This document shows, piece by piece, positions 1 to 64,000 of a stretch of DNA of 64,000 nt (position 1 is its first letter; the number at the start of each line of letters is the position of its first letter). The stretch is from positions 1 through 64,000 of the forward strand of contig JAUIAP010000001.1 of assembly GCA_030425205.1 (NCBI GenBank). The letters run 5' to 3'. The notes beneath the pieces are model-generated. The model did not search any database. It was not told the origin of the DNA and was given only the letters and a program-made list of their open reading frames with translations. This stretch comes from Anaerolineae bacterium. Lineage in GTDB: Bacteria > Chloroflexota > Anaerolineae > Promineifilales > Promineifilaceae. Position numbers and translations under genes: made by a program.

Positions 1-858
1 GCAATTGATCGGGCGACCAGCATCAAAACGGTCGGGCTCTGCCACAGCGTCCCACACACGGCGCACGATCTCGCAGACGATATGGGGATTCCGCGCGATG
101 AACTTAACTATCTCGTTGCAGGGATCAATCATGTCGCATTTTTCCTCAAGTTGGAACATGAGGGGAAAAACATGTATCCAAAGTTGCGTGAGACGATGGC
201 GGCGTTTGAAAAAAGCGGTGTTTGGCCAAAGCGCGGTCGCATGACCGACCACGTGCGCTATGAAATGTTTAAGCGTCTCGGCTATTTTGTGACTGAATCG
301 AGTGAGCACTTTAGCGAATATTCACCATGGTTTATCAAGCACGATCAGCCTCAATTGTTAGAGCAGTTCGATATTCCGCTGGATGAATACATTCTGCGTT
401 GTGAAGCGCAAATCATGCAGTGGGAATACTTGCGCCGTGAGTTGGAGGATGAGGGCAAACCTATTACGGTTGAGCCAAGCGTCGAATTTGGCGCCGATAT
501 CATCCATGCCATTGAGACAGGACAGCCGCGCCGTGTCTATGGCAATGTGCCAAACAATGGCATCATTGACAACTTGCCCGCTGGCGTTCCGGTCGAGGTG
601 CCGTGTCTGGTGGACAAGAATGGCGTGCAACCCGTAAAAATTGGCGTGATTCCACCCCAGTTGGCGGCGATGATGCAGACAAATATCAACGTGCAGGCAT
701 TGACGGTTGAAGCGGCATTAACCGGCAAGCGCGAGCATATTTATCATGCCGCGATGTTGGACCCACACACATCGGCCGAACTCAACCTCGACCAAATTTG
801 GTCTCTCGTCGATGATCTGATCGAGGCGCATGGGGAGTGGCTACCTGAGTATCATTAA
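1..858 (+). CDS. Glycoside hydrolase family 4 (alpha-galactosidase/6-phospho-glycosidase type), 3' part
   Basis: The frame is open from base 1, so the 5' end lies outside the window; 285 codons remain. GH4 enzymes cleave glycosides by an NAD+-dependent oxidation-elimination mechanism using a divalent metal, usually Mn2+. The visible GLCHS segment (Cys at codon 14 of the fragment) and the GINHVAF segment (Asn-His at codons 43-44) match the conserved Cys and His metal ligands of the family. The rest shows the usual GH4 C-terminal half (WEYLRRELED, then GNVPNNGIIDNLP and VEVPCLVD). The VPNNG..NLP.....VPC pattern favours the MelA-like alpha-galactosidase or alpha-glucosidase branch, but the substrate cannot be told from this half. 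No transporter or other sugar gene follows. A terminator follows at 941-971. Confidence 0.9.
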   Translation, partial: AIDRATSIKTVGLCHSVPHTAHDLADDMGIPRDELNYLVAGINHVAFFLKLEHEGKNMYPKLRETMAAFEKSGVWPKRGRMTDHVRYEMFKRLGYFVTESSEHFSEYSPWFIKHDQPQLLEQFDIPLDEYILRCEAQIMQWEYLRRELEDEGKPITVEPSVEFGADIIHAIETGQPRRVYGNVPNNGIIDNLPAGVPVEVPCLVDKNGVQPVKIGVIPPQLAAMMQTNINVQALTVEAALTGKREHIYHAAMLDPHTSAELNLDQIWSLVDDLIEAHGEWLPEYH

Positions 859-912
859 ACAGGAAGCTGACTGTAACTTGCATTAAATACTGGGCGTATC
901 TTTCGTTTTTAA

Positions 913-971
913 GTGACACGCACTTTGTCACACGAATAATAACCGCGCTTCTTACGGAAACGCGGTTTTTT
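913..971 (+). terminator. Intrinsic terminator after the GH4 gene
   Basis: A small hairpin (GTGACA 913-918 with TGTCAC 926-931) precedes a stronger one: AACCGCG at 941-947 pairs with CGCGGTT at 961-967 and runs into six T at 966-971. It separates the GH4 gene from the helicase, whose -10-like box begins only 15 bases later. Confidence 0.8.
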
Positions 972-985
972 GATCCACAAGCGGG

Positions 986-991
986 TATCCT
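986..991 (+). promoter_or_regulatory. Possible -10 box for a leaderless helicase mRNA
   Basis: TATCCT (4 of 6 matches to TATAAT) ends 6 bases before the ATG at 998, and no Shine-Dalgarno is present. The geometry matches better leaderless starts in this window, but the box itself is weak. Confidence 0.35.
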
Positions 992-997
992 CTCCCT

Positions 998-3121
998 ATG
1001 GAACTGTTATTTATCGAAAATTTGCCCTTTCGGATCGGAAAAGGTGCGGTGTATGGTTGGTTATTGGACGAAGGTCGATTGCGTAAGGAGGAAATCGGCC
1101 GAATTCGCATCAACCACGCGACCGCAACCGTTGAAATCGATCAAGACGATCTCTCCACACTCGTCCGCAGATTAGATGGCCTCACCATCGAATCGCGCCG
1201 CATTCACGTCTGGCGACAAGCAAAACGCGGCGAACAGCCCCATTTCGACAACCTACTACGCTGGCTCGATCTAGAGGCGGACGCGGAAAAGGAACAGCTC
1301 CAAAACCGCATCGAAGACGCGCACAATTTGAGCAGTCTCGTCATCCGTGAGGAATCGATTGGTTTAGGAGGGCGCATCGTGTTGCGCTTGGGACTGCGCA
1401 ACGAGCAGGCGCGACTGCCATGGACGCGGCTAAACGTCGGGTCACCCGTCATCATGACAGGTGAAAATGGCGCATGGCGTGGCGTTGTGGCACGGCGTAG
1501 CAGCTTGGCGATCGATGTCGCATTCTCACAGTCACCAGAGGTCGATGGCACGGTGCGGCTCGACTTGGCGCAGGATGAAATTTCACGGCGGCGCATGGCA
1601 CAGGCAATTGGGCGGGTCGCAGCGGCAAAAGGCAATCGGCTAGCGCAGTTGCGGGATATTCTCTTGGGGCTGGAGTCACCACAATTTACCCGCGATGGCG
1701 CGCATTCTGCAATCAAGGGCATTAGTTCGTTGAATCGGGTCCAGCAGGAGGCTGTGGCGTTGGCACTTTCGGCCGATGACGTCGCCCTCATCCACGGCCC
1801 GCCGGGAACGGGAAAGACATCGACGCTCGTCGAACTAATCATCGCCGCCGTTGCGCGGGGCGAGCGCGTGCTGGCCTGTGCGCCGAGCAATTTAGCGGTC
1901 GATAACCTTGTCGAGCGGTTGGCTGCCACGACGCTCAACATCGTGCGCGTGGGCGACCCGATTCGCGTTTTGCCCGCGGTGCAAGATCGCACGCTCGATG
2001 CGCTCGTCGAACAACACGCTGACTATCGGGTGGCAAAAAAGTTGCGCCGCGAGGCACAGGCATTGCAGCGCGATGCGGATCGCTGGAAGCGGGCGCGACC
2101 CGCCAAGGGCGAAAAGGCAGCGAAACGGGCGGAGGCTGGCGATATGTTTGCGGAGGCGCGCGAGTTGGAGCAGAGTGCGGTCGAGCGTGTGCTGAATGCG
2201 GCACAGGTGACGCTGGCGACCTTGACGGGGATCGACAGCACGACGTTTGGGCAGCGACAATATGATTTGTGCGTGATCGATGAGGCGGGGCAAAGCACGG
2301 AGGCGGCGACTTGGATTCCGATTGTGCGGTCAAAGAAAGTCGTTTTAGCGGGGGATCATCAGCAGTTGCCGCCAACCATCCTCTCACAACAGGCGCGGGA
2401 CGAAGGGTTTGGACGCAGCTTGCTAGAGCAGTTGATGGATCGGGATGGGGAGAGGATTGCACGACAGTTGATCGTGCAGTATCGAATGCATGACGAAATT
2501 ATGGCGTTTAGTTCAGGGGAGTTTTACAGTGGGACGCTGGAATCGGCCGATTCCGTCAAGTCCCATCTCCTAGCCGACCTCCCCAATGTTCAACCCACGC
2601 CGCTCACCACATCCCCCCTCACCTTCATCGACACGGCTGGGGCCAGCTATGATGAAGAGCAGACTGAATCCTTTAGTCGCCGCAATCCGCAAGAGGCAGA
2701 ACTCGTCTTGCAACAGGTTTCCCAGCTTTTGGAGGCGGGCGTTTTGGCAAGCCAGATCGCGCTTATCACTCCCTATTCGGCGCAAGTTGATCTATTGCGT
2801 GAACGATTGGCTGGTGGGGAAAACGGAAGCACGGACGCCCGCCTGCGTGAGAATGACCAATTAGAAGTAGAGGTCGGCTCAGTCGATGGCATGCAGGGGC
2901 GTGAACAGGAAGCGGTGGTTATTTCACTGGTGCGATCGAATTATGAAGGTGAGATCGGATTTTTGAGCGAGGTACGCCGTATGAATGTGGCATTTACACG
3001 GGCGCGGCGTAAGCTGATAGTGGTGGGGGATAGTGCAACAGTGACGGCCGATCCGTTTTTTGCACGGTTTGTGGCCTATTGCGAGGCCATAGGAGCCTAT
3101 CAGTCAGTTTGGGAATTGTAA
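998..3121 (+). CDS. SF1B (Upf1/IGHMBP2-like) DNA/RNA helicase
   Basis: This is a 707-residue superfamily 1 helicase of the IGHMBP2/TIGR00376-like type, predicted to unwind nucleic acid with ATP. Motifs are in order: Walker A GPPGTGKT at residues 267-274; Walker B DEAG at 428-431 (DEAGQS); motif III GDHQQLPP; the YRMH motif IV; VDGMQGRE motif V; and FTRARRKL motif VI. The first 230 residues form the less conserved beta-barrel region usual before the helicase core. A charged insertion of about 60 residues (rich in K, R and A, about 340-400) sits between motifs Ia and II, as in the stalk of this family. It is monocistronic between terminators. The start has no Shine-Dalgarno; see the box at 986-991. 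Whether it acts on DNA or RNA cannot be decided. Confidence 0.92.
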   Translation: MELLFIENLPFRIGKGAVYGWLLDEGRLRKEEIGRIRINHATATVEIDQDDLSTLVRRLDGLTIESRRIHVWRQAKRGEQPHFDNLLRWLDLEADAEKEQLQNRIEDAHNLSSLVIREESIGLGGRIVLRLGLRNEQARLPWTRLNVGSPVIMTGENGAWRGVVARRSSLAIDVAFSQSPEVDGTVRLDLAQDEISRRRMAQAIGRVAAAKGNRLAQLRDILLGLESPQFTRDGAHSAIKGISSLNRVQQEAVALALSADDVALIHGPPGTGKTSTLVELIIAAVARGERVLACAPSNLAVDNLVERLAATTLNIVRVGDPIRVLPAVQDRTLDALVEQHADYRVAKKLRREAQALQRDADRWKRARPAKGEKAAKRAEAGDMFAEARELEQSAVERVLNAAQVTLATLTGIDSTTFGQRQYDLCVIDEAGQSTEAATWIPIVRSKKVVLAGDHQQLPPTILSQQARDEGFGRSLLEQLMDRDGERIARQLIVQYRMHDEIMAFSSGEFYSGTLESADSVKSHLLADLPNVQPTPLTTSPLTFIDTAGASYDEEQTESFSRRNPQEAELVLQQVSQLLEAGVLASQIALITPYSAQVDLLRERLAGGENGSTDARLRENDQLEVEVGSVDGMQGREQEAVVISLVRSNYEGEIGFLSEVRRMNVAFTRARRKLIVVGDSATVTADPFFARFVAYCEAIGAYQSVWEL

Positions 3122-3155
3122 AAAAGCGATTCCACTTTCAAAAAATGGAATCGCT
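3121..3155 (-). terminator. Intrinsic terminator for the GEVED surface protein gene
   Basis: AGCGATTCCA at 3125-3134 pairs with TGGAATCGCT at 3146-3155. Read on the minus strand the stem is followed by a run of T (complement of the A run at 3119-3125), so it fits the end of the leftward gene. On the plus strand the T run is poor. Confidence 0.7.
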
Positions 3156-3162
3156 AATTCAT

Positions 3163-3207
3163 TCGTTTATCTCGCCTAAGATACTCGGAAAGGGGCGAGA
3201 CAAACGA
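3163..3207. repeat. 14-bp imperfect inverted repeat between convergent genes
   Basis: TCGTTTATCTCGCC at 3163-3176 pairs with GGCGAGACAAACGA at 3194-3207 with a single mismatch and a 17-base loop. It lies between the stop of the leftward gene (3266) and its terminator, so it may be a 3' stabilising hairpin. Confidence 0.6.
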
Positions 3208-3265
3208 TATTGACAGCGCGTCAACTGTAAATATTAAGCCGTTTGCCTAGCCGCTAAGTTTGTTT

Positions 3266-6200
3266 TTAGAGGCGTTTTGCCGAGCGTTTTATGATTGCGA
3301 TTGTCAACCCCATCAACCCAATCAGCAATAGGATTGCCCACTGCCCACCATTCACGGTTGCCTGCTGACTGACCTGCACCGCTGTCGGTGTGTTCGTCAC
3401 AACGATGGTGCCGGCATTAAACGGATTGGTCGGATCGACGTAGGTGAATTCACCGTTGGTCGTCATCTCCCATGAGAACGTTGCACCAGAAGGGATGATG
3501 CCACTTTCCCACGCGCCGCTACCATAGCCATCGACCGCAAACGTCTTGTCGCTCATCGAGCCATGATCGTCTGCATCAATGTTGGTGAAGTTGATTACGG
3601 TGCCGGGTAGCACTTCGACATAGGCAGGGTTAAAACCTGTGCTGTCGATTGTAATCTCTACAGAGGCAGCACGCGCAGACGGAACGGGCGCAAGTGCCAC
3701 CGTTCTGCTTGGCAAGGCGGTTATCGTGCGGGTGCAGGTGAGACAACCCGTCCAGGCCGTTCCCGGAATTTCTAAGCCACGAAATGCTTGGAACGCCGCG
3801 GCATTGACCAAGATTGAGAGCGGATCACGCGATGGGAAGAGCATCGTATCGCCGCTATTGTCTGTTGTGCGCGTGTGATCGGGCAGATTTAGCCAGTTGC
3901 TGATTGTCTTGAGACGCGCGGGGCCGATACTTGCCCAATCGGCCGCCGTCCATGGCAAGTCCGACCGATCAAAATAGTCGTTGACGGTTGCGCCAGCTAT
4001 GGGCGCGCCTGTGGTTGCATCGACAACGTTGAGCGCGGCATCCGCTTGGACGAGCGTACCCTCTGCGATGGAAACGGTGCCATCGGCCGAAATTGCCTCA
4101 ATAAAGAAGCGTTGCGCCGTTGTTGCGCGGCTCTGTGGCTGCAACTGCACGGTGAAGACGCATGGTTCACCCTCTGGGACGACCATCGGGACGACCGTGC
4201 CATCTTCATAACGGATGCGCATGGCCGCTGCATCGGAACGCATGGTTAGCGTATAGGGTGAGTTGCCTTGTGTGATGATGCGCCAACCGTTTGTGTCGAG
4301 GCGGCCGTCTGCGCCAAAGGGACTGTAACGATTGCCAGTTGATGCGTCGGTGACGTGCATCGTCGCCACATCAAAACCGACCGTCCCATCGACAATGAGC
4401 GAACTGGTCGCCTCGGCATCTCCGCTAACAATGCGCAACATGTGCTGTCCCACACCTTTTAGCGTTGCGGTGAGCGGGGTTGTGTAGACGAATGTGCCAT
4501 CTGGATTTGGCGTGATGGTTTGCAGGAAGGTGTCGTCCCAAAATAGTTGCAGTGGCGCGCGACTGGCGGTGTTGTTGTGAATTCGGCCGATAACCTCAAT
4601 CTCCGTCGCATCTGAAATGGTTCCATCAACGGGCGATTCAATTGCAATGACTGGCAAGTTGCCCACATAGATCCGCTTCGCCGATAAGACGGTCGCATTG
4701 CTTCCATCTATGAACGCCTCAGCCTCAACGTTCTGCCCCACAAGGACATCAGTGCGAATCAAGACCGTGCCACTTGCGCCTGCTGGCAAGCTTGGCGCAG
4801 AGACCATCAGCCCCGTTGCGTCAGATGTACACGTGAGATTTTCGTTGTTGCACAGGGCATTCAGCACAACCTGATCGGGCAAATTGATGTCCAGCGTAAA
4901 GTCGTTGATCGTTTGCTCGGATTTATTGGCAAACCGCACGCGCCAGTTGAATTTATCGCCGTCGCCGTCGGCAAAATTGCCTTCTATGTCGAGTCCAAAC
5001 TGCTGGGCGGCATTCAGCAGATAATCTTCCGTTTCACCACTGGCATAGGGCAGCGCACGTCCACGTCCGTCGCCATACGATTGTCCGGCCAGTTTTACTG
5101 CGGGCGTACCAGTCAACATGACACGCGCCCATGCTGGATTGTTCGCCTGCGCGGCCGGCCATGGGACACGCCCCGTTGGAACGTTGACTGTGTGAATGCC
5201 TGCACCGAGCGCGGCAACATCGACGGGCGCATCAATGACGATATGTTCAGGGGCCGCGTTGCCGTTGCAGTCAACCACGTCTGCCCAATCACCATCACGG
5301 TTGCCATCTGTCCAAATGTTGATGTAGCCGGGATTTGCGCCAAAGGCGGCAACGGCAGCAGGATGGATAAAGACACGCACGGGGATGGTGGTCGTTTGGC
5401 AATGATTTAGCGCCCATGCATTCGGCAGAACGCCATCGTCGGCCGCATCGAGGTCTGCGACATTCGCGGGGGCTTCGATATTGTTGGCGGGATCTTGGTC
5501 GGGACCAATATCGGCTTCAATTTCCGATGAAACGCCGTTGCCTAAATGGAAACGGGCTGAATTGAGATGCGCTGGGCCTTGCGGCATACCCAATGCGGGA
5601 TCATGCACAGTCGGGAAATTGGCGGGGATTCCCGCATAAGCCAGCATAGCAGCCCCAGCATGGTTTGTGCTGTCTGGCGCGTCGCCTAAATCACGATGGG
5701 TTAGGAAGTATTGCAGCTGTTGATTTTGCGCTTTGCCATTGCCGCCGCCGTCACAATCGGCATCGTCAAAATCGGGAAGGCAGATGTCGATATCGAGCGG
5801 CAAGCTCGTTTCAAACATGATTTGGTTGGTTGGCTCGACATAGAAATCCATGAAGTAGGTGTCGCCGGGATTGACGCGGATTTCATAGCGTGCGTTTGCA
5901 ACTGTTGCGACATGATCCGTGTCAGCGGCGCGGGTACAGGTGAGGCAACCCGTCCAACCTAGTGTGGTACGGAAATCGGTGGTCGGCATCACTAAGCGGA
6001 AATCGAGCCGTTCGCTTCCGTTATTCTTGAATTGTAGGCGCATAAATCGGCCGATAACCGCCGCGACCCCCTCATCCCAGCCGCGTGTTGCTGTGGCATC
6101 ATAGGGTTGATCGGCAAATTCGGCCGACCAGTCGAGATCGTTGAGCGACGTTGAGCCGCTGCAATCGACGGTGAAGCTGGCACTATCTCCCATACTGCCA

Positions 6201-6652
6201 GAACCGTTGACATTGGAAACCAAGACATTGTTGGTGATCGTTTTGTTACTGGTCGAATAACAGCGACCGACGCGCACGGGGAGCAAAATTTCAATGCCAG
6301 TTCCCGCGCCAAAATCAGCTTTGTAGCCAACCGTGCGATTGCGAATATCGCGCATCACGTTGGTTGGGTCGCTGCCTTGCAACACGTTGCGGGTCGGTTT
6401 GCGAATCAGGCGCACGCCTGTTGGCAATGTATCGGTCATGATTAAGCTGACTGGCGCGGCGTTGTTATTGACAATGCCGATGCGATAGGTGATGACGTCG
6501 CCGGGTTGAGCCGTTGTGACGTTACCAACAATCGTTTTGGTCACGTTGATCGCAGTTGGGTCGGACGCGGCAAATGTTCCCCACGTCGCCGCCACTGCCA
6601 ACACGGTGACAAAGATGAGAATGATAAATCGTTTAATCGAATGGTGTTTCAT
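3266..6652 (-). CDS. Large secreted surface protein: DUF11-like, GEVED, Ig-like and degenerate cupredoxin domains, C-terminal anchor
   Basis: This is a 1128-residue exported protein. A longer frame reaches 6709, but the ATG at 6652 has AGGAGA seven bases upstream and is followed directly by a signal peptide (MKHHSIKRF, then a hydrophobic stretch ending near FAAS). Visible in order: a DUF11-like repeat (NVTKTIVG..PGDVITYRIGIVN..DTLPTGV) at about 30-165; a region with the peptide WTGCLTCTR at 233-241; a GEVED-type domain at about 320-547 (starts LGDAPDS, ends SGETEDYLL); a second DUF11-like domain; an Ig-like domain (ESPVDGTI) near 670; a second WTGCLTCTR at 967-975; a cupredoxin-like domain at about 995-1085; and a hydrophobic C-terminal helix followed by KRSAKRL. 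The cupredoxin part has DDHG but TYVDPTN where a Cys/His copper site would be, so it probably binds no type-1 copper. It shares an overlapping operon with the 73-residue protein upstream. Confidence 0.85.
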   Translation of the reverse strand: MKHHSIKRFIILIFVTVLAVAATWGTFAASDPTAINVTKTIVGNVTTAQPGDVITYRIGIVNNNAAPVSLIMTDTLPTGVRLIRKPTRNVLQGSDPTNVMRDIRNRTVGYKADFGAGTGIEILLPVRVGRCYSTSNKTITNNVLVSNVNGSGSMGDSASFTVDCSGSTSLNDLDWSAEFADQPYDATATRGWDEGVAAVIGRFMRLQFKNNGSERLDFRLVMPTTDFRTTLGWTGCLTCTRAADTDHVATVANARYEIRVNPGDTYFMDFYVEPTNQIMFETSLPLDIDICLPDFDDADCDGGGNGKAQNQQLQYFLTHRDLGDAPDSTNHAGAAMLAYAGIPANFPTVHDPALGMPQGPAHLNSARFHLGNGVSSEIEADIGPDQDPANNIEAPANVADLDAADDGVLPNAWALNHCQTTTIPVRVFIHPAAVAAFGANPGYINIWTDGNRDGDWADVVDCNGNAAPEHIVIDAPVDVAALGAGIHTVNVPTGRVPWPAAQANNPAWARVMLTGTPAVKLAGQSYGDGRGRALPYASGETEDYLLNAAQQFGLDIEGNFADGDGDKFNWRVRFANKSEQTINDFTLDINLPDQVVLNALCNNENLTCTSDATGLMVSAPSLPAGASGTVLIRTDVLVGQNVEAEAFIDGSNATVLSAKRIYVGNLPVIAIESPVDGTISDATEIEVIGRIHNNTASRAPLQLFWDDTFLQTITPNPDGTFVYTTPLTATLKGVGQHMLRIVSGDAEATSSLIVDGTVGFDVATMHVTDASTGNRYSPFGADGRLDTNGWRIITQGNSPYTLTMRSDAAAMRIRYEDGTVVPMVVPEGEPCVFTVQLQPQSRATTAQRFFIEAISADGTVSIAEGTLVQADAALNVVDATTGAPIAGATVNDYFDRSDLPWTAADWASIGPARLKTISNWLNLPDHTRTTDNSGDTMLFPSRDPLSILVNAAAFQAFRGLEIPGTAWTGCLTCTRTITALPSRTVALAPVPSARAASVEITIDSTGFNPAYVEVLPGTVINFTNIDADDHGSMSDKTFAVDGYGSGAWESGIIPSGATFSWEMTTNGEFTYVDPTNPFNAGTIVVTNTPTAVQVSQQATVNGGQWAILLLIGLMGLTIAIIKRSAKRL

Positions 6653-6854
6653 AGTGTTCTCCTGAATTGCTGGGACGGGATTGCACGATTTGGTCGGGCA
6701 GTTCCGCACTATTACGGTTAAGAAAGTCGTTTAGTCGTGCGAAGTCGGTAAAGGTGTACCGTTTTCCAGAGTAGGCGTCCTGTACAATGATACGCAACCG
6801 CTGCAAGTCGGTCTGATACCAAATTCGCACAAGATAAGCAGTATAGTCGGCCAT
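6633..6854 (-). CDS. 73-residue conserved-type small protein of unknown function
   Basis: The ATG at 6854 has TTGGAG six bases upstream, and the stop lies 20 bases inside the next gene, so the two are translationally coupled. The sequence (YLVRIWYQ, then LRIIVQDAYSGKRYTFTDFARLNDFL) follows a pattern I associate with small Chloroflexota proteins: a Tyr-Leu-x-Arg-(L/I)-Trp start, a predicted beta hairpin with a 'G(K/E)R' turn, and a final helix. The function is not known. The leader GGAGACAAG before the ATG is identical to that of the SPFH-HTH gene at 53923. Confidence 0.75.
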   Translation of the reverse strand: MADYTAYLVRIWYQTDLQRLRIIVQDAYSGKRYTFTDFARLNDFLNRNSAELPDQIVQSRPSNSGEHYETPFD

Positions 6855-6925
6855 CTTGTCTCCAATTTTTCTGAATCGTCAATCCCACTATCAGTGTAAG
6901 AAAAAAACGCTCCGAAAACGCTTAT

Positions 6926-6956
6926 TTGACCGATTCGGCCGATTTTTCGTTACAAT
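6926..6956 (+). promoter_or_regulatory. Probable sigma-70 type promoter of the BTAD/NB-ARC regulator
   Basis: TTGACC at 6926-6931 and TACAAT at 6951-6956 are separated by 19 bases, slightly long. One copy of the TCGGCCGA palindrome lies within the spacer at about 6934. The leader to the ATG at 7035 would be about 70 bases. Confidence 0.5.
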
Positions 6957-7034
6957 GTTACCCATGCGGACGACCATGCGGATCGACGCCACGTCGTCGG
7001 GAATGCATCGAGATGGGGATATTTATTAGCCATT

Positions 7035-10000
7035 ATGGATCAACAATTAACGATTTCTCTTTTTGGTACACCTGTCATTCGTGTCAATGATGTTGCCATA
7101 TCCAACTGGCCGTCACGGGCAGCGGAAGCGGTCATCGCCTATGTTGCGCTGGCCGGTCAACCTGTGCCGCGCACGATTTTGATCGATCTACTTTGGCCTG
7201 AAAGCGAACCAAAGCAGGCCGCTGCCAACTTGCGCACCATTTTGACGCGGATTCGACGCGAAGTCGGCGACGCGATTGCGGTGGATCGCAAGACGGTCAC
7301 GCTCAACGCGGCAACGGTGGACGTGCTGCAATTCGCCAAACTGGCCGATCTCAACGCGCCGATTGCACAGCTAATCCGTGCGGCCGACCTCTACACGGGG
7401 GCATTTTTAGACGGTTTTCAACTCCGCAGTGGCTACCCATTTGAAGAGTGGATGATTTTGGAGCGGGAGCGTTGGGCGCGACGCTATGAGCTGGTGCTGG
7501 AGCGGCTTGTCAGCCATCATTTGGCGATTGGCGCATATCGTGAGGGGGAGCGTTTTGCGCAAGAGTGGGTTGCGCTTGAACCGCTGCATGAACAGGCGAC
7601 GCAACAGTTGATGTTGTTGCAACTGCGGCAAGGGCGGCGAACCGCTGCGTTGCAAAGCTATTCACGCTTGGCAACAGTGCTGCAAGCAGAGCTAGCGGTT
7701 GAACCATTGGCAACGACACAAGCGGTCTGGACGCGCGCAAAACGGGCGCGGCAAATCGGCCGAAATAATCTACCCGTTGAGCCGTCGCCGTTAATCGGCC
7801 GATCTAGTGAACTCACCAGCCTGACCCAACAACTGGGCGACCCCAATACGCGGCTTGTGACGATGTTGGGGATGGGCGGCATTGGCAAGACGCGACTGGC
7901 GCAGGCAATCGGCCGAAAAATTATCGCTGAGAAGACGGGGATGTTTCTCGATGGGATCTGGTTTGTCAGCTTGGTGGCAGTGGAAAATTTGGCCGAGCTG
8001 ATTCAAGCGATTGTCAGCAGCTTGAACATCAACGTGCGCAACAATCGCAGCGTCCGTGAGCAGCTTGAGGCCTATTTCAAACCACGCGAACTGTTGTTGA
8101 TTCTCGACAATTTTGAACAACTCGTCAACGATGATCCCGCCGTGCAGTGGATCTCCCAACTATTGCGCGATACCCCCAACCTCAAGCTGCTAATAACGTC
8201 ACGCGCACAGCTAAATCTCTACGAAGAGCAGCTTTTCTATCTGCAAGGTCTGCCCACAGACGATGCGGCCGACACCCCAGCGGTCGCCCTATTCTTGCAA
8301 CATGCAGCGCGGCAGGCTGTGCAATTGGCGGAGGGAGAATATCGGCCGATTCTTGAAATTTGTCGCTGGCTGGAGGGCGTGCCGCTGGGGATTGAGCTGG
8401 CGGCCAGTTGGGTCAATCAATTTTCGCCCGCTGAAATCCGCGCCACGATTGTCAAAGACCACGATTTTCTGCAAACGCGCTATCGCAATGTGCCAGCCCG
8501 TCAGCGCAGTTTGCGGGCTGTCTTTGAGCATTCATGGGAGCTACTTTCGGCCGAACAGCAAACCTGTTTTGCGATGCTCGCCTACTTTCCCAATTCGTTT
8601 GACGCGACGGCGGCGGCGGCCATTGTCGCCGCGACGCTGACAGACCTGCGCGAGCTAGTCGGCAAGTCACTGCTGCAACTCGTGGACGGCCAGCGATTTA
8701 ACATCCATCCGCTGCTGCGCGAATACGGCTTGGAAAAGCTTGCAGAGCGCGCAACGCTGGCAGAAAAACATGCCGACTACTACTTATACTGGCTAGCTGC
8801 CGAATATCCGAAGCTGTTGGAGACGGGGCAAGATGAGATTCATACGGATGTGCCAAACGTGCGCTTGGCATGGTCAGCTGGGGCTGCGGTTGCCGCGCAG
8901 GTCGCGGCGATCGGTCCAACTGGCTACTATTGGCGGATGCGTGGCTGGTATGCGGACGGGGTTGCGCTATTGCAGCCGTTGACATCGGCCGATCACCGAC
9001 TGTTGAAGATTCGCGCCCTCAATGAAGTCGGAACACTTTATCATCGGCTCGGCGAATATGACAAAAGCGCAGCTTGTTATGAGCAGGTGCGGGCGATGAC
9101 GGCGGGGGAAAGATCGGCCGAACGCGCTAAGGCACTCGAATGGAGCAATCAGGTTGCCATGCGCCAAAAGTCGATGGAGGCGGCAGTCGATTACATTACG
9201 GAAGCAGTGGCAATCCGCCGTGAATTGGGCGACGATGCACGCTTGGCAGGTGCGCTCGGCATCATGGTGCAAACATTGAGCTATAGCGGACAGCCAGATG
9301 ATGCGCTTTTTGATGAGGCGATGTCGTTGCCAACCTATCCCCTGACGCGCGTTAATCTGTTGGCGCAAGCCGGTCGAACGCAAATTGCCGCGGGGAAGTA
9401 TGCGGAGGCGGTTGTCACGTTTACCGAGTGTGAACGGCTCCATCGGCAATTGAACTACCCGCCCGGTGTGGCATCTGCGACGCTCAATGCCGCCATCGCC
9501 GCAACCTATTCAAAACAGTGGCAAATTGCAGAGGCGCAATTGAACGATGCGCTTGTCCTGTTTGAGGAAAATGATGAAAAGTTTGGTACGGGTCTCATCT
9601 ATTTGCATCAAGGAATGGTGCAAGAGGAGGCGTATGCCAACTTCCCAGCCGCCTATCAACACTATCTCGACTCGGTGCGCGTCTTTGAGGCGATGCAAAG
9701 TGGCTACGGCGTCGGGTTGGCGAGTGGTTTTATGGCGGGGGCTGCGGCACGGTTAGGGCGTGATGACGCATTGCAGCAGTTGCAGCGTGCGCTCAGACAG
9801 CTTCATGAGACAGACTCAGTGCAACTCTTTTCATCACAACTCACCCCCGTTGCAGCGGGGTTAGCCCATCTCGGTCATGTCAAAACGGCGATGTTGCTGT
9901 GTGGTTTTTCCCTGCACAAAGGTTATACGGAAGCGATTGCATTGACGCGCATCGATCGCATCTTTGCGACATGGCCGCTACCGGGCATTGAATTTGAAGA

Positions 10001-10070
10001 TCTGGTTGAGCGTGGGGGGGAATTATCGGCCGAAGAGCTAGTCGAATTAGTTGAAGAACTTACGGGGTGA
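7035..10070 (+). CDS. AfsR/MalT-like transcriptional regulator: winged helix, BTAD, NB-ARC, TPR
   Basis: This is a 1011-residue STAND-type regulator. Residues 1-95 form an OmpR-like winged helix (LFGTPVIRV..WPSRAAEAVIAYVAL..LIDLLWPES) and about 95-235 the bacterial transcriptional activation (BTAD) TPR-like domain. An NB-ARC ATPase follows with the P-loop GMGGIGKTR at about 279-287, Walker B LLILDNFEQL and sensor LITSRAQL, then winged-helix and arm segments (LEGVPLGIELAASW; RQRSLRAVFEHSWELL). From about 620 onward TPR repeats fill the C-terminal third (NEVGTLYHRLGEYDKSAACYEQ). Such proteins activate transcription when the TPR sensor detects a ligand or partner. The target is unknown; it lies between a surface-protein operon (divergent) and an Hsp70-like gene. 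Confidence 0.9.
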   Translation: MDQQLTISLFGTPVIRVNDVAISNWPSRAAEAVIAYVALAGQPVPRTILIDLLWPESEPKQAAANLRTILTRIRREVGDAIAVDRKTVTLNAATVDVLQFAKLADLNAPIAQLIRAADLYTGAFLDGFQLRSGYPFEEWMILERERWARRYELVLERLVSHHLAIGAYREGERFAQEWVALEPLHEQATQQLMLLQLRQGRRTAALQSYSRLATVLQAELAVEPLATTQAVWTRAKRARQIGRNNLPVEPSPLIGRSSELTSLTQQLGDPNTRLVTMLGMGGIGKTRLAQAIGRKIIAEKTGMFLDGIWFVSLVAVENLAELIQAIVSSLNINVRNNRSVREQLEAYFKPRELLLILDNFEQLVNDDPAVQWISQLLRDTPNLKLLITSRAQLNLYEEQLFYLQGLPTDDAADTPAVALFLQHAARQAVQLAEGEYRPILEICRWLEGVPLGIELAASWVNQFSPAEIRATIVKDHDFLQTRYRNVPARQRSLRAVFEHSWELLSAEQQTCFAMLAYFPNSFDATAAAAIVAATLTDLRELVGKSLLQLVDGQRFNIHPLLREYGLEKLAERATLAEKHADYYLYWLAAEYPKLLETGQDEIHTDVPNVRLAWSAGAAVAAQVAAIGPTGYYWRMRGWYADGVALLQPLTSADHRLLKIRALNEVGTLYHRLGEYDKSAACYEQVRAMTAGERSAERAKALEWSNQVAMRQKSMEAAVDYITEAVAIRRELGDDARLAGALGIMVQTLSYSGQPDDALFDEAMSLPTYPLTRVNLLAQAGRTQIAAGKYAEAVVTFTECERLHRQLNYPPGVASATLNAAIAATYSKQWQIAEAQLNDALVLFEENDEKFGTGLIYLHQGMVQEEAYANFPAAYQHYLDSVRVFEAMQSGYGVGLASGFMAGAAARLGRDDALQQLQRALRQLHETDSVQLFSSQLTPVAAGLAHLGHVKTAMLLCGFSLHKGYTEAIALTRIDRIFATWPLPGIEFEDLVERGGELSAEELVELVEELTG

Positions 10071-10147
10071 TGGTCTATTTATTAAAACCCACCCGGTGAT
10101 TTGGCGTTACGGTTCGGGGCGTTTCCTAAATATCGTTGGCGTAACAG

Positions 10148-10176
10148 GTGACATTCCTGCCAAAAAATGCTAAATT
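10148..10176 (+). promoter_or_regulatory. Promoter of the Hsp70-type gene
   Basis: GTGACA at 10148-10153 and TAAATT at 10171-10176 have a 17-base spacer ending in TGC (extended -10). The expected transcript start lies about 20 bases before the ATG at 10204, leaving room for the TTGGAG ribosome-binding site. Confidence 0.5.
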
Positions 10177-10203
10177 TTGCTCTATTTGTAATTTGGAGCA
10201 AAC

Positions 10204-11553
10204 ATGCAAATTGGCATTGACTTTGGCACGACTCACACTTCAGCAGCCGTTCAACAGGACGGTCAACTGCACTTTTTCATGCTTGACCGCCCTAGCAGGT
10301 TGTTGCGGTCGATGCTGTATATCACCCGCGAACATGACGTTGAGGTCGGGCAAAAGGCGATCCGTCGCTATCTCGAAGAGAACACGGGGCGGCTCGTCAT
10401 CACTCGTGAAAAGGTGGTTGGCACGATTGATACGTGGACGGCACAGATGTCTCGCGGACCGCTCGACCCAGATGGGCCAATTCACTCGATTTACGATGTC
10501 ACGATTGACGAAGATATTTCCTCGCCGGGTCGCTTGATTCAGACGATCAAAATGGGGTTGGGACAAGAGGATTACGATGGCACACGTGTCTTTGACCGAT
10601 TCTACACTGTGCAGGAATTGATCGCACTGCTGTTGACAAACGTGCGCGAGAAGATCGAGATGCAGATGGGGATGGATTTGCAGAATGTGCATGTCGGCCG
10701 ACCGGTACGCTATTCGGCCGATCCCGCCGTCGATGCTGCCGCCATTCAAAAGATGCGCGAAGCGTGTGAACTGGCTGGGTTAAAAGATGTCACGTTTGTG
10801 CCAGAACCGATTGCCGCCGCCACTTTTTACACAAGCGAACAGACAAGCGAAAAAGTTGCCTTAATTTTCGATTTTGGGGGCGGGACGCTCGATCTCTCGG
10901 TGATTCATGTCACACCACCCAATCGTCATGAAGTATTGGGGACGTATGGCGTTGTCGTTGGGGGCGATAAATTTGACAGCGCGATCATGACGGGTAATGT
11001 GGCGAAGCTGTTGGGGCGCGATGCACGCCTGTTGCCAGAAGATCGGCCGATACCCTCCCATCCCTACGAGCTGCTTGAACGCTTCGAGACGATCCCCCTG
11101 CTCTCCCGCGCCGAAAATATGTCGATTATCCGCAACGCTGAGACGAAAAGCAGTCAGCCAGAGGCGTTCGCCAAGCTGCGCGAGATTGTCTTGAACAACT
11201 ACGGCTTTGCGCTGTTTCAAGAGGTCGAGGCGGCCAAACGACGCTTGTCAGAAGAGGAAATGACGACGATTGCGCTCGAAATCGCGCAATTTGGATTGCA
11301 TAGCGACATTACGCGGCACGAGTTTCAGGTGCTGATTTCGGGCTATATCGTCGAGGTGCAGCAGGGCTTGGTGGAAGTGTTGAAGCGAGCGGGGATTTCG
11401 GCCGATCAGGTCGATGCAGTCGTGTCAACGGGTGGCTCGTCGCTAATTCCGATTTTCAAGAACATCCTCAAGACGCGCTTCCCCAATGCGGAGCAGGTGC
11501 ATTCAGATACCTTTGGGAGCGTGACGGCGGGGTTGGCATTGTACGCGGAGTGA
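10204..11553 (+). CDS. Hsp70-family (DnaK ATPase-domain-only) protein
   Basis: The 449-residue protein contains just the actin-like ATPase fold of Hsp70: phosphate-1 loop GIDFGTTHTS at residues 4-13, phosphate-2 loop FDFGGGTLDLSV near 222, EPIAAA before it, and the adenosine motif STGGSS near 417. It ends there, with no substrate-binding domain or lid, and resembles YegD-type Hsp70 homologues. The Shine-Dalgarno is GGAG about 8 bases before ATG. It probably binds and hydrolyses ATP as a specialised chaperone or scaffold. It is convergent with the zinc-ribbon propeller genes and not in an operon with DnaJ or GrpE. Confidence 0.88.
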   Translation: MQIGIDFGTTHTSAAVQQDGQLHFFMLDRPSRLLRSMLYITREHDVEVGQKAIRRYLEENTGRLVITREKVVGTIDTWTAQMSRGPLDPDGPIHSIYDVTIDEDISSPGRLIQTIKMGLGQEDYDGTRVFDRFYTVQELIALLLTNVREKIEMQMGMDLQNVHVGRPVRYSADPAVDAAAIQKMREACELAGLKDVTFVPEPIAAATFYTSEQTSEKVALIFDFGGGTLDLSVIHVTPPNRHEVLGTYGVVVGGDKFDSAIMTGNVAKLLGRDARLLPEDRPIPSHPYELLERFETIPLLSRAENMSIIRNAETKSSQPEAFAKLREIVLNNYGFALFQEVEAAKRRLSEEEMTTIALEIAQFGLHSDITRHEFQVLISGYIVEVQQGLVEVLKRAGISADQVDAVVSTGGSSLIPIFKNILKTRFPNAEQVHSDTFGSVTAGLALYAE

Positions 11554-11586
11554 TCAGACCAAATTTCGCGTTTGATTGGTGCGTTT

Positions 11587-12888
11587 CTATGGTGCAAATA
11601 CGGCGTGTGTCTCATCGGTCGATGTGTTGAACAGGCGCAGCGGCACGTTGTCAGTTGTGGCGGGATCGATGACGTAGAGATCGAAATCGCCGTCAAAATC
11701 GGCCGAAAACAGCACATATTTCCCATCAGGTGTCCATGTCGGATTGCGTAGCTCACCAAGACTCAAATCGGTTAGACGTGTCACCGTGGCAGTTGCAAAA
11801 TCATAGCGATAGAGATTCCAGAAACTTGAGTAGTTGGCGATAAATACAATCGCATCCCGCGTCGGTGACCAAGCGGGCTGGCGTTCTACACGTGCGCTGT
11901 TGGTTGTGATGCTTTGTAAATCCACCGTTTCAGGCGTAAAGAGATAGATGTTGTCCAACTGCGAATAGCCGCCGACAAATGCGATGCGCGTGCCATCTGG
12001 CGACCACGTTGGAGAGGTGCTGACCATTTTATTGAGTTGTTCGTCTGTCCCATCGGCCAAATCATGCAGCATCAGGCCGCGCTCACTTTCGAGCGTGTAG
12101 GCGACCTGTCGTTGCGTTGGTGAAAGTGCCAGCGACTGATAAGGTTTGTTGGTTAACTGAGTTGACGCGACTGAACCATCAAGTTCGAGCGAGAAAAACA
12201 GCGTGATATTCGCCTCTGAACACGCCATAAATGGTGCGTCGGGGTCTGACGGCCATGCGACTGCCTTGATCTCGCCGCGACAAGCCGCTGGTCGCTCTAG
12301 CGCACGGTGCGTCTGAGCGACGGTATCAAACAGATTAATCGCATCGCCATTGGTGAGATAGGCCAAGCGGAGGTAAGGGCTTAAGTCGATGTCAACTTGT
12401 TGGCTAAGCTCAGAATAACTTGGTGCAATTGGTGTTTGCATCACAACGCTCGTTGACGTGGGAACATTTGGTAACGTAAGGAGCTCTGAAGGTGTCCTAG
12501 AGAACAGTTGGTTGCATGAGATGAGCAAGAAGGCCGAAAAAAGATACAAGAAGATTAATGCGATACAACCAACCTTAAAGGAAGGACGCCAACGGCGGCG
12601 CACTTTTTCAGTTGGGTCAATAGCGATTTGGGCGGCGAGGTAGTCGGTGAGGGTTTCGGCCGAAAATTCCCGATACTCTTTGCACTGCGGACAAATCCAG
12701 TTCCCCTTCTCAAAATTGATGTGCGACAACTCGCAATGATTTTCGCATACGCCGCACGTCACCAATAGCGTCGGTTTGCCGCAGTTGGGGCAGACAGCAA
12801 CGCCGTCAGCCGTGCTGACCTTTGTTGTATAGCGATAGTCGCAGTGGTCGCACCAGACGTCGCGGGAAGTTGTTTTCGTTCGGCTCAT
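11587..12888 (-). CDS. Zinc-ribbon, membrane-anchored TolB/PD40-type beta-propeller protein (copy 2)
   Basis: 433 residues. The N-terminus has a run of CxxC pairs (WCDHC, CPNC, CGVC, CPQC), consistent with two zinc ribbons in the cytoplasm. One transmembrane helix follows (CIALIFLYLFSAFLLIS, about 110-128), then an extracytoplasmic beta-propeller with PD40 repeats (SPTWSPDGTRIAFVGG, PAWSPTRDAIVFIA, PTWTPDGKYVLFSADFDGDFDLY). The chosen ATG at 12888 overlaps the TGA of the upstream gene as ATGA, with GGGGA upstream; a GTG at 12900 is an alternative. It is clearly a paralogue of the preceding gene (same order of parts, same final blade). The partner sensed by the propeller is unknown. Confidence 0.82.
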   Translation of the reverse strand: MSRTKTTSRDVWCDHCDYRYTTKVSTADGVAVCPNCGKPTLLVTCGVCENHCELSHINFEKGNWICPQCKEYREFSAETLTDYLAAQIAIDPTEKVRRRWRPSFKVGCIALIFLYLFSAFLLISCNQLFSRTPSELLTLPNVPTSTSVVMQTPIAPSYSELSQQVDIDLSPYLRLAYLTNGDAINLFDTVAQTHRALERPAACRGEIKAVAWPSDPDAPFMACSEANITLFFSLELDGSVASTQLTNKPYQSLALSPTQRQVAYTLESERGLMLHDLADGTDEQLNKMVSTSPTWSPDGTRIAFVGGYSQLDNIYLFTPETVDLQSITTNSARVERQPAWSPTRDAIVFIANYSSFWNLYRYDFATATVTRLTDLSLGELRNPTWTPDGKYVLFSADFDGDFDLYVIDPATTDNVPLRLFNTSTDETHAVFAP

Positions 12889-14207
12889 GGCATTCCCCAC
12901 ACGGGATATCGTTCATTTTGGTTTGTATCAAACAACTTTACGGCCTCACCACCCCATGCTGGCACAATGTATAAGTCGTAATCGCCGTCCACATCAGAAC
13001 TAAACGCGATGTACTGACCACCCGGTGACCATGCGGCTGACAGAACGTCGCCTAGGGTCGTTCTGCGGGTGACGGTTTTGGTGGCAATTTCATAGTGGTA
13101 GAGGTCGGGTTGTCCATCGCGATCAGAAACGAACGCGATTGTAGTACCATCGGGAGACCAGCTTGGATTGCGATTTTGCGCTGTACCATCGACAATACGA
13201 TCTGCTCGTCCGTAATCGACTACGGACAGAATGTACAGGCTGTTATCGGCCGAAAATACGATCCGCTCCCCATCAGGAGACCATGAAAATGAATCGATTT
13301 CCCGCTGAATCGTAAAAATGGTGTCAGCCTGATCGTTCAATATCTGCATTACAGTCAGATGTGATGCCCAATTCGCATCAGTGGAGGTGAACGCAACACG
13401 CGATCTGCGTGGAGAAAATGCGATTTCGTCCCACTTGCTTGGCAGACCTTTAAGCGGATAGTCAGCAGAGCCTATCTGTCGCCTACTTACTAACATCAGG
13501 CGTCTTTGCCCATCCCCAATTCGCGCATACACAATCTGACCATCCTGATTCCAAAAAAGTGGTTGCTCACTCGCAACGTCCTCATCAATGATAGGCAAGC
13601 GCCCTTGATGCAACGTTGTCAAATCGACCAGATACAATCGGTAAGGGAAATTGGCTTTTAATGTCTCAGGATCGACGCGAGGAACTGTTTGAGCATAGGC
13701 TATCACGCCCAACGCGGAGAGGTCATAGGTGGGCTGTGCGATAACCTGTATCGATTGGGGCGGAAGCTGAGCGGTTGAATGCCCCTGCTCATCACGAACT
13801 GTTGCGAACGGTATATATTGGCTCGTTTGCGAAGGAATTGCATCTGAAAGCGTTATCCATGCAAACCAAGAGAACAGACCCACGATAATTACTGTTCGAA
13901 AGCTAAATGGTAGTCCACCGCGCGGTCTTGATTGCGCAGGTTGATCGATATGGATAGCGTCAAGCAAAGGGTGATTGCTATGAGCTGCGGGAAATGGAAA
14001 ATGCTCCTTACACGTTGGACAAATCCACGTCTCTTGCTCAAATCGGCGCGTCGCAATTTCCGAACGTTGTTCGCATGTCGGACACCAGACAACAGTTGTC
14101 TGGTGTCGGCAATGGGGACACATTGCGGTAGTCGTTCCCGCATCGCGTTCTAATTCAGCCGCAAATTGCTGATGGCAGTGATCGCACCAAATCTGGACAT
14201 AGCTCAT
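12885..14207 (-). CDS. Zinc-ribbon, membrane-anchored TolB/PD40-type beta-propeller protein (copy 1)
   Basis: 440 residues from the ATG at 14207; a GTG at 14234 would add nine residues. The layout equals the next gene: four CxxC pairs (WCDHC, CPHC, CPTC, CPTC) in residues 6-65, one membrane helix (TVIIVGLFSWFAWITL), then PD40 propeller blades (FSWSPDGERIVFSADN, PSWSPDGTTIAFVSDRDGQPDLYHY, AAWSPGGQYIAFSSDVDGDYDLY). The bases around both starts are alike (AATGCCATGAGC), which supports a tandem duplication. The divergent gene at 14256 starts 48 bases away, so the two share a very short promoter region. Confidence 0.82.
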   Translation of the reverse strand: MSYVQIWCDHCHQQFAAELERDAGTTTAMCPHCRHQTTVVWCPTCEQRSEIATRRFEQETWICPTCKEHFPFPAAHSNHPLLDAIHIDQPAQSRPRGGLPFSFRTVIIVGLFSWFAWITLSDAIPSQTSQYIPFATVRDEQGHSTAQLPPQSIQVIAQPTYDLSALGVIAYAQTVPRVDPETLKANFPYRLYLVDLTTLHQGRLPIIDEDVASEQPLFWNQDGQIVYARIGDGQRRLMLVSRRQIGSADYPLKGLPSKWDEIAFSPRRSRVAFTSTDANWASHLTVMQILNDQADTIFTIQREIDSFSWSPDGERIVFSADNSLYILSVVDYGRADRIVDGTAQNRNPSWSPDGTTIAFVSDRDGQPDLYHYEIATKTVTRRTTLGDVLSAAWSPGGQYIAFSSDVDGDYDLYIVPAWGGEAVKLFDTNQNERYPVWGMP

Positions 14208-14255
14208 GGCATTCTGATTGTAGCACTTCGACACACCCGATAAAATCAGGATTAT

Positions 14256-14627
14256 ATGAACCTTTTTACAAAATATCTGGTGCGAAATCGCAAAAATCGA
14301 CCCTTACAGGAATTTATTGAGAACTGGGATCAGCTTGAAATTTTGGTGATCACGATTTTTAAGTCACAGGAAAATTCGGCCGATGATGAGGCAGTATACG
14401 CCAAAACACGCGCTTGGCTGGTCAAGAACTATCCCCGTTGGGCAAGCGACTTGCAACCGTTGTGGCAGCAGACGTTGGTCGGTGGCGAACTTGCGCCAGA
14501 AGATCCGTTTCGGCGCATATTTCGGGCGGAGAAATCGGCCGAATTTCTAACCGACTGGGTCGCCATGCAAAATTTGGCAGCGGCACGCGAGGCGTTGAAT
14601 CGACTTGTTCAAGCGAGCGATGATTAA
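14256..14627 (+). CDS. Hypothetical 123-residue soluble protein
   Basis: The ATG has CAGGA about 7 bases upstream. The sequence is highly helical, with no signal peptide or membrane segment (IENWDQLEILVITIFKSQ; WVAMQNLAAAREALNRLV). I do not recognise a family. It is divergent from the zinc-ribbon propeller pair, so a shared regulatory region is likely. It carries two TCGGCCGA palindromes (encoding SAD and SAE). Confidence 0.6.
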   Translation: MNLFTKYLVRNRKNRPLQEFIENWDQLEILVITIFKSQENSADDEAVYAKTRAWLVKNYPRWASDLQPLWQQTLVGGELAPEDPFRRIFRAEKSAEFLTDWVAMQNLAAAREALNRLVQASDD

Positions 14628-14660
14628 TCCCGATCCCCTAACCTAAAACAAACCCCCATC

Positions 14661-14669
14661 AGCTATAAT
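14661..14669 (+). promoter_or_regulatory. -10 element for the M50 protease gene
   Basis: TATAAT at 14664-14669 lies 65 bases before the ATG at 14735 in the gap after the hypothetical gene. No good -35 was seen 17 bases upstream. Confidence 0.4.
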
Positions 14670-14734
14670 CCCCCAGAAATTTCAGCACAGTGTCCTAGCC
14701 ACTAGCAACTAGCCACTTAGCAACCTACAAAACT

Positions 14735-15397
14735 ATGCTCATTCTCCGACTGCTCGATCAAGGCGTTGACGTTGCCATCATCTTCGTCATCGTCATTTCA
14801 CTCTCCTTTGCCTATCACGAATTTGCCCACGCCATCGTGGCAGATCGATTGGGCGATCCAACCCCGCGCCAACACGGGCGCATCACGCTCAACCCGTTCC
14901 CACATCTCAGCTTAGCGGGGTTTGTGATGCTGTTACTCTTCGGCTTTGGCGGCGCATACACGCCCGTGCGACCACAGCTCTTACGCGGCGACTGGCGCAA
15001 ATCACACGCGCTCGTTGCAATCGCGGGGCCTGCTGCCAATTTGATCATGGCGGTCATGTTTGCGGCCATCTATCGCATTTTGCAAACAGATATGGTTCCA
15101 CTTAACACAACGACCGTCTTTATGACCTCGTTTGCCCAAAGTGGTGTTTTTTGGAATCTGTTTTTGATGGCGTTTAACCTTGTGCCGATTCCACCGCTAG
15201 ACGGCTTTTCAATTTTGCAAGGCGTGTTGCCGCGCGAGATTTCTGTCCAGCTAGACGGACTGCGACAATATGGCCTGCTTATTTTGGTTGCCGCACTCTT
15301 CTTATTGCCTAACGTTGGCTTTGACCTCTTTGGTGACTTTATCTTTCCGTCTGTCCAGCAGTTGCAGTCTATTTTGTTATTTGGTGGGGGGTTTTGA
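14735..15397 (+). CDS. Site-2 protease family (M50) membrane metalloprotease
   Basis: 220 residues and about five membrane helices. HEFAH at residues 28-32 inside the first helix is the zinc HExxH motif. NLVPIPPLDGFSIL near 150 gives the third ligand Asp and matches the second conserved motif of the short, PDZ-less SREBPP-type M50 proteases. The AGPAANLIMAV segment lies between them. It is expected to cut substrates within the membrane; neither a substrate nor an anti-sigma factor is encoded nearby. There is no clear Shine-Dalgarno. Confidence 0.9.
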   Translation: MLILRLLDQGVDVAIIFVIVISLSFAYHEFAHAIVADRLGDPTPRQHGRITLNPFPHLSLAGFVMLLLFGFGGAYTPVRPQLLRGDWRKSHALVAIAGPAANLIMAVMFAAIYRILQTDMVPLNTTTVFMTSFAQSGVFWNLFLMAFNLVPIPPLDGFSILQGVLPREISVQLDGLRQYGLLILVAALFLLPNVGFDLFGDFIFPSVQQLQSILLFGGGF

Positions 15398-15430
15398 TAC
15401 TACAATGAGATTTCGCAGGACTGATTATAG

Positions 15431-15532
15431 AGCCTGTGGTTAAAACCACAGGCTGTTACACAAAGTGCGTTGAAACGCACTGCAAACAACGCGCTTAAGC
15501 GCGTTTCGTGTATCAGCCTTCGGCTTTAGCCG
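15431..15532. repeat. Chain of four short palindromes (REP-like intergenic element)
   Basis: Four hairpins follow each other: AGCCTGTGGTT/AACCACAGGCT (15431-15454), AGTGCGT/ACGCACT (15464-15481), the palindrome ACGCGCTTAAGCGCGT (15489-15504), and CGGCT/AGCCG (15521-15532). Chains of this kind recur between genes in several bacterial phyla. Here the chain starts 34 bases after the M50 stop and could end or stabilise that transcript. Confidence 0.75.
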
Positions 15533-15570
15533 TAGGATTTTGGCCAAGTCTCGCTGTAGTCATTGACGTC

Positions 15571-16083
15571 ATGCTATATCGAATCAGGCAGCTTTGGTGG
15601 GCGGTAACGGCGCGACCCGTTGCGGATGCAGTGGTGGCAGAGTGGCTCAACTCGGCCGAAATCGACCTCTTCCGCCACTACTCCCCCAATGACCAACAAC
15701 ACACGCTGCGCGTCGTTGAACACCTTCAATCGATCGATGCCACTCACCCTAGCCTCATTAAAGCCGCTCTCATTCACGACGTGGGGAAGACAAAAGTCAG
15801 CTTAACCGTTTGGGATCGCTGTTTTATTGTGATAGCATCAATATTGTTGCCACGATATGCCGCCCAATGGGGACGCGACGAAACGCACTATGCCAGTTGG
15901 CGCAAGCCCTTTGTCGTCAGGCAACATCATGCCCATTGGGGCGCAGAAATGGCAGCCGCAGCGGGTTGCGACACGATTACGATTGACCTGATCGCACGCC
16001 ATCAGGATAAAAATATAACCTCCAACAATCCAGAAGTGGACGCATTGTTGGAGAAGTTACAGTGGGCAGATGACCGAAGTTAG
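15571..16083 (+). CDS. HD-domain phosphohydrolase-like protein
   Basis: About 170 residues from the ATG at 15571. A longer frame from a GTG at 15508 would translate the palindrome chain and is less likely. It shows the HD signature: His in NDQQHTLRVVEHL, then LIHDVGKTK, then later His residues (RQHHAHWGAEMA and IARHQD) as expected for metal-dependent phosphohydrolases of the HD superfamily. There is a short hydrophobic segment (FIVIASILLP). The substrate is unknown. The next gene starts 14 bases before its stop, so the two are coupled. Confidence 0.75.
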   Translation: MLYRIRQLWWAVTARPVADAVVAEWLNSAEIDLFRHYSPNDQQHTLRVVEHLQSIDATHPSLIKAALIHDVGKTKVSLTVWDRCFIVIASILLPRYAAQWGRDETHYASWRKPFVVRQHHAHWGAEMAAAAGCDTITIDLIARHQDKNITSNNPEVDALLEKLQWADDRS

Positions 16084-17317
16084 TTCGGCAATAGGCAGTC
16101 AACAGGATATCGCAAGCAGTGGTCAGGGCTTGAAAGTGCTGATGATTGCGCCAACCTCCTTTTTTAGCGACTATGGCGGGCATATTCGCATTTTGGAGGA
16201 GACGCTGGCCCTGCGCCATTTGGGGCATCGCGTCACGATTGTCACCTACCAGCAGGGACGTGACCTCGATGGCATCGACATACGCCGCACGGCCAAACTC
16301 CCCTATCGCACCGATTACGAGGTCGGATCATCACGACATAAAATCGCCTTTGATGCACTGCTCGCATGGAAGGCGTTGCGCGTTGCCCAGCAGATTCGCC
16401 CCGATGTGATTCATGCCCACATGCACGAGGGCGCGCTGATCGGAGCCGTCATAGCGCGTCTTTTCAACATTCCGCTTGTCTTTGACTATCAAGGCAGCCT
16501 GACGGCCGAGATGATCGATCATGACTTTCTCGACCCGCAAGGCAGCATCTATCCCATTCTGCACAGCATCGAGAAAAAGATTTGCCACGCATCGCCCGTC
16601 ATTTTGACCAGCTCTTCGCGTGCCAAACGGTTGCTGATGCGCGAATTTCGGATGCCACAAAAGCGCATCGTCCCACTACCCGATTGTGTCGATCTGAGCC
16701 GCTTTGATCCACAACGGTTTAGCGACCAAGAGCGGGCAAACCTGCGCGCCCACCTCAATATCCCATCGGAGCGCGTCATCGTCACCTATTTGGGCCTGCT
16801 TGCCGACTATCAGGGCACGGATCATCTCATTCAGACGGCGCAAATCCTCAAGGCACAGCGCAAAGATGTCCATTTTCTGATTATGGGATATCCCAACGTC
16901 GATAAGTATCAAACGATTGCCAACACATTTGGCGTGTCAGATCGCGTCACGTTCACGGGCAAAATACCGTATGACAGCGCACCCCTCTATCTCTCACTGG
17001 GCGATATTTCTGTTTCGGCAAAGATGTCGGCGACAGAAGGGAGCGGTAAGGTGTTGAACTATATGGCCATGGGGCAGCCGATTGTCGCCTATGATAGTCA
17101 AGTCCATCGAGAATATCTGGGCGAGTGGGGGATTTACGCGCCATCGGGCGATGTGGAGGCGTTTGCGGCCGCGATTGGAAATTTGATCGACCAGCCCGAA
17201 TGGCGTTCCGAAATCGGCCGAAATCTCCACCAACGCGCCGAACAACAATTTAGCTGGAGCGCGGCCGCCTTGCGCATCGTCAGCGTCTATGAACAGCTAA
17301 TCCACGCAAACGATTAG
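16070..17317 (+). CDS. GT4-type glycosyltransferase (GT-B fold)
   Basis: A 415-residue glycosyltransferase of the GT1/GT4 group. The N-terminal acceptor-binding half has FFSDYGGHIRILEETLALRHLGHRVTIVT. The C-terminal donor-binding half has VTYLGLLADYQGTDHLIQTA, then VTFTGKIPYDSAPLYLSLGDISVSAKMSATEGSGKVLNYMAMGQPIVAYD. The Glu in the ATEGSGKVLNYMA stretch corresponds to the donor-binding EX7E region. There is no signal peptide. A role in making a glycolipid or cell-surface glycan is likely but is inferred. It overlaps the HD gene by 14 bases. Confidence 0.88.
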   Translation: MTEVSSAIGSQQDIASSGQGLKVLMIAPTSFFSDYGGHIRILEETLALRHLGHRVTIVTYQQGRDLDGIDIRRTAKLPYRTDYEVGSSRHKIAFDALLAWKALRVAQQIRPDVIHAHMHEGALIGAVIARLFNIPLVFDYQGSLTAEMIDHDFLDPQGSIYPILHSIEKKICHASPVILTSSSRAKRLLMREFRMPQKRIVPLPDCVDLSRFDPQRFSDQERANLRAHLNIPSERVIVTYLGLLADYQGTDHLIQTAQILKAQRKDVHFLIMGYPNVDKYQTIANTFGVSDRVTFTGKIPYDSAPLYLSLGDISVSAKMSATEGSGKVLNYMAMGQPIVAYDSQVHREYLGEWGIYAPSGDVEAFAAAIGNLIDQPEWRSEIGRNLHQRAEQQFSWSAAALRIVSVYEQLIHAND

Positions 17318-17339
17318 CTAAATTTAGGAATTGTTGTAT

Positions 17340-17361
17340 TTGTCCACAGCGATGTGGATAG
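17340..17361. promoter_or_regulatory. Inverted pair of DnaA-box-like sequences
   Basis: TTGTCCACA (17340-17348) and TGTGGATAG (17353-17361) each match 8 of 9 positions of the DnaA box TTATCCACA or its complement and face each other across 4 bases. No dnaA, dnaN or AT-rich unwinding region is visible, so this is not called an origin. Confidence 0.35.
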
Positions 17362-17446
17362 TCATCCGTTGTTTTACACAGGTGGGGAAAATCGGCCGAA
17401 TAAATTGCACCACTTTTGCACAATCTTTCGCTATAGTTAAGCCACT

Positions 17447-18583
17447 ATGAAACGTTGGTTGATACCCCTATTTCTGTTTATGATCAGCAGTGTGGCAGCC
17501 GCCGCACCAAGCCATACGTGGCACGCGACCTATTGGAATAATGTCGATCTCGCTGGATCGCCCGTGCTGGTGCGCGATGAGCCATTTTTGTTCTATCGTT
17601 GGAATCGCGGCAGCCCTGCACCGAACATCGTCAACAATGATGAGTTTTCGGCTCGTTGGACGCGCACGGTTAACTTTTCGGCCGGCACTTGGGAGTTCAA
17701 GGCCGCCGTCGATGATGGCGTGCGCGTATTTATTGATGGGCAACTCTTGATCGATGGCTGGCAGTTGAGTGCATTTCACACGCTGTCGAACGCACGCTAC
17801 CTGACGGCGGGTGAGCATGAGATCGTCGTTGAATACTATGAACAGGGGGGTGAAGCGGTCATGCAGTTGACATGGGACAAACTGCTCGACGCGGAAAAGC
17901 CCGACGCAACGCCCGTCGCGAGCCCACCCGTCGGCGCATGGCAGGGCGTCTATTTTTCCAACACCAATTTACGCGGCAACGCGACCCTCGTGCGCATGGA
18001 TGAGAAGATCGATTTTAACTGGGGCACTGACTCGCCCGACCCTGCGCTTCCCGCCAACGGGTTCTCTGTGCGCTGGACCAACGCGATCACGTTTGCGCCG
18101 GGACAGTATCGCTTTACGCTGACCGTCGATGACGGTGCGCGGCTTTTTGTCAATGGCAAGCGCGTCATTAACGACTGGATTGACGACCCTGTGCGCGTTG
18201 TGACGGCCGATGTGGCGATCACGTCTGGCACCGTTCCCGTCATGCTCGAATATCGTGAGGGCGTGGGCAGGGCGCAGGTCAAGCTCGACTGGACATTGCT
18301 CGTGCCGCTCGATGACTTTGATCCAGCGGGGGATCGTGAGGCGGTGACGGCGACAGCGGTCGTGACGGAGCCAAGCGCATTGCGGCAATCATTTGGATTT
18401 GATGCGCCCGTCAAGCAAATTATCAATGAGGGGACAACGGTGCAGTTAGCAGGGCAGAGATCGGCCGATTCTGAGTGGATTCGCGTCATCACGCCGCTCG
18501 GTGTCTGGGGTTGGGTCGAAGCACGTGTGTTGCAAACTGATTTCCCGCTGGCTACCCTTGATGTGTGGGCGCAAGATTGGTAA
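17447..18583 (+). CDS. Secreted protein with two PA14-like domains and an SH3b domain
   Basis: 378 residues. A signal peptide (MKRWLIPLFLFMISSVAAAAP) is followed by two copies of a PA14-like beta-barrel at about 22-145 and 163-285. Each has the sequence pattern YWNN or YFSN..L.G....VR, FSARWT/FSVRWT, VDDG(V/A)R(V/L)F(I/V).G and VEYYE/LEYRE. The C-terminal 60 residues (TTVQLAGQRSADSEWIRVITPLGVWGWVEARVL) look like a bacterial SH3 domain. PA14 domains commonly bind carbohydrate. TATAGT at 17432-17437 ends 9 bases before the ATG, which suggests a very short leader. Confidence 0.85.
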   Translation: MKRWLIPLFLFMISSVAAAAPSHTWHATYWNNVDLAGSPVLVRDEPFLFYRWNRGSPAPNIVNNDEFSARWTRTVNFSAGTWEFKAAVDDGVRVFIDGQLLIDGWQLSAFHTLSNARYLTAGEHEIVVEYYEQGGEAVMQLTWDKLLDAEKPDATPVASPPVGAWQGVYFSNTNLRGNATLVRMDEKIDFNWGTDSPDPALPANGFSVRWTNAITFAPGQYRFTLTVDDGARLFVNGKRVINDWIDDPVRVVTADVAITSGTVPVMLEYREGVGRAQVKLDWTLLVPLDDFDPAGDREAVTATAVVTEPSALRQSFGFDAPVKQIINEGTTVQLAGQRSADSEWIRVITPLGVWGWVEARVLQTDFPLATLDVWAQDW

Positions 18584-18614
18584 GGGTTGGTTAGGGCAGA
18601 ATATCGTTTAATTT

Positions 18615-18667
18615 GGTGCGTGGTGCGTAGTGCGTGTTTAGTGACGCACCACGCACCACGCACCACG
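18615..18667. repeat. CGCACCA hairpin repeat, copy A
   Basis: GGTGCG-TGGTGCG-type units at 18615-18636 face ACGCACCACGCACCACG-type units ending at 18667, forming a long GC-rich hairpin 32 bases after the stop of the PA14 gene. Related copies lie at 33861-33953 and 62244-62329. Confidence 0.8.
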
Positions 18668-18747
18668 TCCGACATCAAAAAGACTCACATCACGAATAAT
18701 TACCCTCAAACTCCCCAAAAATTTCCACCCCAATCTAGTCGAAAGTT

Positions 18748-18756
18748 TGCTAAAAT
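18748..18756 (+). promoter_or_regulatory. Extended -10 box for a leaderless GTG start
   Basis: TGC-TAAAAT at 18748-18756 ends 6 bases before the GTG at 18763. A transcript start 6-7 bases after the box falls on the start codon, which supports the GTG over a downstream ATG at 18823. Confidence 0.55.
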
Positions 18757-18762
18757 GGGTTT

Positions 18763-19446
18763 GTGTCTAATTCAACGCCATTTACGTTTAAGCCCATTAA
18801 TGAGGTTTTCAATACGCAACATATGTCAGCCGATGGGATGGATTTTCTCTGGGCGAATGGTTGGCGGCACTTCGGGGAAAAATTCTATCGGTACAATGCC
18901 GCGATTATGAGCGGCGAATTGCAACGGATTATTCCGCTGCGCACGGTATTAAGCGACTTTAAGCAGTCGAAAAGTCAACGCCGCGTCATTCGTAAAAATG
19001 GTGACTTAAAAATGGTGATGAAACGTGCCGAATTGGACGATGAGAAGTGGCATATGTTCGAGGCACATCGTCAGCGTTTTGACGAATATATGCCGACCTC
19101 CCTCTATAATTTTCTTTCTGAAAAACCTGATCGCGTGCCTTGTCTCTGCTTAGAATTTGGCGTGCGCGACCCACAAGATCGGTTGCTGGCAGTCAGTTTC
19201 TTAGATGTGGGCCGCACCAGTGTTTCATCCGTCTTTGCCATGTTTGACCCATTGCATCAGGAACGTCGGCTGGGCATTTTGACGATGTTGCTCGAAATTT
19301 TTTGGGCGCAGCAACAGGGTAAGCAATACTACTACTCTGGTTACACGACGGAAGGTTCAAGTCGCTACAACTATAAAAAATGTTTTCATGCCCTTGAGGG
19401 ATATGATTTTGATGGCAATTGGGAGCCGTTTGAGCGGCAATGTTGA
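18763..19446 (+). CDS. Arginyl/leucyl-tRNA-protein transferase-like (ATE/Bpt, GNAT-fold) protein
   Basis: 227 residues. The second half resembles the C-terminal domain of arginine-tRNA-protein transferases and bacterial Bpt (N-end rule aminoacyl transfer): RFDEYMP, then LLAVSFLDVG..SVSSVFAMFDP......LGILTMLLEI, then YYYSGYTTEGSSRYNYKKCF. The N-terminal half lacks the CxxC cluster usual in Bpt/ATE, so the exact activity is uncertain and another aminoacyl or acyl transfer is possible. The GTG start is supported by an extended -10 box 6 bases upstream. There is no operon partner. Confidence 0.7.
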   Translation: MSNSTPFTFKPINEVFNTQHMSADGMDFLWANGWRHFGEKFYRYNAAIMSGELQRIIPLRTVLSDFKQSKSQRRVIRKNGDLKMVMKRAELDDEKWHMFEAHRQRFDEYMPTSLYNFLSEKPDRVPCLCLEFGVRDPQDRLLAVSFLDVGRTSVSSVFAMFDPLHQERRLGILTMLLEIFWAQQQGKQYYYSGYTTEGSSRYNYKKCFHALEGYDFDGNWEPFERQC

Positions 19447-19449
19447 CGA

Positions 19450-20301
19450 CTATGCCGACGCAACGGGTACGGTTTCTTCGCCCGTTTTGTGCAAATAAGC
19501 CAGTAGCTCATCCAACTGATTACGCCGTTTAAGATGCAACAGGATTTGTCGCGCACGCTGCTTTTTGCCGCCGTTTAGATTTTCCCAATCGATTCCGAGC
19601 TTGGCGGCAACGGCTTCTAATTCGGCAAGTGAATGGGTCGCGACGAGATATTGGCGGAGGAGTGAGGGGGGAGATTCGGCCGATAATTTCTCCGCACGCG
19701 GCAAACTTTCAGCGGGCAGCGGAGTCAAAATTCGCTCAACCGCCAGCGCCAACGTCCCCGTCTGCCCCGTTTCTTCTGCCATATTGAGCAGTCCTACAAT
19801 CACCGACGGCATATCGAGCGCAGGATTCAGGACATCATTTTCTTTCAAATCGAGGTCAAAGATTAGGTCGCGCACATCATCGGGACTCAGGTTCGTGCGG
19901 ATTTGTTCAAAGATCATCTGGCTATCAAACGCTTTGTTTTTGGTGGCGCGGCCACGCAATGGCTGCGCCGTTGGCACGCTTGGTAAGGCGTCCGTCATTC
20001 CTGTCGGCCACAGCAATCCAACCAGCCATAAGAAGGCTCCACCAGCCAGCATACCGCCCAGCACATAATCAAAATAGCCGATCTCATCAAGCACGCCACG
20101 CACACGCGCTGCGTCAAGTAGCACCATCAGCGAGACGGTCAACAAGCCGATGCCCCAGATGCGGCTGCCACGAATGACAAAAATCAGCAGAAAGAGCAGA
20201 ACGATGATGAAGCGAATAATCCATAACCACATATGGGTAAGTTTAACATAGAGTCGCGTTGCATAGACGACGATTGATGGTCGTTCTACACGCATTGTCA
20301 T
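19450..20301 (-). CDS. Membrane protein with two EAD-like helical adaptor domains
   Basis: About 283 residues from the ATG at 20301, where TATAAA ends 6 bases upstream; an upstream ATG at 20352 would leave only 18 bases to the divergent gene. The N-terminus has two or three membrane segments (MWLWIIRFIIVLLFLLIFV; WGIGLLTVSLMVLL; YVLGGMLAGGAFLWLVGLL). Two helical modules follow: 'FEQIRTNLSPDDVRDLIFDLDL..NDV..PALDMPSVIVGLLNMAE' and 'LRQYLVATHSLAELEAVAAKLGID..NLNGGKKQRARQILLHLKRRNQLDELLAYL'. The second has the look of the effector-associated or death-like domains that join sensors and effectors in bacterial conflict systems. No effector gene is adjacent. The domain assignment comes from the sequence pattern only. 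Confidence 0.6.
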   Translation of the reverse strand: MTMRVERPSIVVYATRLYVKLTHMWLWIIRFIIVLLFLLIFVIRGSRIWGIGLLTVSLMVLLDAARVRGVLDEIGYFDYVLGGMLAGGAFLWLVGLLWPTGMTDALPSVPTAQPLRGRATKNKAFDSQMIFEQIRTNLSPDDVRDLIFDLDLKENDVLNPALDMPSVIVGLLNMAEETGQTGTLALAVERILTPLPAESLPRAEKLSAESPPSLLRQYLVATHSLAELEAVAAKLGIDWENLNGGKKQRARQILLHLKRRNQLDELLAYLHKTGEETVPVASA

Positions 20302-20307
20302 AGGTTG

Positions 20308-20313
20308 TTTATA
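20308..20313 (-). promoter_or_regulatory. -10 box for the leaderless membrane EAD-like gene
   Basis: On the minus strand TATAAA ends 6 bases before the ATG at 20301. The box is preceded by TTGCA. Confidence 0.45.
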
Positions 20314-20370
20314 TGCAACTGCTGCTATGATTGAACGTATAGAAAGTGTCATTCTAACACTGGAGAGAAA

Positions 20371-20730
20371 ATGTCAAACCAACAAAAATCCCAGACGAGC
20401 ATTTTTAACGATCTAAAACTCGTCTTTAATTTAATCCGCGACCCGCAATCACCTAAACTGCTCAAGCTGCTGCCACTGGCGGGAATTATCTACTTCCTTG
20501 TACCAGAATGGGTGGCGTTCCCACCCTTTTCGTGGGTTCTCGCCTCACCGCTCGACGATATGGCGGTCTTCTACGGCATTTTCCGCGCGATGGTCAACCT
20601 CGCCCCACCCCATCTGATCGCCAAGTATCGAGATGGCATTGAAGCGGATGTTGTGGATGCGGAATATTCGGTTGCGGACAGCGTTGATGTCGAAAATGAT
20701 ATTTACATCAACCCAGATAAGTTGAAATAG
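20371..20730 (+). CDS. YkvA/DUF1232-like small membrane protein
   Basis: 119 residues with GGAG about 8 bases before the ATG. The core LLKLLPLAGIIYFLVPEWV..PPFSWVLASPLDDMAVFYGIF resembles the DUF1232 (YkvA) pattern, which also has a membrane helix, a proline break and a LDD motif. The C-terminus is acidic and soluble (DVVDAEYSVADSVDVENDIYINPD). The function of the family is not known. It is divergent from the EAD-like membrane gene. Confidence 0.65.
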   Translation: MSNQQKSQTSIFNDLKLVFNLIRDPQSPKLLKLLPLAGIIYFLVPEWVAFPPFSWVLASPLDDMAVFYGIFRAMVNLAPPHLIAKYRDGIEADVVDAEYSVADSVDVENDIYINPDKLK

Positions 20731-20824
20731 GGGCAGGGTCGTTGCGCAAGATATGGGAAGACGTGGTGCATCGTGACGGCCAGTTCGACACCACGCCTAA
20801 CCTATGGCACAGCCCAAAAGCCAA

Positions 20825-21460
20825 TCATTCCGCAACCCCATATTTGGAACAGATCATACATGCGGCAGGATCATGCTGGCGCGCAGGGCAGTGTTCGCGT
20901 CCATAAAAGATAATCTGCAAATGACGGCGATTCCACTCTTCAGGTGGGAATAACTGCTTCAAATCTTGTTCTGTCTGCTTGACATTCTTCCCGTTGGAAA
21001 CACCCCAACGTTTGGCAAGGCGATGGATATGCGTATCGACTGGAAATGCGGGTTTGCCAAAGGCGGCCGAAACGACAACTGACGCGGTCTTATGTCCAAC
21101 GCCGGGTAGCTTTTCCAGTTCCGCCAGCGTCTCTGGCACCTTGCCATCATGCTCATCCAATAACATTTGACTCAATTTATAGATATTGCGCGACTTGGTT
21201 GGTGCAAGACCAATCGAGCGAATTAACGCCTGAATCTCAGCGGGCGTAAGTTTGACCATTTCGGCCGGTGTGCTGGCGGCGGCAAAGAGGTCGGGCGTGA
21301 CCATATTGACACGTAGATCGGTCGTCTGTGCGCTCATTAAAACGGCAATCAGCAGCGTGTAGGGCGAAGTGTGGTTGAGTGGCGGTTCGGGGTTTGGGTA
21401 GAGTTGGTCGAGAATTCGGCCGATTTCTGCCGCCTTCTCTTCACGTGACATCATGTTCAT
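20825..21460 (-). CDS. nth: Endonuclease III (DNA glycosylase/AP lyase)
   Basis: 211 residues, the usual length. It removes oxidised pyrimidines and nicks the abasic site. The helix-hairpin-helix LPGVGHKTA carries catalytic Lys124, and Asp142 lies in VDTHIHR. The C-terminal iron-sulfur loop is unusual: three Cys in a C-x9-C-x2-C arrangement (CPARQHDPAACMIC) and then a stop seven residues later, without the fourth Cys of the normal C-x6-C-x2-C-x5-C cluster. The start has no Shine-Dalgarno; TGT-TAAAAT (21467-21475 on the minus strand) ends 6 bases before the ATG, so the mRNA is probably leaderless. Confidence 0.93.
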   Translation of the reverse strand: MNMMSREEKAAEIGRILDQLYPNPEPPLNHTSPYTLLIAVLMSAQTTDLRVNMVTPDLFAAASTPAEMVKLTPAEIQALIRSIGLAPTKSRNIYKLSQMLLDEHDGKVPETLAELEKLPGVGHKTASVVVSAAFGKPAFPVDTHIHRLAKRWGVSNGKNVKQTEQDLKQLFPPEEWNRRHLQIIFYGREHCPARQHDPAACMICSKYGVAE

Positions 21461-21466
21461 TACACA

Positions 21467-21475
21467 ATTTTAACA
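21467..21475 (-). promoter_or_regulatory. Extended -10 box for leaderless nth
   Basis: On the minus strand TGT-TAAAAT ends 6 bases before the ATG at 21460. Confidence 0.5.
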
Positions 21476-21479
21476 TGCT

Positions 21480-21590
21480 AAAGGTATAGATTTGGGTATA
21501 CCCATCTCCCATTTAAGGGGTTATGACCACTAGTAGCACCATTCTCCTATATCAGATGTAGCTTCATTTTGTAAGAATTGGCGTAAGTTA
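21480..21590 (+). promoter_or_regulatory. Conserved upstream region of the first choice-of-anchor surface gene
   Basis: AAAGGTATAGATT starts at 21480 and is followed by GGGTATA. A pair of direct GTAAG units at 21571 and 21583 (12-base period, GTAAGAAT-N3-CGTAAG) follows. Both elements recur, with nearly the same order and distance, upstream of the paralogue (24169-24290). The paired units resemble a tandem binding site for a response regulator. Confidence 0.5.
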
Positions 21591-21692
21591 GTCACAGGCG
21601 TTAGTGAACAACTGTCTGTATTGAAATAAGAGACGGAACCAGATCAAGCTATTTGGCTTGATTACCGTCCAGTATTGGTAAGAGCAAACAAA

Positions 21693-23951
21693 ATGAAGAA
21701 AGTTACATTCCCCCTCGTATTCGCGTTCTCGCTGTTATTGGTTTTAACCTTTTCAGTGGGGGCATTTCCCGGCATGAATTACAGTGGCGAGGCACAAGCC
21801 AACAACGTCACGGCAACACTCAATGTACTATCAATTCCCATCCTTGGCGGCGGCGTGTCTGCTGACGTCAAGGTTGGAGAAGCGCAGAGTCATGGCGCAG
21901 GAACACTCGCTGATCTCATGACGACATCAAGTGAAAGTATTGCCGCAAGCGTAAACGGCAGCGTACTTGGCATCCCTGTCAACCTGCCAATCTCTTCCCT
22001 AAGTAGCATACAAAGTTATCTCACACCAAGCCCCGATAATCCCGACCTCGCATCGAATTCATTGACCGATGGACTTGATGGAACGCTGCTGTCCTTGGGC
22101 GTATTACATAATAGCACGAGCGCCCTACTGAATGACGCGGACATGCTCCCGTCACTTGTCAATCCGACAAACAGTCTCAGCGAGGGCATGAGTGGTGTGG
22201 CAGGGATTGGAATCGGTCTGGACATTCCAATCTTAGGCCGATTATCAATCATCGACGCGGGTGTTGTCTCCGCGACGAGTAAGGTACAAACAATTGATGC
22301 AAGCACGGTCACAACGCAAGGGTATGATGCCGTTAGTTGTGAATCGCAAAGCATTATTGCGGGGTTAGATTTGTTGGACGGGTTGGTCGTAGTCGACGCG
22401 ATTACGACGACGACCACTGCCAACGTCAACGGGCAAGTCGGCACTGTGACGGGCTCGGTTCAAATTGCAGGTCTAGAAGTTGCTGGTGAAGTACGCGATG
22501 ACCTCGTGCTAGAAATTGGTTCGCTACCCCCGCTTGACATCAATTTGGCTGGAGGAAACATTGTGCTCTCGCTCGCCCCTGTGCTGGAAGGATCGGCCGA
22601 TAGGGGACTCGCAACAGCAAGTGCAACCGCCTTGCGGCTCGAAGTCGTTGCCAACGCATTGGGTCTTGGCACGGGAACGGTGATCGAAATTGGTAGCAGC
22701 GAAGTGACCTGCGCCGCCGCTCGTGGCAATTGGAATCCAAAAGACGATACAGATAACGATGGCGTGATTGATGAACAGGATCTCGACGATGATAACGACG
22801 GAATCCCCGACCTGCTTGAAGGTGATGCTGCGCTTGACACAGATAGTGACGGCATTCCAGACAGCCGCGACCTCGACAGCGACAATGATGGGGCAAACGA
22901 CGTGATTGAAGCGGGTCACAATGACCTGGATTTGAATGGCGACGGACAGATTGATGGTGCAGTCGGAACCAATGGGCTAAGCAATTTGGTTGAAGTTGCC
23001 GACGATTCTACCGGTGACTTGATATACACGCTCCGTGACTCTGATAGCGATGGCATTATCGACGTGCGCGACCTCGATAGTGACAATGACAGCATCCCCG
23101 ATCTGATTGAGAATGGTTTTGCGGCACATGATTCAAATGGTGACGCGATGGTCGATGGCGCAGATGACGATTTTGATGGGATTCTCGCGCCTGTCGATGG
23201 TCTCGCCTCATATGGCGATAGCGATGTCGCGCCACAGGCAGATGCCGATGGCGACGGAATTCCCAATAGCCGCGACCTCGATAGCGATAACGATGGCACG
23301 CTCGACCTAGTCGAGAATGGACAAGGCGCACTCGACACCGATAACGATGGGATGGTTAACGGTGATGACTTCGACCAAGATGGTGTGCTTGGTGCGGCTG
23401 ACACAATGGGTCTCGAATATGGCACAGGTTCAACGATCGTCGATACAGACGAAGATTCTGTTCCAAATGCGTATGATCTCGACAGCGACAACGACGGCGC
23501 GACCGATGTAATGGAGGCGGGGCTACTCGGTTCTGACCCTGATGGCAGTGGCACGCTCGAAGGAGTCGATACCGATCAGGATGGTGTCCCAGATGATTGG
23601 GACTCGATCCCCGCAGAATTTGGCGCGGGCAGCAATGAACTGCCAGATGCGGATGGCGACGACCTCCCTGACATGGTTGAGTTGGACAGCGATGACGACG
23701 GAACATTTGATAATGCTGTCTATGGGGATGGGACAGATAACAACAATGATGGTATGGCAGATGGCGAAGATCCAGATCAAGATGGTATTCCAGAATCGGC
23801 CGATACTGCACCAACAGAATTTGGTCTCAATGGCACACCAACCGCCATTTCACTAGCCAGCCACCGCGTCCAATTAATGAGCAGCAGCATTCTATTGCTC
23901 GCCCTGTTCACTTTACTTGGCCTCACAGTAGCACTCAAGACGCGCGAGTAA
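21693..23951 (+). CDS. Secreted choice-of-anchor protein with thrombospondin type 3 repeat stalk (copy 1)
   Basis: 752 residues from the ATG at 21693. A signal peptide (MKKVTFPLVFAFSLLLVLTFSVGAF) leads to a choice-of-anchor-type beta domain at about 26-345 (AFPGMNYSGEAQANNVTATL to VTCAAARGNW). Then come about 370 residues of calcium-binding repeats of the type DxDxDGxxDxxDLDSDNDGxxD. The protein ends with a hydrophobic helix (SSSILLLALFTLLGLTVAL) and KTRE. The stalk should be rigid and Ca2+-dependent, holding the N-terminal domain away from the cell. A strong intrinsic terminator follows. The next gene is a paralogue. Confidence 0.85.
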   Translation: MKKVTFPLVFAFSLLLVLTFSVGAFPGMNYSGEAQANNVTATLNVLSIPILGGGVSADVKVGEAQSHGAGTLADLMTTSSESIAASVNGSVLGIPVNLPISSLSSIQSYLTPSPDNPDLASNSLTDGLDGTLLSLGVLHNSTSALLNDADMLPSLVNPTNSLSEGMSGVAGIGIGLDIPILGRLSIIDAGVVSATSKVQTIDASTVTTQGYDAVSCESQSIIAGLDLLDGLVVVDAITTTTTANVNGQVGTVTGSVQIAGLEVAGEVRDDLVLEIGSLPPLDINLAGGNIVLSLAPVLEGSADRGLATASATALRLEVVANALGLGTGTVIEIGSSEVTCAAARGNWNPKDDTDNDGVIDEQDLDDDNDGIPDLLEGDAALDTDSDGIPDSRDLDSDNDGANDVIEAGHNDLDLNGDGQIDGAVGTNGLSNLVEVADDSTGDLIYTLRDSDSDGIIDVRDLDSDNDSIPDLIENGFAAHDSNGDAMVDGADDDFDGILAPVDGLASYGDSDVAPQADADGDGIPNSRDLDSDNDGTLDLVENGQGALDTDNDGMVNGDDFDQDGVLGAADTMGLEYGTGSTIVDTDEDSVPNAYDLDSDNDGATDVMEAGLLGSDPDGSGTLEGVDTDQDGVPDDWDSIPAEFGAGSNELPDADGDDLPDMVELDSDDDGTFDNAVYGDGTDNNNDGMADGEDPDQDGIPESADTAPTEFGLNGTPTAISLASHRVQLMSSSILLLALFTLLGLTVALKTRE

Positions 23952-23980
23952 CTTCAGCGTTCAACCGCAAGCACAACAAG

Positions 23981-24007
23981 AAACCACCGCGAATGCGGTG
24001 GTTTTTT
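23981..24007 (+). terminator. Intrinsic terminator after surface protein copy 1
   Basis: AAACCACCGC (23981-23990), loop GAAT, and GCGGTGGTTT (23995-24004) form a perfect 10-bp stem followed by T residues to 24007. Confidence 0.9.
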
Positions 24008-24094
24008 GTTGTCTATGACCAAGCTGGACACGCTCCTAACTTACCCTTGAAATGACGTTGAATCGTAAAAATAGTTTCGTTGCTCCCCTTGCGT

Positions 24095-24137
24095 CTCGTA
24101 AGAACGGAGAAAAGTTTCACCGCAGTTCTTAAGCGAG
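24095..24137. repeat. Imperfect inverted repeat in the intergenic gap
   Basis: CTCGTAAGAAC (24095-24105) faces GTTCTTAAGCGAG (24125-24137) across 19 bases with small mismatches. It lies between the terminator and the conserved upstream elements of copy 2. The gap 23952-24405 holds no gene. Confidence 0.45.
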
Positions 24138-24168
24138 TTTGTCTTTTTCATCTCAAAAGGGGGACTAG

Positions 24169-24290
24169 AAAGGTATAGATTAGGATATAGACGGTCCGTA
24201 TTTTAGTACCTGTTTCCCACTAAATTCGCTCATTAGCCCTCATTTCCTATTTCGTTAAATTAGTGTATTTGTAAGAATAATCGTAAGTCA
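24169..24290 (+). promoter_or_regulatory. Conserved upstream region of the second choice-of-anchor surface gene
   Basis: AAAGGTATAGATT (from 24169) with GGATATA, then direct GTAAG units at 24271 and 24283 (GTAAGAAT-N3-CGTAAG), match the set at 21480-21590. The flanking bases differ, which suggests that the elements are under selection. The distance between them is about 100 bases here and 91 in copy 1. Confidence 0.5.
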
Positions 24291-24405
24291 AATCAGAAAA
24301 TGGGTAAATAAATTTTCCAAATTTGACAGATAAGTAGATAGACAACACACGGTATCGTATAGTCTCAACTGTTATTAATAGTCGTATTTGGTAGGAGTTC
24401 AATCC

Positions 24406-26646
24406 ATGAAAAAATTACTATCCCCACTCGTATTCGCCCTTGCACTCATATTGGTGCTAACCCAAACAACTGCTGCATTTCCGGGCATGAGCTTTAGCGG
24501 CAATGCCCAAGTGACCAACATTAGAGGCGCTATTGGCGTGTTATCGTTGCCAATCATTGGTGGCGTGGATGCCAATGTTGTTGTTGGAACAACTGAAAGC
24601 CACGTAAACGGAACGCTCGTCGAAATGATCACGGCGAATGGTGAAAGCACGGGTGCGCTGGTTGTCGGCTCAGTGCTGGGGGAAGCTATAAATCTACCCA
24701 TCGCTGATGCGGCGAGCCGTCAAAGCTATCAAGACCCAAGCGCAAGTAATCCAGATACCGAAGCGTTTGCCCTGACCGACATTGACCAAGAAATTCTCAC
24801 ATTAGGGACGATCAACAACGAGAGCATTGCTGGCTTGTATGACAGTTCGCGCTCACCGAATATTGTCAACCCGACCAGCAGTCGCGCAAATAACAACAGC
24901 CAGACGGCTGACATCAACATTGGACTACCACTGCTCGCTGACATTTTACATGTCGACACAGCACTCGCGACAACAACTGTCGAGACAACAGATGCAAGCG
25001 CAGTGACAACGCAGGGATATGATGCAATTAGTTGCGAGGCAACGAGCACAATCGCTGGTCTGAACGTCTTGGGCTTAATTTCGGCCGATGCTATCACGAC
25101 AACGACATCCGCAACGGTTAACGGTCAAACAGGAGAATCGGCCGCAACGGTCAGCATCCTCAATTTAGTTGTTGATGATACCGTCAATGAGCCAATTGAA
25201 ATTGACTTGGGGACAACCCCTCCCGCTAATTTCAACCTGCTCGGTGGCGACATCATCCTCTCAATTGCGCCTGTGATGGAAGGTTCGGCCGATTCTGAAC
25301 ATGCGACAGCCAGTGCGGTTGCCCTGCGCGTTGAGGTTCTTGCAAACGTACTTGGAATCGCCGCTGGCACGGTTATTGACATTGGCGCAAGCAATGTAGA
25401 TTGTGCCGCACTACGTGGCAACTGGAATCCCGGCGATGATACAGATGGTGACGGCGTGATCGATGCAATCGACTTAGATGACGACAACGATGGTCTGCCT
25501 GACACACTCGAAGGGGATGCCGCACTCGACACCGACGGCGACCGCATTCCAGACAGCCGCGACCTCGACAGCGATAACGACGGGGCAAATGACGTTTGGG
25601 AAGCGGGACATCCCGACCTCGACTTGAACGGTGACGGACAAATCGACGGCCCAACTGGTGAGAATGGGTTGAGCGATTTAGTCGAAGAACCCGGCGACTC
25701 TGCGACCCTCATCTACACACCACTTGATACGGATAACGACGGCGTGATCGATGTGCGCGACCTCGACAGCGACAACGATAGCATCGCCGACGTGATTGAG
25801 AACGGATTGGTCGCACTCGATGCCAATAATGATGCGATGGTCGATGGCGACGATGACGATTTCGATGGCATCATTGCACCAGCCGACGCATTTGCCACCT
25901 ACGGCGACGCAAATGAAGCGCAGCCTGCTGATACCGACGGCGACAACATCCCGAACAGCCGTGACCTCGACAGCGACAACGATGGACTGCTTGACATCGT
26001 GGAAAACGGTCAAGCTGCACTCGACACAGACGATGACGGCATGATCAACGGGACAGAGCTCGAAGGTGATGGGATTCTCGGCGACGCAGACACGCGACCA
26101 TACGAGTACGGCAGCGGTGTCAGCGCGCTTGATAGCGACAACGATTCAATATTCAACGCCTACGACCTCGATAGCGATAACGACGGGGCAACCGACCTCG
26201 CTGAAGGTGGCCTGTCGGACTTAGACCCAACCGGTACAGGACATCTGCAAGGTGTTGATGCCGACTTGGACGGCGTGATTGACAGCCGTGATACGCAACC
26301 GACGCTCTATGGCTGTGGCTTATTCGTCGTACTGCCCGACGCAGACGGCGATGATGTGCCAGACTATATTGAATTGGACAGCGATGATGATGGCACGTTT
26401 GACATTGACGAGCATGGCACGGGAACGGACGCCGACAATGACGGGATGGCAGATGGCCCAGACGACGAGCAGGACGGTATTCCAGAATCGGCCGATAATG
26501 CCCCAGACCGCTTCGGTCTCAACGGCATCGCGCCCACGGCCGTTGCGCTCAGCGGTAGCAACACGCAGTCAATCGGCAACATCGCCCTACTGCTGACGTC
26601 GACGCTCCTGCTGACTTTAGCAACCGCATTTGTGAAACAAGACTAG
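24406..26646 (+). CDS. Secreted choice-of-anchor protein with thrombospondin type 3 repeat stalk (copy 2)
   Basis: 746 residues. The ATG at 24406 has TAGGAG 8 bases upstream; the longer frame from 24388 is less likely. It has the same plan as the gene before it: signal peptide, choice-of-anchor domain (AFPGMSFSGNAQVTN to VDCAALRGNW), the calcium-repeat stalk with the same landmark blocks (LEGDAALDTD.D.IPDSRDLDSDNDG; ENG..ALDTD.DGM), and a C-terminal hydrophobic helix with KQD at the end. The copies align along their whole length, but the N-terminal domain has diverged more than the stalk, which may reflect different ligands. A bidirectional terminator separates it from the leftward ATPase gene. 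Confidence 0.85.
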   Translation: MKKLLSPLVFALALILVLTQTTAAFPGMSFSGNAQVTNIRGAIGVLSLPIIGGVDANVVVGTTESHVNGTLVEMITANGESTGALVVGSVLGEAINLPIADAASRQSYQDPSASNPDTEAFALTDIDQEILTLGTINNESIAGLYDSSRSPNIVNPTSSRANNNSQTADINIGLPLLADILHVDTALATTTVETTDASAVTTQGYDAISCEATSTIAGLNVLGLISADAITTTTSATVNGQTGESAATVSILNLVVDDTVNEPIEIDLGTTPPANFNLLGGDIILSIAPVMEGSADSEHATASAVALRVEVLANVLGIAAGTVIDIGASNVDCAALRGNWNPGDDTDGDGVIDAIDLDDDNDGLPDTLEGDAALDTDGDRIPDSRDLDSDNDGANDVWEAGHPDLDLNGDGQIDGPTGENGLSDLVEEPGDSATLIYTPLDTDNDGVIDVRDLDSDNDSIADVIENGLVALDANNDAMVDGDDDDFDGIIAPADAFATYGDANEAQPADTDGDNIPNSRDLDSDNDGLLDIVENGQAALDTDDDGMINGTELEGDGILGDADTRPYEYGSGVSALDSDNDSIFNAYDLDSDNDGATDLAEGGLSDLDPTGTGHLQGVDADLDGVIDSRDTQPTLYGCGLFVVLPDADGDDVPDYIELDSDDDGTFDIDEHGTGTDADNDGMADGPDDEQDGIPESADNAPDRFGLNGIAPTAVALSGSNTQSIGNIALLLTSTLLLTLATAFVKQD

Positions 26647-26664
26647 TCTCGACTGCTCTTACCA

Positions 26665-26698
26665 ACAAAAAACCCCTGCCTACGCGGGGGTTTTTTGT
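26665..26698. terminator. Bidirectional intrinsic terminator
   Basis: ACAAAAAACCCC pairs with GGGGTTTTTTGT around a short loop at 26677-26686. A run on one side and T run on the other serve both the rightward surface gene and the leftward ATPase gene. Confidence 0.9.
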
Positions 26699-26725
26699 AC
26701 TTTTTTGGAAGCGCGGCGGCCATCC

Positions 26726-29700
26726 CTACGGCAACATGCGCCCGAATAACTTGTCAAGGCTTTTTGTGCGCTCAACCCACTGTCCAACTAATCCCAACTT
26801 CATCTCGTAGTAGGTGTTCCCCCGCTGGTTGACCTCCTGCACAACGTTGCGCTGAACAAGCGATTGCAAGGCGGTGGTCACGTCACTCGGCGTTAGGGCA
26901 ATCTTGTATTCGTTAAGCTCTGCCACAATGTCAGTGACGCGGAAGGGGAGTTCGCGATCGATCAGGTGGGCGATGGTGATGAGGACGGTGCGTTCGGCCG
27001 AATTACTGCGCTGCCAAATGTAGGCAAAGTGGACTTCCCCCAACCCAAGCATCTCATCAACCGTTTCGTTGACATCTGTAATCGTGATATATCCCGTCCG
27101 TTGCTCATTGGCCCGCTTGACCAAACTGTAGCAGACCAACTGCAAGAAATAGGGATGCCCTGCCGTCAAGCGGATAATTTTGTCGATGGCGAGGTCGTCG
27201 TAGGTTAAGTTAGGTGCAACTGGCTCGGAAATCAACTGTCGCGCGGCCTCCTGATCGAGATAGCTAATCTCCTTGTAGAGCGCGATGTTGAAGAGCACAG
27301 ACCAGTAGTTTGTCGTCATTTCTTCCAGTCGATGGGTTCCGACAAAGATGAAACTCAACCCTTCCCCATGCTGCATCAAATGGCGTAGATAGGAGAAGAT
27401 GGTGCGCGGAAGAATGTCGTCGTTGACCAGATTTTCAAGTGCTTCAAACTCATCAAAAACGAGAACGATTTTTGCATCATCATCTAACTGGTCGCGCACA
27501 AATGGGATAAATTCGTGTTGGAACCACTTGCCCGGATTGACCCGCTTTTCCTCAAGCTCTGGCACCTCAATGTCGATGTCTCGTTCAAACAGGATATCGG
27601 CAATCTGCCACGCAACATCTTGAAAAAACGCCGTCATGCCGGGCAACACGCCGAGCGATTGACAGTCGATGTAGACGGGGATGAGATGTTTAGGCAGATG
27701 CTGACCCAAGCGCAACAGGGCAGACGTTTTACCCGTGCGGCGTTGACCAACCAGAATCAAAACATGTTGTTGAGTGACGCGCTCGACCTCTGCGGCGATA
27801 AAGTTGAACAGATCATTTCGGCCGAAAAACAGCGAACTATCCCGACGCAGCGGTGTGCCGGGTGAATACGGGTTGCGAATCGGCCGAAAATCCTTCACGG
27901 CCGCCAAGACGTGGACTAAATTGGCATAATCAAGCGTGCGGGCATCTTGTTGGCGATCGGAGTAGGTGATTTGAAAGGCGACGCGAAACGCATCTGTATC
28001 TGGCAAATTAATGCCAAACTGGACGGTGCGCTTGCGCTCGGGAGCAAGCAGGGGAATCGTCTTTGTGACGCCGTTTAATGGCATTGCCTCCCCTGCCAGC
28101 AATGTGATAGTGACCTGCTCAGCGGCGGCGCGACCAATGTTCTGTACTTCAAGCGCAAGTTGCGCCTCCTCTGTGGGCGCGATGCGCTGTGTTTTGAGCT
28201 GCACGTCAAGTCGCGCTCGTCCGCGCAATGCCTCAATTGTTGCGGTGACGAGGCCACGCCAGCGCGTCACAATCGTCTGTACAAGCACCTTGCTCAAGCT
28301 ATGTTCTTCATCGGCGACCGACTGCTCAAGACGCCGCAACATAATTTCGGCATCGCCCAAATAGGTTAGGCGATCCTCGACCGTATCGACGCGATCGGCG
28401 TCTTGCAACGCATCGAAGATGGGCAACAGTTGCGGAAATGATCCCGGCTCGCCACCCGTCTGCTGGTTGGTCTTGAGCATCTCTTCCAAGCGTGGACGCA
28501 TCAGACTCAACTCGGTCAATGTCTGCACCTGCAAGAACGCTTCGGTCGAGCCAAACATCGTCGTCCACTGCTCATAGTGCGAGATCTCTGGTGAAAGTTC
28601 TGCCAACGTCGCATTGATGACGGCGAGTGCGGCATTCGGCCGATCTGCAACCAAATACAGCCCGTCGGCCAACGCTGCCAGATTGGCGTTTTGATACTGT
28701 CGTGCGCTCGTCGAGACGTTGACAAAGAAGCTTGGATCTCCTTTGAGGAGGTTGTACTGATGGCGCAGCTCATTCAAAATCAGCGTAGGCGTGCGTTCAA
28801 CAAGGCGCACCAAGCGCAACGCACGGCGACGTGGGGATTGCCGTTGGCGGGCAAGAACGAGCGTGCCGCCGACAAGTCCAAATGCGATGGCCACAAACAA
28901 CAAGCGGCTAGATTGCGGCGTAATGGGTACGACGATGGGGAGCGGAATAACAGGCGTGATCGTGCCTTCTTGTCCCGCACTGTCCCGATATTTGAGACGA
29001 TAGGTGGCGTTTTCGGCCGAAGTTGGCGCGTCGATTTGCCATTGCAGACGGTAAATCTGCCCCGTTGATCGTTGCTCTTCATGCCGTTGCCACACAGCGG
29101 TCTCGGGATCATACTGCTCCAACGCCACGACGACTTCATCCCCTTCTGGATCAAAGAGACTTAGCTGGAGGGTCACCTGATCGTCGTTGAGCGTCGTTTG
29201 TGGCGTGCCAAGCAGCGGCGGGTAGTTTGAGCGAAAGGTCAGTCGGTGGATCAGGCTGTTTTCTGTCAGGACGCTCAACGTCGCATTGTCGATGTTGTGC
29301 AGGGCGGTCAAAAACAGCACGCGACTGCCAAACTGGACCGTCGTGTCGTTGGCCCCATTGAGATCGAGGAGGAGTGAGCCATCAGATCGGCCGATGGCGA
29401 CATCCTGCCGCCCATTCCCCGTCATATCATCACTATAAAATGTTGTAACATCGCTGATCGTCTCACTTTCCTCACCAAATGAAAGCCCACCCCCTTGAAT
29501 CTCCTCATCGCCAAATAGGTTGCTTTCCGACCATTTTGTCCGTTGCAAGCTTGCAAGACGCACCGGTTGATAAGTGAAGGTGTCCGATGTATGTGCCGTT
29601 GGGCGCGTGCTGCTCCCGAGCAACTGCTCCCACAAACCGAGACGGCGATTTAGCAGACAGGGTTGTGAAACGTCACCGCCGTAGTCGAGTAGATAGAGCA

Positions 29701-31654
29701 GTTCCGCGGGACTTTCACATAGCTCTGTGGCGTTGTTGATTTCGATAAAGTAGAGGCGCGTCCCTTCTGCATCGTAGCGTTGCACCGTGTTGCGCGTCGT
29801 GATCACAAAGCGACTGCCCATTTCGGTGTCACGCTCAAGCAGTGCACCATACGTGATTTCGCTGGGCAATGACAATGTCCAGTTGTTGTCTGTTTGCACC
29901 CATGAATTACGTGCGCCAAAGGTCGCATCATCTTGATAGACCAGCTCAAATTTGGCGAGGACGCCGTTGTCTAAACCAACCAACACATTGGCTAAGTCGG
30001 GTTGCGCCTGATCGACTAAGAGCGTTACCGTGTGTCCGCTTATGCTGATCGGCTCCTCCCAGACCAGACCACCGTCGAGCGTGCGGCGCAGTGCCAGCGT
30101 GCTATTGCGAATGGGAGGCTCCCCCTCACCCTGTTCAATCAGCCGATTATAGACGGTGAGAAAGTGGTCACTTTCGGCCGAAAATCCCGTCTCTGGCGTT
30201 TTGAGTAGGGCAAGTTTGGCGACCGCTACCCCCTGTGTTTCTGGCTCGATCCAATCGGCGTTAAGCGTCTCCCAATCGCCATAAAGTGCATCACCATATT
30301 TTGATAGTCGTCCGCTCACGTCCCCGACGATCATCTCGTCGATGCGATCCTGATTGAAATCTCCGACGAGCAGTGCGCTGGGCGGGCTGGGCAAGGTCGC
30401 ATTGACCTGCACGGGGCTGCGGCGACTGGTCGAGGGGCTGATCAGATCGACCGAACCAAAGGCTGTCAGCAAAAATTCGTTGCGTCCATCGCGGTTTGTG
30501 TCCACCAAAAGCGGTTGCGTCTTGATGGGAGAAATAGGATAGTTTTGGAGCAGATCGAGTGAACGGTTGAAGAACAGAATTTCGGCCGAACTTTCCCCTT
30601 CCCGCTCTAACAGAGCGACGAGGGCAACCCCCTGTGCCTCATCCCCCGTTCCAACCTCAAGCCGCTGGATGCGACTCGTGAATGGTGTGTCACACTGCGT
30701 GCGCGTCACAAACAGCCCATTCTCTTCACAAATTCGGCTCTCAAAGATGCGCCGTCCCGTCGCCCCCAAGCCGACAATTTGCCCATCGCTCGTCGCAGCG
30801 ACCAAGATTCGATCGGCCTGTGGCCACTCGGCCATCGTCAATGCCGTGATTGGCTGTTCTAGGCTAAGCGGTTCCCAGATGCCTTCTTCTGCACCATTGA
30901 TCATGACGATATTGCCTCGATCATTGCCCACGGCGATGGCGGAGGTGCCATTGGTAAAGCGCACGGGCGAAAATGCCGTCACCCGTCCGTCTATAGTTGC
31001 ATCCCACTTGACCGATCCATCTTGGCTGTCAATCAACTGAATCAGGCTACTATTGGGTGTGGTCGGATAACCAAACAATACATCGTCCAACCCATCTGCG
31101 TCTACATCACCAACCAACACGATTTCATCTGTAATTGAAATAGCATCCTCAGGATGCTCATAGTGCCAGCGCAGCGAACCTGTCCGATTATAGAGCTGCA
31201 TCGATCCGTCATTAAAAAGAACGAGCAGACTCGATCGGCCGAAAACGTCGATCACTGCATACAAATCCTTGACCGTCGGTAGATCAGAAATTCCCTCCGA
31301 CCAATCAATTTCACCGTTGACATCAACCTGAACCAGCTGTTGCGATGTGGCATAGACGACTGAATCAGCACGGGCCGTAATCGCCAGCACGCCCGCCCCC
31401 GTCTGATGGGCTGAACTCCACAGTGGCGTGCGATCATTACGTAGTAGTTCGATTGTGTCGTCAACGGTGACAAGTCCGATCTCCCCAAAGCCGTCCTGAT
31501 CGATGTCGGACTCAAATGTGTGGATAATGCGTGCGGGTGCTTCATGCCGCCAATATATTTGCAGCGTGTTTGACGTTTGGGCGGCGGTGCGCCGTGCGCC
31601 GCTGCATAGCAACACAATCAACAACACAGTAACACCAGCTATCCAACGTTGCAT
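26726..31654 (-). CDS. Transmembrane protein: extracellular FG-GAP-type beta-propeller, cytoplasmic AAA/STAND-like ATPase and winged helix
   Basis: 1642 residues. After a signal peptide (MQRWIAGVTVLLIVLLCSGA) the first 860 residues contain repeated FG-GAP/VCBS-type units with Ca2+-binding loops (DIDQDGFGE, GDVDADGLDDV, VDTNRDGRNEF, GDFNQDRIDEM, DMTGNGRQDV). An Ig-like domain (about 860-950), one membrane helix (LLFVAIAFGLVGGTLVLA, near 970), a helical region and a CARDB-like beta domain (about 1190-1295) follow. The last 350 residues are an ATPase of the kind with NPYSPG..PLRRDSSLFFGR, a P-loop GQRRTGKT near 1300 and Walker B IVLVFDEFE, ending in a winged-helix-like region (YKIALTPSDVTTALQSLVQRNVV). 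The layout suggests a sensor on the outside that drives an NTP-dependent switch inside. The two genes downstream of it on the plus map (upstream in transcription) form a likely operon with it. Confidence 0.85.
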   Translation of the reverse strand: MQRWIAGVTVLLIVLLCSGARRTAAQTSNTLQIYWRHEAPARIIHTFESDIDQDGFGEIGLVTVDDTIELLRNDRTPLWSSAHQTGAGVLAITARADSVVYATSQQLVQVDVNGEIDWSEGISDLPTVKDLYAVIDVFGRSSLLVLFNDGSMQLYNRTGSLRWHYEHPEDAISITDEIVLVGDVDADGLDDVLFGYPTTPNSSLIQLIDSQDGSVKWDATIDGRVTAFSPVRFTNGTSAIAVGNDRGNIVMINGAEEGIWEPLSLEQPITALTMAEWPQADRILVAATSDGQIVGLGATGRRIFESRICEENGLFVTRTQCDTPFTSRIQRLEVGTGDEAQGVALVALLEREGESSAEILFFNRSLDLLQNYPISPIKTQPLLVDTNRDGRNEFLLTAFGSVDLISPSTSRRSPVQVNATLPSPPSALLVGDFNQDRIDEMIVGDVSGRLSKYGDALYGDWETLNADWIEPETQGVAVAKLALLKTPETGFSAESDHFLTVYNRLIEQGEGEPPIRNSTLALRRTLDGGLVWEEPISISGHTVTLLVDQAQPDLANVLVGLDNGVLAKFELVYQDDATFGARNSWVQTDNNWTLSLPSEITYGALLERDTEMGSRFVITTRNTVQRYDAEGTRLYFIEINNATELCESPAELLYLLDYGGDVSQPCLLNRRLGLWEQLLGSSTRPTAHTSDTFTYQPVRLASLQRTKWSESNLFGDEEIQGGGLSFGEESETISDVTTFYSDDMTGNGRQDVAIGRSDGSLLLDLNGANDTTVQFGSRVLFLTALHNIDNATLSVLTENSLIHRLTFRSNYPPLLGTPQTTLNDDQVTLQLSLFDPEGDEVVVALEQYDPETAVWQRHEEQRSTGQIYRLQWQIDAPTSAENATYRLKYRDSAGQEGTITPVIPLPIVVPITPQSSRLLFVAIAFGLVGGTLVLARQRQSPRRRALRLVRLVERTPTLILNELRHQYNLLKGDPSFFVNVSTSARQYQNANLAALADGLYLVADRPNAALAVINATLAELSPEISHYEQWTTMFGSTEAFLQVQTLTELSLMRPRLEEMLKTNQQTGGEPGSFPQLLPIFDALQDADRVDTVEDRLTYLGDAEIMLRRLEQSVADEEHSLSKVLVQTIVTRWRGLVTATIEALRGRARLDVQLKTQRIAPTEEAQLALEVQNIGRAAAEQVTITLLAGEAMPLNGVTKTIPLLAPERKRTVQFGINLPDTDAFRVAFQITYSDRQQDARTLDYANLVHVLAAVKDFRPIRNPYSPGTPLRRDSSLFFGRNDLFNFIAAEVERVTQQHVLILVGQRRTGKTSALLRLGQHLPKHLIPVYIDCQSLGVLPGMTAFFQDVAWQIADILFERDIDIEVPELEEKRVNPGKWFQHEFIPFVRDQLDDDAKIVLVFDEFEALENLVNDDILPRTIFSYLRHLMQHGEGLSFIFVGTHRLEEMTTNYWSVLFNIALYKEISYLDQEAARQLISEPVAPNLTYDDLAIDKIIRLTAGHPYFLQLVCYSLVKRANEQRTGYITITDVNETVDEMLGLGEVHFAYIWQRSNSAERTVLITIAHLIDRELPFRVTDIVAELNEYKIALTPSDVTTALQSLVQRNVVQEVNQRGNTYYEMKLGLVGQWVERTKSLDKLFGRMLP

Positions 31655-31680
31655 AGATTTAAGCCCGTTATCCGAATTGA

Positions 31681-32091
31681 TTAGCGATACAGTCGCGCCC
31701 CAAGCGCAACGATGAGCAGCAATGCACCAACTCCGATGAGTAAGCTGTCTCTTTGCGTTAACCCAATCGCCAAGAAAACACCACCGACTATCATGATAGC
31801 AGGGTGTTGCAGTCGAACGACCGTTGCACCCCCAGAGATGGTTGCGCCGCGTGCTTCCAGTGCATCGATCAGTTCACGACTGCTTGGCTCCGTCAGTGTT
31901 GCACCATCGGGAAAGACGAGCGTCGGCACGCTGGCAAATCCCCCGTTGATTTCCAACACGCGCTCATGTGCTTCTGGTTCGCGTTGGATGTTGATATATT
32001 CATGCGCGATGTCTGCCCGCTGCAATGTTCGCAAGACGGGGGCAACCATCGGGCAGGTTGGGGTTCCATAGACGATCACTTTTTCGCTCAT
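31681..32091 (-). CDS. Glutaredoxin-like protein with C-terminal membrane segments
   Basis: 136 residues. A thioredoxin-fold domain fills residues 1-85: VIVYGTPTCPMVAPVLRTLQ has the active-site position as CPMV, keeping the first Cys and lacking the second; GFASVPTLVFPDG carries the cis-Pro; LTEPSSRELIDAL ends the domain. Two hydrophobic helices follow (IMIVGGVFLAIGL; LLIGVGALLLIVAL). It could be a monothiol glutaredoxin or NrdH-like protein tethered to the membrane. GGAG lies 11 bases before the ATG. The stop is 26 bases before the start of the large ATPase gene. Confidence 0.8.
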   Translation of the reverse strand: MSEKVIVYGTPTCPMVAPVLRTLQRADIAHEYINIQREPEAHERVLEINGGFASVPTLVFPDGATLTEPSSRELIDALEARGATISGGATVVRLQHPAIMIVGGVFLAIGLTQRDSLLIGVGALLLIVALGARLYR

Positions 32092-32110
32092 AAATGATGC
32101 GCTCCCGCGC

Positions 32111-32572
32111 TTAGGCAGGAAAGATCAGAGTCAATATCTCCGCAACGAGTGCAGGGCGATCTTCCCCTTCAATCTCAACTGTATTTAACGTTTTTAGTAG
32201 TAAACCGCCCCGTTTTGGTGTGGCGGAGATTAGTTCGACGCGATTACGAATCCGCGCATTGACTTTGACAAAGCTGGTAAAACGCAGCTTATCTGCGCCA
32301 TAGTTCAGGACATGACCCACGCCAGACGGCACAACACCGACCTCTTCGATCAGCTTTGAAAGCAACGAAAGGGTGAGATAGCCGTGTGCGATTGTCGATC
32401 CAAGCGGACTTTGTGCCGCCTTTTCAGGATCGACGTGAATCCACTGATGGTCAAGCGTTGCGTCGGCAAATGCGTTGATGCGCTCTTGATCAATCGTAAT
32501 CCAGTCGGAAACACCAACCTCCTGACCGATAAAATCTGTGATGTTTGCAAGTGTGTAGTTTTCCAATGTCAT
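32111..32572 (-). CDS. MaoC-like (R)-specific hydratase
   Basis: 153 residues from the ATG at 32572 (GGAAG upstream); an upstream ATG at 32617 is less likely. It is a single hot-dog domain of the MaoC/PhaJ type, expected to hydrate enoyl-CoA thioesters. The hydratase-2 motif is clear: FADATLDHQWIHVDPEKAAQSPLGSTIAHGYLTLSLL, with Asp and His of the DHQWIH segment as catalytic pair. Gene order suggests co-transcription with the glutaredoxin and ATPase genes, though their functions do not join up obviously. Confidence 0.88.
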   Translation of the reverse strand: MTLENYTLANITDFIGQEVGVSDWITIDQERINAFADATLDHQWIHVDPEKAAQSPLGSTIAHGYLTLSLLSKLIEEVGVVPSGVGHVLNYGADKLRFTSFVKVNARIRNRVELISATPKRGGLLLKTLNTVEIEGEDRPALVAEILTLIFPA

Positions 32573-32615
32573 TATCACTTCCCATGTTATTGTGAGCGTT
32601 TTCGCCCCTCCATAC

Positions 32616-32656
32616 ATTGTACTCGAAAACGGATGGGGGGCTTGATCTGCTATAAT
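32616..32656. promoter_or_regulatory. Divergent promoter pair between hydratase and lipoprotein genes
   Basis: On the plus strand TGC-TATAAT (32648-32656) is an extended -10 for the lipoprotein gene. On the minus strand TACAAT (32616-32621) can serve the hydratase gene. No clear -35 was seen for either. Confidence 0.5.
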
Positions 32657-32704
32657 GACGCTGAAAATTGTGAAGAAACGTCCACGCTGGACGCGAAGGA
32701 AACG

Positions 32705-32716
32705 ATGAAAATATGA
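32705..32716 (+). other. Three-codon mini-ORF overlapping the lipoprotein start
   Basis: ATG AAA ATA TGA begins 4 bases after AAGGA and its stop overlaps the ATG of the lipoprotein gene at 32713. The ribosome-binding site is better placed for the mini-ORF than for the gene, so restart coupling is possible. Confidence 0.35.
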
Positions 32717-33813
32717 GACGTTTGATCTGTTTGATATTGCTATTAATTATGCTGATTGGCTGTGGAAATAGTGGTGAAGAGGCGACCCAATCGGCCGATA
32801 TTCCCCCAACTGCAACCCCCGCCCCCGTTGCTACTGAAAATGTTGCACCAACACCCACCAACACACTGCCAGCCGCTGTTGTGACGACAACCGAAGCGGC
32901 CGACGATGGGGAAGAGACGCTCGCGGATGTCGCCGTCGCTAACGACTTTACGGAGTTGGATAGCTACCAGTTTACGGCGGAGTATGTGATCGTGGATGGG
33001 GATTCGGCCGAAAATCTCCAGCGCATCGACGTGCGCTGGCAGTATGCGGGCGACGACCAACGTTTTGACCTCAACACGCGCGGCGTTGACGCGCAGGCTG
33101 TCACAATGGTAGTGCAGGGCGCACAGGCGTACATGGTGTTGGAAGGGTTGGGCTGTAGCACCATGCCAGTCGCCAATGCCAACGTCACACAATTTGCGGA
33201 GATCGTCAACACCGAACAGTTTACAGAGCGATTGGGTGATGCGCGACGAATTCGGCCGAATGAGATGATCAACGGCGTTGAAGCGGCGCACTATCAATTT
33301 GACAGCACCGCGCTTTCGCTGCAATCGGGCGGCATTGGCACACGCGCGACGGGTGACATCTACCTCGACGCAGTGACGAACCGTCTCGTTCGCCTCGTCA
33401 TAGAGGGCAGTGACCCGCAAGCGTTTGGCATGAACGACGCACAATTTACATCGGACGACACCTTCAGCATCGTTTACAACGTTACCGATGTTGGTGTGCC
33501 GATCGATATTTTGGTGCCTGACAGTTGCACAAATTCGGCCGAAACCCCCTCTTATCCGCAACTCCCCGACGCATATGACATGACGACGATGAACAACATG
33601 GTCTTCTACTATACGTTGGAAACACCCGAACAGGCGGTTGCCTTCTATCAAGAGTCGCTGGCGACCGAAGGCTGGGTCTACGTCGATACAGATTCAACAC
33701 TTTCGCCACAAACCAATCTGCTCTCCTTCACCCGTGACGATGAATCCTTAACCATCATCATCTCCCCCGTCGCCGACCAAGATGCAACGACGGTGACGAT
33801 TATGGGCGAATAG
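32713..33813 (+). CDS. Lipoprotein of unknown function
   Basis: 366 residues. The type II signal MRRLICLILLLIMLIGC places the lipid on Cys17. A low-complexity Pro/Thr linker (PPTATPAPVATENVAPTPTNTLP) follows, then a beta-rich domain (LDSYQFTAEYVIVDG..ENLQRIDVRWQY) with features of LolA/LppX-like fold lipoproteins (DIYLDAVTNRLVRLVIEG). A second C-terminal segment (MVFYYTLETPEQAVAFYQESLATEGW) resembles short sensor or binding modules. It is surface-exposed on the outer side of the membrane. No enzyme motif was seen. Confidence 0.75.
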   Translation: MRRLICLILLLIMLIGCGNSGEEATQSADIPPTATPAPVATENVAPTPTNTLPAAVVTTTEAADDGEETLADVAVANDFTELDSYQFTAEYVIVDGDSAENLQRIDVRWQYAGDDQRFDLNTRGVDAQAVTMVVQGAQAYMVLEGLGCSTMPVANANVTQFAEIVNTEQFTERLGDARRIRPNEMINGVEAAHYQFDSTALSLQSGGIGTRATGDIYLDAVTNRLVRLVIEGSDPQAFGMNDAQFTSDDTFSIVYNVTDVGVPIDILVPDSCTNSAETPSYPQLPDAYDMTTMNNMVFYYTLETPEQAVAFYQESLATEGWVYVDTDSTLSPQTNLLSFTRDDESLTIIISPVADQDATTVTIMGE

Positions 33814-33860
33814 ACAATCAATGACGGTCTTTCAAGAGCCAGAAATGGGTTACTATCATT

Positions 33861-33953
33861 AGGTTTTCGCCACAGCGCGTGGTGCGTATTCAGTTCACGC
33901 ACCACGCACCACGCACCACGTTTTACACTGTAGCGAAAACCTCGTGACACGAA
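33861..33953. repeat. CGCACCA hairpin repeat, copy B (longest form)
   Basis: An outer stem AGGTTTTCGC (33861-33870) with GCGAAAACCT (33933-33942) encloses the CGCACCA-type inner hairpin (right arm ACGCACCACGCACCACG). The tail CCTCGTGACACGAA also occurs in copy C. It begins 48 bases after the lipoprotein stop. Confidence 0.85.
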
Positions 33954-33991
33954 CGAAATCACCAGACATTCCGCGCGTTTGTCCCGAACCA

Positions 33992-34000
33992 TGTTATACT
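33992..34000 (+). promoter_or_regulatory. Extended -10 element upstream of dnaE
   Basis: TGT-TATACT at 33992-34000 lies 41 bases before the ATG at 34042. No good Shine-Dalgarno precedes that ATG. Confidence 0.4.
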
Positions 34001-34041
34001 TGTGGCATAGTACAACAATAATCCACACTCACTAAAATATT

Positions 34042-37000
34042 ATGTGCCAAAATTGCCAAGATAAAGAGTTCGTCCATCTGCACGTCCATAGCGAATATAG
34101 TCTGCTCGATGGACTGAGCCGCATTGATCATCTCGCCAAACGCGCCATTGAGATGCAGCAGCCCGCGCTCGCCCTCACCGATCATGGGGCGATGTATGGA
34201 ACAATCGAGTTCTATCGGGCGTGCAAGAGTGCGGGAGTCAAGCCCATCATTGGGATGGAAGGGTACGTTGCCTCGCGTTCGATGTATGACCGCGATTCAC
34301 AATTGGATCGCAAGCGGTTTCACATTTTGTTATTGGCACAAAACAAAACGGGCTACCTCAATCTGCTCAAAACGGCCTCCGAAGCCCAGCTCAATGGCTA
34401 CTACTACAAGCCGCGCATCGACCATGATTTCATGGCAAAACATAGTGATGGGCTGATCTCTACCACAGGCTGCATGGCAGGGGAAATTCCACAGGCGTTG
34501 CTAAATGGACAGACAAAACGCGCCGATGAGTTAATGGGCAAGTATCTCGATATTTACGGCAAAGATAACTTTTTCATCGAGTTACAAGAGCATGACATTC
34601 CCGATTTGACCAAGATCAATCAGCAGTTGGTGGCGATGGCTCCGCGCTTTGGGTTAGAAAATAGCTTCTTGGTAACAAATGATGTGCATTACACGACGGC
34701 CGAAGAAGCACAGCCGCATGAGGTGTTGCTCTGCATCCAAACGGGCAGCACGACCGAAGCCCCCAAGCTGACCCTCTCCAACTACGAATACTACCTGAAA
34801 GATTACAATCAGATGTGGGGAACGTTCAAGGGGTATGACGAGCGTGTATTGCACAATGGGTTTGTCAACAGCTTGAAGATTGCCGAGAAGTGCGAGGTGA
34901 ACCTCGACACGGAAGGTTACCATCTGCCTGAATTCGAGGTCCCAGAAGGATTCAATCCCCACACCTATTTACGGCATCTATGCGAGGAAGGGTTAAAGTG
35001 GCGTTACGGCGAGCGAGCGAGCGATGAAATCTTTCAGAACCGCTTAAACCATGAGTTGAATATCATTCATGGCATGGGGTTTGATACCTACTTTTTAATC
35101 GTTTGGGATTTATGCGAATTTGCCAAACGTGGACGGGCATGGTGGGACAAACATGGGGCAACTTTCTATCCCGACAAAACTTATGAACAGTGGGCGCGTG
35201 ACGATATATGGTGGAATACACGTGGCTCTGCGGCGGGATCAATTGTGGCCTACTCATTGGGGATCACTGGCATCGATCCGATCGGCAACGATCTCATTTT
35301 TGAGCGGTTTTTGAATCCCGGTCGCATCTCAATGCCCGATATTGATCTCGATTATCCCGATGATCGACGGCACGAGATGGTTGCGTACACAATGGAGCGG
35401 TATGGGGCAGATAAGGTCGCGCAAATCATTACGTTTGGGACGATGAAGGCGCGGGCAGCAGTGCGCGATGTCGGCCGGGCGATGGACATTACGCTCGAAG
35501 AGGTAGACCGTATTGCCAAGATGATTCCTGCCATTCCCGGCAAGAAAGTTCAGATCGACGATCTCTTTGTCGAGGGGCATGAATTTCACAACAAAGAGTT
35601 TGTGACACTTTACAACAATAATGCGCAAGCTCGACAGCTCATCGACACGGCACGACAATTAGAAGGGGTCAGCCGCCATGCATCGAGCCATGCCGCAGGC
35701 GTGATCATTTCGGACAGACCGCTGGTAGAGTATGTGCCGCTCAATCGGCCGACTTCTGGCGATGCGGGACTCGGCGGCGTCGATCGTGTCACCCAATGGC
35801 CGATGGAGATCGTCGAGTCGATTGGATTGCTCAAGGTCGATTTTCTCGGACTCAGCACGTTGACCGTCATGCGACAGGCCGCTCGCATTATCGAAGCACG
35901 GCACGGTATCAAATACGGGATGGACGATATTCCCTACGACATTGGACAGATCGGGCCTGATCCAACAAAAGATCCGCAAAAGCTGTTTGACCTACTCGCG
36001 GCTGGGGCGACGCCGGGCATTTTCCAACTTGAAGGCAATGGAATGCGCCGACTGATGATGGAGATGCGACCGACCCGCTACGATCATCTCGTCGCTGCGG
36101 TGGCACTCTATCGGCCGGGTCCGATGGATAACATTCCAGAGTATATTGGTCGAATGCATGGCGACAAACAGGTACGCTACCATACCCCCGTCTTGCAAAA
36201 TGCGCTCGAAACGACCTATGGGATTATCGTCTATCAAGAACAAATTATTCGCATCGCCACCGATTTAGCAGGATATGAACCGGGTGAGGCGGATATGATC
36301 CGTAAGGCGGTTGCTAAAAAGAAAGAAAAGCTGATGGAGGAACATCGCATCAAGTTTACGGCTGGCGCGATGAAAAATGGCTACTCACAGGATGTGTGTG
36401 ATGCAATTTGGGGCGACATTCAGTTTTTTGCACGCTATGGGTTTCCAAAAGGACATGCCGCATCCTATGGGAAAATCACCGGACAAACCGCATTCCTCAA
36501 AGCGCACTATCCCGTCGATTATATGTGCGCCCTGCTCTCGGTTGAGCGCGAAAAATCGGACAAGGTCACAAAATATATGGCGGAGGCGCGCCGGATGGGA
36601 ATCAAGGTCGTGTCGCCAGAAATCAACAAGGCACGTGTCAGTTTCAACATCGAACAGCAAGATGGAAAAGATATTATTCGCTTTGGATTTGGGGCGATCA
36701 AGAACGCGGGTGAAGGTGCGCTGCGCTTGATTACAGATGAGCGCGACGCGAACGGCCCGTTTGCTGATATTTATGATCTGTGTGAGCGGGTTGATCTGCG
36801 GCGGGTCGGCGGGCGTGCGCTGGAGGCGATGGTCAAGGTGGGTGTCTTTGACTGCTGGGGAACGCGACCGCAGTTTTTGGACGGCTATCGGCGCATGATG
36901 GCGTATAGTGGCAAACACATTGATGAACAAGCATCGGCCCAGATGAGCTTATTGGGGCTGTTTTCATCACCAACGGCGGTCGAAAAACCAATGTTGCTGC

Positions 37001-38046
37001 GCGACGAGTTTGAGATTGAGCCGATCAAAAAGCGCAAGCTGCTCGATTGGGAGAAAGAGTTGATCGGCGTGTATCTGTCGGAGCATCCGCTGACAGAGAA
37101 GTTGGAGGCCATGCAGGGGTTTATTAGTCACGATTCGGCCGAACTTGAGCCCACCGATAACGGCAAAGAGGTGCGGCTAGGCGGCATGATCCAAAGCATT
37201 CGCCCCTACTCGACAAAGAAAGGCGACCCAATGGCGTTCGGCGTGTTGGAAGATTTGACGGGAAAACTCGATCTCGTCTTTTTCCCGCGCACATGGGAGC
37301 AGGTCAAAGAGATCGCGCAACCCAACCAGATCGTCATGCTCAAGGGCAAGGTGAACGTCAAAAATGACTCGCTCTCTATCTTGGTCGATAGTGTCACAAA
37401 GTCACTTGAAATTGCATCGGCCGCCGTTGAAGTAGAAGAAGAACAGATCGACCTGCAACCCCGTTTGGAGGATGTCGCCATTGCCGAGCAGGAAGACGAG
37501 ACTTGGGCTCCCGCCGCTTGGGATGATCTGGGAGAGGACGGAGAAGAGGACGAGGTGAGCAATCAACAAATTGTTTCGTCTAACGAGCCGACGGCTGTGC
37601 GGGAGGTGGCGGTTGTCTATTCCAAGCAGACCGCTGCGCCAACTTTTGAGCAAGACATTGACGATGTACCACCAGAACCCGAGTTTAACGATGATTGGGG
37701 ATTCGAGACGTATGACGCACCGCCAGATGGCAATGTATTGCAACCAAGATCAGCGGAGAATGGAGGGTCCAGCAAGAATAGCGGGCAGGTTGCAAAAAAT
37801 GGTGGCGGACGCGAGCCTCGCAAGCTGTTGGTTGAAGTTGCACCGACAGGAGATTGGCGGGCGACGTTGATGCGTACCGTGCGGTTGACAGAGGAGTATG
37901 AAGGGCGCGATCAGCTCGTCGTGCGCTTGCGCGATTACGATTACGAAATCGAGTTTCCAAAACGACGCACAGATTATTGTGATGAGTTGGTGGGGGCGTT
38001 GCGGCGCGTGTCGGGAGTCGAGCGTGTTGTTTCCCAGACGTTGTAG
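34042..38046 (+). CDS. dnaE: DNA polymerase III alpha subunit
   Basis: 1334 residues, longer than the usual 1160 or so. This is the replicative polymerase. The PHP domain starts FVHLHVHSEYSLLDG, with ALTDHGAMYG after it. The palm has NTRGSAAGSIVAYSLGIT and the catalytic acids in MPDIDLDYPDDRR, followed by the fingers (LYRPGPMDNIPEYIGR; YGIIVYQEQ). An OB domain is visible at about 1030-1120 (VRLGGMIQSIRPYSTKKGDPMAFGVLED). Two oddities: an insertion of about 30 residues (WWDKHGATFYPDKTYEQWARDDIWWN) just before RGSAAGS, and an acidic, low-complexity linker of about 120 residues after the OB domain, before the final domain. No editing exonuclease domain is present. Confidence 0.95.
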   Translation: MCQNCQDKEFVHLHVHSEYSLLDGLSRIDHLAKRAIEMQQPALALTDHGAMYGTIEFYRACKSAGVKPIIGMEGYVASRSMYDRDSQLDRKRFHILLLAQNKTGYLNLLKTASEAQLNGYYYKPRIDHDFMAKHSDGLISTTGCMAGEIPQALLNGQTKRADELMGKYLDIYGKDNFFIELQEHDIPDLTKINQQLVAMAPRFGLENSFLVTNDVHYTTAEEAQPHEVLLCIQTGSTTEAPKLTLSNYEYYLKDYNQMWGTFKGYDERVLHNGFVNSLKIAEKCEVNLDTEGYHLPEFEVPEGFNPHTYLRHLCEEGLKWRYGERASDEIFQNRLNHELNIIHGMGFDTYFLIVWDLCEFAKRGRAWWDKHGATFYPDKTYEQWARDDIWWNTRGSAAGSIVAYSLGITGIDPIGNDLIFERFLNPGRISMPDIDLDYPDDRRHEMVAYTMERYGADKVAQIITFGTMKARAAVRDVGRAMDITLEEVDRIAKMIPAIPGKKVQIDDLFVEGHEFHNKEFVTLYNNNAQARQLIDTARQLEGVSRHASSHAAGVIISDRPLVEYVPLNRPTSGDAGLGGVDRVTQWPMEIVESIGLLKVDFLGLSTLTVMRQAARIIEARHGIKYGMDDIPYDIGQIGPDPTKDPQKLFDLLAAGATPGIFQLEGNGMRRLMMEMRPTRYDHLVAAVALYRPGPMDNIPEYIGRMHGDKQVRYHTPVLQNALETTYGIIVYQEQIIRIATDLAGYEPGEADMIRKAVAKKKEKLMEEHRIKFTAGAMKNGYSQDVCDAIWGDIQFFARYGFPKGHAASYGKITGQTAFLKAHYPVDYMCALLSVEREKSDKVTKYMAEARRMGIKVVSPEINKARVSFNIEQQDGKDIIRFGFGAIKNAGEGALRLITDERDANGPFADIYDLCERVDLRRVGGRALEAMVKVGVFDCWGTRPQFLDGYRRMMAYSGKHIDEQASAQMSLLGLFSSPTAVEKPMLLRDEFEIEPIKKRKLLDWEKELIGVYLSEHPLTEKLEAMQGFISHDSAELEPTDNGKEVRLGGMIQSIRPYSTKKGDPMAFGVLEDLTGKLDLVFFPRTWEQVKEIAQPNQIVMLKGKVNVKNDSLSILVDSVTKSLEIASAAVEVEEEQIDLQPRLEDVAIAEQEDETWAPAAWDDLGEDGEEDEVSNQQIVSSNEPTAVREVAVVYSKQTAAPTFEQDIDDVPPEPEFNDDWGFETYDAPPDGNVLQPRSAENGGSSKNSGQVAKNGGGREPRKLLVEVAPTGDWRATLMRTVRLTEEYEGRDQLVVRLRDYDYEIEFPKRRTDYCDELVGALRRVSGVERVVSQTL

Positions 38047-38055
38047 ATTCGTTAA

Positions 38056-38742
38056 TTAGGGACAGGGCAGGGTTTTTTCGGCCGATTCATAGTCCAAAGC
38101 CATCCCAAAATAGAGCGATGGATCGAGCGTATTGTCGATAAAGTACTCATTCAGATAGGTTCCGCGACTGTCTTTCACGACCGACACATGCACGTGCGTC
38201 CAGATGCGACTCGGTACGTTGCCATCATAGTTGCCAATATATCCAATCAGCTCCCCCTGCTTAATCGGCACCTCCGTCACACCCCGCTCAAATTGTGGCT
38301 CGATAAAATCATTGCCCTGCACATCTGCCATGTGGGTGTAGTAGACCCAGATTTGCTGGTTGGGTTGCAGGGGGTCACTGGGAATGCGTTGGATGACGGT
38401 CGCAACCCAATCATCTTCACGATAGATAAAACCATCGGCAACGGCGTAGACGGGTTGGGTTCCCGGCGCCTCGTCGGTGAATATGTCGATGCCTTGATGA
38501 CGACGACTCTGTGAATAGGGCCCACGCGGATCGTTCCAAAGCAGACCAACAAATCCCTCGCTTGGCAAGATAAAGGGAGCTGTCGCGCACGGGTCACGTT
38601 CAGCGATAAGGGTGGCACGCACGTCATCATCGCCCGTTGCCCACGTCAGAAATTGCTGGTTGCGCGGATTGCGCCATGCACGCACAAGAAAGATAAGGCT
38701 GAGAAGCAATGCCGCGCCGATGATGTAACGAAATAAACGCAT
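38056..38742 (-). CDS. M23-family (LytM-like) metallopeptidase, membrane anchored
   Basis: 228 residues. An N-terminal membrane helix (YIIGAALLLSLIFLV) is followed by a LytM domain: the first zinc ligands His and Asp in RRHQGIDIF, YYTHMADVQG in the middle, and the HxH pair in IWTHVHVSVV. The domain is likely to cut peptidoglycan cross-bridges or to act as a LytM-type activator. All ligands are present, so it should be active. The start codon follows directly on the TAA of the AlbA_2 gene (no spacing), a sign of a coupled operon. Confidence 0.85.
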   Translation of the reverse strand: MRLFRYIIGAALLLSLIFLVRAWRNPRNQQFLTWATGDDDVRATLIAERDPCATAPFILPSEGFVGLLWNDPRGPYSQSRRHQGIDIFTDEAPGTQPVYAVADGFIYREDDWVATVIQRIPSDPLQPNQQIWVYYTHMADVQGNDFIEPQFERGVTEVPIKQGELIGYIGNYDGNVPSRIWTHVHVSVVKDSRGTYLNEYFIDNTLDPSLYFGMALDYESAEKTLPCP

Positions 38743-39390
38743 TTAGGTGCTTTGTGAAGATCCGCTTTTGCGATTGCCACCCGCTGTGAGGATCTGATCG
38801 AGTTTTGCCTCTATTTGAGCGAGCGTCGAGCTTTCATCAACGCGATTTTCTAGCGCAGCGACTTTTTCGGCGAGGGCGGTAAGATGCGTTTCCAGTTCAC
38901 GTGTCACCTGCTGAAAACGTTGGAAAAATTGCTGACTCTCGCTTTCCATAAAGATGTTGAGAAGTTGATTTGGCATGAGTACGTTGGTGCGGGCGTTGCC
39001 TCGAATCGCGTAGCGGCCACCACCTGTACAGTAGGGCTTGTACTTTCCGCTGGGGATTTCGATTCGAAAAAAGGGCTTGTCGTCTGTGTTTTCGATAATC
39101 ACTTCTAATTCGACAGGTGGAATACAGCTTGATGCGCGGTTGACGATTTGCAGTTTGGCATTGTCGCTCACCTCCACGCCCACCACTTCGCCGCGCTGTC
39201 GGCCGTCCTCCAATTGAATCTCACGCACGCCAATCAGAATGGTTCCCCCTGTCACCGAGTTGGCAAACGCCACCAACGTCTGATTTTTCAATCCCGCCAG
39301 CGACTCCTTAAATTCGACATCGACCTGCTCTGATCGAGCGATTAACTCCTGCGAACGCTTGGTAATTGTGCGAAATTCCTGTTGTGACAT
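38743..39390 (-). CDS. AlbA_2 (Schlafen AlbA-type) putative DNA-binding protein with coiled coil
   Basis: 215 residues from the ATG at 39390. A longer frame up to 39462 would cross the divergent promoter and is less likely. Residues 15-130 show the AlbA_2 pattern (EQVDVEFKESLAG..NQTLVAFANSVTGGTILIGV, then DDKPFFRIEIPSGKYKPYCTGGGRYAIRGNART). The rest is a long coiled coil (FFQRFQQVTRELETHLTALAEKVAALENRV). AlbA_2 proteins are thought to bind nucleic acid; the coiled coil suggests an oligomer. TGC-TACAAT ends 9 bases before the ATG, so the leader would be only 2-3 bases. Confidence 0.8.
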   Translation of the reverse strand: MSQQEFRTITKRSQELIARSEQVDVEFKESLAGLKNQTLVAFANSVTGGTILIGVREIQLEDGRQRGEVVGVEVSDNAKLQIVNRASSCIPPVELEVIIENTDDKPFFRIEIPSGKYKPYCTGGGRYAIRGNARTNVLMPNQLLNIFMESESQQFFQRFQQVTRELETHLTALAEKVAALENRVDESSTLAQIEAKLDQILTAGGNRKSGSSQST

Positions 39391-39399
39391 AGCGGTGAA

Positions 39400-39421
39400 A
39401 TTGTAGCACGGCTGGTATACT
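39400..39421. promoter_or_regulatory. Back-to-back divergent -10 boxes of two nearly leaderless genes
   Basis: On the minus strand TACAAT (39400-39405, with TGC upstream) serves the AlbA_2 gene. On the plus strand TATACT (39416-39421, with TGG upstream) serves the acylase gene and ends 6 bases before its ATG. The two boxes are only 10 bases apart, and the intergenic gap is 37 bases in total. Confidence 0.55.
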
Positions 39422-39427
39422 CGACGT

Positions 39428-41614
39428 ATGAAATGGGTACGCCGACTCCTTCTTCTTCTCATTGTTATCTTGCTGTTCGTTACCGTCTATGCGTTTTGGC
39501 CGTTGCCTGATCGACTCGCCTATCTTTCGGCCGATGCAGAAGCATACGACGTCGAAATTTTGCGCGATACGTGGGGAGTCCCACACGTGTTTGGCGTCAC
39601 CGATGCGGATGCCGCGTTTGGGCTGGCCTATGCTCACGCGGAAGATGACTTTTTAACGATTCAGCAGGGGGTCGTCGCGGCACGGGGAGACCTGTCTAAA
39701 GTTTACGGGATGGACGGAACGGCGAATGATTACATGGTCGCGCTGTTGCGGATTTGGGAGGTGATGGACGCACAGTATGAGACGCTTTCTCCAGAGGTGA
39801 TCGCAATCTGCGAGGCGTATGCAGCGGGGCTGAATTTGTATGCAGCACAACATCCAGATCAGGCGTTTCGCGGCATGTTCCCAGTGACGGGACAAGATGT
39901 CGTCGCGGCATCGGTGCACAAATCACCGCTGTTTTTCGGGTTGGACGGTACGCTGGGGCGACTGTTTGAGCAAGTCAACAGCGAGGCTGCCGCCAACAGT
40001 GAACAGTGGACAGTGGACAGCGGGAATTTTAAATGGGGATCGGGCATCGGAAGCAATACGTTTGCGGTTGCGCCGTCGCGGACAAATGACGGTTCGACCT
40101 TTTTTGCCATCAACTCCCATCAGCCGTGGACAGGGCCAGTCGCGTGGTATGAGGCACACATACATAGCGAGGCGGGCTGGAATGCAACGGGGGCACTCTT
40201 TCCCGGTATGCCCGTCATCACACATGGTCACAATGAAAATTTGGCCTGGGCATTTACGGTCAATTCGCCCGACTTAATCGACGTTTATACGTTGACGCTC
40301 AACCCTGACAACGCCGACCAATATCTGCTGGACGGCGAGTGGCGCGATTTTGAAACGTGGCACACAACGATTGAGGTGAATTTGATCGCGTTGGCGGGTT
40401 GGGGAGATGAATATGTCGGTCAGCTCAACTTTCCGGTCAGGCAAGCTGTCACGTGGTCGGCGCATGGCCCCGTGTTGCGGAATGAGAATGAGGCGTATGC
40501 GCTGCGCTATGCAGGATATGGGGTTGTGGGAATTTATGAGCAGCTATATCGCATGAATCGGGCAGATAACGTGCGCGAATGGCTCGATGCACTGGCGCAT
40601 CCGGGATTACCGATGTTTAACATTGGGTATGCCGACAAAGAAGGCAACATTGGGTATGTCTACAACGCACTTATGCCCGATCGTGACCCAGCGTTCGATT
40701 GGGGCGAGAATCTGCCCGGCGATACATCGGCCGCCATCTGGACAGAGTACATTCGCGTTTCCGATATGCCGATGGTTTGGAATCCGACGATTGGGTTTGT
40801 GCAAAATGCGAATAGCACACCGTTTAAGACAACTGGAACGGCTGAAGATCCGCAGGAAAGTGACTTTGCAGCGACGTTTGGCATTGAAACGGGGATGAGC
40901 AATCGTGCATTGCGCTTAACGGAGTTGTTCAGCGCAGATGAAAGCGTGACGTGGGAAGAGTTTGTGGCGTATAAATATGATATGGGATTTTCGGCCGAAT
41001 CCTCCATGCCCCACCTTATCGATCTCATCACACAACAAAGCTACGATGATGCCAACGAACGCATTGCCGCACGCCTGCTTGCTGAGTGGAATCTGCAAAC
41101 CACCCCTGACAGTCTCGGCGCGTCAGTGGCGATCTTGACGCTGTATCATCTGCGTGACTATGCTGATTTCTCAGTCTCTAACTTTGTTGGAGCCGATATC
41201 TCGCAAGATGCGGCCAGTGCTGCCTTCAAGGATGCGGTTGAAACGCTAATGACAAAACATGGGAAGGTGGCCGTTGCATGGGCGCAGGTCAATCGCGTGC
41301 AGCGGGGCAGCGTCGATCTCGGTGTCGGCGGTGCGCCCGACGTGCCACATGCGATCTATGGCAATCTCAACGAGCAAGGTCGCTTTATCGGCACGGCGGG
41401 GGATAGCTCAATCATGCTTGTGCGCTGGGATGCCGCAGGGAATCTACATTCTGAAAGCGTCCACCAATTTGGGAGCGCAACGCTCGATCCCACCTCCCCA
41501 CACTATGCGGATCAAGTGCCGATCTTCGTCAATCGCCAATTGCGCCCCGTTTGGTTCACAGAAGCGGACATCCGGGCAAATCTCGAACGCGCCTATCGTC
41601 CACAAGATCAATAA
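39428..41614 (+). CDS. Penicillin acylase family (S45) Ntn-hydrolase
   Basis: 728 residues. A membrane or signal segment (LLLLLIVILLFVTVYAFW) starts the protein. The alpha-chain region has ILRDTWGVPHVFGVTDADAAFGLAYAHAEDDF. The predicted autocatalytic cut is before Ser209 in GIGSNTFAV, which becomes the N-terminal nucleophile of the beta chain; the conserved Asn and downstream HGHNENLAW region are present. Members cut amide bonds in penicillins, acyl-homoserine lactones or related N-acyl compounds; the substrate here is open. Just before the cut a short direct repeat of ACAGTG(G/A) units (39995-40020) encodes part of the spacer peptide (SEQWTVDSG). The mRNA is probably leaderless. Confidence 0.92.
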   Translation: MKWVRRLLLLLIVILLFVTVYAFWPLPDRLAYLSADAEAYDVEILRDTWGVPHVFGVTDADAAFGLAYAHAEDDFLTIQQGVVAARGDLSKVYGMDGTANDYMVALLRIWEVMDAQYETLSPEVIAICEAYAAGLNLYAAQHPDQAFRGMFPVTGQDVVAASVHKSPLFFGLDGTLGRLFEQVNSEAAANSEQWTVDSGNFKWGSGIGSNTFAVAPSRTNDGSTFFAINSHQPWTGPVAWYEAHIHSEAGWNATGALFPGMPVITHGHNENLAWAFTVNSPDLIDVYTLTLNPDNADQYLLDGEWRDFETWHTTIEVNLIALAGWGDEYVGQLNFPVRQAVTWSAHGPVLRNENEAYALRYAGYGVVGIYEQLYRMNRADNVREWLDALAHPGLPMFNIGYADKEGNIGYVYNALMPDRDPAFDWGENLPGDTSAAIWTEYIRVSDMPMVWNPTIGFVQNANSTPFKTTGTAEDPQESDFAATFGIETGMSNRALRLTELFSADESVTWEEFVAYKYDMGFSAESSMPHLIDLITQQSYDDANERIAARLLAEWNLQTTPDSLGASVAILTLYHLRDYADFSVSNFVGADISQDAASAAFKDAVETLMTKHGKVAVAWAQVNRVQRGSVDLGVGGAPDVPHAIYGNLNEQGRFIGTAGDSSIMLVRWDAAGNLHSESVHQFGSATLDPTSPHYADQVPIFVNRQLRPVWFTEADIRANLERAYRPQDQ

Positions 41615-41627
41615 TCAAAAAAATGCG

Positions 41628-42506
41628 TTAGGCAGTTCCGTTGTTCTTGATTTGCTGATAGTGTGTGTGCTGGGCCTGTTTTTCTTCGAGCCATGCGACG
41701 AGGGCGTCACGGTCACCATCATTGACCATTTCGACAACGGCCGCGAGTTCCCGCTGGTAGCGCAGCAGTTGCGAGATGACGGCGGGGCGATTGGTCAGCA
41801 AGATGTCACGCATCATGGCAGGACTTGAGCCTGAAAGCCGGCTCATGCTGCGAAAACCTGATGCACTGACATGCCAGACCGTGTCCGTGCCATTGGCGAT
41901 GTTTGAGGCTTGCTGCATCAAGGTGGCGGAGAGCAGATAGGGGAGGTGGCTAATGAGTGCAACCGTTTGATCATGCTCTTTCGGGGGGATGATGATCGGG
42001 TTGGCGTTGAGTGCAGCGATCAGGGCCAGCGCGACCTCTTTGAGATAGGGTGTTGTGCGAACGGTCGGTGTGAGGATAAACGTTTGGTTGTCGTAGAGAT
42101 CGGCCGAACTGACCGCAAAACCACTCGTCTCCTTTCCACACATTGGATGACCGCCAATCGCCTGAAACCAGCCCGGCAACCCATTCATTGTGCGACAGAT
42201 GTCCCACTTCGTGCTGCCGATGTCCATCACCATGCAGCCTTCTGTGGCGAGAACGGTCAATCGGTTGAGCGTGTCGATGATTGCGCTAACAGGTGTGGCA
42301 AGGATGACGAGATCATCGGCCGAAACATTTACTTCTTCAATCGTTGCAAAGGCGGCATCGGCAATCCCACTTTCAATGGCTGCATTACGGGTGGCTGCAT
42401 CCGCATCGACAGCGATGACACCGCGCATTTTCGGCCGAACCGCTCGCGCCAACGACCCACCCATCAAGCCAAATCCAACAACGATCAACCGCACATCATC
42501 CAACAT
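41628..42506 (-). CDS. tyrA: Prephenate/arogenate dehydrogenase
   Basis: 292 residues; a stand-alone enzyme of tyrosine synthesis, converting prephenate (or arogenate) with NAD(P)+. The Rossmann motif is at the N-terminus (VVGFGLMGGSLA). Signature blocks DIGSTKWDI, GGHPMCGKETSGF and HDQTVALISHLPYLLSATL are all present, with the catalytic His in SHLPY. There is no ACT domain, so feedback control by tyrosine may be absent. TATAAT on the minus strand (42515-42520) ends 8 bases before the ATG, so the transcript is probably leaderless. It is convergent with the acylase gene. Confidence 0.92.
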   Translation of the reverse strand: MLDDVRLIVVGFGLMGGSLARAVRPKMRGVIAVDADAATRNAAIESGIADAAFATIEEVNVSADDLVILATPVSAIIDTLNRLTVLATEGCMVMDIGSTKWDICRTMNGLPGWFQAIGGHPMCGKETSGFAVSSADLYDNQTFILTPTVRTTPYLKEVALALIAALNANPIIIPPKEHDQTVALISHLPYLLSATLMQQASNIANGTDTVWHVSASGFRSMSRLSGSSPAMMRDILLTNRPAVISQLLRYQRELAAVVEMVNDGDRDALVAWLEEKQAQHTHYQQIKNNGTA

Positions 42507-42514
42507 AGCGGGGG

Positions 42515-42520
42515 ATTATA
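42515..42520 (-). promoter_or_regulatory. -10 box for leaderless tyrA
   Basis: A consensus TATAAT on the minus strand is followed by 8 bases and then the ATG at 42506. Confidence 0.6.
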
Positions 42521-42663
42521 CGCGACTGGGAAGACATTTCCGAAACGAGTGGGACGAAACGCGGTAAATCTGAGGAGAAATCGCAACGACTAAGCCAATA
42601 TCAAGGCGCGTAATTATTGCGCGCAGGCAGAGTAACGATGACCGCCTGACACCTGTGTATATT

Positions 42664-43065
42664 TCAAAGATGCTTGCGCATTTCTTGGGGATCGGGAATG
42701 CCGTAAGCACCCGCCTTAAGGACTTTTAACGAAAGCATCGCACATTTCATGCGTGCCATGCTCAGGGGAATGCCCAGCAAGTCGAGCAAATCCTGCTTGT
42801 CATAATTTTTGAGCTCGTCCAGTGTTTTGCCCATAATATCCTCGGTGAGCAAGGAGGCGGAGACTTGACTGACAGCACAGCCATCGCCACTCCAGCGCAC
42901 GTCGCTAACGCGCCCGTCCTCCCCCAACAATACGTCCATCCGAATCACATCTCCGCACAACGGATTGTCCTCTTCATAGGAGAATGTGTTGGGGTCGAGC
43001 TCACCGAAGTTCATCGGGCTGCGATAAAGCTCTATCATCTGTTCGCGGTACATTTCTGCGGTCAT
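42664..43065 (-). CDS. sufU: SufU-type iron-sulfur cluster assembly protein
   Basis: 133 residues from the ATG at 43065; the longer frame to 43350 overlaps sufS in antisense register and is not real. The three conserved Cys are in DNPLCGDVI, SGDGCAVSQ and RMKCAML, with the Asp before the first one. SufU takes sulfur from SufS as a zinc-bound sulfurtransferase. It follows sufS by 52 bases on the same strand, the usual order. No other suf genes (B, C, D) are in the window. Confidence 0.93.
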   Translation of the reverse strand: MTAEMYREQMIELYRSPMNFGELDPNTFSYEEDNPLCGDVIRMDVLLGEDGRVSDVRWSGDGCAVSQVSASLLTEDIMGKTLDELKNYDKQDLLDLLGIPLSMARMKCAMLSLKVLKAGAYGIPDPQEMRKHL

Positions 43066-43117
43066 AAGAATGAAAGTCGTGGCAAGTTGCGAGTCGGAGC
43101 TGGCAACTTGCCCCTGA

Positions 43118-44344
43118 CTAATAGCCAAAAGTCTTACGTGCTTTGTTGAGGCTGAGAACGAGCGCGTCGATCTCGGCCGTTGTCGTGTGAACATAGAAGC
43201 TGGCGCGCGCGGTCGCCGTGATGCCCAACTCTTTGTGCAGGGGCATGGCACAATGATGACCAGCACGGACGGCGATTCCGTCAGCGTCAAGCAATTGGGC
43301 GATGTCATGCGGGTGGACGCCTTCAAGCGTAAAGGCGGCGACACCTGCACGTTGGTTGGCGGGCGGGCCGATAATGTTTAATCCCTTCACGTCACTCAAC
43401 GCTTCCAATGCGTAGTTGGTGATAAACGCTTCATGCGCATGAACGTTGTCCATCCCCAGCTCGGTCAAATAATCAACGGCCGCACCCAAGCCGATACCTT
43501 CGGCGATGCTGGGCGTTCCCGCCTCAAACTTGTAGGGCAGGTCGTTCCATGTCGAGCCAGCGAGCGTGACGCGGCGAATCATGTCGCCGCCGCCCATGAA
43601 TGGCGGCATCGCGGCTAGCAGGTCACGCTTTCCATAGAGAATGCCGATCCCCGTCGGCCCGCACATTTTGTGGCTGGAAAAGGCCATGAAATCACAATCC
43701 CACGCCTTGACATCAACGGGCTTATGCGGGACAGCCTGTGCGCCATCGACGACGGCAATTGCACCGACAGCATGGGCTGCATCAACCAGCGCGCGCACCG
43801 GCATGATTGTGCCAAAAACGTTGGAAACGGCGGTGAAGGCAAATACCTTCGTGCGTTCGGTGAGATAGTTGGGGAGTTGGTCTAGCGCAAGCGTGCCGTC
43901 CTCATGGTTGAAGGGGAGATAGCGGACGGTCGCGCCCGTCATCTCAGCGATCATCTGCCACGGGACGATGTTGGCATGATGCTCCAGCGCAGTGGTAAGA
44001 ATTTCGTCGCCCGCGCGCAAATTGGCACGTCCCCATGTGTAGGCGATCAGGTTGATGCTTTCGGTCGCGTTGCGCGTGAAGATCGTTTCTTCATAGGGCG
44101 CGTTGATAAATCGGCCGATTCTTCCCCGCGCCTCCTCATACGCATTGGTCGCATCTTCACTCAACCGATGAATCCCGCGATGGACGTTGGCATTGTACTC
44201 ACGGTAGTATTGATTCATCGCCTCGATCACGGCGGTTGGCTTTTGGGATGAGGCTGCGCTGTCGAGATAGATCAGCGGGACACCTGCATGTGCCTCTACA
44301 TCCAATATCGGAAAATCTCTGCGAACTTGTTCTACGTTTAACAT
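43118..44344 (-). CDS. sufS: SufS-type cysteine desulfurase
   Basis: 408 residues from the ATG at 44344 (MLNVEQVRRDFPIL, the usual SufS start). It removes sulfur from cysteine with PLP and hands it to SufU. The PLP Lys is in SSHKMCGPTGIG, and the active-site Cys is in RAGHHCAMPLH, the short-loop form typical of group II (SufS) enzymes. YLDSAASSQKP and GIHRLSEDAT are further family signatures. The start is preceded by no strong Shine-Dalgarno. Confidence 0.95.
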   Translation of the reverse strand: MLNVEQVRRDFPILDVEAHAGVPLIYLDSAASSQKPTAVIEAMNQYYREYNANVHRGIHRLSEDATNAYEEARGRIGRFINAPYEETIFTRNATESINLIAYTWGRANLRAGDEILTTALEHHANIVPWQMIAEMTGATVRYLPFNHEDGTLALDQLPNYLTERTKVFAFTAVSNVFGTIMPVRALVDAAHAVGAIAVVDGAQAVPHKPVDVKAWDCDFMAFSSHKMCGPTGIGILYGKRDLLAAMPPFMGGGDMIRRVTLAGSTWNDLPYKFEAGTPSIAEGIGLGAAVDYLTELGMDNVHAHEAFITNYALEALSDVKGLNIIGPPANQRAGVAAFTLEGVHPHDIAQLLDADGIAVRAGHHCAMPLHKELGITATARASFYVHTTTAEIDALVLSLNKARKTFGY

Positions 44345-44516
44345 GTGTGTTTCTGGCTCTTGAAAAGTTTTAAGCTCGGCAGTGCGTGTCCAGTGTTCGT
44401 TACGCACAAATCTCATTAAGAGCCGAATTCTATCTATGCATCATACCATTGTAATTTAACAGTTGCGAAATTTTTGTGAGGGTTCCTACAAACGATAAAA
44501 GCGACAAAAAAATCTA

Positions 44517-44525
44517 TGCTATAAT
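44517..44525 (+). promoter_or_regulatory. Extended -10 promoter for the small membrane protein gene
   Basis: TGC-TATAAT at 44517-44525 lies 34 bases before the ATG at 44560. It leaves room for the GGAG site at about 44548. Confidence 0.6.
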
Positions 44526-44559
44526 CAAAATGACAATTTAGTTATTCGGAGAAGAATCA

Positions 44560-44688
44560 ATGGCAAAACTTGCTAAAAAGAAAAGTACAAAACGGCGCAG
44601 ATCGACATCAGAGAAAATTTGGATTGTGATCGCCGTTTTGCTCGCCTTGAGCATGGTGATGACAAGCATCATCTCTTTGTTCTCATAG
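44560..44688 (+). CDS. 42-residue basic single-pass membrane protein
   Basis: A short gene with a promoter, a Shine-Dalgarno (GGAG, 9 bases before ATG) and a strong terminator of its own, so it is likely real. The first 20 residues are very basic (MAKLAKKKSTKRRRSTSEK); the rest forms one membrane helix (WIVIAVLLALSMVMTSIISLF). The charge pattern predicts a cytoplasmic N-terminus able to touch nucleic acid or phospholipid head groups. The family is not recognised. Confidence 0.75.
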   Translation: MAKLAKKKSTKRRRSTSEKIWIVIAVLLALSMVMTSIISLFS

Positions 44689-44705
44689 TCGTAACCGACG
44701 TGAAC

Positions 44706-44755
44706 AAACGAAAAGACCGGGTTTCTTAATGAGAACCCCGGTCTTTTCGTTTTTA
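44706..44755 (+). terminator. Strong intrinsic terminator after the small membrane protein gene
   Basis: AAACGAAAAGACCGG (44706-44720) pairs perfectly with CCGGTCTTTTCGTTT (44738-44752), followed by T residues to 44754. Confidence 0.92.
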
Positions 44756-44810
44756 GGGCGACTCACCGCATTGGGCGGCACGTCATCAGTGAACTCACGA
44801 TTGAACATCA

Positions 44811-45236
44811 ATGATATTCCTATTTATAAGCTTATTCTTGGCAATCGCGTGGATCGACTGGCATAAGCGAGTTATCTGGCACGCAATAACTGTGCCATCA
44901 ATTGGGATTGCACTGATGGGGAGCCAGCAATTGCCTGCGGGAAACTGGAAGACGTCATTGTTTGGACTACTGGTCTGTGCGGGACTCTTATTGGGCGTTT
45001 GGCAGTTTTCGCGGTGGCGGTTTGGCGCAGGTCGGTTTGGGTTTGGGGATGTGATGTTGGGTGGGTTGATCGGGACAGTCTTTGGGGCCGTGCTGGGGCT
45101 GTGGGTAATCGCGTTGGGCATGTTGCTGGCGGGTGGTTATGCTGGCGTGTGCCTCTGGCGTGGGGCAAGTCGTCAACAGGTGTTTGGATACGGCACATTT
45201 CTCGCGCTGGTGGCCGCATTTTGGCTGCTCGTCTGA
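44811..45236 (+). CDS. Short A24-type prepilin peptidase (catalytic domain only)
   Basis: 141 residues and four or five membrane helices. The two catalytic Asp are visible: one in AWIDWHKRVI and one in the GFGDVML (GxGD) motif. The N-terminal methylase half of full-length PilD is missing, as in archaeal-type or TadV/CpaA-like prepilin peptidases. No pilin or secretion genes lie next to it, so its substrate is unknown. The start ATG has no clear Shine-Dalgarno. Confidence 0.82.
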   Translation: MIFLFISLFLAIAWIDWHKRVIWHAITVPSIGIALMGSQQLPAGNWKTSLFGLLVCAGLLLGVWQFSRWRFGAGRFGFGDVMLGGLIGTVFGAVLGLWVIALGMLLAGGYAGVCLWRGASRQQVFGYGTFLALVAAFWLLV

Positions 45237-45300
45237 TCGAAAAAAAGCGGTAATTTTGCGGAATTAGGGCAATTTTCCCAGTCAGGCAAATTTTTTTGGG

Positions 45301-45478
45301 TATAGTTGTAGTGGGTGCGTGACGGCAGTAGTACAAGGGAGCCACTCCATCCCATAAGAGACAATTTCATTGTGGTAACGCAACAACGATCATTCCAGAT
45401 CGTTGATTTAGGATATCAACTTTGCGCGTAACGAGCGGGTAAGGCTGAAATCCAAGTTGCGAACGAGAGAGGAAACCA
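45301..45478 (+). ncRNA. Possible structured 5' leader of the coiled-coil gene
   Basis: TATAGT at 45301-45306 could be a -10 box, giving a leader of about 165 bases. Possible stems: AGTGG/CCACT (45310-45347), AACGATC/GATCGTT (45386-45405) and CAACTT/AAGTTG (45417-45459), the last ending close to the ribosome-binding site AGGAAACC. I do not recognise a known riboswitch. Confidence 0.3.
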
Positions 45479-46141
45479 ATGGACTGGACGACAACTGTCT
45501 GGTTTGGTGTTGGTGTACTGCTGGGAATCATTGTTGGAGCGATTGTCTGGCGGCAACGGCAGAAACCGATTTTGCAAAGTGCAGAAAGCGTAGCAGAAGA
45601 AACGCCTGAACACGCGCGAATCAAGCAATTAGAAGACGCGCTCGCAAAAGCGGAAACTTTGGTGCATCAAAAATCACAACGACTCCATTCGGCCGAATCG
45701 CAACGCTCCGCCCTGCACGCGCAATTTGAAGTAACACACGCCCGTATGACGCAGTTCCGCGAGCTGTTGGCGGAGGCAACCAACAAGCTCAAACTGGAAC
45801 ACAACGCACGACGCACAGCGGAGGAGCAGGTGCGCGGTCTGGATGGTTTGGTGCAGGCGGTTCAAGCACAACTCGTGCGAATGGAAAATGAAAAGCGCAA
45901 ACTTTCCAGCGAACTCGACCTGTCTCAGCAAAAATTACCACAGCTCGATGAGACTGAGCAAAGTTGGCAACAGCGGGCATGGCTGCTGCAAACGTCTGTG
46001 CATGAGTTAAAACAAGCCAACGAAGAGTTTGCTCGCAAGCTGGCCATGACCGAAAACAAGCTGGTCAATCGGACGTATGAACTTCGGGCGGCGGAAGAAA
46101 AGTTGCGCTCAGCTAAACTCGCCTCGACCAGCGCGTATTAA
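45479..46141 (+). CDS. Membrane-anchored coiled-coil protein
   Basis: 220 residues. One N-terminal helix (TTVWFGVGVLLGIIVGAIVW) with basic residues after it, then about 175 residues of heptad-rich coiled coil (ARIKQLEDALAKAETLVHQKSQRLHSAESQRSAL; EEQVRGLDGLVQAVQAQLVRMENEKRKLSSEL). AGGAAACC lies just before the ATG. It is probably a cytoplasmic scaffold or polar protein held on the membrane. No family is recognised. It overlaps the end of the convergent VanZ-like gene by 33 bases. Confidence 0.75.
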   Translation: MDWTTTVWFGVGVLLGIIVGAIVWRQRQKPILQSAESVAEETPEHARIKQLEDALAKAETLVHQKSQRLHSAESQRSALHAQFEVTHARMTQFRELLAEATNKLKLEHNARRTAEEQVRGLDGLVQAVQAQLVRMENEKRKLSSELDLSQQKLPQLDETEQSWQQRAWLLQTSVHELKQANEEFARKLAMTENKLVNRTYELRAAEEKLRSAKLASTSAY

Positions 46142-46489
46142 AGCCTGCGGCAGCAACCAAATGCCTAGCAGATCGGATGTCAGATCAAAGAGATCAAATG
46201 TCCGATGGGTGAGCCAAAGCTGACTGATTTCCTCCAGTAACATCACGCCAGCAACCAGTAGACTCCCCAATAACAGATGGGCAAATGGCAGCCGTATTCT
46301 GCGCCAGTTGAGACTCAAGTTGATAAAACACGCCAATGTTCCAACGAGAAAAAAGTGTCCTAATTTGTCCCCAAATGGGACGAATCGAATCAAGCGAAAG
46401 ATAAACGCCTCGCTTCCTTGATTGGCAAGCGCGATGATGAAAATGATAAACGCGACAAATGCGCCCGTGTAGAGATGTTGTTTTTGCAT
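46109..46489 (-). CDS. VanZ-like membrane protein
   Basis: 126 residues from the ATG at 46489. The longer frame to 46645 adds a non-hydrophobic, poorly supported N-terminus. There are four membrane helices with the VanZ family pattern: VPFGDKLGHFFLVGTLA near the first helix, LLLGSLLVAGVMLLEEISQLWL (Glu-Glu-x-x-Gln) and FDLFDLTSDLLGIWL. The biochemical role of the family is not known; VanZ itself gives low-level teicoplanin resistance. Confidence 0.85.
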   Translation of the reverse strand: MQKQHLYTGAFVAFIIFIIALANQGSEAFIFRLIRFVPFGDKLGHFFLVGTLACFINLSLNWRRIRLPFAHLLLGSLLVAGVMLLEEISQLWLTHRTFDLFDLTSDLLGIWLLPQALIRAGRGEFS

Positions 46490-46744
46490 GAGATAGAGGA
46501 TGCCATTTTTGGGCCTGCGCGGGCAAGCACCCGAGTGCGTAGTGTGTAAAGAAGGCTTGTGCACACCGCGCAGAATATCCAGACAATTTGATATAAGCCG
46601 TATGCCCCAACCCATCGCATGAAGATGGCACAAACGATTTGCCACTTGGGTTGCAAATGGCGGTTCGTCATGCTACGTTTCCAACATATTTCCAAAAATT
46701 CACAAGGGTAGGCAACGAAGAGGTTTGTTGCTGTCTCACAGTCA

Positions 46745-48508
46745 ATGAAACAACAAATCCCCATTTGGGTTGGTCTTACATTTTTAATGATATTTCTGGT
46801 CGTCTTCGCGGGGTTTATCTTTGCACTGCAAGGGCGAGATGAACTACGCAGCACCGTGGCGACGCTTGAACTTAGTGTGACCGATTCGGCCGATTCTCTT
46901 AATGCACTCTCCGTCACGGCAACGGCCGACTCAGCGGCGCGTGCAGATGCAGTGGCGACGCGCGAGATATTATCGGCCGAACTCACCGACAGCCAACTTG
47001 CGCTAGAGGCTGCCCGAAACGCGGAACCAGTCATTGAAACGATTGTCATCGACGAGACAGACGAGCGGCCGATGGTCGCCATCTTTTCACCGCTACCCGA
47101 CGTCGTTTATAAACCAAATTCACCCATCGATCTACTGGTCAGTGTCAACGATCCACTTGGCATCGCACAAGTCACGATCATGCTCAACGACGAGACGCTC
47201 AACATCTACAACGGGGAAAGCCTCACCCAATACAATGTCAACGAGACATGGCTGACTGATGCCGAAGGAATATACACATTCACCGTTTCCGCCATCAACA
47301 CGGCGGGATTGGCAAGTGAGACGCTGACGACCACGATTACGGTGGAAGACCGCGAGGCGCGACTGCGCACCATCGTGCAGGAGGTGCAGACGTCCGTCGA
47401 ATCGCTGCGTGGCCTCACGGCAACGGCTCCCATTACACTCACCTTTTATACACGCGACGAACTACGCGCCAACTTTGAGACATTATTTCTCGATGAGTTA
47501 ACCGAAGAGGAGTCACGCCGCGACGTGATCGAGCTGCACGCTTTTGATTTTGTTGCACTCGATTATGACCTCTATAACGTGCTGCTCGACCTATACAGCG
47601 ATTCGGTGCTCGGATTTTACGATCCCGATACGAAAGAGCTGGTCGTTGTCAGCGATGATTCGGTCCTCAGCCCCGCTGAAGAGTTGACGCTGGCCCATGA
47701 GATCACGCATGCATTGCAAGATCAGGCCTTTGGTCTCGATTTGGAGCTTGAAGATTCAGAAGCAGCCTTTGCCCTTCGTGCACTTGCAGAGGGAGACGCG
47801 ACCCTATTACAACAGCGTTACATACAGGCAGGGTTTTTATCACAGGCAGAGGTGGCCGAGTTGATGGCCGAATCGGCCGCAGCCGCTCCCCCCGACTTTA
47901 GCGATGTGCCAGCCATCATCATCGAACAACAGTACTTTCCGTATGATGCAGGTGGACGCTTTGTGCAATCGCTTTTTTCGGCCGATGGCTTTCCCGCAAT
48001 CGATGCGGCATGGGAAAAGCTGCCTGTGAGCAGTGAGCAGATTATCCATCCCGATAGCTATAACGCCGACGACACGCCCACATTAATCGCGCTCTTGCCG
48101 TTGACCGAGACACTCGGCGTCGGGTGGGAATTTATCAGCGAAGACACACTGGGGGAGTTCGCGCTGTCAGTTTACCTTGAGCAACAGTTGAGCGACCGCG
48201 TGAGCGATGCGGCTGCGGCCGGATGGGGAGGCGACCGCTATGTCGTCTACTGGAACGAAACGGCGCAAGATATCGTGCTGGCGTTGGCGACAGAGTGGGA
48301 TACGGAAGATGACAGTGCAGAGTTTTTGCGCGTTTCGGCCGATTATCTCGCCGCCAAGTATGCAAGCCCATCCGAATTCCAAGACGATGGCAGCCAATGT
48401 TATCGTGCGGCCGATGTGACCTGTCTCTATGAACGGGATGGGCGCGTCACCCTAATTCGTGCGCCCAGTTTTGCCTTGGTTACGGCAATTGCACGCGACA
48501 TTCGCTAG
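46745..48508 (+). CDS. Membrane-anchored extracellular zinc metalloprotease-like protein
   Basis: 587 residues. One N-terminal helix (IPIWVGLTFLMIFLVVFAGFIF), a short coiled coil, and an Ig-like domain (about 115-200: AIFSPLPDVVYKPNSPIDLLVSVNDPLGI). A gluzincin-like domain then has HEITH at residues 318-322 within TLAHEITHALQDQ. The DSEAAFALRALAEGDATL stretch that follows may supply the third ligand (a Glu). The large C-terminal region is unassigned. All features fit an extracytoplasmic peptidase; the substrate is unknown. It carries five TCGGCCGA copies or close relatives. Confidence 0.78.
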   Translation: MKQQIPIWVGLTFLMIFLVVFAGFIFALQGRDELRSTVATLELSVTDSADSLNALSVTATADSAARADAVATREILSAELTDSQLALEAARNAEPVIETIVIDETDERPMVAIFSPLPDVVYKPNSPIDLLVSVNDPLGIAQVTIMLNDETLNIYNGESLTQYNVNETWLTDAEGIYTFTVSAINTAGLASETLTTTITVEDREARLRTIVQEVQTSVESLRGLTATAPITLTFYTRDELRANFETLFLDELTEEESRRDVIELHAFDFVALDYDLYNVLLDLYSDSVLGFYDPDTKELVVVSDDSVLSPAEELTLAHEITHALQDQAFGLDLELEDSEAAFALRALAEGDATLLQQRYIQAGFLSQAEVAELMAESAAAAPPDFSDVPAIIIEQQYFPYDAGGRFVQSLFSADGFPAIDAAWEKLPVSSEQIIHPDSYNADDTPTLIALLPLTETLGVGWEFISEDTLGEFALSVYLEQQLSDRVSDAAAAGWGGDRYVVYWNETAQDIVLALATEWDTEDDSAEFLRVSADYLAAKYASPSEFQDDGSQCYRAADVTCLYERDGRVTLIRAPSFALVTAIARDIR

Positions 48509-48514
48509 CAGAAC

Positions 48515-49741
48515 TTATTCCCACATCTCCCCAAACACACGCTTCGCTAGATTTTGCATATTCCCTGCCGTCTCATGATCGAGTCCGGCCGTCTCCCAGT
48601 AGAGGCTTAGCAACTCGTCGGGAGTCATCTCCTCAATGGCATGGGCATCGCCCAGACGAGCGCGGTTCTCGTCAAGACGGCGTTTAGCAATTTGCAGGGA
48701 AAGTGCTGGGCGCAGAATTCGGCCGATTTCCCCCTCATCCAACAATGGCTCAAACTCGCGCGGATAGGTCAATTGCAAGCGCACAATACTCCCCGCCACC
48801 TTTTCTGGTGCGGGCAGTCGGTCTAGAATATCCTGCATAAACGTCTCCCCATCGTGCAGGTCAATCTTTATATCGACAAATTGCCGCGTGTCTAACGCGA
48901 CAAACTCCCACGTCGTCTCTCCCTTCGCCACGTTTACCAACACAAATCCCTTCTGCTCTTTCACTTCACCAAAATCGACGCGCTCAATCGAACCCGCATA
49001 AACCACGGGCGGATAACCCGTTCCGACCTCTTGATGCTTATGAATATGCCCCATCGCAACATAGTCGAGCTTTGGATGTTTGACGATGTTGCCCGAAAGT
49101 TGTAAATCGCGCCCCAACATGACCTGTCGTTCACTGCCATAGGTTGCGCCAACCACTGTCGCGTGTGCTGCCAAAATCAGCGGCACGTCGGGATCAGCAT
49201 CCTCGATAAACATTTCCAAAATCTCCTGCACCCGCTGCTCACGCGAAATTCGCAACTCATTTTCGCTCAAGTTGAGCTTCGTCTCGGCCGTCAAGAGATG
49301 GCTCTCCGACACCCAGCCTGCCGCAATCACCTGCACGGGCAAGCCAAGCTGGGCTTGTGTGTAGAAGTCAAACTGATGCGTCACGTAGATGTTTGGCACG
49401 TTGAGCGTCGCAAACTCGTGCAGCGCGTGTCCCCCACGCACCGCTGGCGAGGTGTCATGATTGCCAACGAGCAGAATGGTCGGAATACCCGCCTCAGACA
49501 GCCGCATGATGCGTTGCTGCCACTGCTGCTGAAAGCGTGGATGGGGTCGCTGGTTGCGATAGGCATCCCCCGCAAAGATCACAAGATCGACAGGTTCGCT
49601 TATAGCGCGGTCGATGATCGCATCAAGCGAACGTAAAAAATCCATCACGCGCACAGGCAGACCCGTTTCTGGGTCATGCTGCCCATAGTTGATCATGTCG
49701 ATATGCGCGTCTGCAAAGTGGAGAAGTTTAATTGGTTGCAT
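48515..49741 (-). CDS. sbcD: SbcD/Mre11-type DNA repair exonuclease
   Basis: 408 residues. The calcineurin-like metallophosphoesterase motifs are all present: FADAHID, FAGDAYRNQ, LVGNHDTSP, LAAHATVVG and MGHIHKHQ. The C-terminal cap and capping region (ETTWEFVALDTRQFVDIKIDLHDGE) fit SbcD. The partner ATPase SbcC is not in the window. TGC-TAAAAT on the minus strand (49749-49757) ends 7 bases before the ATG, so the mRNA should be leaderless. Confidence 0.88.
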   Translation of the reverse strand: MQPIKLLHFADAHIDMINYGQHDPETGLPVRVMDFLRSLDAIIDRAISEPVDLVIFAGDAYRNQRPHPRFQQQWQQRIMRLSEAGIPTILLVGNHDTSPAVRGGHALHEFATLNVPNIYVTHQFDFYTQAQLGLPVQVIAAGWVSESHLLTAETKLNLSENELRISREQRVQEILEMFIEDADPDVPLILAAHATVVGATYGSERQVMLGRDLQLSGNIVKHPKLDYVAMGHIHKHQEVGTGYPPVVYAGSIERVDFGEVKEQKGFVLVNVAKGETTWEFVALDTRQFVDIKIDLHDGETFMQDILDRLPAPEKVAGSIVRLQLTYPREFEPLLDEGEIGRILRPALSLQIAKRRLDENRARLGDAHAIEEMTPDELLSLYWETAGLDHETAGNMQNLAKRVFGEMWE

Positions 49742-49748
49742 CGGTTAT

Positions 49749-49757
49749 ATTTTAGCA
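49749..49757 (-). promoter_or_regulatory. Extended -10 box for leaderless sbcD
   Basis: On the minus strand TGC-TAAAAT is followed by 7 bases and the ATG at 49741. Confidence 0.55.
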
Positions 49758-49782
49758 GCGAACGTCTTATGCGCGTTGCGAA

Positions 49783-51894
49783 TCAGCGTGTTTCAATTAA
49801 CAAACGATAGTTGCGCGTCGGGTTGGGTGTCGTGTTTTCTTCAACAGCGATGACAAGATAGTACAGCCCCGTCGGTAACTCGCCCGCGATCAGTTCATTT
49901 GAGTTCCCGACATTGTCTGAGACATCCAGTTCGGCCTTATTGCTCGTATAGAGAAACATGTCGTAGTTGTCGCCCGTCGGCACGTTGGACAAGGTAAACA
50001 CATATTCGTCCAAAATGGGGGCGGTGAAGGCGTAGACGTGAAAGCGGTCGCCCGGTTGATTGAAGTTATTCTCAACAAGCTGACCCACCCCAACTGGAAT
50101 CGCTTGTGATTGCAAACTGCGATTTAGCACTTTCTGCGACAGTATCGACGGCAGGAAAACTTCATTGTCATTTGGCGGGTTAAGCAAGGGGATGTTGTTT
50201 ATGCGTTCAACAAAGTTGGTGACAAATCCGCCAAAACTATCGTTGCTAATGTCCGCCTCTCCACCAACAACCCATAAATCACCGTCAACAATACCGCCAT
50301 TTGCCCATGTGCGCGCCGGATTTGTGATGCTATAGCGGTCATCCAGAACGACCCATGCGCCTAACTCAAAATCGTAAATTTCGATTTCTGGCACCGCGTA
50401 TAGGCCGTTAGATCCAATTCCCACGCCACCATAGACGATCCAACTGCCATCTTCGCCGACCGCACTGCTGGCATTAAAACGTGGGATATTTAGTCCTGCA
50501 ATCGTTTGCCAGCCATTTGCGGGCAGGTTGATATTTAGACAGATGGTGTCGCTCAAGAGAACATTGATCGGATCACCAGATCCATCAACACCATAGCCCA
50601 CGCCTCCTGTGACGCAAATAAATTGATCCAACAGCGTAATGCCTGTATGCGCGTAACGGCCTTGTGGCAGTGGAGGGAACGGTTGGTTCACTAACCACAA
50701 ATCGTTATCAACAAAGTAAGTGTAGACGTCACTGCTTGGATTTTCCTCGAAGGGATCAAAAAATTTGTCTTTGACACCCCCAACAACCACAAACCCATTG
50801 CTAAAGTTGTGGACAGATGTATAGATCGGTGCGTCATCGTTGATAAATGGCGCGTCTGTACCCTCTGCCCAACTGTTTGTATCGACATTGTAGACACAGT
50901 GTGTCCCACTGTGAATTTCGGCATCGCCAACATAGCCACTGGGGAAAAAGACGCGGCGCAATGGGTTGCCGTCGTCGTCTTCATTGACGTAGTAAGTTGC
51001 ATCGACGTTTGAATAGCCTTGTGTCGAGCAAACGCCCAGCATCGTCGCCTTTTGTTGCCATGTGCCATCGGCGGGATTAAAAACGTGTGTCGTCCCCGTG
51101 CGCGTCGGGGCATCTTCATCGACAATCGTCTGTCCGCCAAAGACATAAATTTTGTCGTCAATTACTTCTGATGCATGGCGGCTGCGTATGGCGGGAGATT
51201 GGTTCCAGGTTGGGTCGGTTGTACTAAAATCGGCCGAATCGATCCGCACCGAAAGATTGACTTTAGCATCCCCATTTACCTCTAAATTGTAATCCGCAAT
51301 CTCAATAAAATAGGTCTGCCCCTGCGAAACGGATAGCTCGACCAACGAGAGGAACCCATTTGCATCATCATTGCACGCGACCACAACCGCTGTCGCACAG
51401 CTATCACCCGTCAACAGCGTCAAAATTGTGTCGTAGTCATCCCGATGCGAAAAGTTTGGCAGCGTTGTGACGGTTAACTGTCCCGTTGCTGGCGCAACAA
51501 AACGATACCAAACGGTACGGTAGCCCCGCTGATTGGGCAGTGGCGCGGCGGAACAAACTGCTGGATCGGTCGTTTCAACCGTCGTACCGTTCACAACGGT
51601 TAGATCACTGGCGAGATAGATGGTGCCGTCTTCTGAGACGTTGAACGCTGGTAAGTTCGCACTGACTGGACAGACATCATCGGCGGCGCGTGTCCCTCGC
51701 ACGTATGGAATCGGCTCTAGCTCAATCGGCACATACATGCCCGTCACCATCGGCTCCCAAAGTGCCACTTCGGCTGGCAATGGAATGGGTGGACTTGCGG
51801 CAGTCGTTTTGAGTGTTGGCTCGTCTTTTTGCGCCGTTGCAAGTGCGGCCGATATTAACAATAACAGTCCAAATAGTCGAAAGAAGCGTCGCAT
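49783..51894 (-). CDS. Secreted Kelch-type beta-propeller protein with PPC domains
   Basis: 703 residues from the ATG at 51894, which has CTGGAGA about 7 bases upstream. It starts with a signal peptide (FFRLFGLLLLISAALATA). A pre-peptidase C-terminal-like (PPC) domain lies at about 95-205 (TVWYRFVAPATGQLTVTTLPNFSHRDDYDTILTLLTG...YFIEIADY). A Kelch-type propeller follows (RHASEVIDDKIYVFGGQ; NFSNGFVVVGGVKD; GRYAHTGITLLDQFICVTGG; SSAVGEDGSWIVYGG; GIVDGDLWVVGGE). A second PPC domain ends the protein (RFHVYAFTAPILDEYVFTLSNVPTGDNYDMFLY). PPC domains are usually trimmed after secretion. There is no membrane anchor at the C-terminus, so the protein may be released. Confidence 0.83.
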   Translation of the reverse strand: MRRFFRLFGLLLLISAALATAQKDEPTLKTTAASPPIPLPAEVALWEPMVTGMYVPIELEPIPYVRGTRAADDVCPVSANLPAFNVSEDGTIYLASDLTVVNGTTVETTDPAVCSAAPLPNQRGYRTVWYRFVAPATGQLTVTTLPNFSHRDDYDTILTLLTGDSCATAVVVACNDDANGFLSLVELSVSQGQTYFIEIADYNLEVNGDAKVNLSVRIDSADFSTTDPTWNQSPAIRSRHASEVIDDKIYVFGGQTIVDEDAPTRTGTTHVFNPADGTWQQKATMLGVCSTQGYSNVDATYYVNEDDDGNPLRRVFFPSGYVGDAEIHSGTHCVYNVDTNSWAEGTDAPFINDDAPIYTSVHNFSNGFVVVGGVKDKFFDPFEENPSSDVYTYFVDNDLWLVNQPFPPLPQGRYAHTGITLLDQFICVTGGVGYGVDGSGDPINVLLSDTICLNINLPANGWQTIAGLNIPRFNASSAVGEDGSWIVYGGVGIGSNGLYAVPEIEIYDFELGAWVVLDDRYSITNPARTWANGGIVDGDLWVVGGEADISNDSFGGFVTNFVERINNIPLLNPPNDNEVFLPSILSQKVLNRSLQSQAIPVGVGQLVENNFNQPGDRFHVYAFTAPILDEYVFTLSNVPTGDNYDMFLYTSNKAELDVSDNVGNSNELIAGELPTGLYYLVIAVEENTTPNPTRNYRLLIETR

Positions 51895-51964
51895 GAAATT
51901 CTCCAGCATGTTGCGTGAAATTATAACCGTTTTATAACCCTTACGTATGAACGGTCTGTCGTAT

Positions 51965-52336
51965 TCACATTTCGCTCAAAATGTCGTCAATCTCAAACAG
52001 CGACAACCCTGACCACAGATGCTGCTCAAAATTTTCCAGTCGCAACGCATCGTCGATCTGGATACCTTCCATGCGCAATAAGTCGGCCTGCTGGTGTGCC
52101 GAATGCTCTCGATTCGCGATGCTGATACGTCCGACATGGTTGACGACGCGCTGCCATGGCACATCAGTTAATGCGCCATCTTTGTCATCTTTCAGTGCGT
52201 TGAGCGCATATCCGACCGCACGGGCAGCACGTGGTCGGCCGAGCATGCGCGCCACACGTCCATAACTCGTCACGCTGCCACGCGGAATTTTGCGGACAAC
52301 GGCATAAACTTGATCATAAAAGTTGGGTTGACTCAT
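51965..52336 (-). CDS. Alkyltransferase-like (ATL) DNA-binding protein
   Basis: 123 residues from the ATG at 52336. It has the fold of the MGMT C-terminal domain (YDQVYAVVRKIPRGSVTSYGRVARMLGRPRAARAVGYALN). The reactive-Cys motif PCHRV is changed to PWQRV, so it cannot accept alkyl groups and belongs to the ATL type, which flips O6-alkylguanine and recruits nucleotide excision repair. The Arg finger (PRAARAVG) is retained. TTGACA on the minus strand (52364-52369) and a weak -10 just before the ATG suggest a leaderless start. Confidence 0.9.
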   Translation of the reverse strand: MSQPNFYDQVYAVVRKIPRGSVTSYGRVARMLGRPRAARAVGYALNALKDDKDGALTDVPWQRVVNHVGRISIANREHSAHQQADLLRMEGIQIDDALRLENFEQHLWSGLSLFEIDDILSEM

Positions 52337-52363
52337 CGTTTTGTTAATCAGAATACAAAAAAG

Positions 52364-52369
52364 TGTCAA
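52364..52369 (-). promoter_or_regulatory. Consensus -35 for the ATL gene
   Basis: A perfect TTGACA on the minus strand lies 16-17 bases from TTAACA or TAACAA, which ends 4-5 bases before the ATG at 52336. Confidence 0.4.
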
Positions 52370-52429
52370 AAACAGGACTTTGGAACTATTGGTGACTGTA
52401 CTGACCTTCTGCAATTCACATTGTATCCT

Positions 52430-52555
52430 ATATATATCTCGGTTGAGCCGAGTGACCAAGCAAGACCAAACAAGGACAGATTTACAGACTTGGAGACACC
52501 ATTAGATCACAGTCTTCAAACAAAACAGCCAGAGAATTCTCTGGCTGTTTTTCTT
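52430..52555 (+). ncRNA. Candidate small RNA ending in an intrinsic terminator
   Basis: No convincing coding frame ends at the perfect palindromic terminator AAAACAGCCAGAGAA/TTCTCTGGCTGTTTT (52522-52551, T-rich to about 52558). Upstream are an AT-rich TATATATA tract (52430-52437), a small hairpin CTCGG/CCGAG (52438-52452) and AGACT/AGTCT pairing. A rightward RNA of about 110 bases is the simplest reading. Its target or function is unknown. Confidence 0.4.
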
Positions 52556-52558
52556 TTC
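52522..52558 (+). terminator. Intrinsic terminator of the candidate small RNA
   Basis: A 15-bp perfect stem with essentially no extra loop, followed by TTTTTCTTTT. The neighbouring ATL gene runs away from it. Confidence 0.85.
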
Positions 52559-52620
52559 TACAAAGAGATAATTGCATCGTCAGTGGCGCGACAATCATTT
52601 CAATGAGGCCGCAACGGGTA

Positions 52621-52823
52621 CAAACCTGTCATACCCGCGTAGGCGGGTATCCACTCTTATTACCTTAGGAACGTAACTTGAATAACTGTCCGAAGTAGAA
52701 GAATGGATTCCTGCCTTCGCAGGAATGACGGTACGACAGTAATTTAAGTCTCGATCCTTAGCGAAGAGTGGATTGCCACCTGCGTGGGAATGACAATCCT
52801 TCTTTGGAAGAAGGACAGGTTTG
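52621..52823. repeat. MITE-like cluster of palindromic repeats
   Basis: An outer perfect inverted repeat CAAACCTGTC (52621-52630) with GACAGGTTTG (52814-52823) encloses three copies of a hairpin unit of the type GGAT-x-CCTGC-GCAGG-AATGAC. The first copy (52628-52658) is inverted, with AGAGTGGAT and ATGAC ends, and faces the third (about 52764-52794). The second (52705-52729) has stem ATTCCTGC/GCAGGAAT. This repeat type is common between genes in many bacteria. There is no coding frame. Confidence 0.75.
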
Positions 52824-52864
52824 AAACCTGCCCCTACGATGCCCAATTGCCCACAAGACGGTGT

Positions 52865-53923
52865 TTATCCCGCCAAAAACTCTTCGACGCTGGCACGAGC
52901 AATACGCACGGCGTTGCCCAATTTGCGGGCTTTCAAATCACCCGATTCGATGGCCGCGAGAACATCTTCTTCACTAACCATCAAATAGCCCGCCACCTGC
53001 GCTGGGGTCATGACAGATGGCATTTCAGCATTGCCGCTGCTGGCTGGTGCCGCCTGTTGGGGTGCGGCTTGTTGGGGTGCAGCCTGTTGTTGCGGCTGCC
53101 CCATCTGCTGTTGCATTGCGCCAATTCCCATCATGCCGAGACCAAGCTCACCTAAATTGCCACCGCCACTGGTGTTTTCGGCTGCGGCAACGGCTGCCTC
53201 CGCCATTTTGACCTGCGTAAAGCTCGTCCCATACCCCATGCGTGTCACGACATCGAGCGAATCAGGATGCAGGTTGAAGCGAATGTTGAAATCGACCAAC
53301 ACCATACCCAGCGAATCAAACTCTGGCTGTAGTAAGCCAACGAGCAGTTCGTTTAGCTCTTGTGAGAAGGATTGTAATTGCGCGGGGCCAAGATTTTTGG
53401 CAATCGCCAATTCGCTCAGTTTGTCTTGCAACAAGACGCCCAACAGCGGATCGAGACGATCTTTGAGATCACCAATTTTGACGCTATCACGAAACGCATC
53501 CATCGCCTGCAAGAAACGCCATGGGTCGCTGACTTTAGCGACATAAGTTCCGTTGCCGATGATCGCGCTTGCGCCGGGGTTGCGCTGCGGATGCTCGACG
53601 ATAATCGGCTGCTGCGTCCCCCACTTGAACGTCATCTCCGTTGTTTTGAGGAAGTAGACGTCGGCCGTAAAGACGTTTTTTCGGCCGAATAATCCCGCCT
53701 CCAACATGTCGGTCAGGAATGGAATGTTGGCCGTCGTCAGCGTTTGCCGACCCGGTTCCAATGTCCCCATTTTTTTGCCACCACGCACGAAGACGGCCGT
53801 CTCATACGGGTTTACGATTGCTTGCGAGCCTAAGGCGATATCCCCTAACCCACCGGGCGGGAACTTCTGAACAATTTCTTCACGACCCCAATGGTCAATT
53901 GCAACACGGTCAAATACAGCCAT
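52865..53923 (-). CDS. SPFH-domain protein fused to a C-terminal excisionase-like helix-turn-helix
   Basis: 352 residues. Residues 30-240 form an SPFH (band 7) domain without a membrane segment (NPYETAVFVRGGKKMGTLEPGRQTLTTANIPFL; DVYFLKTTEMTFKWGTQQPI), resembling the YdjI-type cytoplasmic 'virion core' SPFH proteins. A Gln/Pro/Ala-rich linker (about 275-300) leads to a small HTH domain at about 305-352 (MTPAQVAGYLMVSEEDVLAAIESGDLKARKLGNAVRIARASVEEFL), like the MerR/excisionase-type DNA-binding domain. The leader GGAGACAAG-ATG equals that of the gene at 6854. The gene behind it (53982) is probably its partner. Confidence 0.78.
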   Translation of the reverse strand: MAVFDRVAIDHWGREEIVQKFPPGGLGDIALGSQAIVNPYETAVFVRGGKKMGTLEPGRQTLTTANIPFLTDMLEAGLFGRKNVFTADVYFLKTTEMTFKWGTQQPIIVEHPQRNPGASAIIGNGTYVAKVSDPWRFLQAMDAFRDSVKIGDLKDRLDPLLGVLLQDKLSELAIAKNLGPAQLQSFSQELNELLVGLLQPEFDSLGMVLVDFNIRFNLHPDSLDVVTRMGYGTSFTQVKMAEAAVAAAENTSGGGNLGELGLGMMGIGAMQQQMGQPQQQAAPQQAAPQQAAPASSGNAEMPSVMTPAQVAGYLMVSEEDVLAAIESGDLKARKLGNAVRIARASVEEFLAG

Positions 53924-53981
53924 CTTGTCTCCAATAGTTGTTAGTTGCGGTCAGTCGCAACGCGCAATTAGCAACTGGTCA

Positions 53982-54572
53982 CTAATCCATTCCTGCTAAA
54001 ATTTCTTGCCGTTCGGCAAACGCGCTGGCAGCTTGTTGCACTGCCGCGTTTAGTTGTGTAAGTGCACTGCCGATGTCGCCACCTACTGTGACGGTCTCTT
54101 CCAGCGCGGCGACTTGCCGCCCGATTTCATCGGCGTAATCAAAAAATTGGGCATCAAATGAATAGATGCGTTCTAAATCTGTCTCGTCGATTGTGTGACG
54201 GGCGAGAAAACCCGTATAGCCCGTTGGTGCGTCCATCACCTTTCCCGTCAGCCCACGCAAGCGGGTATCGACGTTGCCAAGACGCTCGGCATATTCCATC
54301 GCCAGCACAATATCTTGGCCTAACTGTTGGTGAACGTTGCTGAGTTGGAGGCGGGCTGCTTCCAGTTTTCGGCCGATTGCCGCCCGCAACGCCTCGTCCG
54401 CCTCGCGACGCTCATTCTTCGCCACATAGCCGCGAATACCCGGAATGCGGTCTAGCAATCGGGCAAAGCCACTCTTTTCTGTTTTTTCTGGGAACGGTGG
54501 GGGTTTAAGACGAGAGACGTCGTCCTCAATTTCGGCCGAATCCTTCATATCTGCAAAAAGTTCATCGTCCAT
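53982..54572 (-). CDS. Helical protein of unknown function next to the SPFH gene
   Basis: 196 residues with AGGAG 7 bases before the ATG. Mostly helical; a proline-rich basic segment (LKPPPFPEKTEKSGFARLLDRIPGIRGYVAKNERREAD) precedes a long helical bundle. The block GIRGYVAKNERREADEALR is the most family-like part. It ends 58 bases before the SPFH-HTH start, so they likely form an operon. The acidic N-terminus and helical bundle suggest an SPFH-assembly or membrane-bound partner, an inference from position only. Confidence 0.65.
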   Translation of the reverse strand: MDDELFADMKDSAEIEDDVSRLKPPPFPEKTEKSGFARLLDRIPGIRGYVAKNERREADEALRAAIGRKLEAARLQLSNVHQQLGQDIVLAMEYAERLGNVDTRLRGLTGKVMDAPTGYTGFLARHTIDETDLERIYSFDAQFFDYADEIGRQVAALEETVTVGGDIGSALTQLNAAVQQAASAFAERQEILAGMD

Positions 54573-54606
54573 TTCAGACTCCTGTAAGGTTTCATTAAAG
54601 TCAACT

Positions 54607-55086
54607 CTACAAAACTTTCTTTAAATCGGCAACCCTACCATTGGCTACTGTGACCAGTGTGGCAGGGGCAATCGGGAAGACGCTGTGCGGCGTTCCAGCA
54701 GCTGCCCAAATCGTTGTAAACACCAACAAATCTTCATCGACAAACAGGGGCATTGGCTCATTGTGACCGAGTGGGGCAACCCCGCCAATCGCATAACCCG
54801 TCGCACGCCGCACGGTGTCGGGATCAGCGCGCTTGACCTTTTTCTTGCCGACACCCATCAAGCGCGCCAATTTGCCAGTATCGAGCTGATTGTCACCCGA
54901 GACGAGCGCCATGACGGGGACATCATTGACTGTAAAACAGAGGCTCTTGACAATTTGTGCAACCGTGCACCCAATTGCCTCAGCCGCCTCATGTGCAGTA
55001 CGTGTGGGCTGCACAAAAGTTGTAATTTCAATGTTGAGGCCACATGCGCTTGCCGCCTCGTGAAAACGTTGAACAGAGGGTTGCAT
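54607..55086 (-). CDS. YbaK/EbsC-type aminoacyl-tRNA deacylase
   Basis: 159 residues from the ATG at 55086 (MQPSVQRFHEAASACG). Upstream ATGs at 55092, 55107 and 55125 are doubtful, because a terminator hairpin (55099-55122) lies between them. YbaK-family signs: TRTAHEAAEAIGCTVAQIVKSLCF (the conserved Lys), GKLARLMGVGKKKVKRADPDTVRRATGYAIGGVAPLGH and a final IWAAAGTPHSVFPI. The enzyme should clear misacylated tRNA, such as Cys-tRNA-Pro or Ser-tRNA. Confidence 0.9.
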   Translation of the reverse strand: MQPSVQRFHEAASACGLNIEITTFVQPTRTAHEAAEAIGCTVAQIVKSLCFTVNDVPVMALVSGDNQLDTGKLARLMGVGKKKVKRADPDTVRRATGYAIGGVAPLGHNEPMPLFVDEDLLVFTTIWAAAGTPHSVFPIAPATLVTVANGRVADLKKVL

Positions 55087-55091
55087 TGTCA

Positions 55092-55122
55092 TAACAAAAG
55101 TGGGCATCCGTAGATGCCCACT
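55092..55122 (-). terminator. Intrinsic terminator of the SH3b secreted-protein gene
   Basis: On the minus strand AGTGGGCATC, loop TACG, then GATGCCCACT and CTTTTGTT. It lies 65 bases after the stop of the SH3b gene (55187) and just before the YbaK start. Confidence 0.85.
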
Positions 55123-55186
55123 CATATTACACAGACAGCGTAGTCCATGTCAATTGCAAACAGAAATGTCTGCCTTATTTCATGCT

Positions 55187-56146
55187 TTATCCATCGGGGC
55201 AAGCGACCTGACCATCATCAATTGAGCAGCCATCGCTGTTGTCAACCAAGATTGGCAAATCGAGAATGCCGCGCTCGCTCAGTGCATTGACGGGAACCCA
55301 GCCAGCATCGCCACCGCCTGTGACGGAGACCCAGCAGCCCCAGAAATCACGACCGACCATTGTCACCTCAACGTTTGGCGTGTAGGCGCGACCCGTTGTG
55401 CTGTCGGGATCGGCCGTTTCAAAGATGTCTGTCCAGCGTGTCGTTGAAGCCATCGTTGCGTTGCCGGGACGACCGCAAATACGCGCATCGAATTGTGGGG
55501 GCGATTGGCATGACTCGCCAGCAAAGTGGTCGGTCCAGACGTCGAACGTGCTGATGTCAACGCTCGTTTCAACAGAGCTGGTTGGAACCCATCCATCACC
55601 CGCATCTGCCCAGATAAAGAGCCATGTGCCAGATTCATTACGCGCCAAAATTTTGACGGGCGTGCCTTGCGCAATAGGTGCAATCGTGCGATAGCATTCA
55701 TCGGCACCCGCTTTGATATCGCGGCTGACGCGCATAATGCCGTTGGTGATGATGCCGTTGCCACTTGGCGCAGGAGCTGGCCCATCAAATTCACCCGCAC
55801 GATTTTCATCACCCTGCCCATTGTCCCAAATCGGCAACACGTTGATGTCACCATTAATGGTGATGTCGCTTGCAGCGACCCAGCCGTTAAATTTGTCTGG
55901 CCCTGTGCCAGCGGCGATATAGACAAGTGAATTGTCGCGATTGCGTCCTTGCAACGTTACGGGCGTTCCTTGCGGGAATGTGCCGACGATGGGGGAGCTT
56001 AGATTGGGGTCTCTGTGAAGGTTGACCGATTCGGCCGAAACGGTGCCGCTCAATTCTTCTGCATAAACAGCTGTTGTGAGTGCGAGAATTGGCAATAGTA
56101 GCAACATGAAAAGTTGCCAAAAGCGAAGTTGATAGGTGCTTCTCAT
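55187..56146 (-). CDS. Secreted protein with SH3b-type repeats
   Basis: 319 residues from the ATG at 56146, which has GGAG 7 bases upstream. The signal peptide (FWQLFMLLLLPILALTTAVYA) leads to four SH3b-like units: one with LSGTVSAESVNLHRDPNLSSPIVGTFPQGTPVTLQGRN, others with GTPVKILARNESGTWLFIWADAGDGWVPTSSV and YTPNVEVTMVGRDFWGCWVSVTGGGDAGWVPVNAL. Such domains bind cell-wall peptides or glycans. Six Cys occur in the second half, so disulfides are likely. It resembles the SH3b proteins at 59419 and 60682. Confidence 0.8.
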   Translation of the reverse strand: MRSTYQLRFWQLFMLLLLPILALTTAVYAEELSGTVSAESVNLHRDPNLSSPIVGTFPQGTPVTLQGRNRDNSLVYIAAGTGPDKFNGWVAASDITINGDINVLPIWDNGQGDENRAGEFDGPAPAPSGNGIITNGIMRVSRDIKAGADECYRTIAPIAQGTPVKILARNESGTWLFIWADAGDGWVPTSSVETSVDISTFDVWTDHFAGESCQSPPQFDARICGRPGNATMASTTRWTDIFETADPDSTTGRAYTPNVEVTMVGRDFWGCWVSVTGGGDAGWVPVNALSERGILDLPILVDNSDGCSIDDGQVACPDG

Positions 56147-56324
56147 TATGAACTCCTTTGTTTGAGTCACACTGCGAAAATGCAGCGTAATTTAGTCACT
56201 GCGACGAAGCCGCATTGTTTGTTTAATTATCCCTAATTTTGCGTTAATGACTAGGGGAATTCAGTGGTAGTTTTACACCATTGGTCCTTTTCCCCACCTA
56301 TTTGCGACGATTGACCCACGCAGA

Positions 56325-56352
56325 TTGGGTTGCATCGGCAATGCGCTATAAT
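56325..56352 (+). promoter_or_regulatory. Promoter of the leaderless DUF951 gene
   Basis: TTGGGT (56325-56330), 16-base spacer, TATAAT (56347-56352), then 7 bases and the ATG at 56360. It is one of the clearest leaderless arrangements here. Confidence 0.6.
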
Positions 56353-56359
56353 TCAGCCT

Positions 56360-56569
56360 ATGATTGTCCAAGTAGCCGTCGGCGACACAGCACAAATGCG
56401 CAAGTCTCATCCATGCGGTAGTTCCGAGTGGCGTGTCACGCGCATCGGTGTTGACATCGGGCTACAATGTCTCGGTTGTCAGCGGCGCGTCTTGATTCCG
56501 CGCAGCAAGTTTAATAAGCAAGTAAAGAAGGTCGTTCGTGACCCCGCGTCTGACACGGGTCCCGATTAA
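56360..56569 (+). CDS. DUF951 family protein
   Basis: 69 residues. The pattern VGDTAQMRKSHPCGSSEWRVTRIGVDIGLQCLGCQRRVLIPRSKFNKQVKKV matches DUF951: a beta-barrel-like small protein with HPCG, a DIGL stretch and CLGC as a metal-binding pair. Its role is unknown; it is common in Firmicutes and Chloroflexota, often near the ribosomal or chromosome-partition genes, which are not seen here. The true start is 56360, not the upstream ATG at 56330. Confidence 0.85.
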   Translation: MIVQVAVGDTAQMRKSHPCGSSEWRVTRIGVDIGLQCLGCQRRVLIPRSKFNKQVKKVVRDPASDTGPD

Positions 56570-56586
56570 GCCCCATCTATAATAAA

Positions 56587-58035
56587 ATGGCAATTTGGTT
56601 AGGAAGATTTTACGTCGTCGTGTTGGCGGGGTTGGCACTCTATGGCTGTCTCGGAATCGTGACGCTGCTTTTTTATTGGCGACATCGTCACAGCAAACAA
56701 CTGCTGCCACAGGTGCATGAGCGCGACTTGCCACCCGTGGTGGTGCAGTTGCCGATCTACAATGAGCAGTTTGTTGTCGAGCGGTTGATCGATGCGGCGG
56801 CGCAGCTTGACTACCCACGCGATCGGCTGCATATTCAGGTGTGTGATGATTCGGCCGATCTCACCACCTCGCTCGCCCAAAAACTGGTCGAAAAATGGCA
56901 ACGGGCTGGCGTTTCGATTACGCTGTTACACCGCACAGATCGCATCGGCTATAAGGCCGGTGCGTTGCAGGCCGCGCTCGATTGTGCGCCATCCGCGCCC
57001 GACACGTTGATCGCCATATTTGATGCTGACTTTGCACCATCGGCCGATTTTTTACGGCGCACCGTCCCCCACTTTCTGCACAACGACGAACTGGGCGTGA
57101 TCCAAACGCGCTGGGGACATCTCAATCAACCCGAATCGACACTCACGCGCGCGCAAGCCATCGCCATAGACAAACATTTTATGCTCGACCAACTGGTGCG
57201 GCATCGCGCGGATCTATTTCCCAAATTTAATGGCAGCGGTGGCATTTGGCGACGCGATTGTTTGATCGATGCGGGCGGATGGCAGGCCGACACCGTCTGT
57301 GAGGATTTGTGCTTAAGTACGCGGGCGGTGCTGCGCGGCTGGCGCTTTAAGCTGTTGGACGAGGTGACGGCTGCGGCCGAATTGCCCAACACAATTGCCG
57401 CATTCAAGACACAACAGGCACGTTGGGCCAAAGGTTCGATCCAATGTTTGCTTAAGTTTTTCGGCGCAATCATCAGCGCACATGAGCACAGTTGGGCTGC
57501 GCGTCTCTACGCCGTGTTTACCATGCTCGGCTACTTCACCAATCCACTGCTCCTTCTCTTGCTGCTGCTCCAACTGCCCATGATCGCATTTGACGTGCAG
57601 CTCTCACCCTTGCTTTGGCTGTTTACGCTCGTCGGGCTATCACAACCGCTGCTATTCATTATCGGGCAACAACTACTCTATCCCGACTGGCGCAAGCGCA
57701 TCCGCCACTTCCCTGCCCTGCTGCTGATCATGACAGGTCTGACGCTCAGCCAGACCCGCGCCATCCTGCAAGCGTTGACGCGCCGCGACCACACGTTTGT
57801 GCGCACGCCCAAAGGGATGGGACAACACACCCAATATAAGTTACCATTTGACTGGATTTTATTGACCGAAGTAGCCTGCACACTGTATGCACTCGTCGGC
57901 ATTGCCTTTGCGCTGCACCAGCGACGTTTTGGCGCGTTGGCGTTGCTGCTTAACTGCGCCATTGGCTATGGCTACATTACCTATCTTGGCCTACGTGAAA
58001 TCAGGCGTGCGGTCGTCTCGCCCGTTGCAGAGTAG
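56587..58035 (+). CDS. Cellulose-synthase-like GT2 glycosyltransferase
   Basis: 482 residues. One N-terminal helix, a large GT2 domain, then about four C-terminal helices (LYAVFTMLGYFTNPLLLLLLLLQL; FTLVGLSQPLLFII; ILLTEVACTLYALVGIAFAL). Catalytic motifs: PIYNEQFVVERLIDAA, the CDDS and DAD acids, VCEDLCLSTRAVLRG with the ED pair, and QQARWAKGSIQ (QxxRW). The family (CslA/glucomannan-synthase-like) makes and pushes out beta-linked polysaccharide or adds sugar to lipid. The start at 56587 has a TATAAT only 3 bases before it, so the true start could be slightly further in. It is followed 20 bases later by the YcaQ gene. Confidence 0.9.
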   Translation: MAIWLGRFYVVVLAGLALYGCLGIVTLLFYWRHRHSKQLLPQVHERDLPPVVVQLPIYNEQFVVERLIDAAAQLDYPRDRLHIQVCDDSADLTTSLAQKLVEKWQRAGVSITLLHRTDRIGYKAGALQAALDCAPSAPDTLIAIFDADFAPSADFLRRTVPHFLHNDELGVIQTRWGHLNQPESTLTRAQAIAIDKHFMLDQLVRHRADLFPKFNGSGGIWRRDCLIDAGGWQADTVCEDLCLSTRAVLRGWRFKLLDEVTAAAELPNTIAAFKTQQARWAKGSIQCLLKFFGAIISAHEHSWAARLYAVFTMLGYFTNPLLLLLLLLQLPMIAFDVQLSPLLWLFTLVGLSQPLLFIIGQQLLYPDWRKRIRHFPALLLIMTGLTLSQTRAILQALTRRDHTFVRTPKGMGQHTQYKLPFDWILLTEVACTLYALVGIAFALHQRRFGALALLLNCAIGYGYITYLGLREIRRAVVSPVAE

Positions 58036-58055
58036 GCAACCGCACGCACCAAACC

Positions 58056-59276
58056 ATGACAGCATTAAACCTATCCCGACAAGATGCCCGCCGTTTTGCC
58101 GTCAAAAAACAGCTCTTGAGTGGGCAACGCCCGCCGCTAACGAGTGCAGGGGTGATGGAGGTGTTCCGCGCACTCGGCTGCGTGCAGCTTGATCCCATCC
58201 GCGCCGTTGAACGCACGCAATATCTCGTCCTTTGGAGTCGCATGGGCAACTTTGACCGCCAACTGCTGCACCAAGTGCAGTTTGAAGAGCGGCAACTGTT
58301 CGAGTATTGGGCGCACGCGGCGTCGATTGTCTTGACGGAGCATTTTCCACTGCATCGCAATCGGATGGATCGGGCGCGCACGGCAACAGGCAAGTGGCAA
58401 CTGCGACGCAATCAGTGGTTGGAGGATAACGCGACATTTCGTCAATTCGTGCTGGCAGAAATCGGCCGAAAACAGCCCGTACATTCGGCCGAAATTGAAG
58501 ATCGCGCAGACGTGCCATGGTCAAGCGGCGGCTGGACAGAAAACCAAAGCAAGCGCAGCGTCACACAACTACTCGACTACCTTTGGACATTGGGGGAAGT
58601 GACCGTTGCACAACGGGAGGGATTGCGACGCAAATGGATGCTGCTCGATGACTTTTTGCCCGCCCATATTTCACGTGAGCCGTTGAGCGATGAAGAGGAA
58701 ACACGTCAGGCGATTCAAATCGCGCTAGCCGCGCTCGGCGTTGCAACCAAACGACAAATCAAAAAACATTTCACACGCGGCGGCTATCCAAACTTTGCGA
58801 AGCAGTTCAAAAAAATGGAAAAAACGGGCGTGATTCTGCCCGTAAATGTTGAGGGGATGACCGATCAGTGGTTTATGCTGGCGCAGGATTTGCCCATTTT
58901 GGAACAGTTACAAGCGGGGCAATTCGCAGGGCGCACGGTATTGCTTTCACCATTTGACAATTTGATTTGCGACCGCGATCGGACAGAATCATTGTGGGAT
59001 TTTTACTTTCGGATTGAGATCTATGTCCCCAAGGCGAAACGGCAGTATGGCTACTATGTGTTGCCGATTTTGCAGGGGGAGCAATTAATCGGCCGAATTG
59101 CTCCCCGCATGGATCGCAAGACCAACATCTTAACCATCAATGGCCTGTATGCCGAACCCGACGCGCCTCGTGACGCCGCCACAACCGCCGCCATCTACAC
59201 ACAAATTGGCACGCTGGCGGACTGGATTGGCGCAAAAGAGATTCAGTACAATCCCGAAAAGCCACGCGATTGGTAA
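58056..59276 (+). CDS. YcaQ/AlkZ-type winged-helix DNA glycosylase
   Basis: 406 residues. The family signature is at the N-terminus: LSRQDARRFAVKKQLL, then GCVQLDPIRAVERTQYLVLWSRMG, where the QxD (Gln-Leu-Asp) motif is catalytic in the interstrand-crosslink glycosylase AlkX/YcaQ. FEYWAHAASIVLTEHFPLHR and the block LLSPFDNLICDRDRTESLWDFYFRIEIYVPKAKRQYGYYVLPILQGEQLIGRI are the other conserved parts. It should excise bulky or crosslinked alkyl bases. It lies 20 bases behind the glycosyltransferase gene and may be co-transcribed with it, though their functions are unrelated. Confidence 0.88.
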   Translation: MTALNLSRQDARRFAVKKQLLSGQRPPLTSAGVMEVFRALGCVQLDPIRAVERTQYLVLWSRMGNFDRQLLHQVQFEERQLFEYWAHAASIVLTEHFPLHRNRMDRARTATGKWQLRRNQWLEDNATFRQFVLAEIGRKQPVHSAEIEDRADVPWSSGGWTENQSKRSVTQLLDYLWTLGEVTVAQREGLRRKWMLLDDFLPAHISREPLSDEEETRQAIQIALAALGVATKRQIKKHFTRGGYPNFAKQFKKMEKTGVILPVNVEGMTDQWFMLAQDLPILEQLQAGQFAGRTVLLSPFDNLICDRDRTESLWDFYFRIEIYVPKAKRQYGYYVLPILQGEQLIGRIAPRMDRKTNILTINGLYAEPDAPRDAATTAAIYTQIGTLADWIGAKEIQYNPEKPRDW

Positions 59277-59316
59277 GACCAGAATTAAAGTGCACCGAGG
59301 CCACAGCGATCAGTCA

Positions 59317-59357
59317 TCGCCTGCGCGGATTTGTTGCCTCATCCGCGCAATCGGCGA
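59317..59357. terminator. GC-rich hairpin between convergent genes
   Basis: TCGCC-TGCGCGGAT (59317-59330) pairs with ATCCGCGCA (59341-59349) and, after a 3-base bulge, GGCGA (59353-59357). It lacks a T run, so it may be a factor-dependent or simply stabilising 3' structure of ycaQ. Confidence 0.45.
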
Positions 59358-59418
59358 CAACGCTGTTTGTTAAACGTCGTTTCACTCAATTGGCGCACAT
59401 TGACGCCGTCATCGAAAC

Positions 59419-60483
59419 CTATTGCATTGCAGCAACCGCGTTGGCGATATTAATAAACTCGTGATAAGCCCGCTCTGCGCCTGTCTTGGCGACATTACGA
59501 TTCAAGTCAGAAAACGTCCCGCCTTTTAGACAGAACAACATCGCATCTTTTGCCGTGTCGACAAGCGACGTGACAGAACGTTCGTAGCCATCGACCAAGT
59601 TCCGCGCATTGTTCGGCACGCTGTAAAATTCAGGCGAGAGTGCAATCAGCACATACGCCCCGACGATTGCATCACAATCGGGTGTGGCGGGAATTAACGC
59701 TTTCTGGATCGCGTCTGCACTAGCGGCCGAAATGAGTTGAACGCGGAAAAATGTTTCAGCATCATAGGCAATTTTGGCCGGGCTGAGCGCATCCATATCA
59801 ACCAAATTGACAATGTCTTGAATGACACGTGGGCCACGTGTTTGTCCATTCCATTCGAGATAGAGGTTCACTACGGTGTCCGCCAACGCTTTTTCTAGAT
59901 CAGTTGGAGGGGTGCCGTCGTTGTCACCACCCATATCGCCGCCAGCATCTCCACCACCAACGACTTCTTCATCTTGCGTGATTGCGTTGACTGGCACAAA
60001 GCCATTGCCCAATGCGGATTCCATCTTCGCCCAAGCCATATCTATTGATGTCACTGTCAGTTTAGTGCCGGGCGGAATCGCCACGCCTGTAGAGCTTTGT
60101 GGATTGGGTGCGCTGTAAATATTTGTCCAGCGAATGGTGACCGCGTTGCCCGTCGTCGTCATGCCGCCTCCCCCAGAACCTCCGCTCGTCGATCCGATAC
60201 GCAGCGCATCACGCGGGACATACCCATCACCTAATGGCGATGTGATTTTTACCCAGCGTCCTTCATCTGAGACAATGGTGACATGCGTATTGGGGGGCAA
60301 CGCCTTGCCTGTCGCCGAATTTGGGTTGGGTGCGCTGTAGATATTTGTCCAGCGCACGGTGACGGCGCTGCCCGTCGTGCTATGGTCGTCCCCATCATGG
60401 GCATTGGCAATTGAGACACCACTGAAGATCAGGATTGCCAACAAAACACCGATAAATGCTGTGAAACGTCGTTGGGTTAACAT
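59419..60483 (-). CDS. Secreted protein with two SH3b domains and a conserved C-terminal helical domain (copy 2)
   Basis: 354 residues from the ATG at 60483; AGGAG lies 10 bases upstream, and an ATG directly behind it (60492) is too near. Signal peptide FTAFIGVLLAILIFSGVSIANA. Two SH3b units follow with the shared block TVRWTNIYSAPNP.S.TG.A(L/I)PP (about 45-105 and 110-175), then a Gly/Asp linker (GGGDAGGDMGGDNDGTP). A helical domain of about 150 residues ends the protein and is shared with the next gene. It has four Cys-type positions in matching places (TPDCDAI; LFCLKGG). The role is unknown, likely wall binding. Confidence 0.8.
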   Translation of the reverse strand: MLTQRRFTAFIGVLLAILIFSGVSIANAHDGDDHSTTGSAVTVRWTNIYSAPNPNSATGKALPPNTHVTIVSDEGRWVKITSPLGDGYVPRDALRIGSTSGGSGGGGMTTTGNAVTIRWTNIYSAPNPQSSTGVAIPPGTKLTVTSIDMAWAKMESALGNGFVPVNAITQDEEVVGGGDAGGDMGGDNDGTPPTDLEKALADTVVNLYLEWNGQTRGPRVIQDIVNLVDMDALSPAKIAYDAETFFRVQLISAASADAIQKALIPATPDCDAIVGAYVLIALSPEFYSVPNNARNLVDGYERSVTSLVDTAKDAMLFCLKGGTFSDLNRNVAKTGAERAYHEFINIANAVAAMQ

Positions 60484-60623
60484 CGGGATCATTCTCCTTT
60501 GTTGCATAGGTTTTTGAAGCGTTGAACGTCTTGTCAGTAAAACAAGACAACTTTATTTTAGCGAGGTTGCATCCTATTTGCATGACGGTGACTGTATATT
60601 TCTGGTTACAGCTTTGAGAAACC

Positions 60624-60661
60624 AAACGGGGTCTGCTAGCGCAAACTAGCAGACCCCGTTT
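60624..60661. terminator. Hairpin terminator between the two SH3b paralogues
   Basis: AAACGGGGTCTGCTAG (60624-60639), loop CGCAAA, CTAGCAGACCCCGTTT (60646-60661): a perfect 16-bp stem. It is 21 bases after the stop of the gene at 60682 read leftward, with a modest T-rich tail. Confidence 0.85.
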
Positions 60662-60681
60662 AAAAGCGTGCGCTTATACGA

Positions 60682-62070
60682 TTAAAGTAGGAGTGAGGCG
60701 CCAGCCGCGATATTCAAGAAATCTTCGCGGGCAGCTTCAGCACCGGCAACACCAATTGCACGATTGAGGTCGGTCAGATCACCATCGTTAAGACAAGTCA
60801 ACGTGACATCCTTTGTTTTGTCTAAAACAGCCGTAAGTGCCGTTTCATAGTTGTTTACCATCGCCTGCGCTTCGGCCGGCACGTCTGTGAACTCGGGTGA
60901 AAGTGCGAGCAATGTGTACGCATTGATGATGTCCTCACAGTTTGGATTGGTTGGTGCAAGGGCGTTGGCGATTAGATCGGCCGATCCCGCTGAAATAAAC
61001 TGCACCAAGAAAAACGCTTCTGCATCAAACTCGACAACGGCAGGGTTGACGAGGCTTGGATCATCGGCCAAATCAACAAGATCATCAATCACACGTGGGT
61101 CACGTGTTTCGCCTTCCCATTCAATATAATAGGTTGTGACAGCTTTGGCAATCGCTTGTTCCAACGAATCTGTTTCGTCGTCCATATCACCATCATCCAT
61201 GTCGCCATCGTCCATGTCGCCGTCATCCATGTCGCCGTCGTCCATCTCATCATCAGTTGGGGGAGCGGCATCAAAATCAAGCGCATTAAGCGGGACATAC
61301 CCATCACCCAATTCAGACTCGATTTGCGCCCATGTCGCGGTCATCATGACCACATCAACGGGGGTCGCTGGAGGCAACGCGCTACCTGTCGCTGTTGTTG
61401 GATCGGGTTCACGATAGATGTTTGTCCAACGTACGGTGATAGCATCACCCTCCATCGGGGTATCCATATCCGCATCGTCCATTGGCGGCATCTCTTCGTC
61501 AACTTCTTCAGCCACATCACCAATCAACGCTTCAGCAATTGCCAATGCACGTTCACCAGCGTTCAACGACGTGGCGATTGAGGTATAAGCAAGGCCATGA
61601 TCGAAGTTATTGACGCGGCCATCATTTTGGCAGCCAAAGTACGCGGGGCGTGTGCGGTCAAGCGCCGTCACAAAGGAGAAAAAGTAAAGATTGTCCGCGA
61701 CAACATAGTTGACGGGAATCGTTTCAGGATCAAAAAAGACACTTTCCTCTTTAATCGTCTCATACGTCGTCGTAAAAACCATACAGTCGGCTGCGCTACC
61801 CGCTTTCGCGCCATCGAGCGCGTCGCGCATAATGCGAAGATGTGTCACCAGCTTGCCTGTGCGGTCGAGAAGTTCCAAATCATTAAATGGGACAATTGGA
61901 AACGTCCCAAGCTCTTCATCTGGGTTCGATTCATAGACAATCGTGATGGTTTCAGTTTCGCCACCATCATCATTTTCTTGTGCGGAAACCACATTAATCC
62001 CCGCAAACATAAACAGTGCCAACAGTAACATCAGCAAGGTCGAACGTTGCATCAAGATCGGTTTTTTCAT
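60682..62070 (-). CDS. Secreted protein with an SH3b domain, GDMDD repeats and a conserved C-terminal helical domain (copy 1)
   Basis: 462 residues; AGGAG 9 bases before the ATG. Signal peptide ILMQRSTLLMLLLALFMFAGINVVSAQ. An N-terminal domain of about 170 residues, absent from copy 2, contains two Cys (ADCMVFTTTYE; AYFGCQNDG). One SH3b unit follows (TVRWTNIYREPDPTTATGSALPP), then a very acidic linker with about four exact copies of a 15-base unit encoding GDMDD (61190-61245). The C-terminal helical domain aligns with copy 2 (E(G/W)..TR.PRVI.D..DL; LIAN/AIQKAL.P..P.C; ALSPEF..VP..A). The acidic repeats may bind Ca2+ or act as a spacer. Confidence 0.8.
   Translation of the reverse strand: MKKPILMQRSTLLMLLLALFMFAGINVVSAQENDDGGETETITIVYESNPDEELGTFPIVPFNDLELLDRTGKLVTHLRIMRDALDGAKAGSAADCMVFTTTYETIKEESVFFDPETIPVNYVVADNLYFFSFVTALDRTRPAYFGCQNDGRVNNFDHGLAYTSIATSLNAGERALAIAEALIGDVAEEVDEEMPPMDDADMDTPMEGDAITVRWTNIYREPDPTTATGSALPPATPVDVVMMTATWAQIESELGDGYVPLNALDFDAAPPTDDEMDDGDMDDGDMDDGDMDDGDMDDETDSLEQAIAKAVTTYYIEWEGETRDPRVIDDLVDLADDPSLVNPAVVEFDAEAFFLVQFISAGSADLIANALAPTNPNCEDIINAYTLLALSPEFTDVPAEAQAMVNNYETALTAVLDKTKDVTLTCLNDGDLTDLNRAIGVAGAEAAREDFLNIAAGASLLL
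61186..61250. repeat. 15-bp coding tandem repeat (GDMDD units)
   Basis: About four copies of a unit that reads GTCCATGTCGCCATC or GTCGCC variants on the plus strand encode the GDMDD repeat of the SH3b gene copy 1. Copy number could vary between strains. Confidence 0.85.
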
Positions 62071-62202
62071 TCGTAGAAACTCCTTTATTTGTTGAATGAG
62101 AGTCGCAAAAATCTGGCCTCATTCCCACAAACATCATTTCTATCGTAGTGGGGCTACATAAACAGAAGCTGATGGACGCGGCACATAAAGAGTTACATTT
62201 TT

Positions 62203-62218
62203 GTTAGATTGTCGTAAG
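62203..62218. promoter_or_regulatory. Single GTTAG/GTAAG pair resembling the surface-gene operator
   Basis: GTTAG at 62203 and GTAAG at 62214 (11-base period) lie between the purN end and the SH3b gene copy 1 start, in plus orientation. The similarity to 21571-21590 and 24271-24290 is weaker than between those two. Confidence 0.25.
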
Positions 62219-62243
62219 ATTAGGGCGAAAGATGCCATTCATG

Positions 62244-62329
62244 ATGCGTGGTGCGTGGTGCGTGTCCAGTTTACGCACCACGCACCACGCACCACGACTC
62301 ATCTGGTAGCAAAAACCTCGTGACACGAA
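62244..62329. repeat. CGCACCA hairpin repeat, copy C
   Basis: TGCGTGGTGCGTGGTGCG (from 62244) faces ACGCACCACGCACCACG ending at 62296; the tail CCTCGTGACACGAA ends at 62329. It starts 29 bases after the stop of purN (leftward). Same family as copies at 18615 and 33861. Confidence 0.85.
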
Positions 62330-62358
62330 TTGGAAATACTAAAAGCGCAACACTCCCC

Positions 62359-62937
62359 TCAAGATTCAAGCGCGATTTGCACCGCGAGCAAGATGATTCT
62401 GTGTTCGGTACGGTGCATTCTGGCTGCGAAGGATTCGAGGGTATCATTCGGCCGAAAATCAACTCGCGCCGTCACCAATGGCTCACCCGCATCAACTTCG
62501 GGAATAACATCATGCACCATGCAGCCACTATGGGCGATCTCGCCTGCTTCGTAAGCGGCAAAGGCACGTTCGATGGCGTGAATGCCCGCAAATTGGTTTG
62601 GGAGTGCGGGGTGGAGGTTGATGATCTTTTGGGGAAATCGGCCGATAAACTCCGCACTCAAAATGTGCATCCAGCCTGCTAGCACGATCAAGTCTGGCTC
62701 GTATTGCGCAATCAAATCGGCCAGTGCGACATCATACGCAACGCGATTGGGATATGTCTTGCGACGATGAACGTGGGTTTGAATGCCCGCATTGGCGGCA
62801 CGGTTTAATCCATAGGCGTTTGCTCGATTACTGATGACGCTGACAATTTCGGCCGAAATTTCCCCGCTCTCAACCGCGTCAATCAATACCTGCAAATTCG
62901 ATCCACCACCTGAAATCAATACCACAATTTTTGACAT
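62359..62937 (-). CDS. purN: Phosphoribosylglycinamide formyltransferase
   Basis: 192 residues from the ATG at 62937; a longer frame to 63021 has no support. It carries out the third step of purine synthesis with 10-formyl-THF. GGGSNLQ at the N-terminus binds phosphate; the catalytic Asn and His are in INLHPALP, the Asp in VHDVIPEVDAG. The INLHPALPNQFAG segment is one residue shorter than the usual NLHPSLLP loop. No other pur gene is visible. TGGAAA before the ATG is a weak ribosome-binding site. Confidence 0.92.
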   Translation of the reverse strand: MSKIVVLISGGGSNLQVLIDAVESGEISAEIVSVISNRANAYGLNRAANAGIQTHVHRRKTYPNRVAYDVALADLIAQYEPDLIVLAGWMHILSAEFIGRFPQKIINLHPALPNQFAGIHAIERAFAAYEAGEIAHSGCMVHDVIPEVDAGEPLVTARVDFRPNDTLESFAARMHRTEHRIILLAVQIALES

Positions 62938-63088
62938 AAGTTTCCATTTGTTATGGTTTAGCTGGTCAGCATTTCGGCTAAGTGTAAAACAGCCTACGAG
63001 CATGTGCCAATGATCTAACATCGGCCGATTTAACGCGCATCACACCAAGAGCGCGAGCCAAATCATAGTCAGTCGCACGAATGCGTTT

Positions 63089-63094
63089 TATACT
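63089..63094 (+). promoter_or_regulatory. -10 box upstream of trpB2
   Basis: TATACT 32 bases before the ATG at 63127; an AGGAG site lies between them. Confidence 0.45.
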
Positions 63095-63126
63095 CCTACA
63101 AACAAGTAAATCTAGGAGAACTCAAA

Positions 63127-64000
63127 ATGGAATCAACTCGCAAGATCACGCTGTCGGAAAACGAAATTCCGACCCATTGGTACAACATCGTGGCGGACAT
63201 GCCCAATAAACCATTACCGCCGCTCAATCCTGGCACCCACGAGCCAATTGGCCCCGAAGCCCTTGCGCCTCTGTTCCCGATGGAACTGATTATGCAAGAG
63301 GTTTCGCAGGAACGCTGGGTCGAAATCCCCGATGAAGTGCGCGAGGTTTATAAAATTTGGCGGCCGACGCCGATGTTCCGCGCCACTGGCTTGGAAAAAG
63401 CACTCGGTACCTCTGCGAAAATCTACTACAAATATGAAGGGGTTAGCCCGTCAGGGTCACACAAGCCAAACACCGCCGTTCCGCAAGCGTACTACAATAT
63501 GAAGGAAGGCGTGAAACGCATCACGACCGAGACTGGCGCGGGCCAATGGGGCAGCGCACTCAGTTTCGCCTGTCAGATGTTTGGCATCGAATGTGATGTC
63601 TACATGGTACGCATCAGCTTTGACCAAAAACCCTATCGCAAAATGATGATGCAGACTTGGGGCGCAAACGTCTACCCGTCGCCGAGCGAGCGCACCAACG
63701 CGGGTCGGCAAATCCTCGCACAAGACCCCGACACACCGGGCAGTCTTGGCATTGCGATTTCCGAGGCGGTTGAGATGGCCGCGATGCATGACGACACAAA
63801 ATACTCGCTCGGCAGCGTTCTCAACCATGTCTTAATGCACCAAACGATTATCGGGCAAGAGGCGATCAAGCAGCTTGAGAAGGCGGGGGCAGATATGCCC
63901 GATTATGTGTTTGCGCCGTTTGGCGGTGGCTCCAACTTTGCGGGGCTAGCGTTGCCGTTTATCCATAAAAATCTGACCGAGGGAACCAATATCCGCTGTA
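63127..64000 (+). CDS. trpB2: TrpB2-type tryptophan synthase beta-like enzyme, 5' part
   Basis: The frame runs from the ATG at 63127 (AGGAG 7 bases upstream) off the window end; 291 codons are seen. It is a PLP-dependent type II fold enzyme of the TrpB2 branch: [17 protein letters not shown], the PLP Lys in [10 protein letters not shown], then [17 protein letters not shown] and FGGGSNFAG (phosphate cradle). The N-terminal part ([39 protein letters not shown]) is the long extension specific to TrpB2. It makes tryptophan from indole and serine, or scavenges indole. No trpA is nearby. Confidence 0.93.

Follow-up and report, generated by a model that had tools for sequence, protein, structure and literature searches.

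The closest described system is HIP1 (GCGATCGC), which is treated together with the alternate HIPs of cyanobacteria by Elhai (2015, PMC4390886) and was described in 1995 (cited in PMC6604393). In the sense of Elhai, as far as the available text of that paper sets it out, a HIP-type element is a palindromic oligomer found far above expectation throughout the genome, at about 500 to 2500 copies per Mb. The available text of PMC6604393 reports HIP1 methylation and cites Xu 2018 for selection. The function of HIP1 is still argued over, and a second, unrelated family turns the question into a comparative one. PMC4390886 covers cyanobacteria, and its main text contains none of the words Chloroflexi, Chloroflexus, Roseiflexus or CGGCCG. 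Likewise, PMC6329791 and PMC12772301 describe methylated motifs, and none with CGGCCG is shown for Chloroflexi in the accessible parts of either paper. In the literature searched, which included few subscription journals, we found no prior report of a HIP in Chloroflexi, of the octamers described below, or of HIP1 in association with GC skew. New here is a GC-skew halo that surrounds exact octamers and follows the dialect of each lineage.

The window, a stretch of 64,000 bases (positions 1 to 64,000), contains 81 copies of the palindrome TCGGCCGA by exact search, or one per 790 bases, where a third-order Markov model expects 3.25 and the runner-up palindromic octamer reaches only 4. The first bases of the copies lie at 772, 1095, 1769, 2543, 4083, 4583, 6047, 6120, 6935, 7756, 7795, 7909, 8342, 8547, 8985, 9114, 10026, 10694, 10714, 11043, 11398, 11699, 12656, 13246, 14376, 14535, 15652, 17214, 17392, 18461, 19676, 21416, 22593, 23796, 25081, 25285, 26488, 26994, 27818, 27880, 28636, 29013, 29387, 30174, 30582, 31235, 32791, 33004, 33252, 33535, 35745, 37135, 38078, 39527, 40991, 42100, 42316, 42431, 44111, 45689, 46886, 46973, 47978, 48335, 48719, 51230, 52235, 53681, 54369, 54532, 56031, 56851, 57040, 58462, 58485, 59089, 60977, 62448, 62638, 62849 and 63021. 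The adjoining base pairs are AA (20), TA (20), TT (19) and AT (17), giving W..W at 76 of the 81 sites. Across the whole genome (7,787,621 bases in 108 contigs) the octamer occurs 9,414 times, approximately 1,209 per Mb, versus 27 copies of a reversed control palindrome of the same composition. We refer to this genome as G000 and to those of its relatives by other G numbers. In a 501,703-base sample of G000, with the octamer masked before the third-order Markov model was trained, 604 copies were observed versus 7.2 expected (84-fold), and the same masked model gives a 44-fold excess of the cognate octamer in G008 and 74-fold in 19 pooled ACGGCCGT genomes. The Markov and reversed-control counts rule out chance or base composition as the cause. 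Spacing shows no regular lattice (CV 0.74 in the window and 0.89 over 357 intervals).

Reading phase was determined for 374 sites in a 321,703-base sample, 83% of which is covered by called ORFs; 336 sites lie inside these ORFs and 38 outside. Phase 0 accounts for 214 sites (SAE 121, SAD 93), phase 1 for 77 (IGR, FGR, VGR or LGR) and phase 2 for 45 (xRPx). Because the octamer is read in three phases and also occurs outside ORFs, it is neither a single protein motif nor the product of codon bias alone. A part in longer repeat copies is also not supported, as the flanks are unconserved. The first-pass annotation had described about 80 copies at roughly one per 800 bases, an excess beyond base composition, flanks of mostly A or T and occurrence in all frames, and had read these as the signature of a HIP-type element. 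The counts bear out this description, and the masked Markov comparison shows no fall to expectation: one dominant palindromic octamer is present genome-wide at about 1.2 per kb, with alternates in relatives and sites kept in their dnaE genes.

A relative in the same family as the window, G004, is Promineifilum sp. isolate Gw_Prim_bin_199 according to the exact match of one fetched locus, and through it we infer that the family is Promineifilaceae (Chloroflexota). The HIP-type element of this family comes in several dialects. Among the 58 relatives listed, TCGGCCGA is abundant in G008 (7,668 copies in about 5.1 Mb), reaches 1,326 in G001 and does not exceed 925 in the rest. Counts of the core CGGCCG in 35 family genomes exceed those of its reversed control in 31 (13,814 versus 51 in G015 and 21,019 versus 132 in G001, for instance) and fall short of them in G010, G012, G021 and G028. 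In sampled sequence, which for several genomes amounts to less than 10 kb, the dominant octamer is ACGGCCGT in 19 genomes, TCGGCCGA in G000 and G008, GCGGCCGC in G015 and TGCCGGCA in G012; G001, G006, G026 and, weakly, G004 and G024 carry CGGCCG and show little preference at the outer bases. By our own classing, 28 of 52 family genomes are of the ACGGCCGT type, with 2,887 (G031) to 15,176 (G061) copies; the hexamer-type G026 also holds 2,982. Other family genomes carry no excess octamer or hexamer. An even draw of 249 genomes from the class includes 14 of the family; none of the other 235 has more than 430 copies of ACGGCCGT. A dnaE tree of 30 genomes, built by a quick method with a midpoint root, clusters G000, G008 and the hexamer-type G001 apart from the other 27, unites G010, G028, G020 and G033, all without an excess octamer, in one clade, and places the hexamer-type G006 and G026 among the ACGGCCGT genomes. 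The comparison with related genomes that the first-pass annotation had suggested thus yields sister octamers together with hexamer-type and octamer-free lineages.

Sites are also retained. The gene for DNA polymerase III alpha, dnaE (34,042 to 38,046, forward strand), was recognized by homology among relatives and named from its sequence; its own octamers start at 35,745 and 37,135, and it was used to compare sites over 30 genomes, with a single column holding ACGGCCGT in 11 of the 30. Among 17 ACGGCCGT genomes, pairs less than 82% identical offer 239 ordered-pair contexts with the same amino acids, and ACGGCCGT survives in 218 of them where the codon background predicts 49.5 (21%); given the dependence among pairs, the figure should be read as an effect size and not as a p-value. 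In dnaE, therefore, the ACGGCCGT dialect is maintained beyond codon background. Four-fold sites flanking shared octamers are 0.43 to 0.55 identical versus a background of 0.44. In the close pair G002 and G023, 37 of 45 sites are common and alignment gaps account for two of the remaining eight, with divergence of 3.4% at octamer bases, 8.64% in flanks and 8.59% at distant bases. The close pair G005 and G025 gives little support for retention, with 7 of 12 sites common and divergences of 9.5%, 11.0% and 11.4%, respectively.

Exact octamers are surrounded by a symmetric GC-skew halo, in which each strand is rich in G on the 5' side and in C on the 3' side; the skew fades over some 75 bp. Around the 81 sites of the window (positions 1 to 64,000), the skew over bases 3 to 45 is +0.262 on the left and -0.166 on the right, relative to +0.021 for the whole window. 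Over G000 it declines from 0.40 at 9 bp to 0.20 at 21, 0.10 at 51 and 0.06 at 75, and then stays at 0.01 to 0.07. Third codon positions carry most of the shift (left, G 0.43 and C 0.17; right, G 0.18 and C 0.44; background, G 0.28 and C 0.30). The halo measures 0.208 at the 604 exact octamers of G000 versus 0.000 at other NCGGCCGN, 0.106 versus 0.007 in G008, and 0.140 versus 0.019 in the pooled ACGGCCGT genomes; random centres in G000 give a standard deviation of 0.0065. One-off core variants in these three sets, with approximately 16 to 45 strand-sites each, range from -0.10 to +0.09, at noise level with a slight positive lean, and no consistent pattern emerges at ten control palindromes of G000, the rare ones of which are noisy. 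The halo follows the dialect: it is positive at ACGGCCGT in all 19 ACGGCCGT genomes (0.061 to 0.217), at GCGGCCGC in G015 (0.147 +/- 0.043, 23 sites) and at TGCCGGCA in G012 (0.129 +/- 0.032, 22 sites). In the hexamer genomes, skew at CGGCCG is weak despite high core density (G001 0.052, G006 0.023, G026 0.048). Within dnaE, 77 ACGGCCGT carriers show 0.21 versus 0.018 and -0.002 at the same columns of non-carriers; the 11 dnaE TCGGCCGA sites alone show none (0.014). When each of 36 contig samples from G000 and G008 is measured against its overall skew, the sign is as expected on 71 of the 72 sides.

Since the halo is two-sided and equally strong in all three reading phases, it follows the direction of neither transcription nor replication, and its presence to the left and right of the sites, whichever way the genes run, rules out a skew linked to either; its equality in every phase also counts against codon bias or a protein motif. 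Selection for a hairpin or cruciform is rejected, as pairing between the sides is not above the marginals (z of -0.1 in G000 and 1.4 in G008) and folding (z of -0.44 and -0.40) is no stronger than at control palindromes (-0.41 and -0.56). A local mutation hotspot is not supported by the close-pair divergence near versus far from sites, nor is the C/G share of changes raised nearby (12% near versus 15% far in G002 and G023; 21% versus 19% in G005 and G025); a processing bias, if there is one, must therefore act slowly. The flanks may alternatively be under weak selection. Overall, for a halo that is bound to the exact octamer, dialect-following, two-sided, blind to direction and unconserved, the simplest reading is a strand-asymmetric process that starts at the site. 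The first-pass annotation had left the cause open between a methyltransferase, biased repair or recombination, and a nucleoid protein. The halo was beyond its view and speaks in favour of a process that works outward from the site.

We tentatively propose that the octamer is the long-lived recognition site of a putative DNA-processing system, for repair or recombination, a reading that we consider plausible while somewhat short of probable. The recognition site would have a CGGCCG core in every dialect but one, with lineage-specific outer bases, and the putative system would read the full octamer and act outward on both strands. If, as we infer, the sites are acted on at all, a nick or break at the octamer, presumably made by one responsible enzyme, would lead to repair synthesis or recombination. 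Selection for that function, or active restoration, would keep the sites in place. The process would treat the two strands differently and act rarely over the long life of the conserved sites, with the strand running 5' to 3' towards the site predicted to gain G, lose C and slightly favour T over A. Given the persistence of sites across genera, a slight bias between the strands could accumulate into a symmetric halo. MutS largely fails to recognize C:C mismatches, and a bias confined to C/G could arise in this way. The excess of the octamer, its retention in dnaE and a halo bound to the exact, cognate sequence speak for the proposal; the unraised divergence near sites in close pairs, the poor retention in G005 and G025, the missing halo at the 11 dnaE TCGGCCGA sites and the weak skew of the hexamer genomes speak against it. 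In practical terms, the halo marks the active sequence of each genome, and comparing octamer, hexamer and octamer-free lineages offers a way to track down the protein responsible.

Alternatively, an orphan methyltransferase may mark CGGCCG or the octamer, with methyl-directed mismatch repair creating and preserving sites as a by-product. This is Elhai's model, and we regard it as unlikely here while the strongest of the alternatives. One-off variants of the octamer are biased to its first and last bases, as the available text of Elhai (2015) reports for HIP1 and as the methylation model would have it; the outer-position ratio is 4.33 in G000 and 2.85 in the pooled ACGGCCGT genomes (above all 48 and all 42 comparison palindromes, respectively), and only 1.29 in G008, where 1 of 45 comparison palindromes is higher. 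Conversion, as read from depletion of inner near-misses, is suggestive in G008 alone (2 of 52 and 2 of 44 comparison palindromes are equally low). Several findings on the enzymes of PF00145 and PF01555 count against the model. Cytosine-5 methyltransferases (PF00145) number four in G000, three in G001 and one in G008, with none common to all three; G002, G006, G018 and G019 have none. The sole G008 enzyme is about 79% identical to one in G025, which has no TCGGCCGA excess, and G006 shows the core excess with neither a PF00145 nor a PF01555 match. Hence no PF00145 or PF01555 methyltransferase that accounts for the sites, or that is common to all carriers, was found.

One candidate is M660, a DPPY methyltransferase of 650 to 700 residues with conserved cysteines. 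It is present in 40 of 52 family genomes, namely 26 of 28 ACGGCCGT genomes, both TCGGCCGA genomes (split in two frames in G008), G015, all eight genomes of genus g4 (Promineifilum), G020, G072 and, as a fragment, G028. Promineifilum, of the Chloroflexota, is assigned to the family Promineifilaceae in NCBI. M660 was not found in G001, G006, G026, G073, G074 or G075 (the last three called hexamer-type by genus and low ACGGCCGT counts only), a distribution that fits the methylation model, nor in G003, G013, G010, G012, G021 or G033. Two of these, G003 (78% complete) and G013 (95%), are ACGGCCGT genomes; these absences among 28 drafts count against the model and could be due to missing contigs. 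Also against it, all eight Promineifilum genomes lack the octamer, and other phyla widely carry M660 at loci with no octamer excess: among 80 fetched loci with M660, where short ones could not be judged, a simple octamer flag is raised by 21, every one of which has a Chloroflexota name. M660 is well conserved across phyla (44 to 51% identity to G000), unlike what would be expected of a dialect-setting specificity domain. Its candidacy as the dialect determinant is weakened by this conservation and by its presence without the octamer; it may be relevant to the octamer form and cannot be sufficient for it. A solved-structure search with M660 returned six weak methyltransferase matches. In G000 it is followed by NurA and HerA genes (Pfam), NurA also adjoins it in G002, G007 and G008, and HerA look-alikes, recognized by eye, follow in G002 and G008. 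G018 and G019 have M660 without NurA, and NurA, present in 48 of 52 family genomes, does not discriminate as a neighbour. A second methyltransferase cluster (about 330 residues, 18 members among the fetched loci) was set aside, as it is absent from the PF01555 matches of the ACGGCCGT carriers G018 and G019.

A site bound by a chromosome-organising or nucleoid protein, kept by selection and with flanks shaped by the protein's preference, would suit the even genome-wide spread, the A/T-flanked palindrome and the strong retention. We consider it quite unlikely: the halo is a change in composition that grades off smoothly out to about 75 bp, its flanks are about as variable as background and its sides are unpaired, and selection would have to work on dozens of flanking bases at each of 9,414 sites, being at once very weak and effective. 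Finally, a DNA uptake sequence spread by biased transformation, of the kind whose dialects occur in Neisseria and Pasteurellaceae, would match the density and the lineage dialects with a common core, and exchange tracts ending at the site would be compatible with the halo, but we know of no uptake sequence that is palindromic and judge this origin highly improbable.

Returning to the proposed DNA-processing site, we can ask how far it extends. HIP palindromes of unrelated phyla could all serve the same kind of machinery, as a genome-wide palindromic code that marks where repair or recombination enters; the letters of the dialects would drift, and use of the sites would write the symmetric halo into the DNA to their left and right. 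We offer this as a speculation and think it rather unlikely. If it is true, active HIPs, including HIP1 of cyanobacteria, could be diagnosed anywhere by their halo. A plasmid search with a protein of the window listed no cyanobacterial record. Plasmids of Trichormus variabilis (550 kb) hold 343 HIP1 sites, whose halo is weak and has the same sign (0.053 +/- 0.010); 500 random-centre draws reach at most 0.034. A 50-kb Synechocystis plasmid with 32 HIP1 sites shows none (-0.007 +/- 0.028), nor does a 50-kb plasmid of Gloeothece PCC 7822 at GCSGC (0.002), both being small samples; GCSGC is the alternate HIP named for this strain, then Cyanothece, in the available text of PMC4390886. The cyanobacterial halo, seen on plasmids only and in one positive species, is a lead and not proof.

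In summary, the octamer resembles several known systems in part. One of its dialects, that of G015, equals the NotI site (GCGGCCGC) of an 8-bp restriction-modification system; unlike such sites, the octamers are enriched 44- to 84-fold in the genomes measured and not avoided. Neisseria DUS and Haemophilus USS occur about once per kb and have a common core with lineage dialects, as does the octamer, which differs in being palindromic. The closest likeness is to HIP1 as presented in the available text of PMC4390886: one palindromic octamer at about one per kb, read in all frames, with outer-biased near-misses, alternates in particular lineages and evidence of maintenance. Unlike HIP1, the element described here has a CGGCCG core, belongs to another phylum, takes several octamer dialects within one family, has no cognate methyltransferase identified among PF00145 and PF01555, and bears a much stronger halo, of 0.10 to 0.21.

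In the related genome G012, the abundant octamer is TGCCGGCA, which occurs in 3,665 copies versus 14, and its sites carry the halo, the symmetric GC skew that flanks exact octamers. The octamer TGCCGGCA is ACGGCCGT reversed without complementing. GCCGGC, the reversed control of the core hexamer, is nearly missing from two other members of the family, with 51 occurrences in the 8.0 Mb of G015 and 132 in the 4.1 Mb of G001, as if it were avoided in both.

At three places in the window (18619-18667, 33878-33920, and 62247-62296), ACGCACC units form short arrays with an inverted arrangement. ACGCACCACG has 13 matches (0.27 expected), and the arrays resemble repeat elements of the intergenic kind or hairpins. 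Two adjoining long ORFs (21675-23951 and 24388-26646) have starts that are much alike, both feature aspartate-rich repeats, and the pair is apparently a tandem duplication.

Finally, the conserved DPPY methyltransferase M660 (G000:C103:27468-29417 in the window's own genome) is followed by NurA and HerA genes, and a relative of M660 is found in several other phyla.
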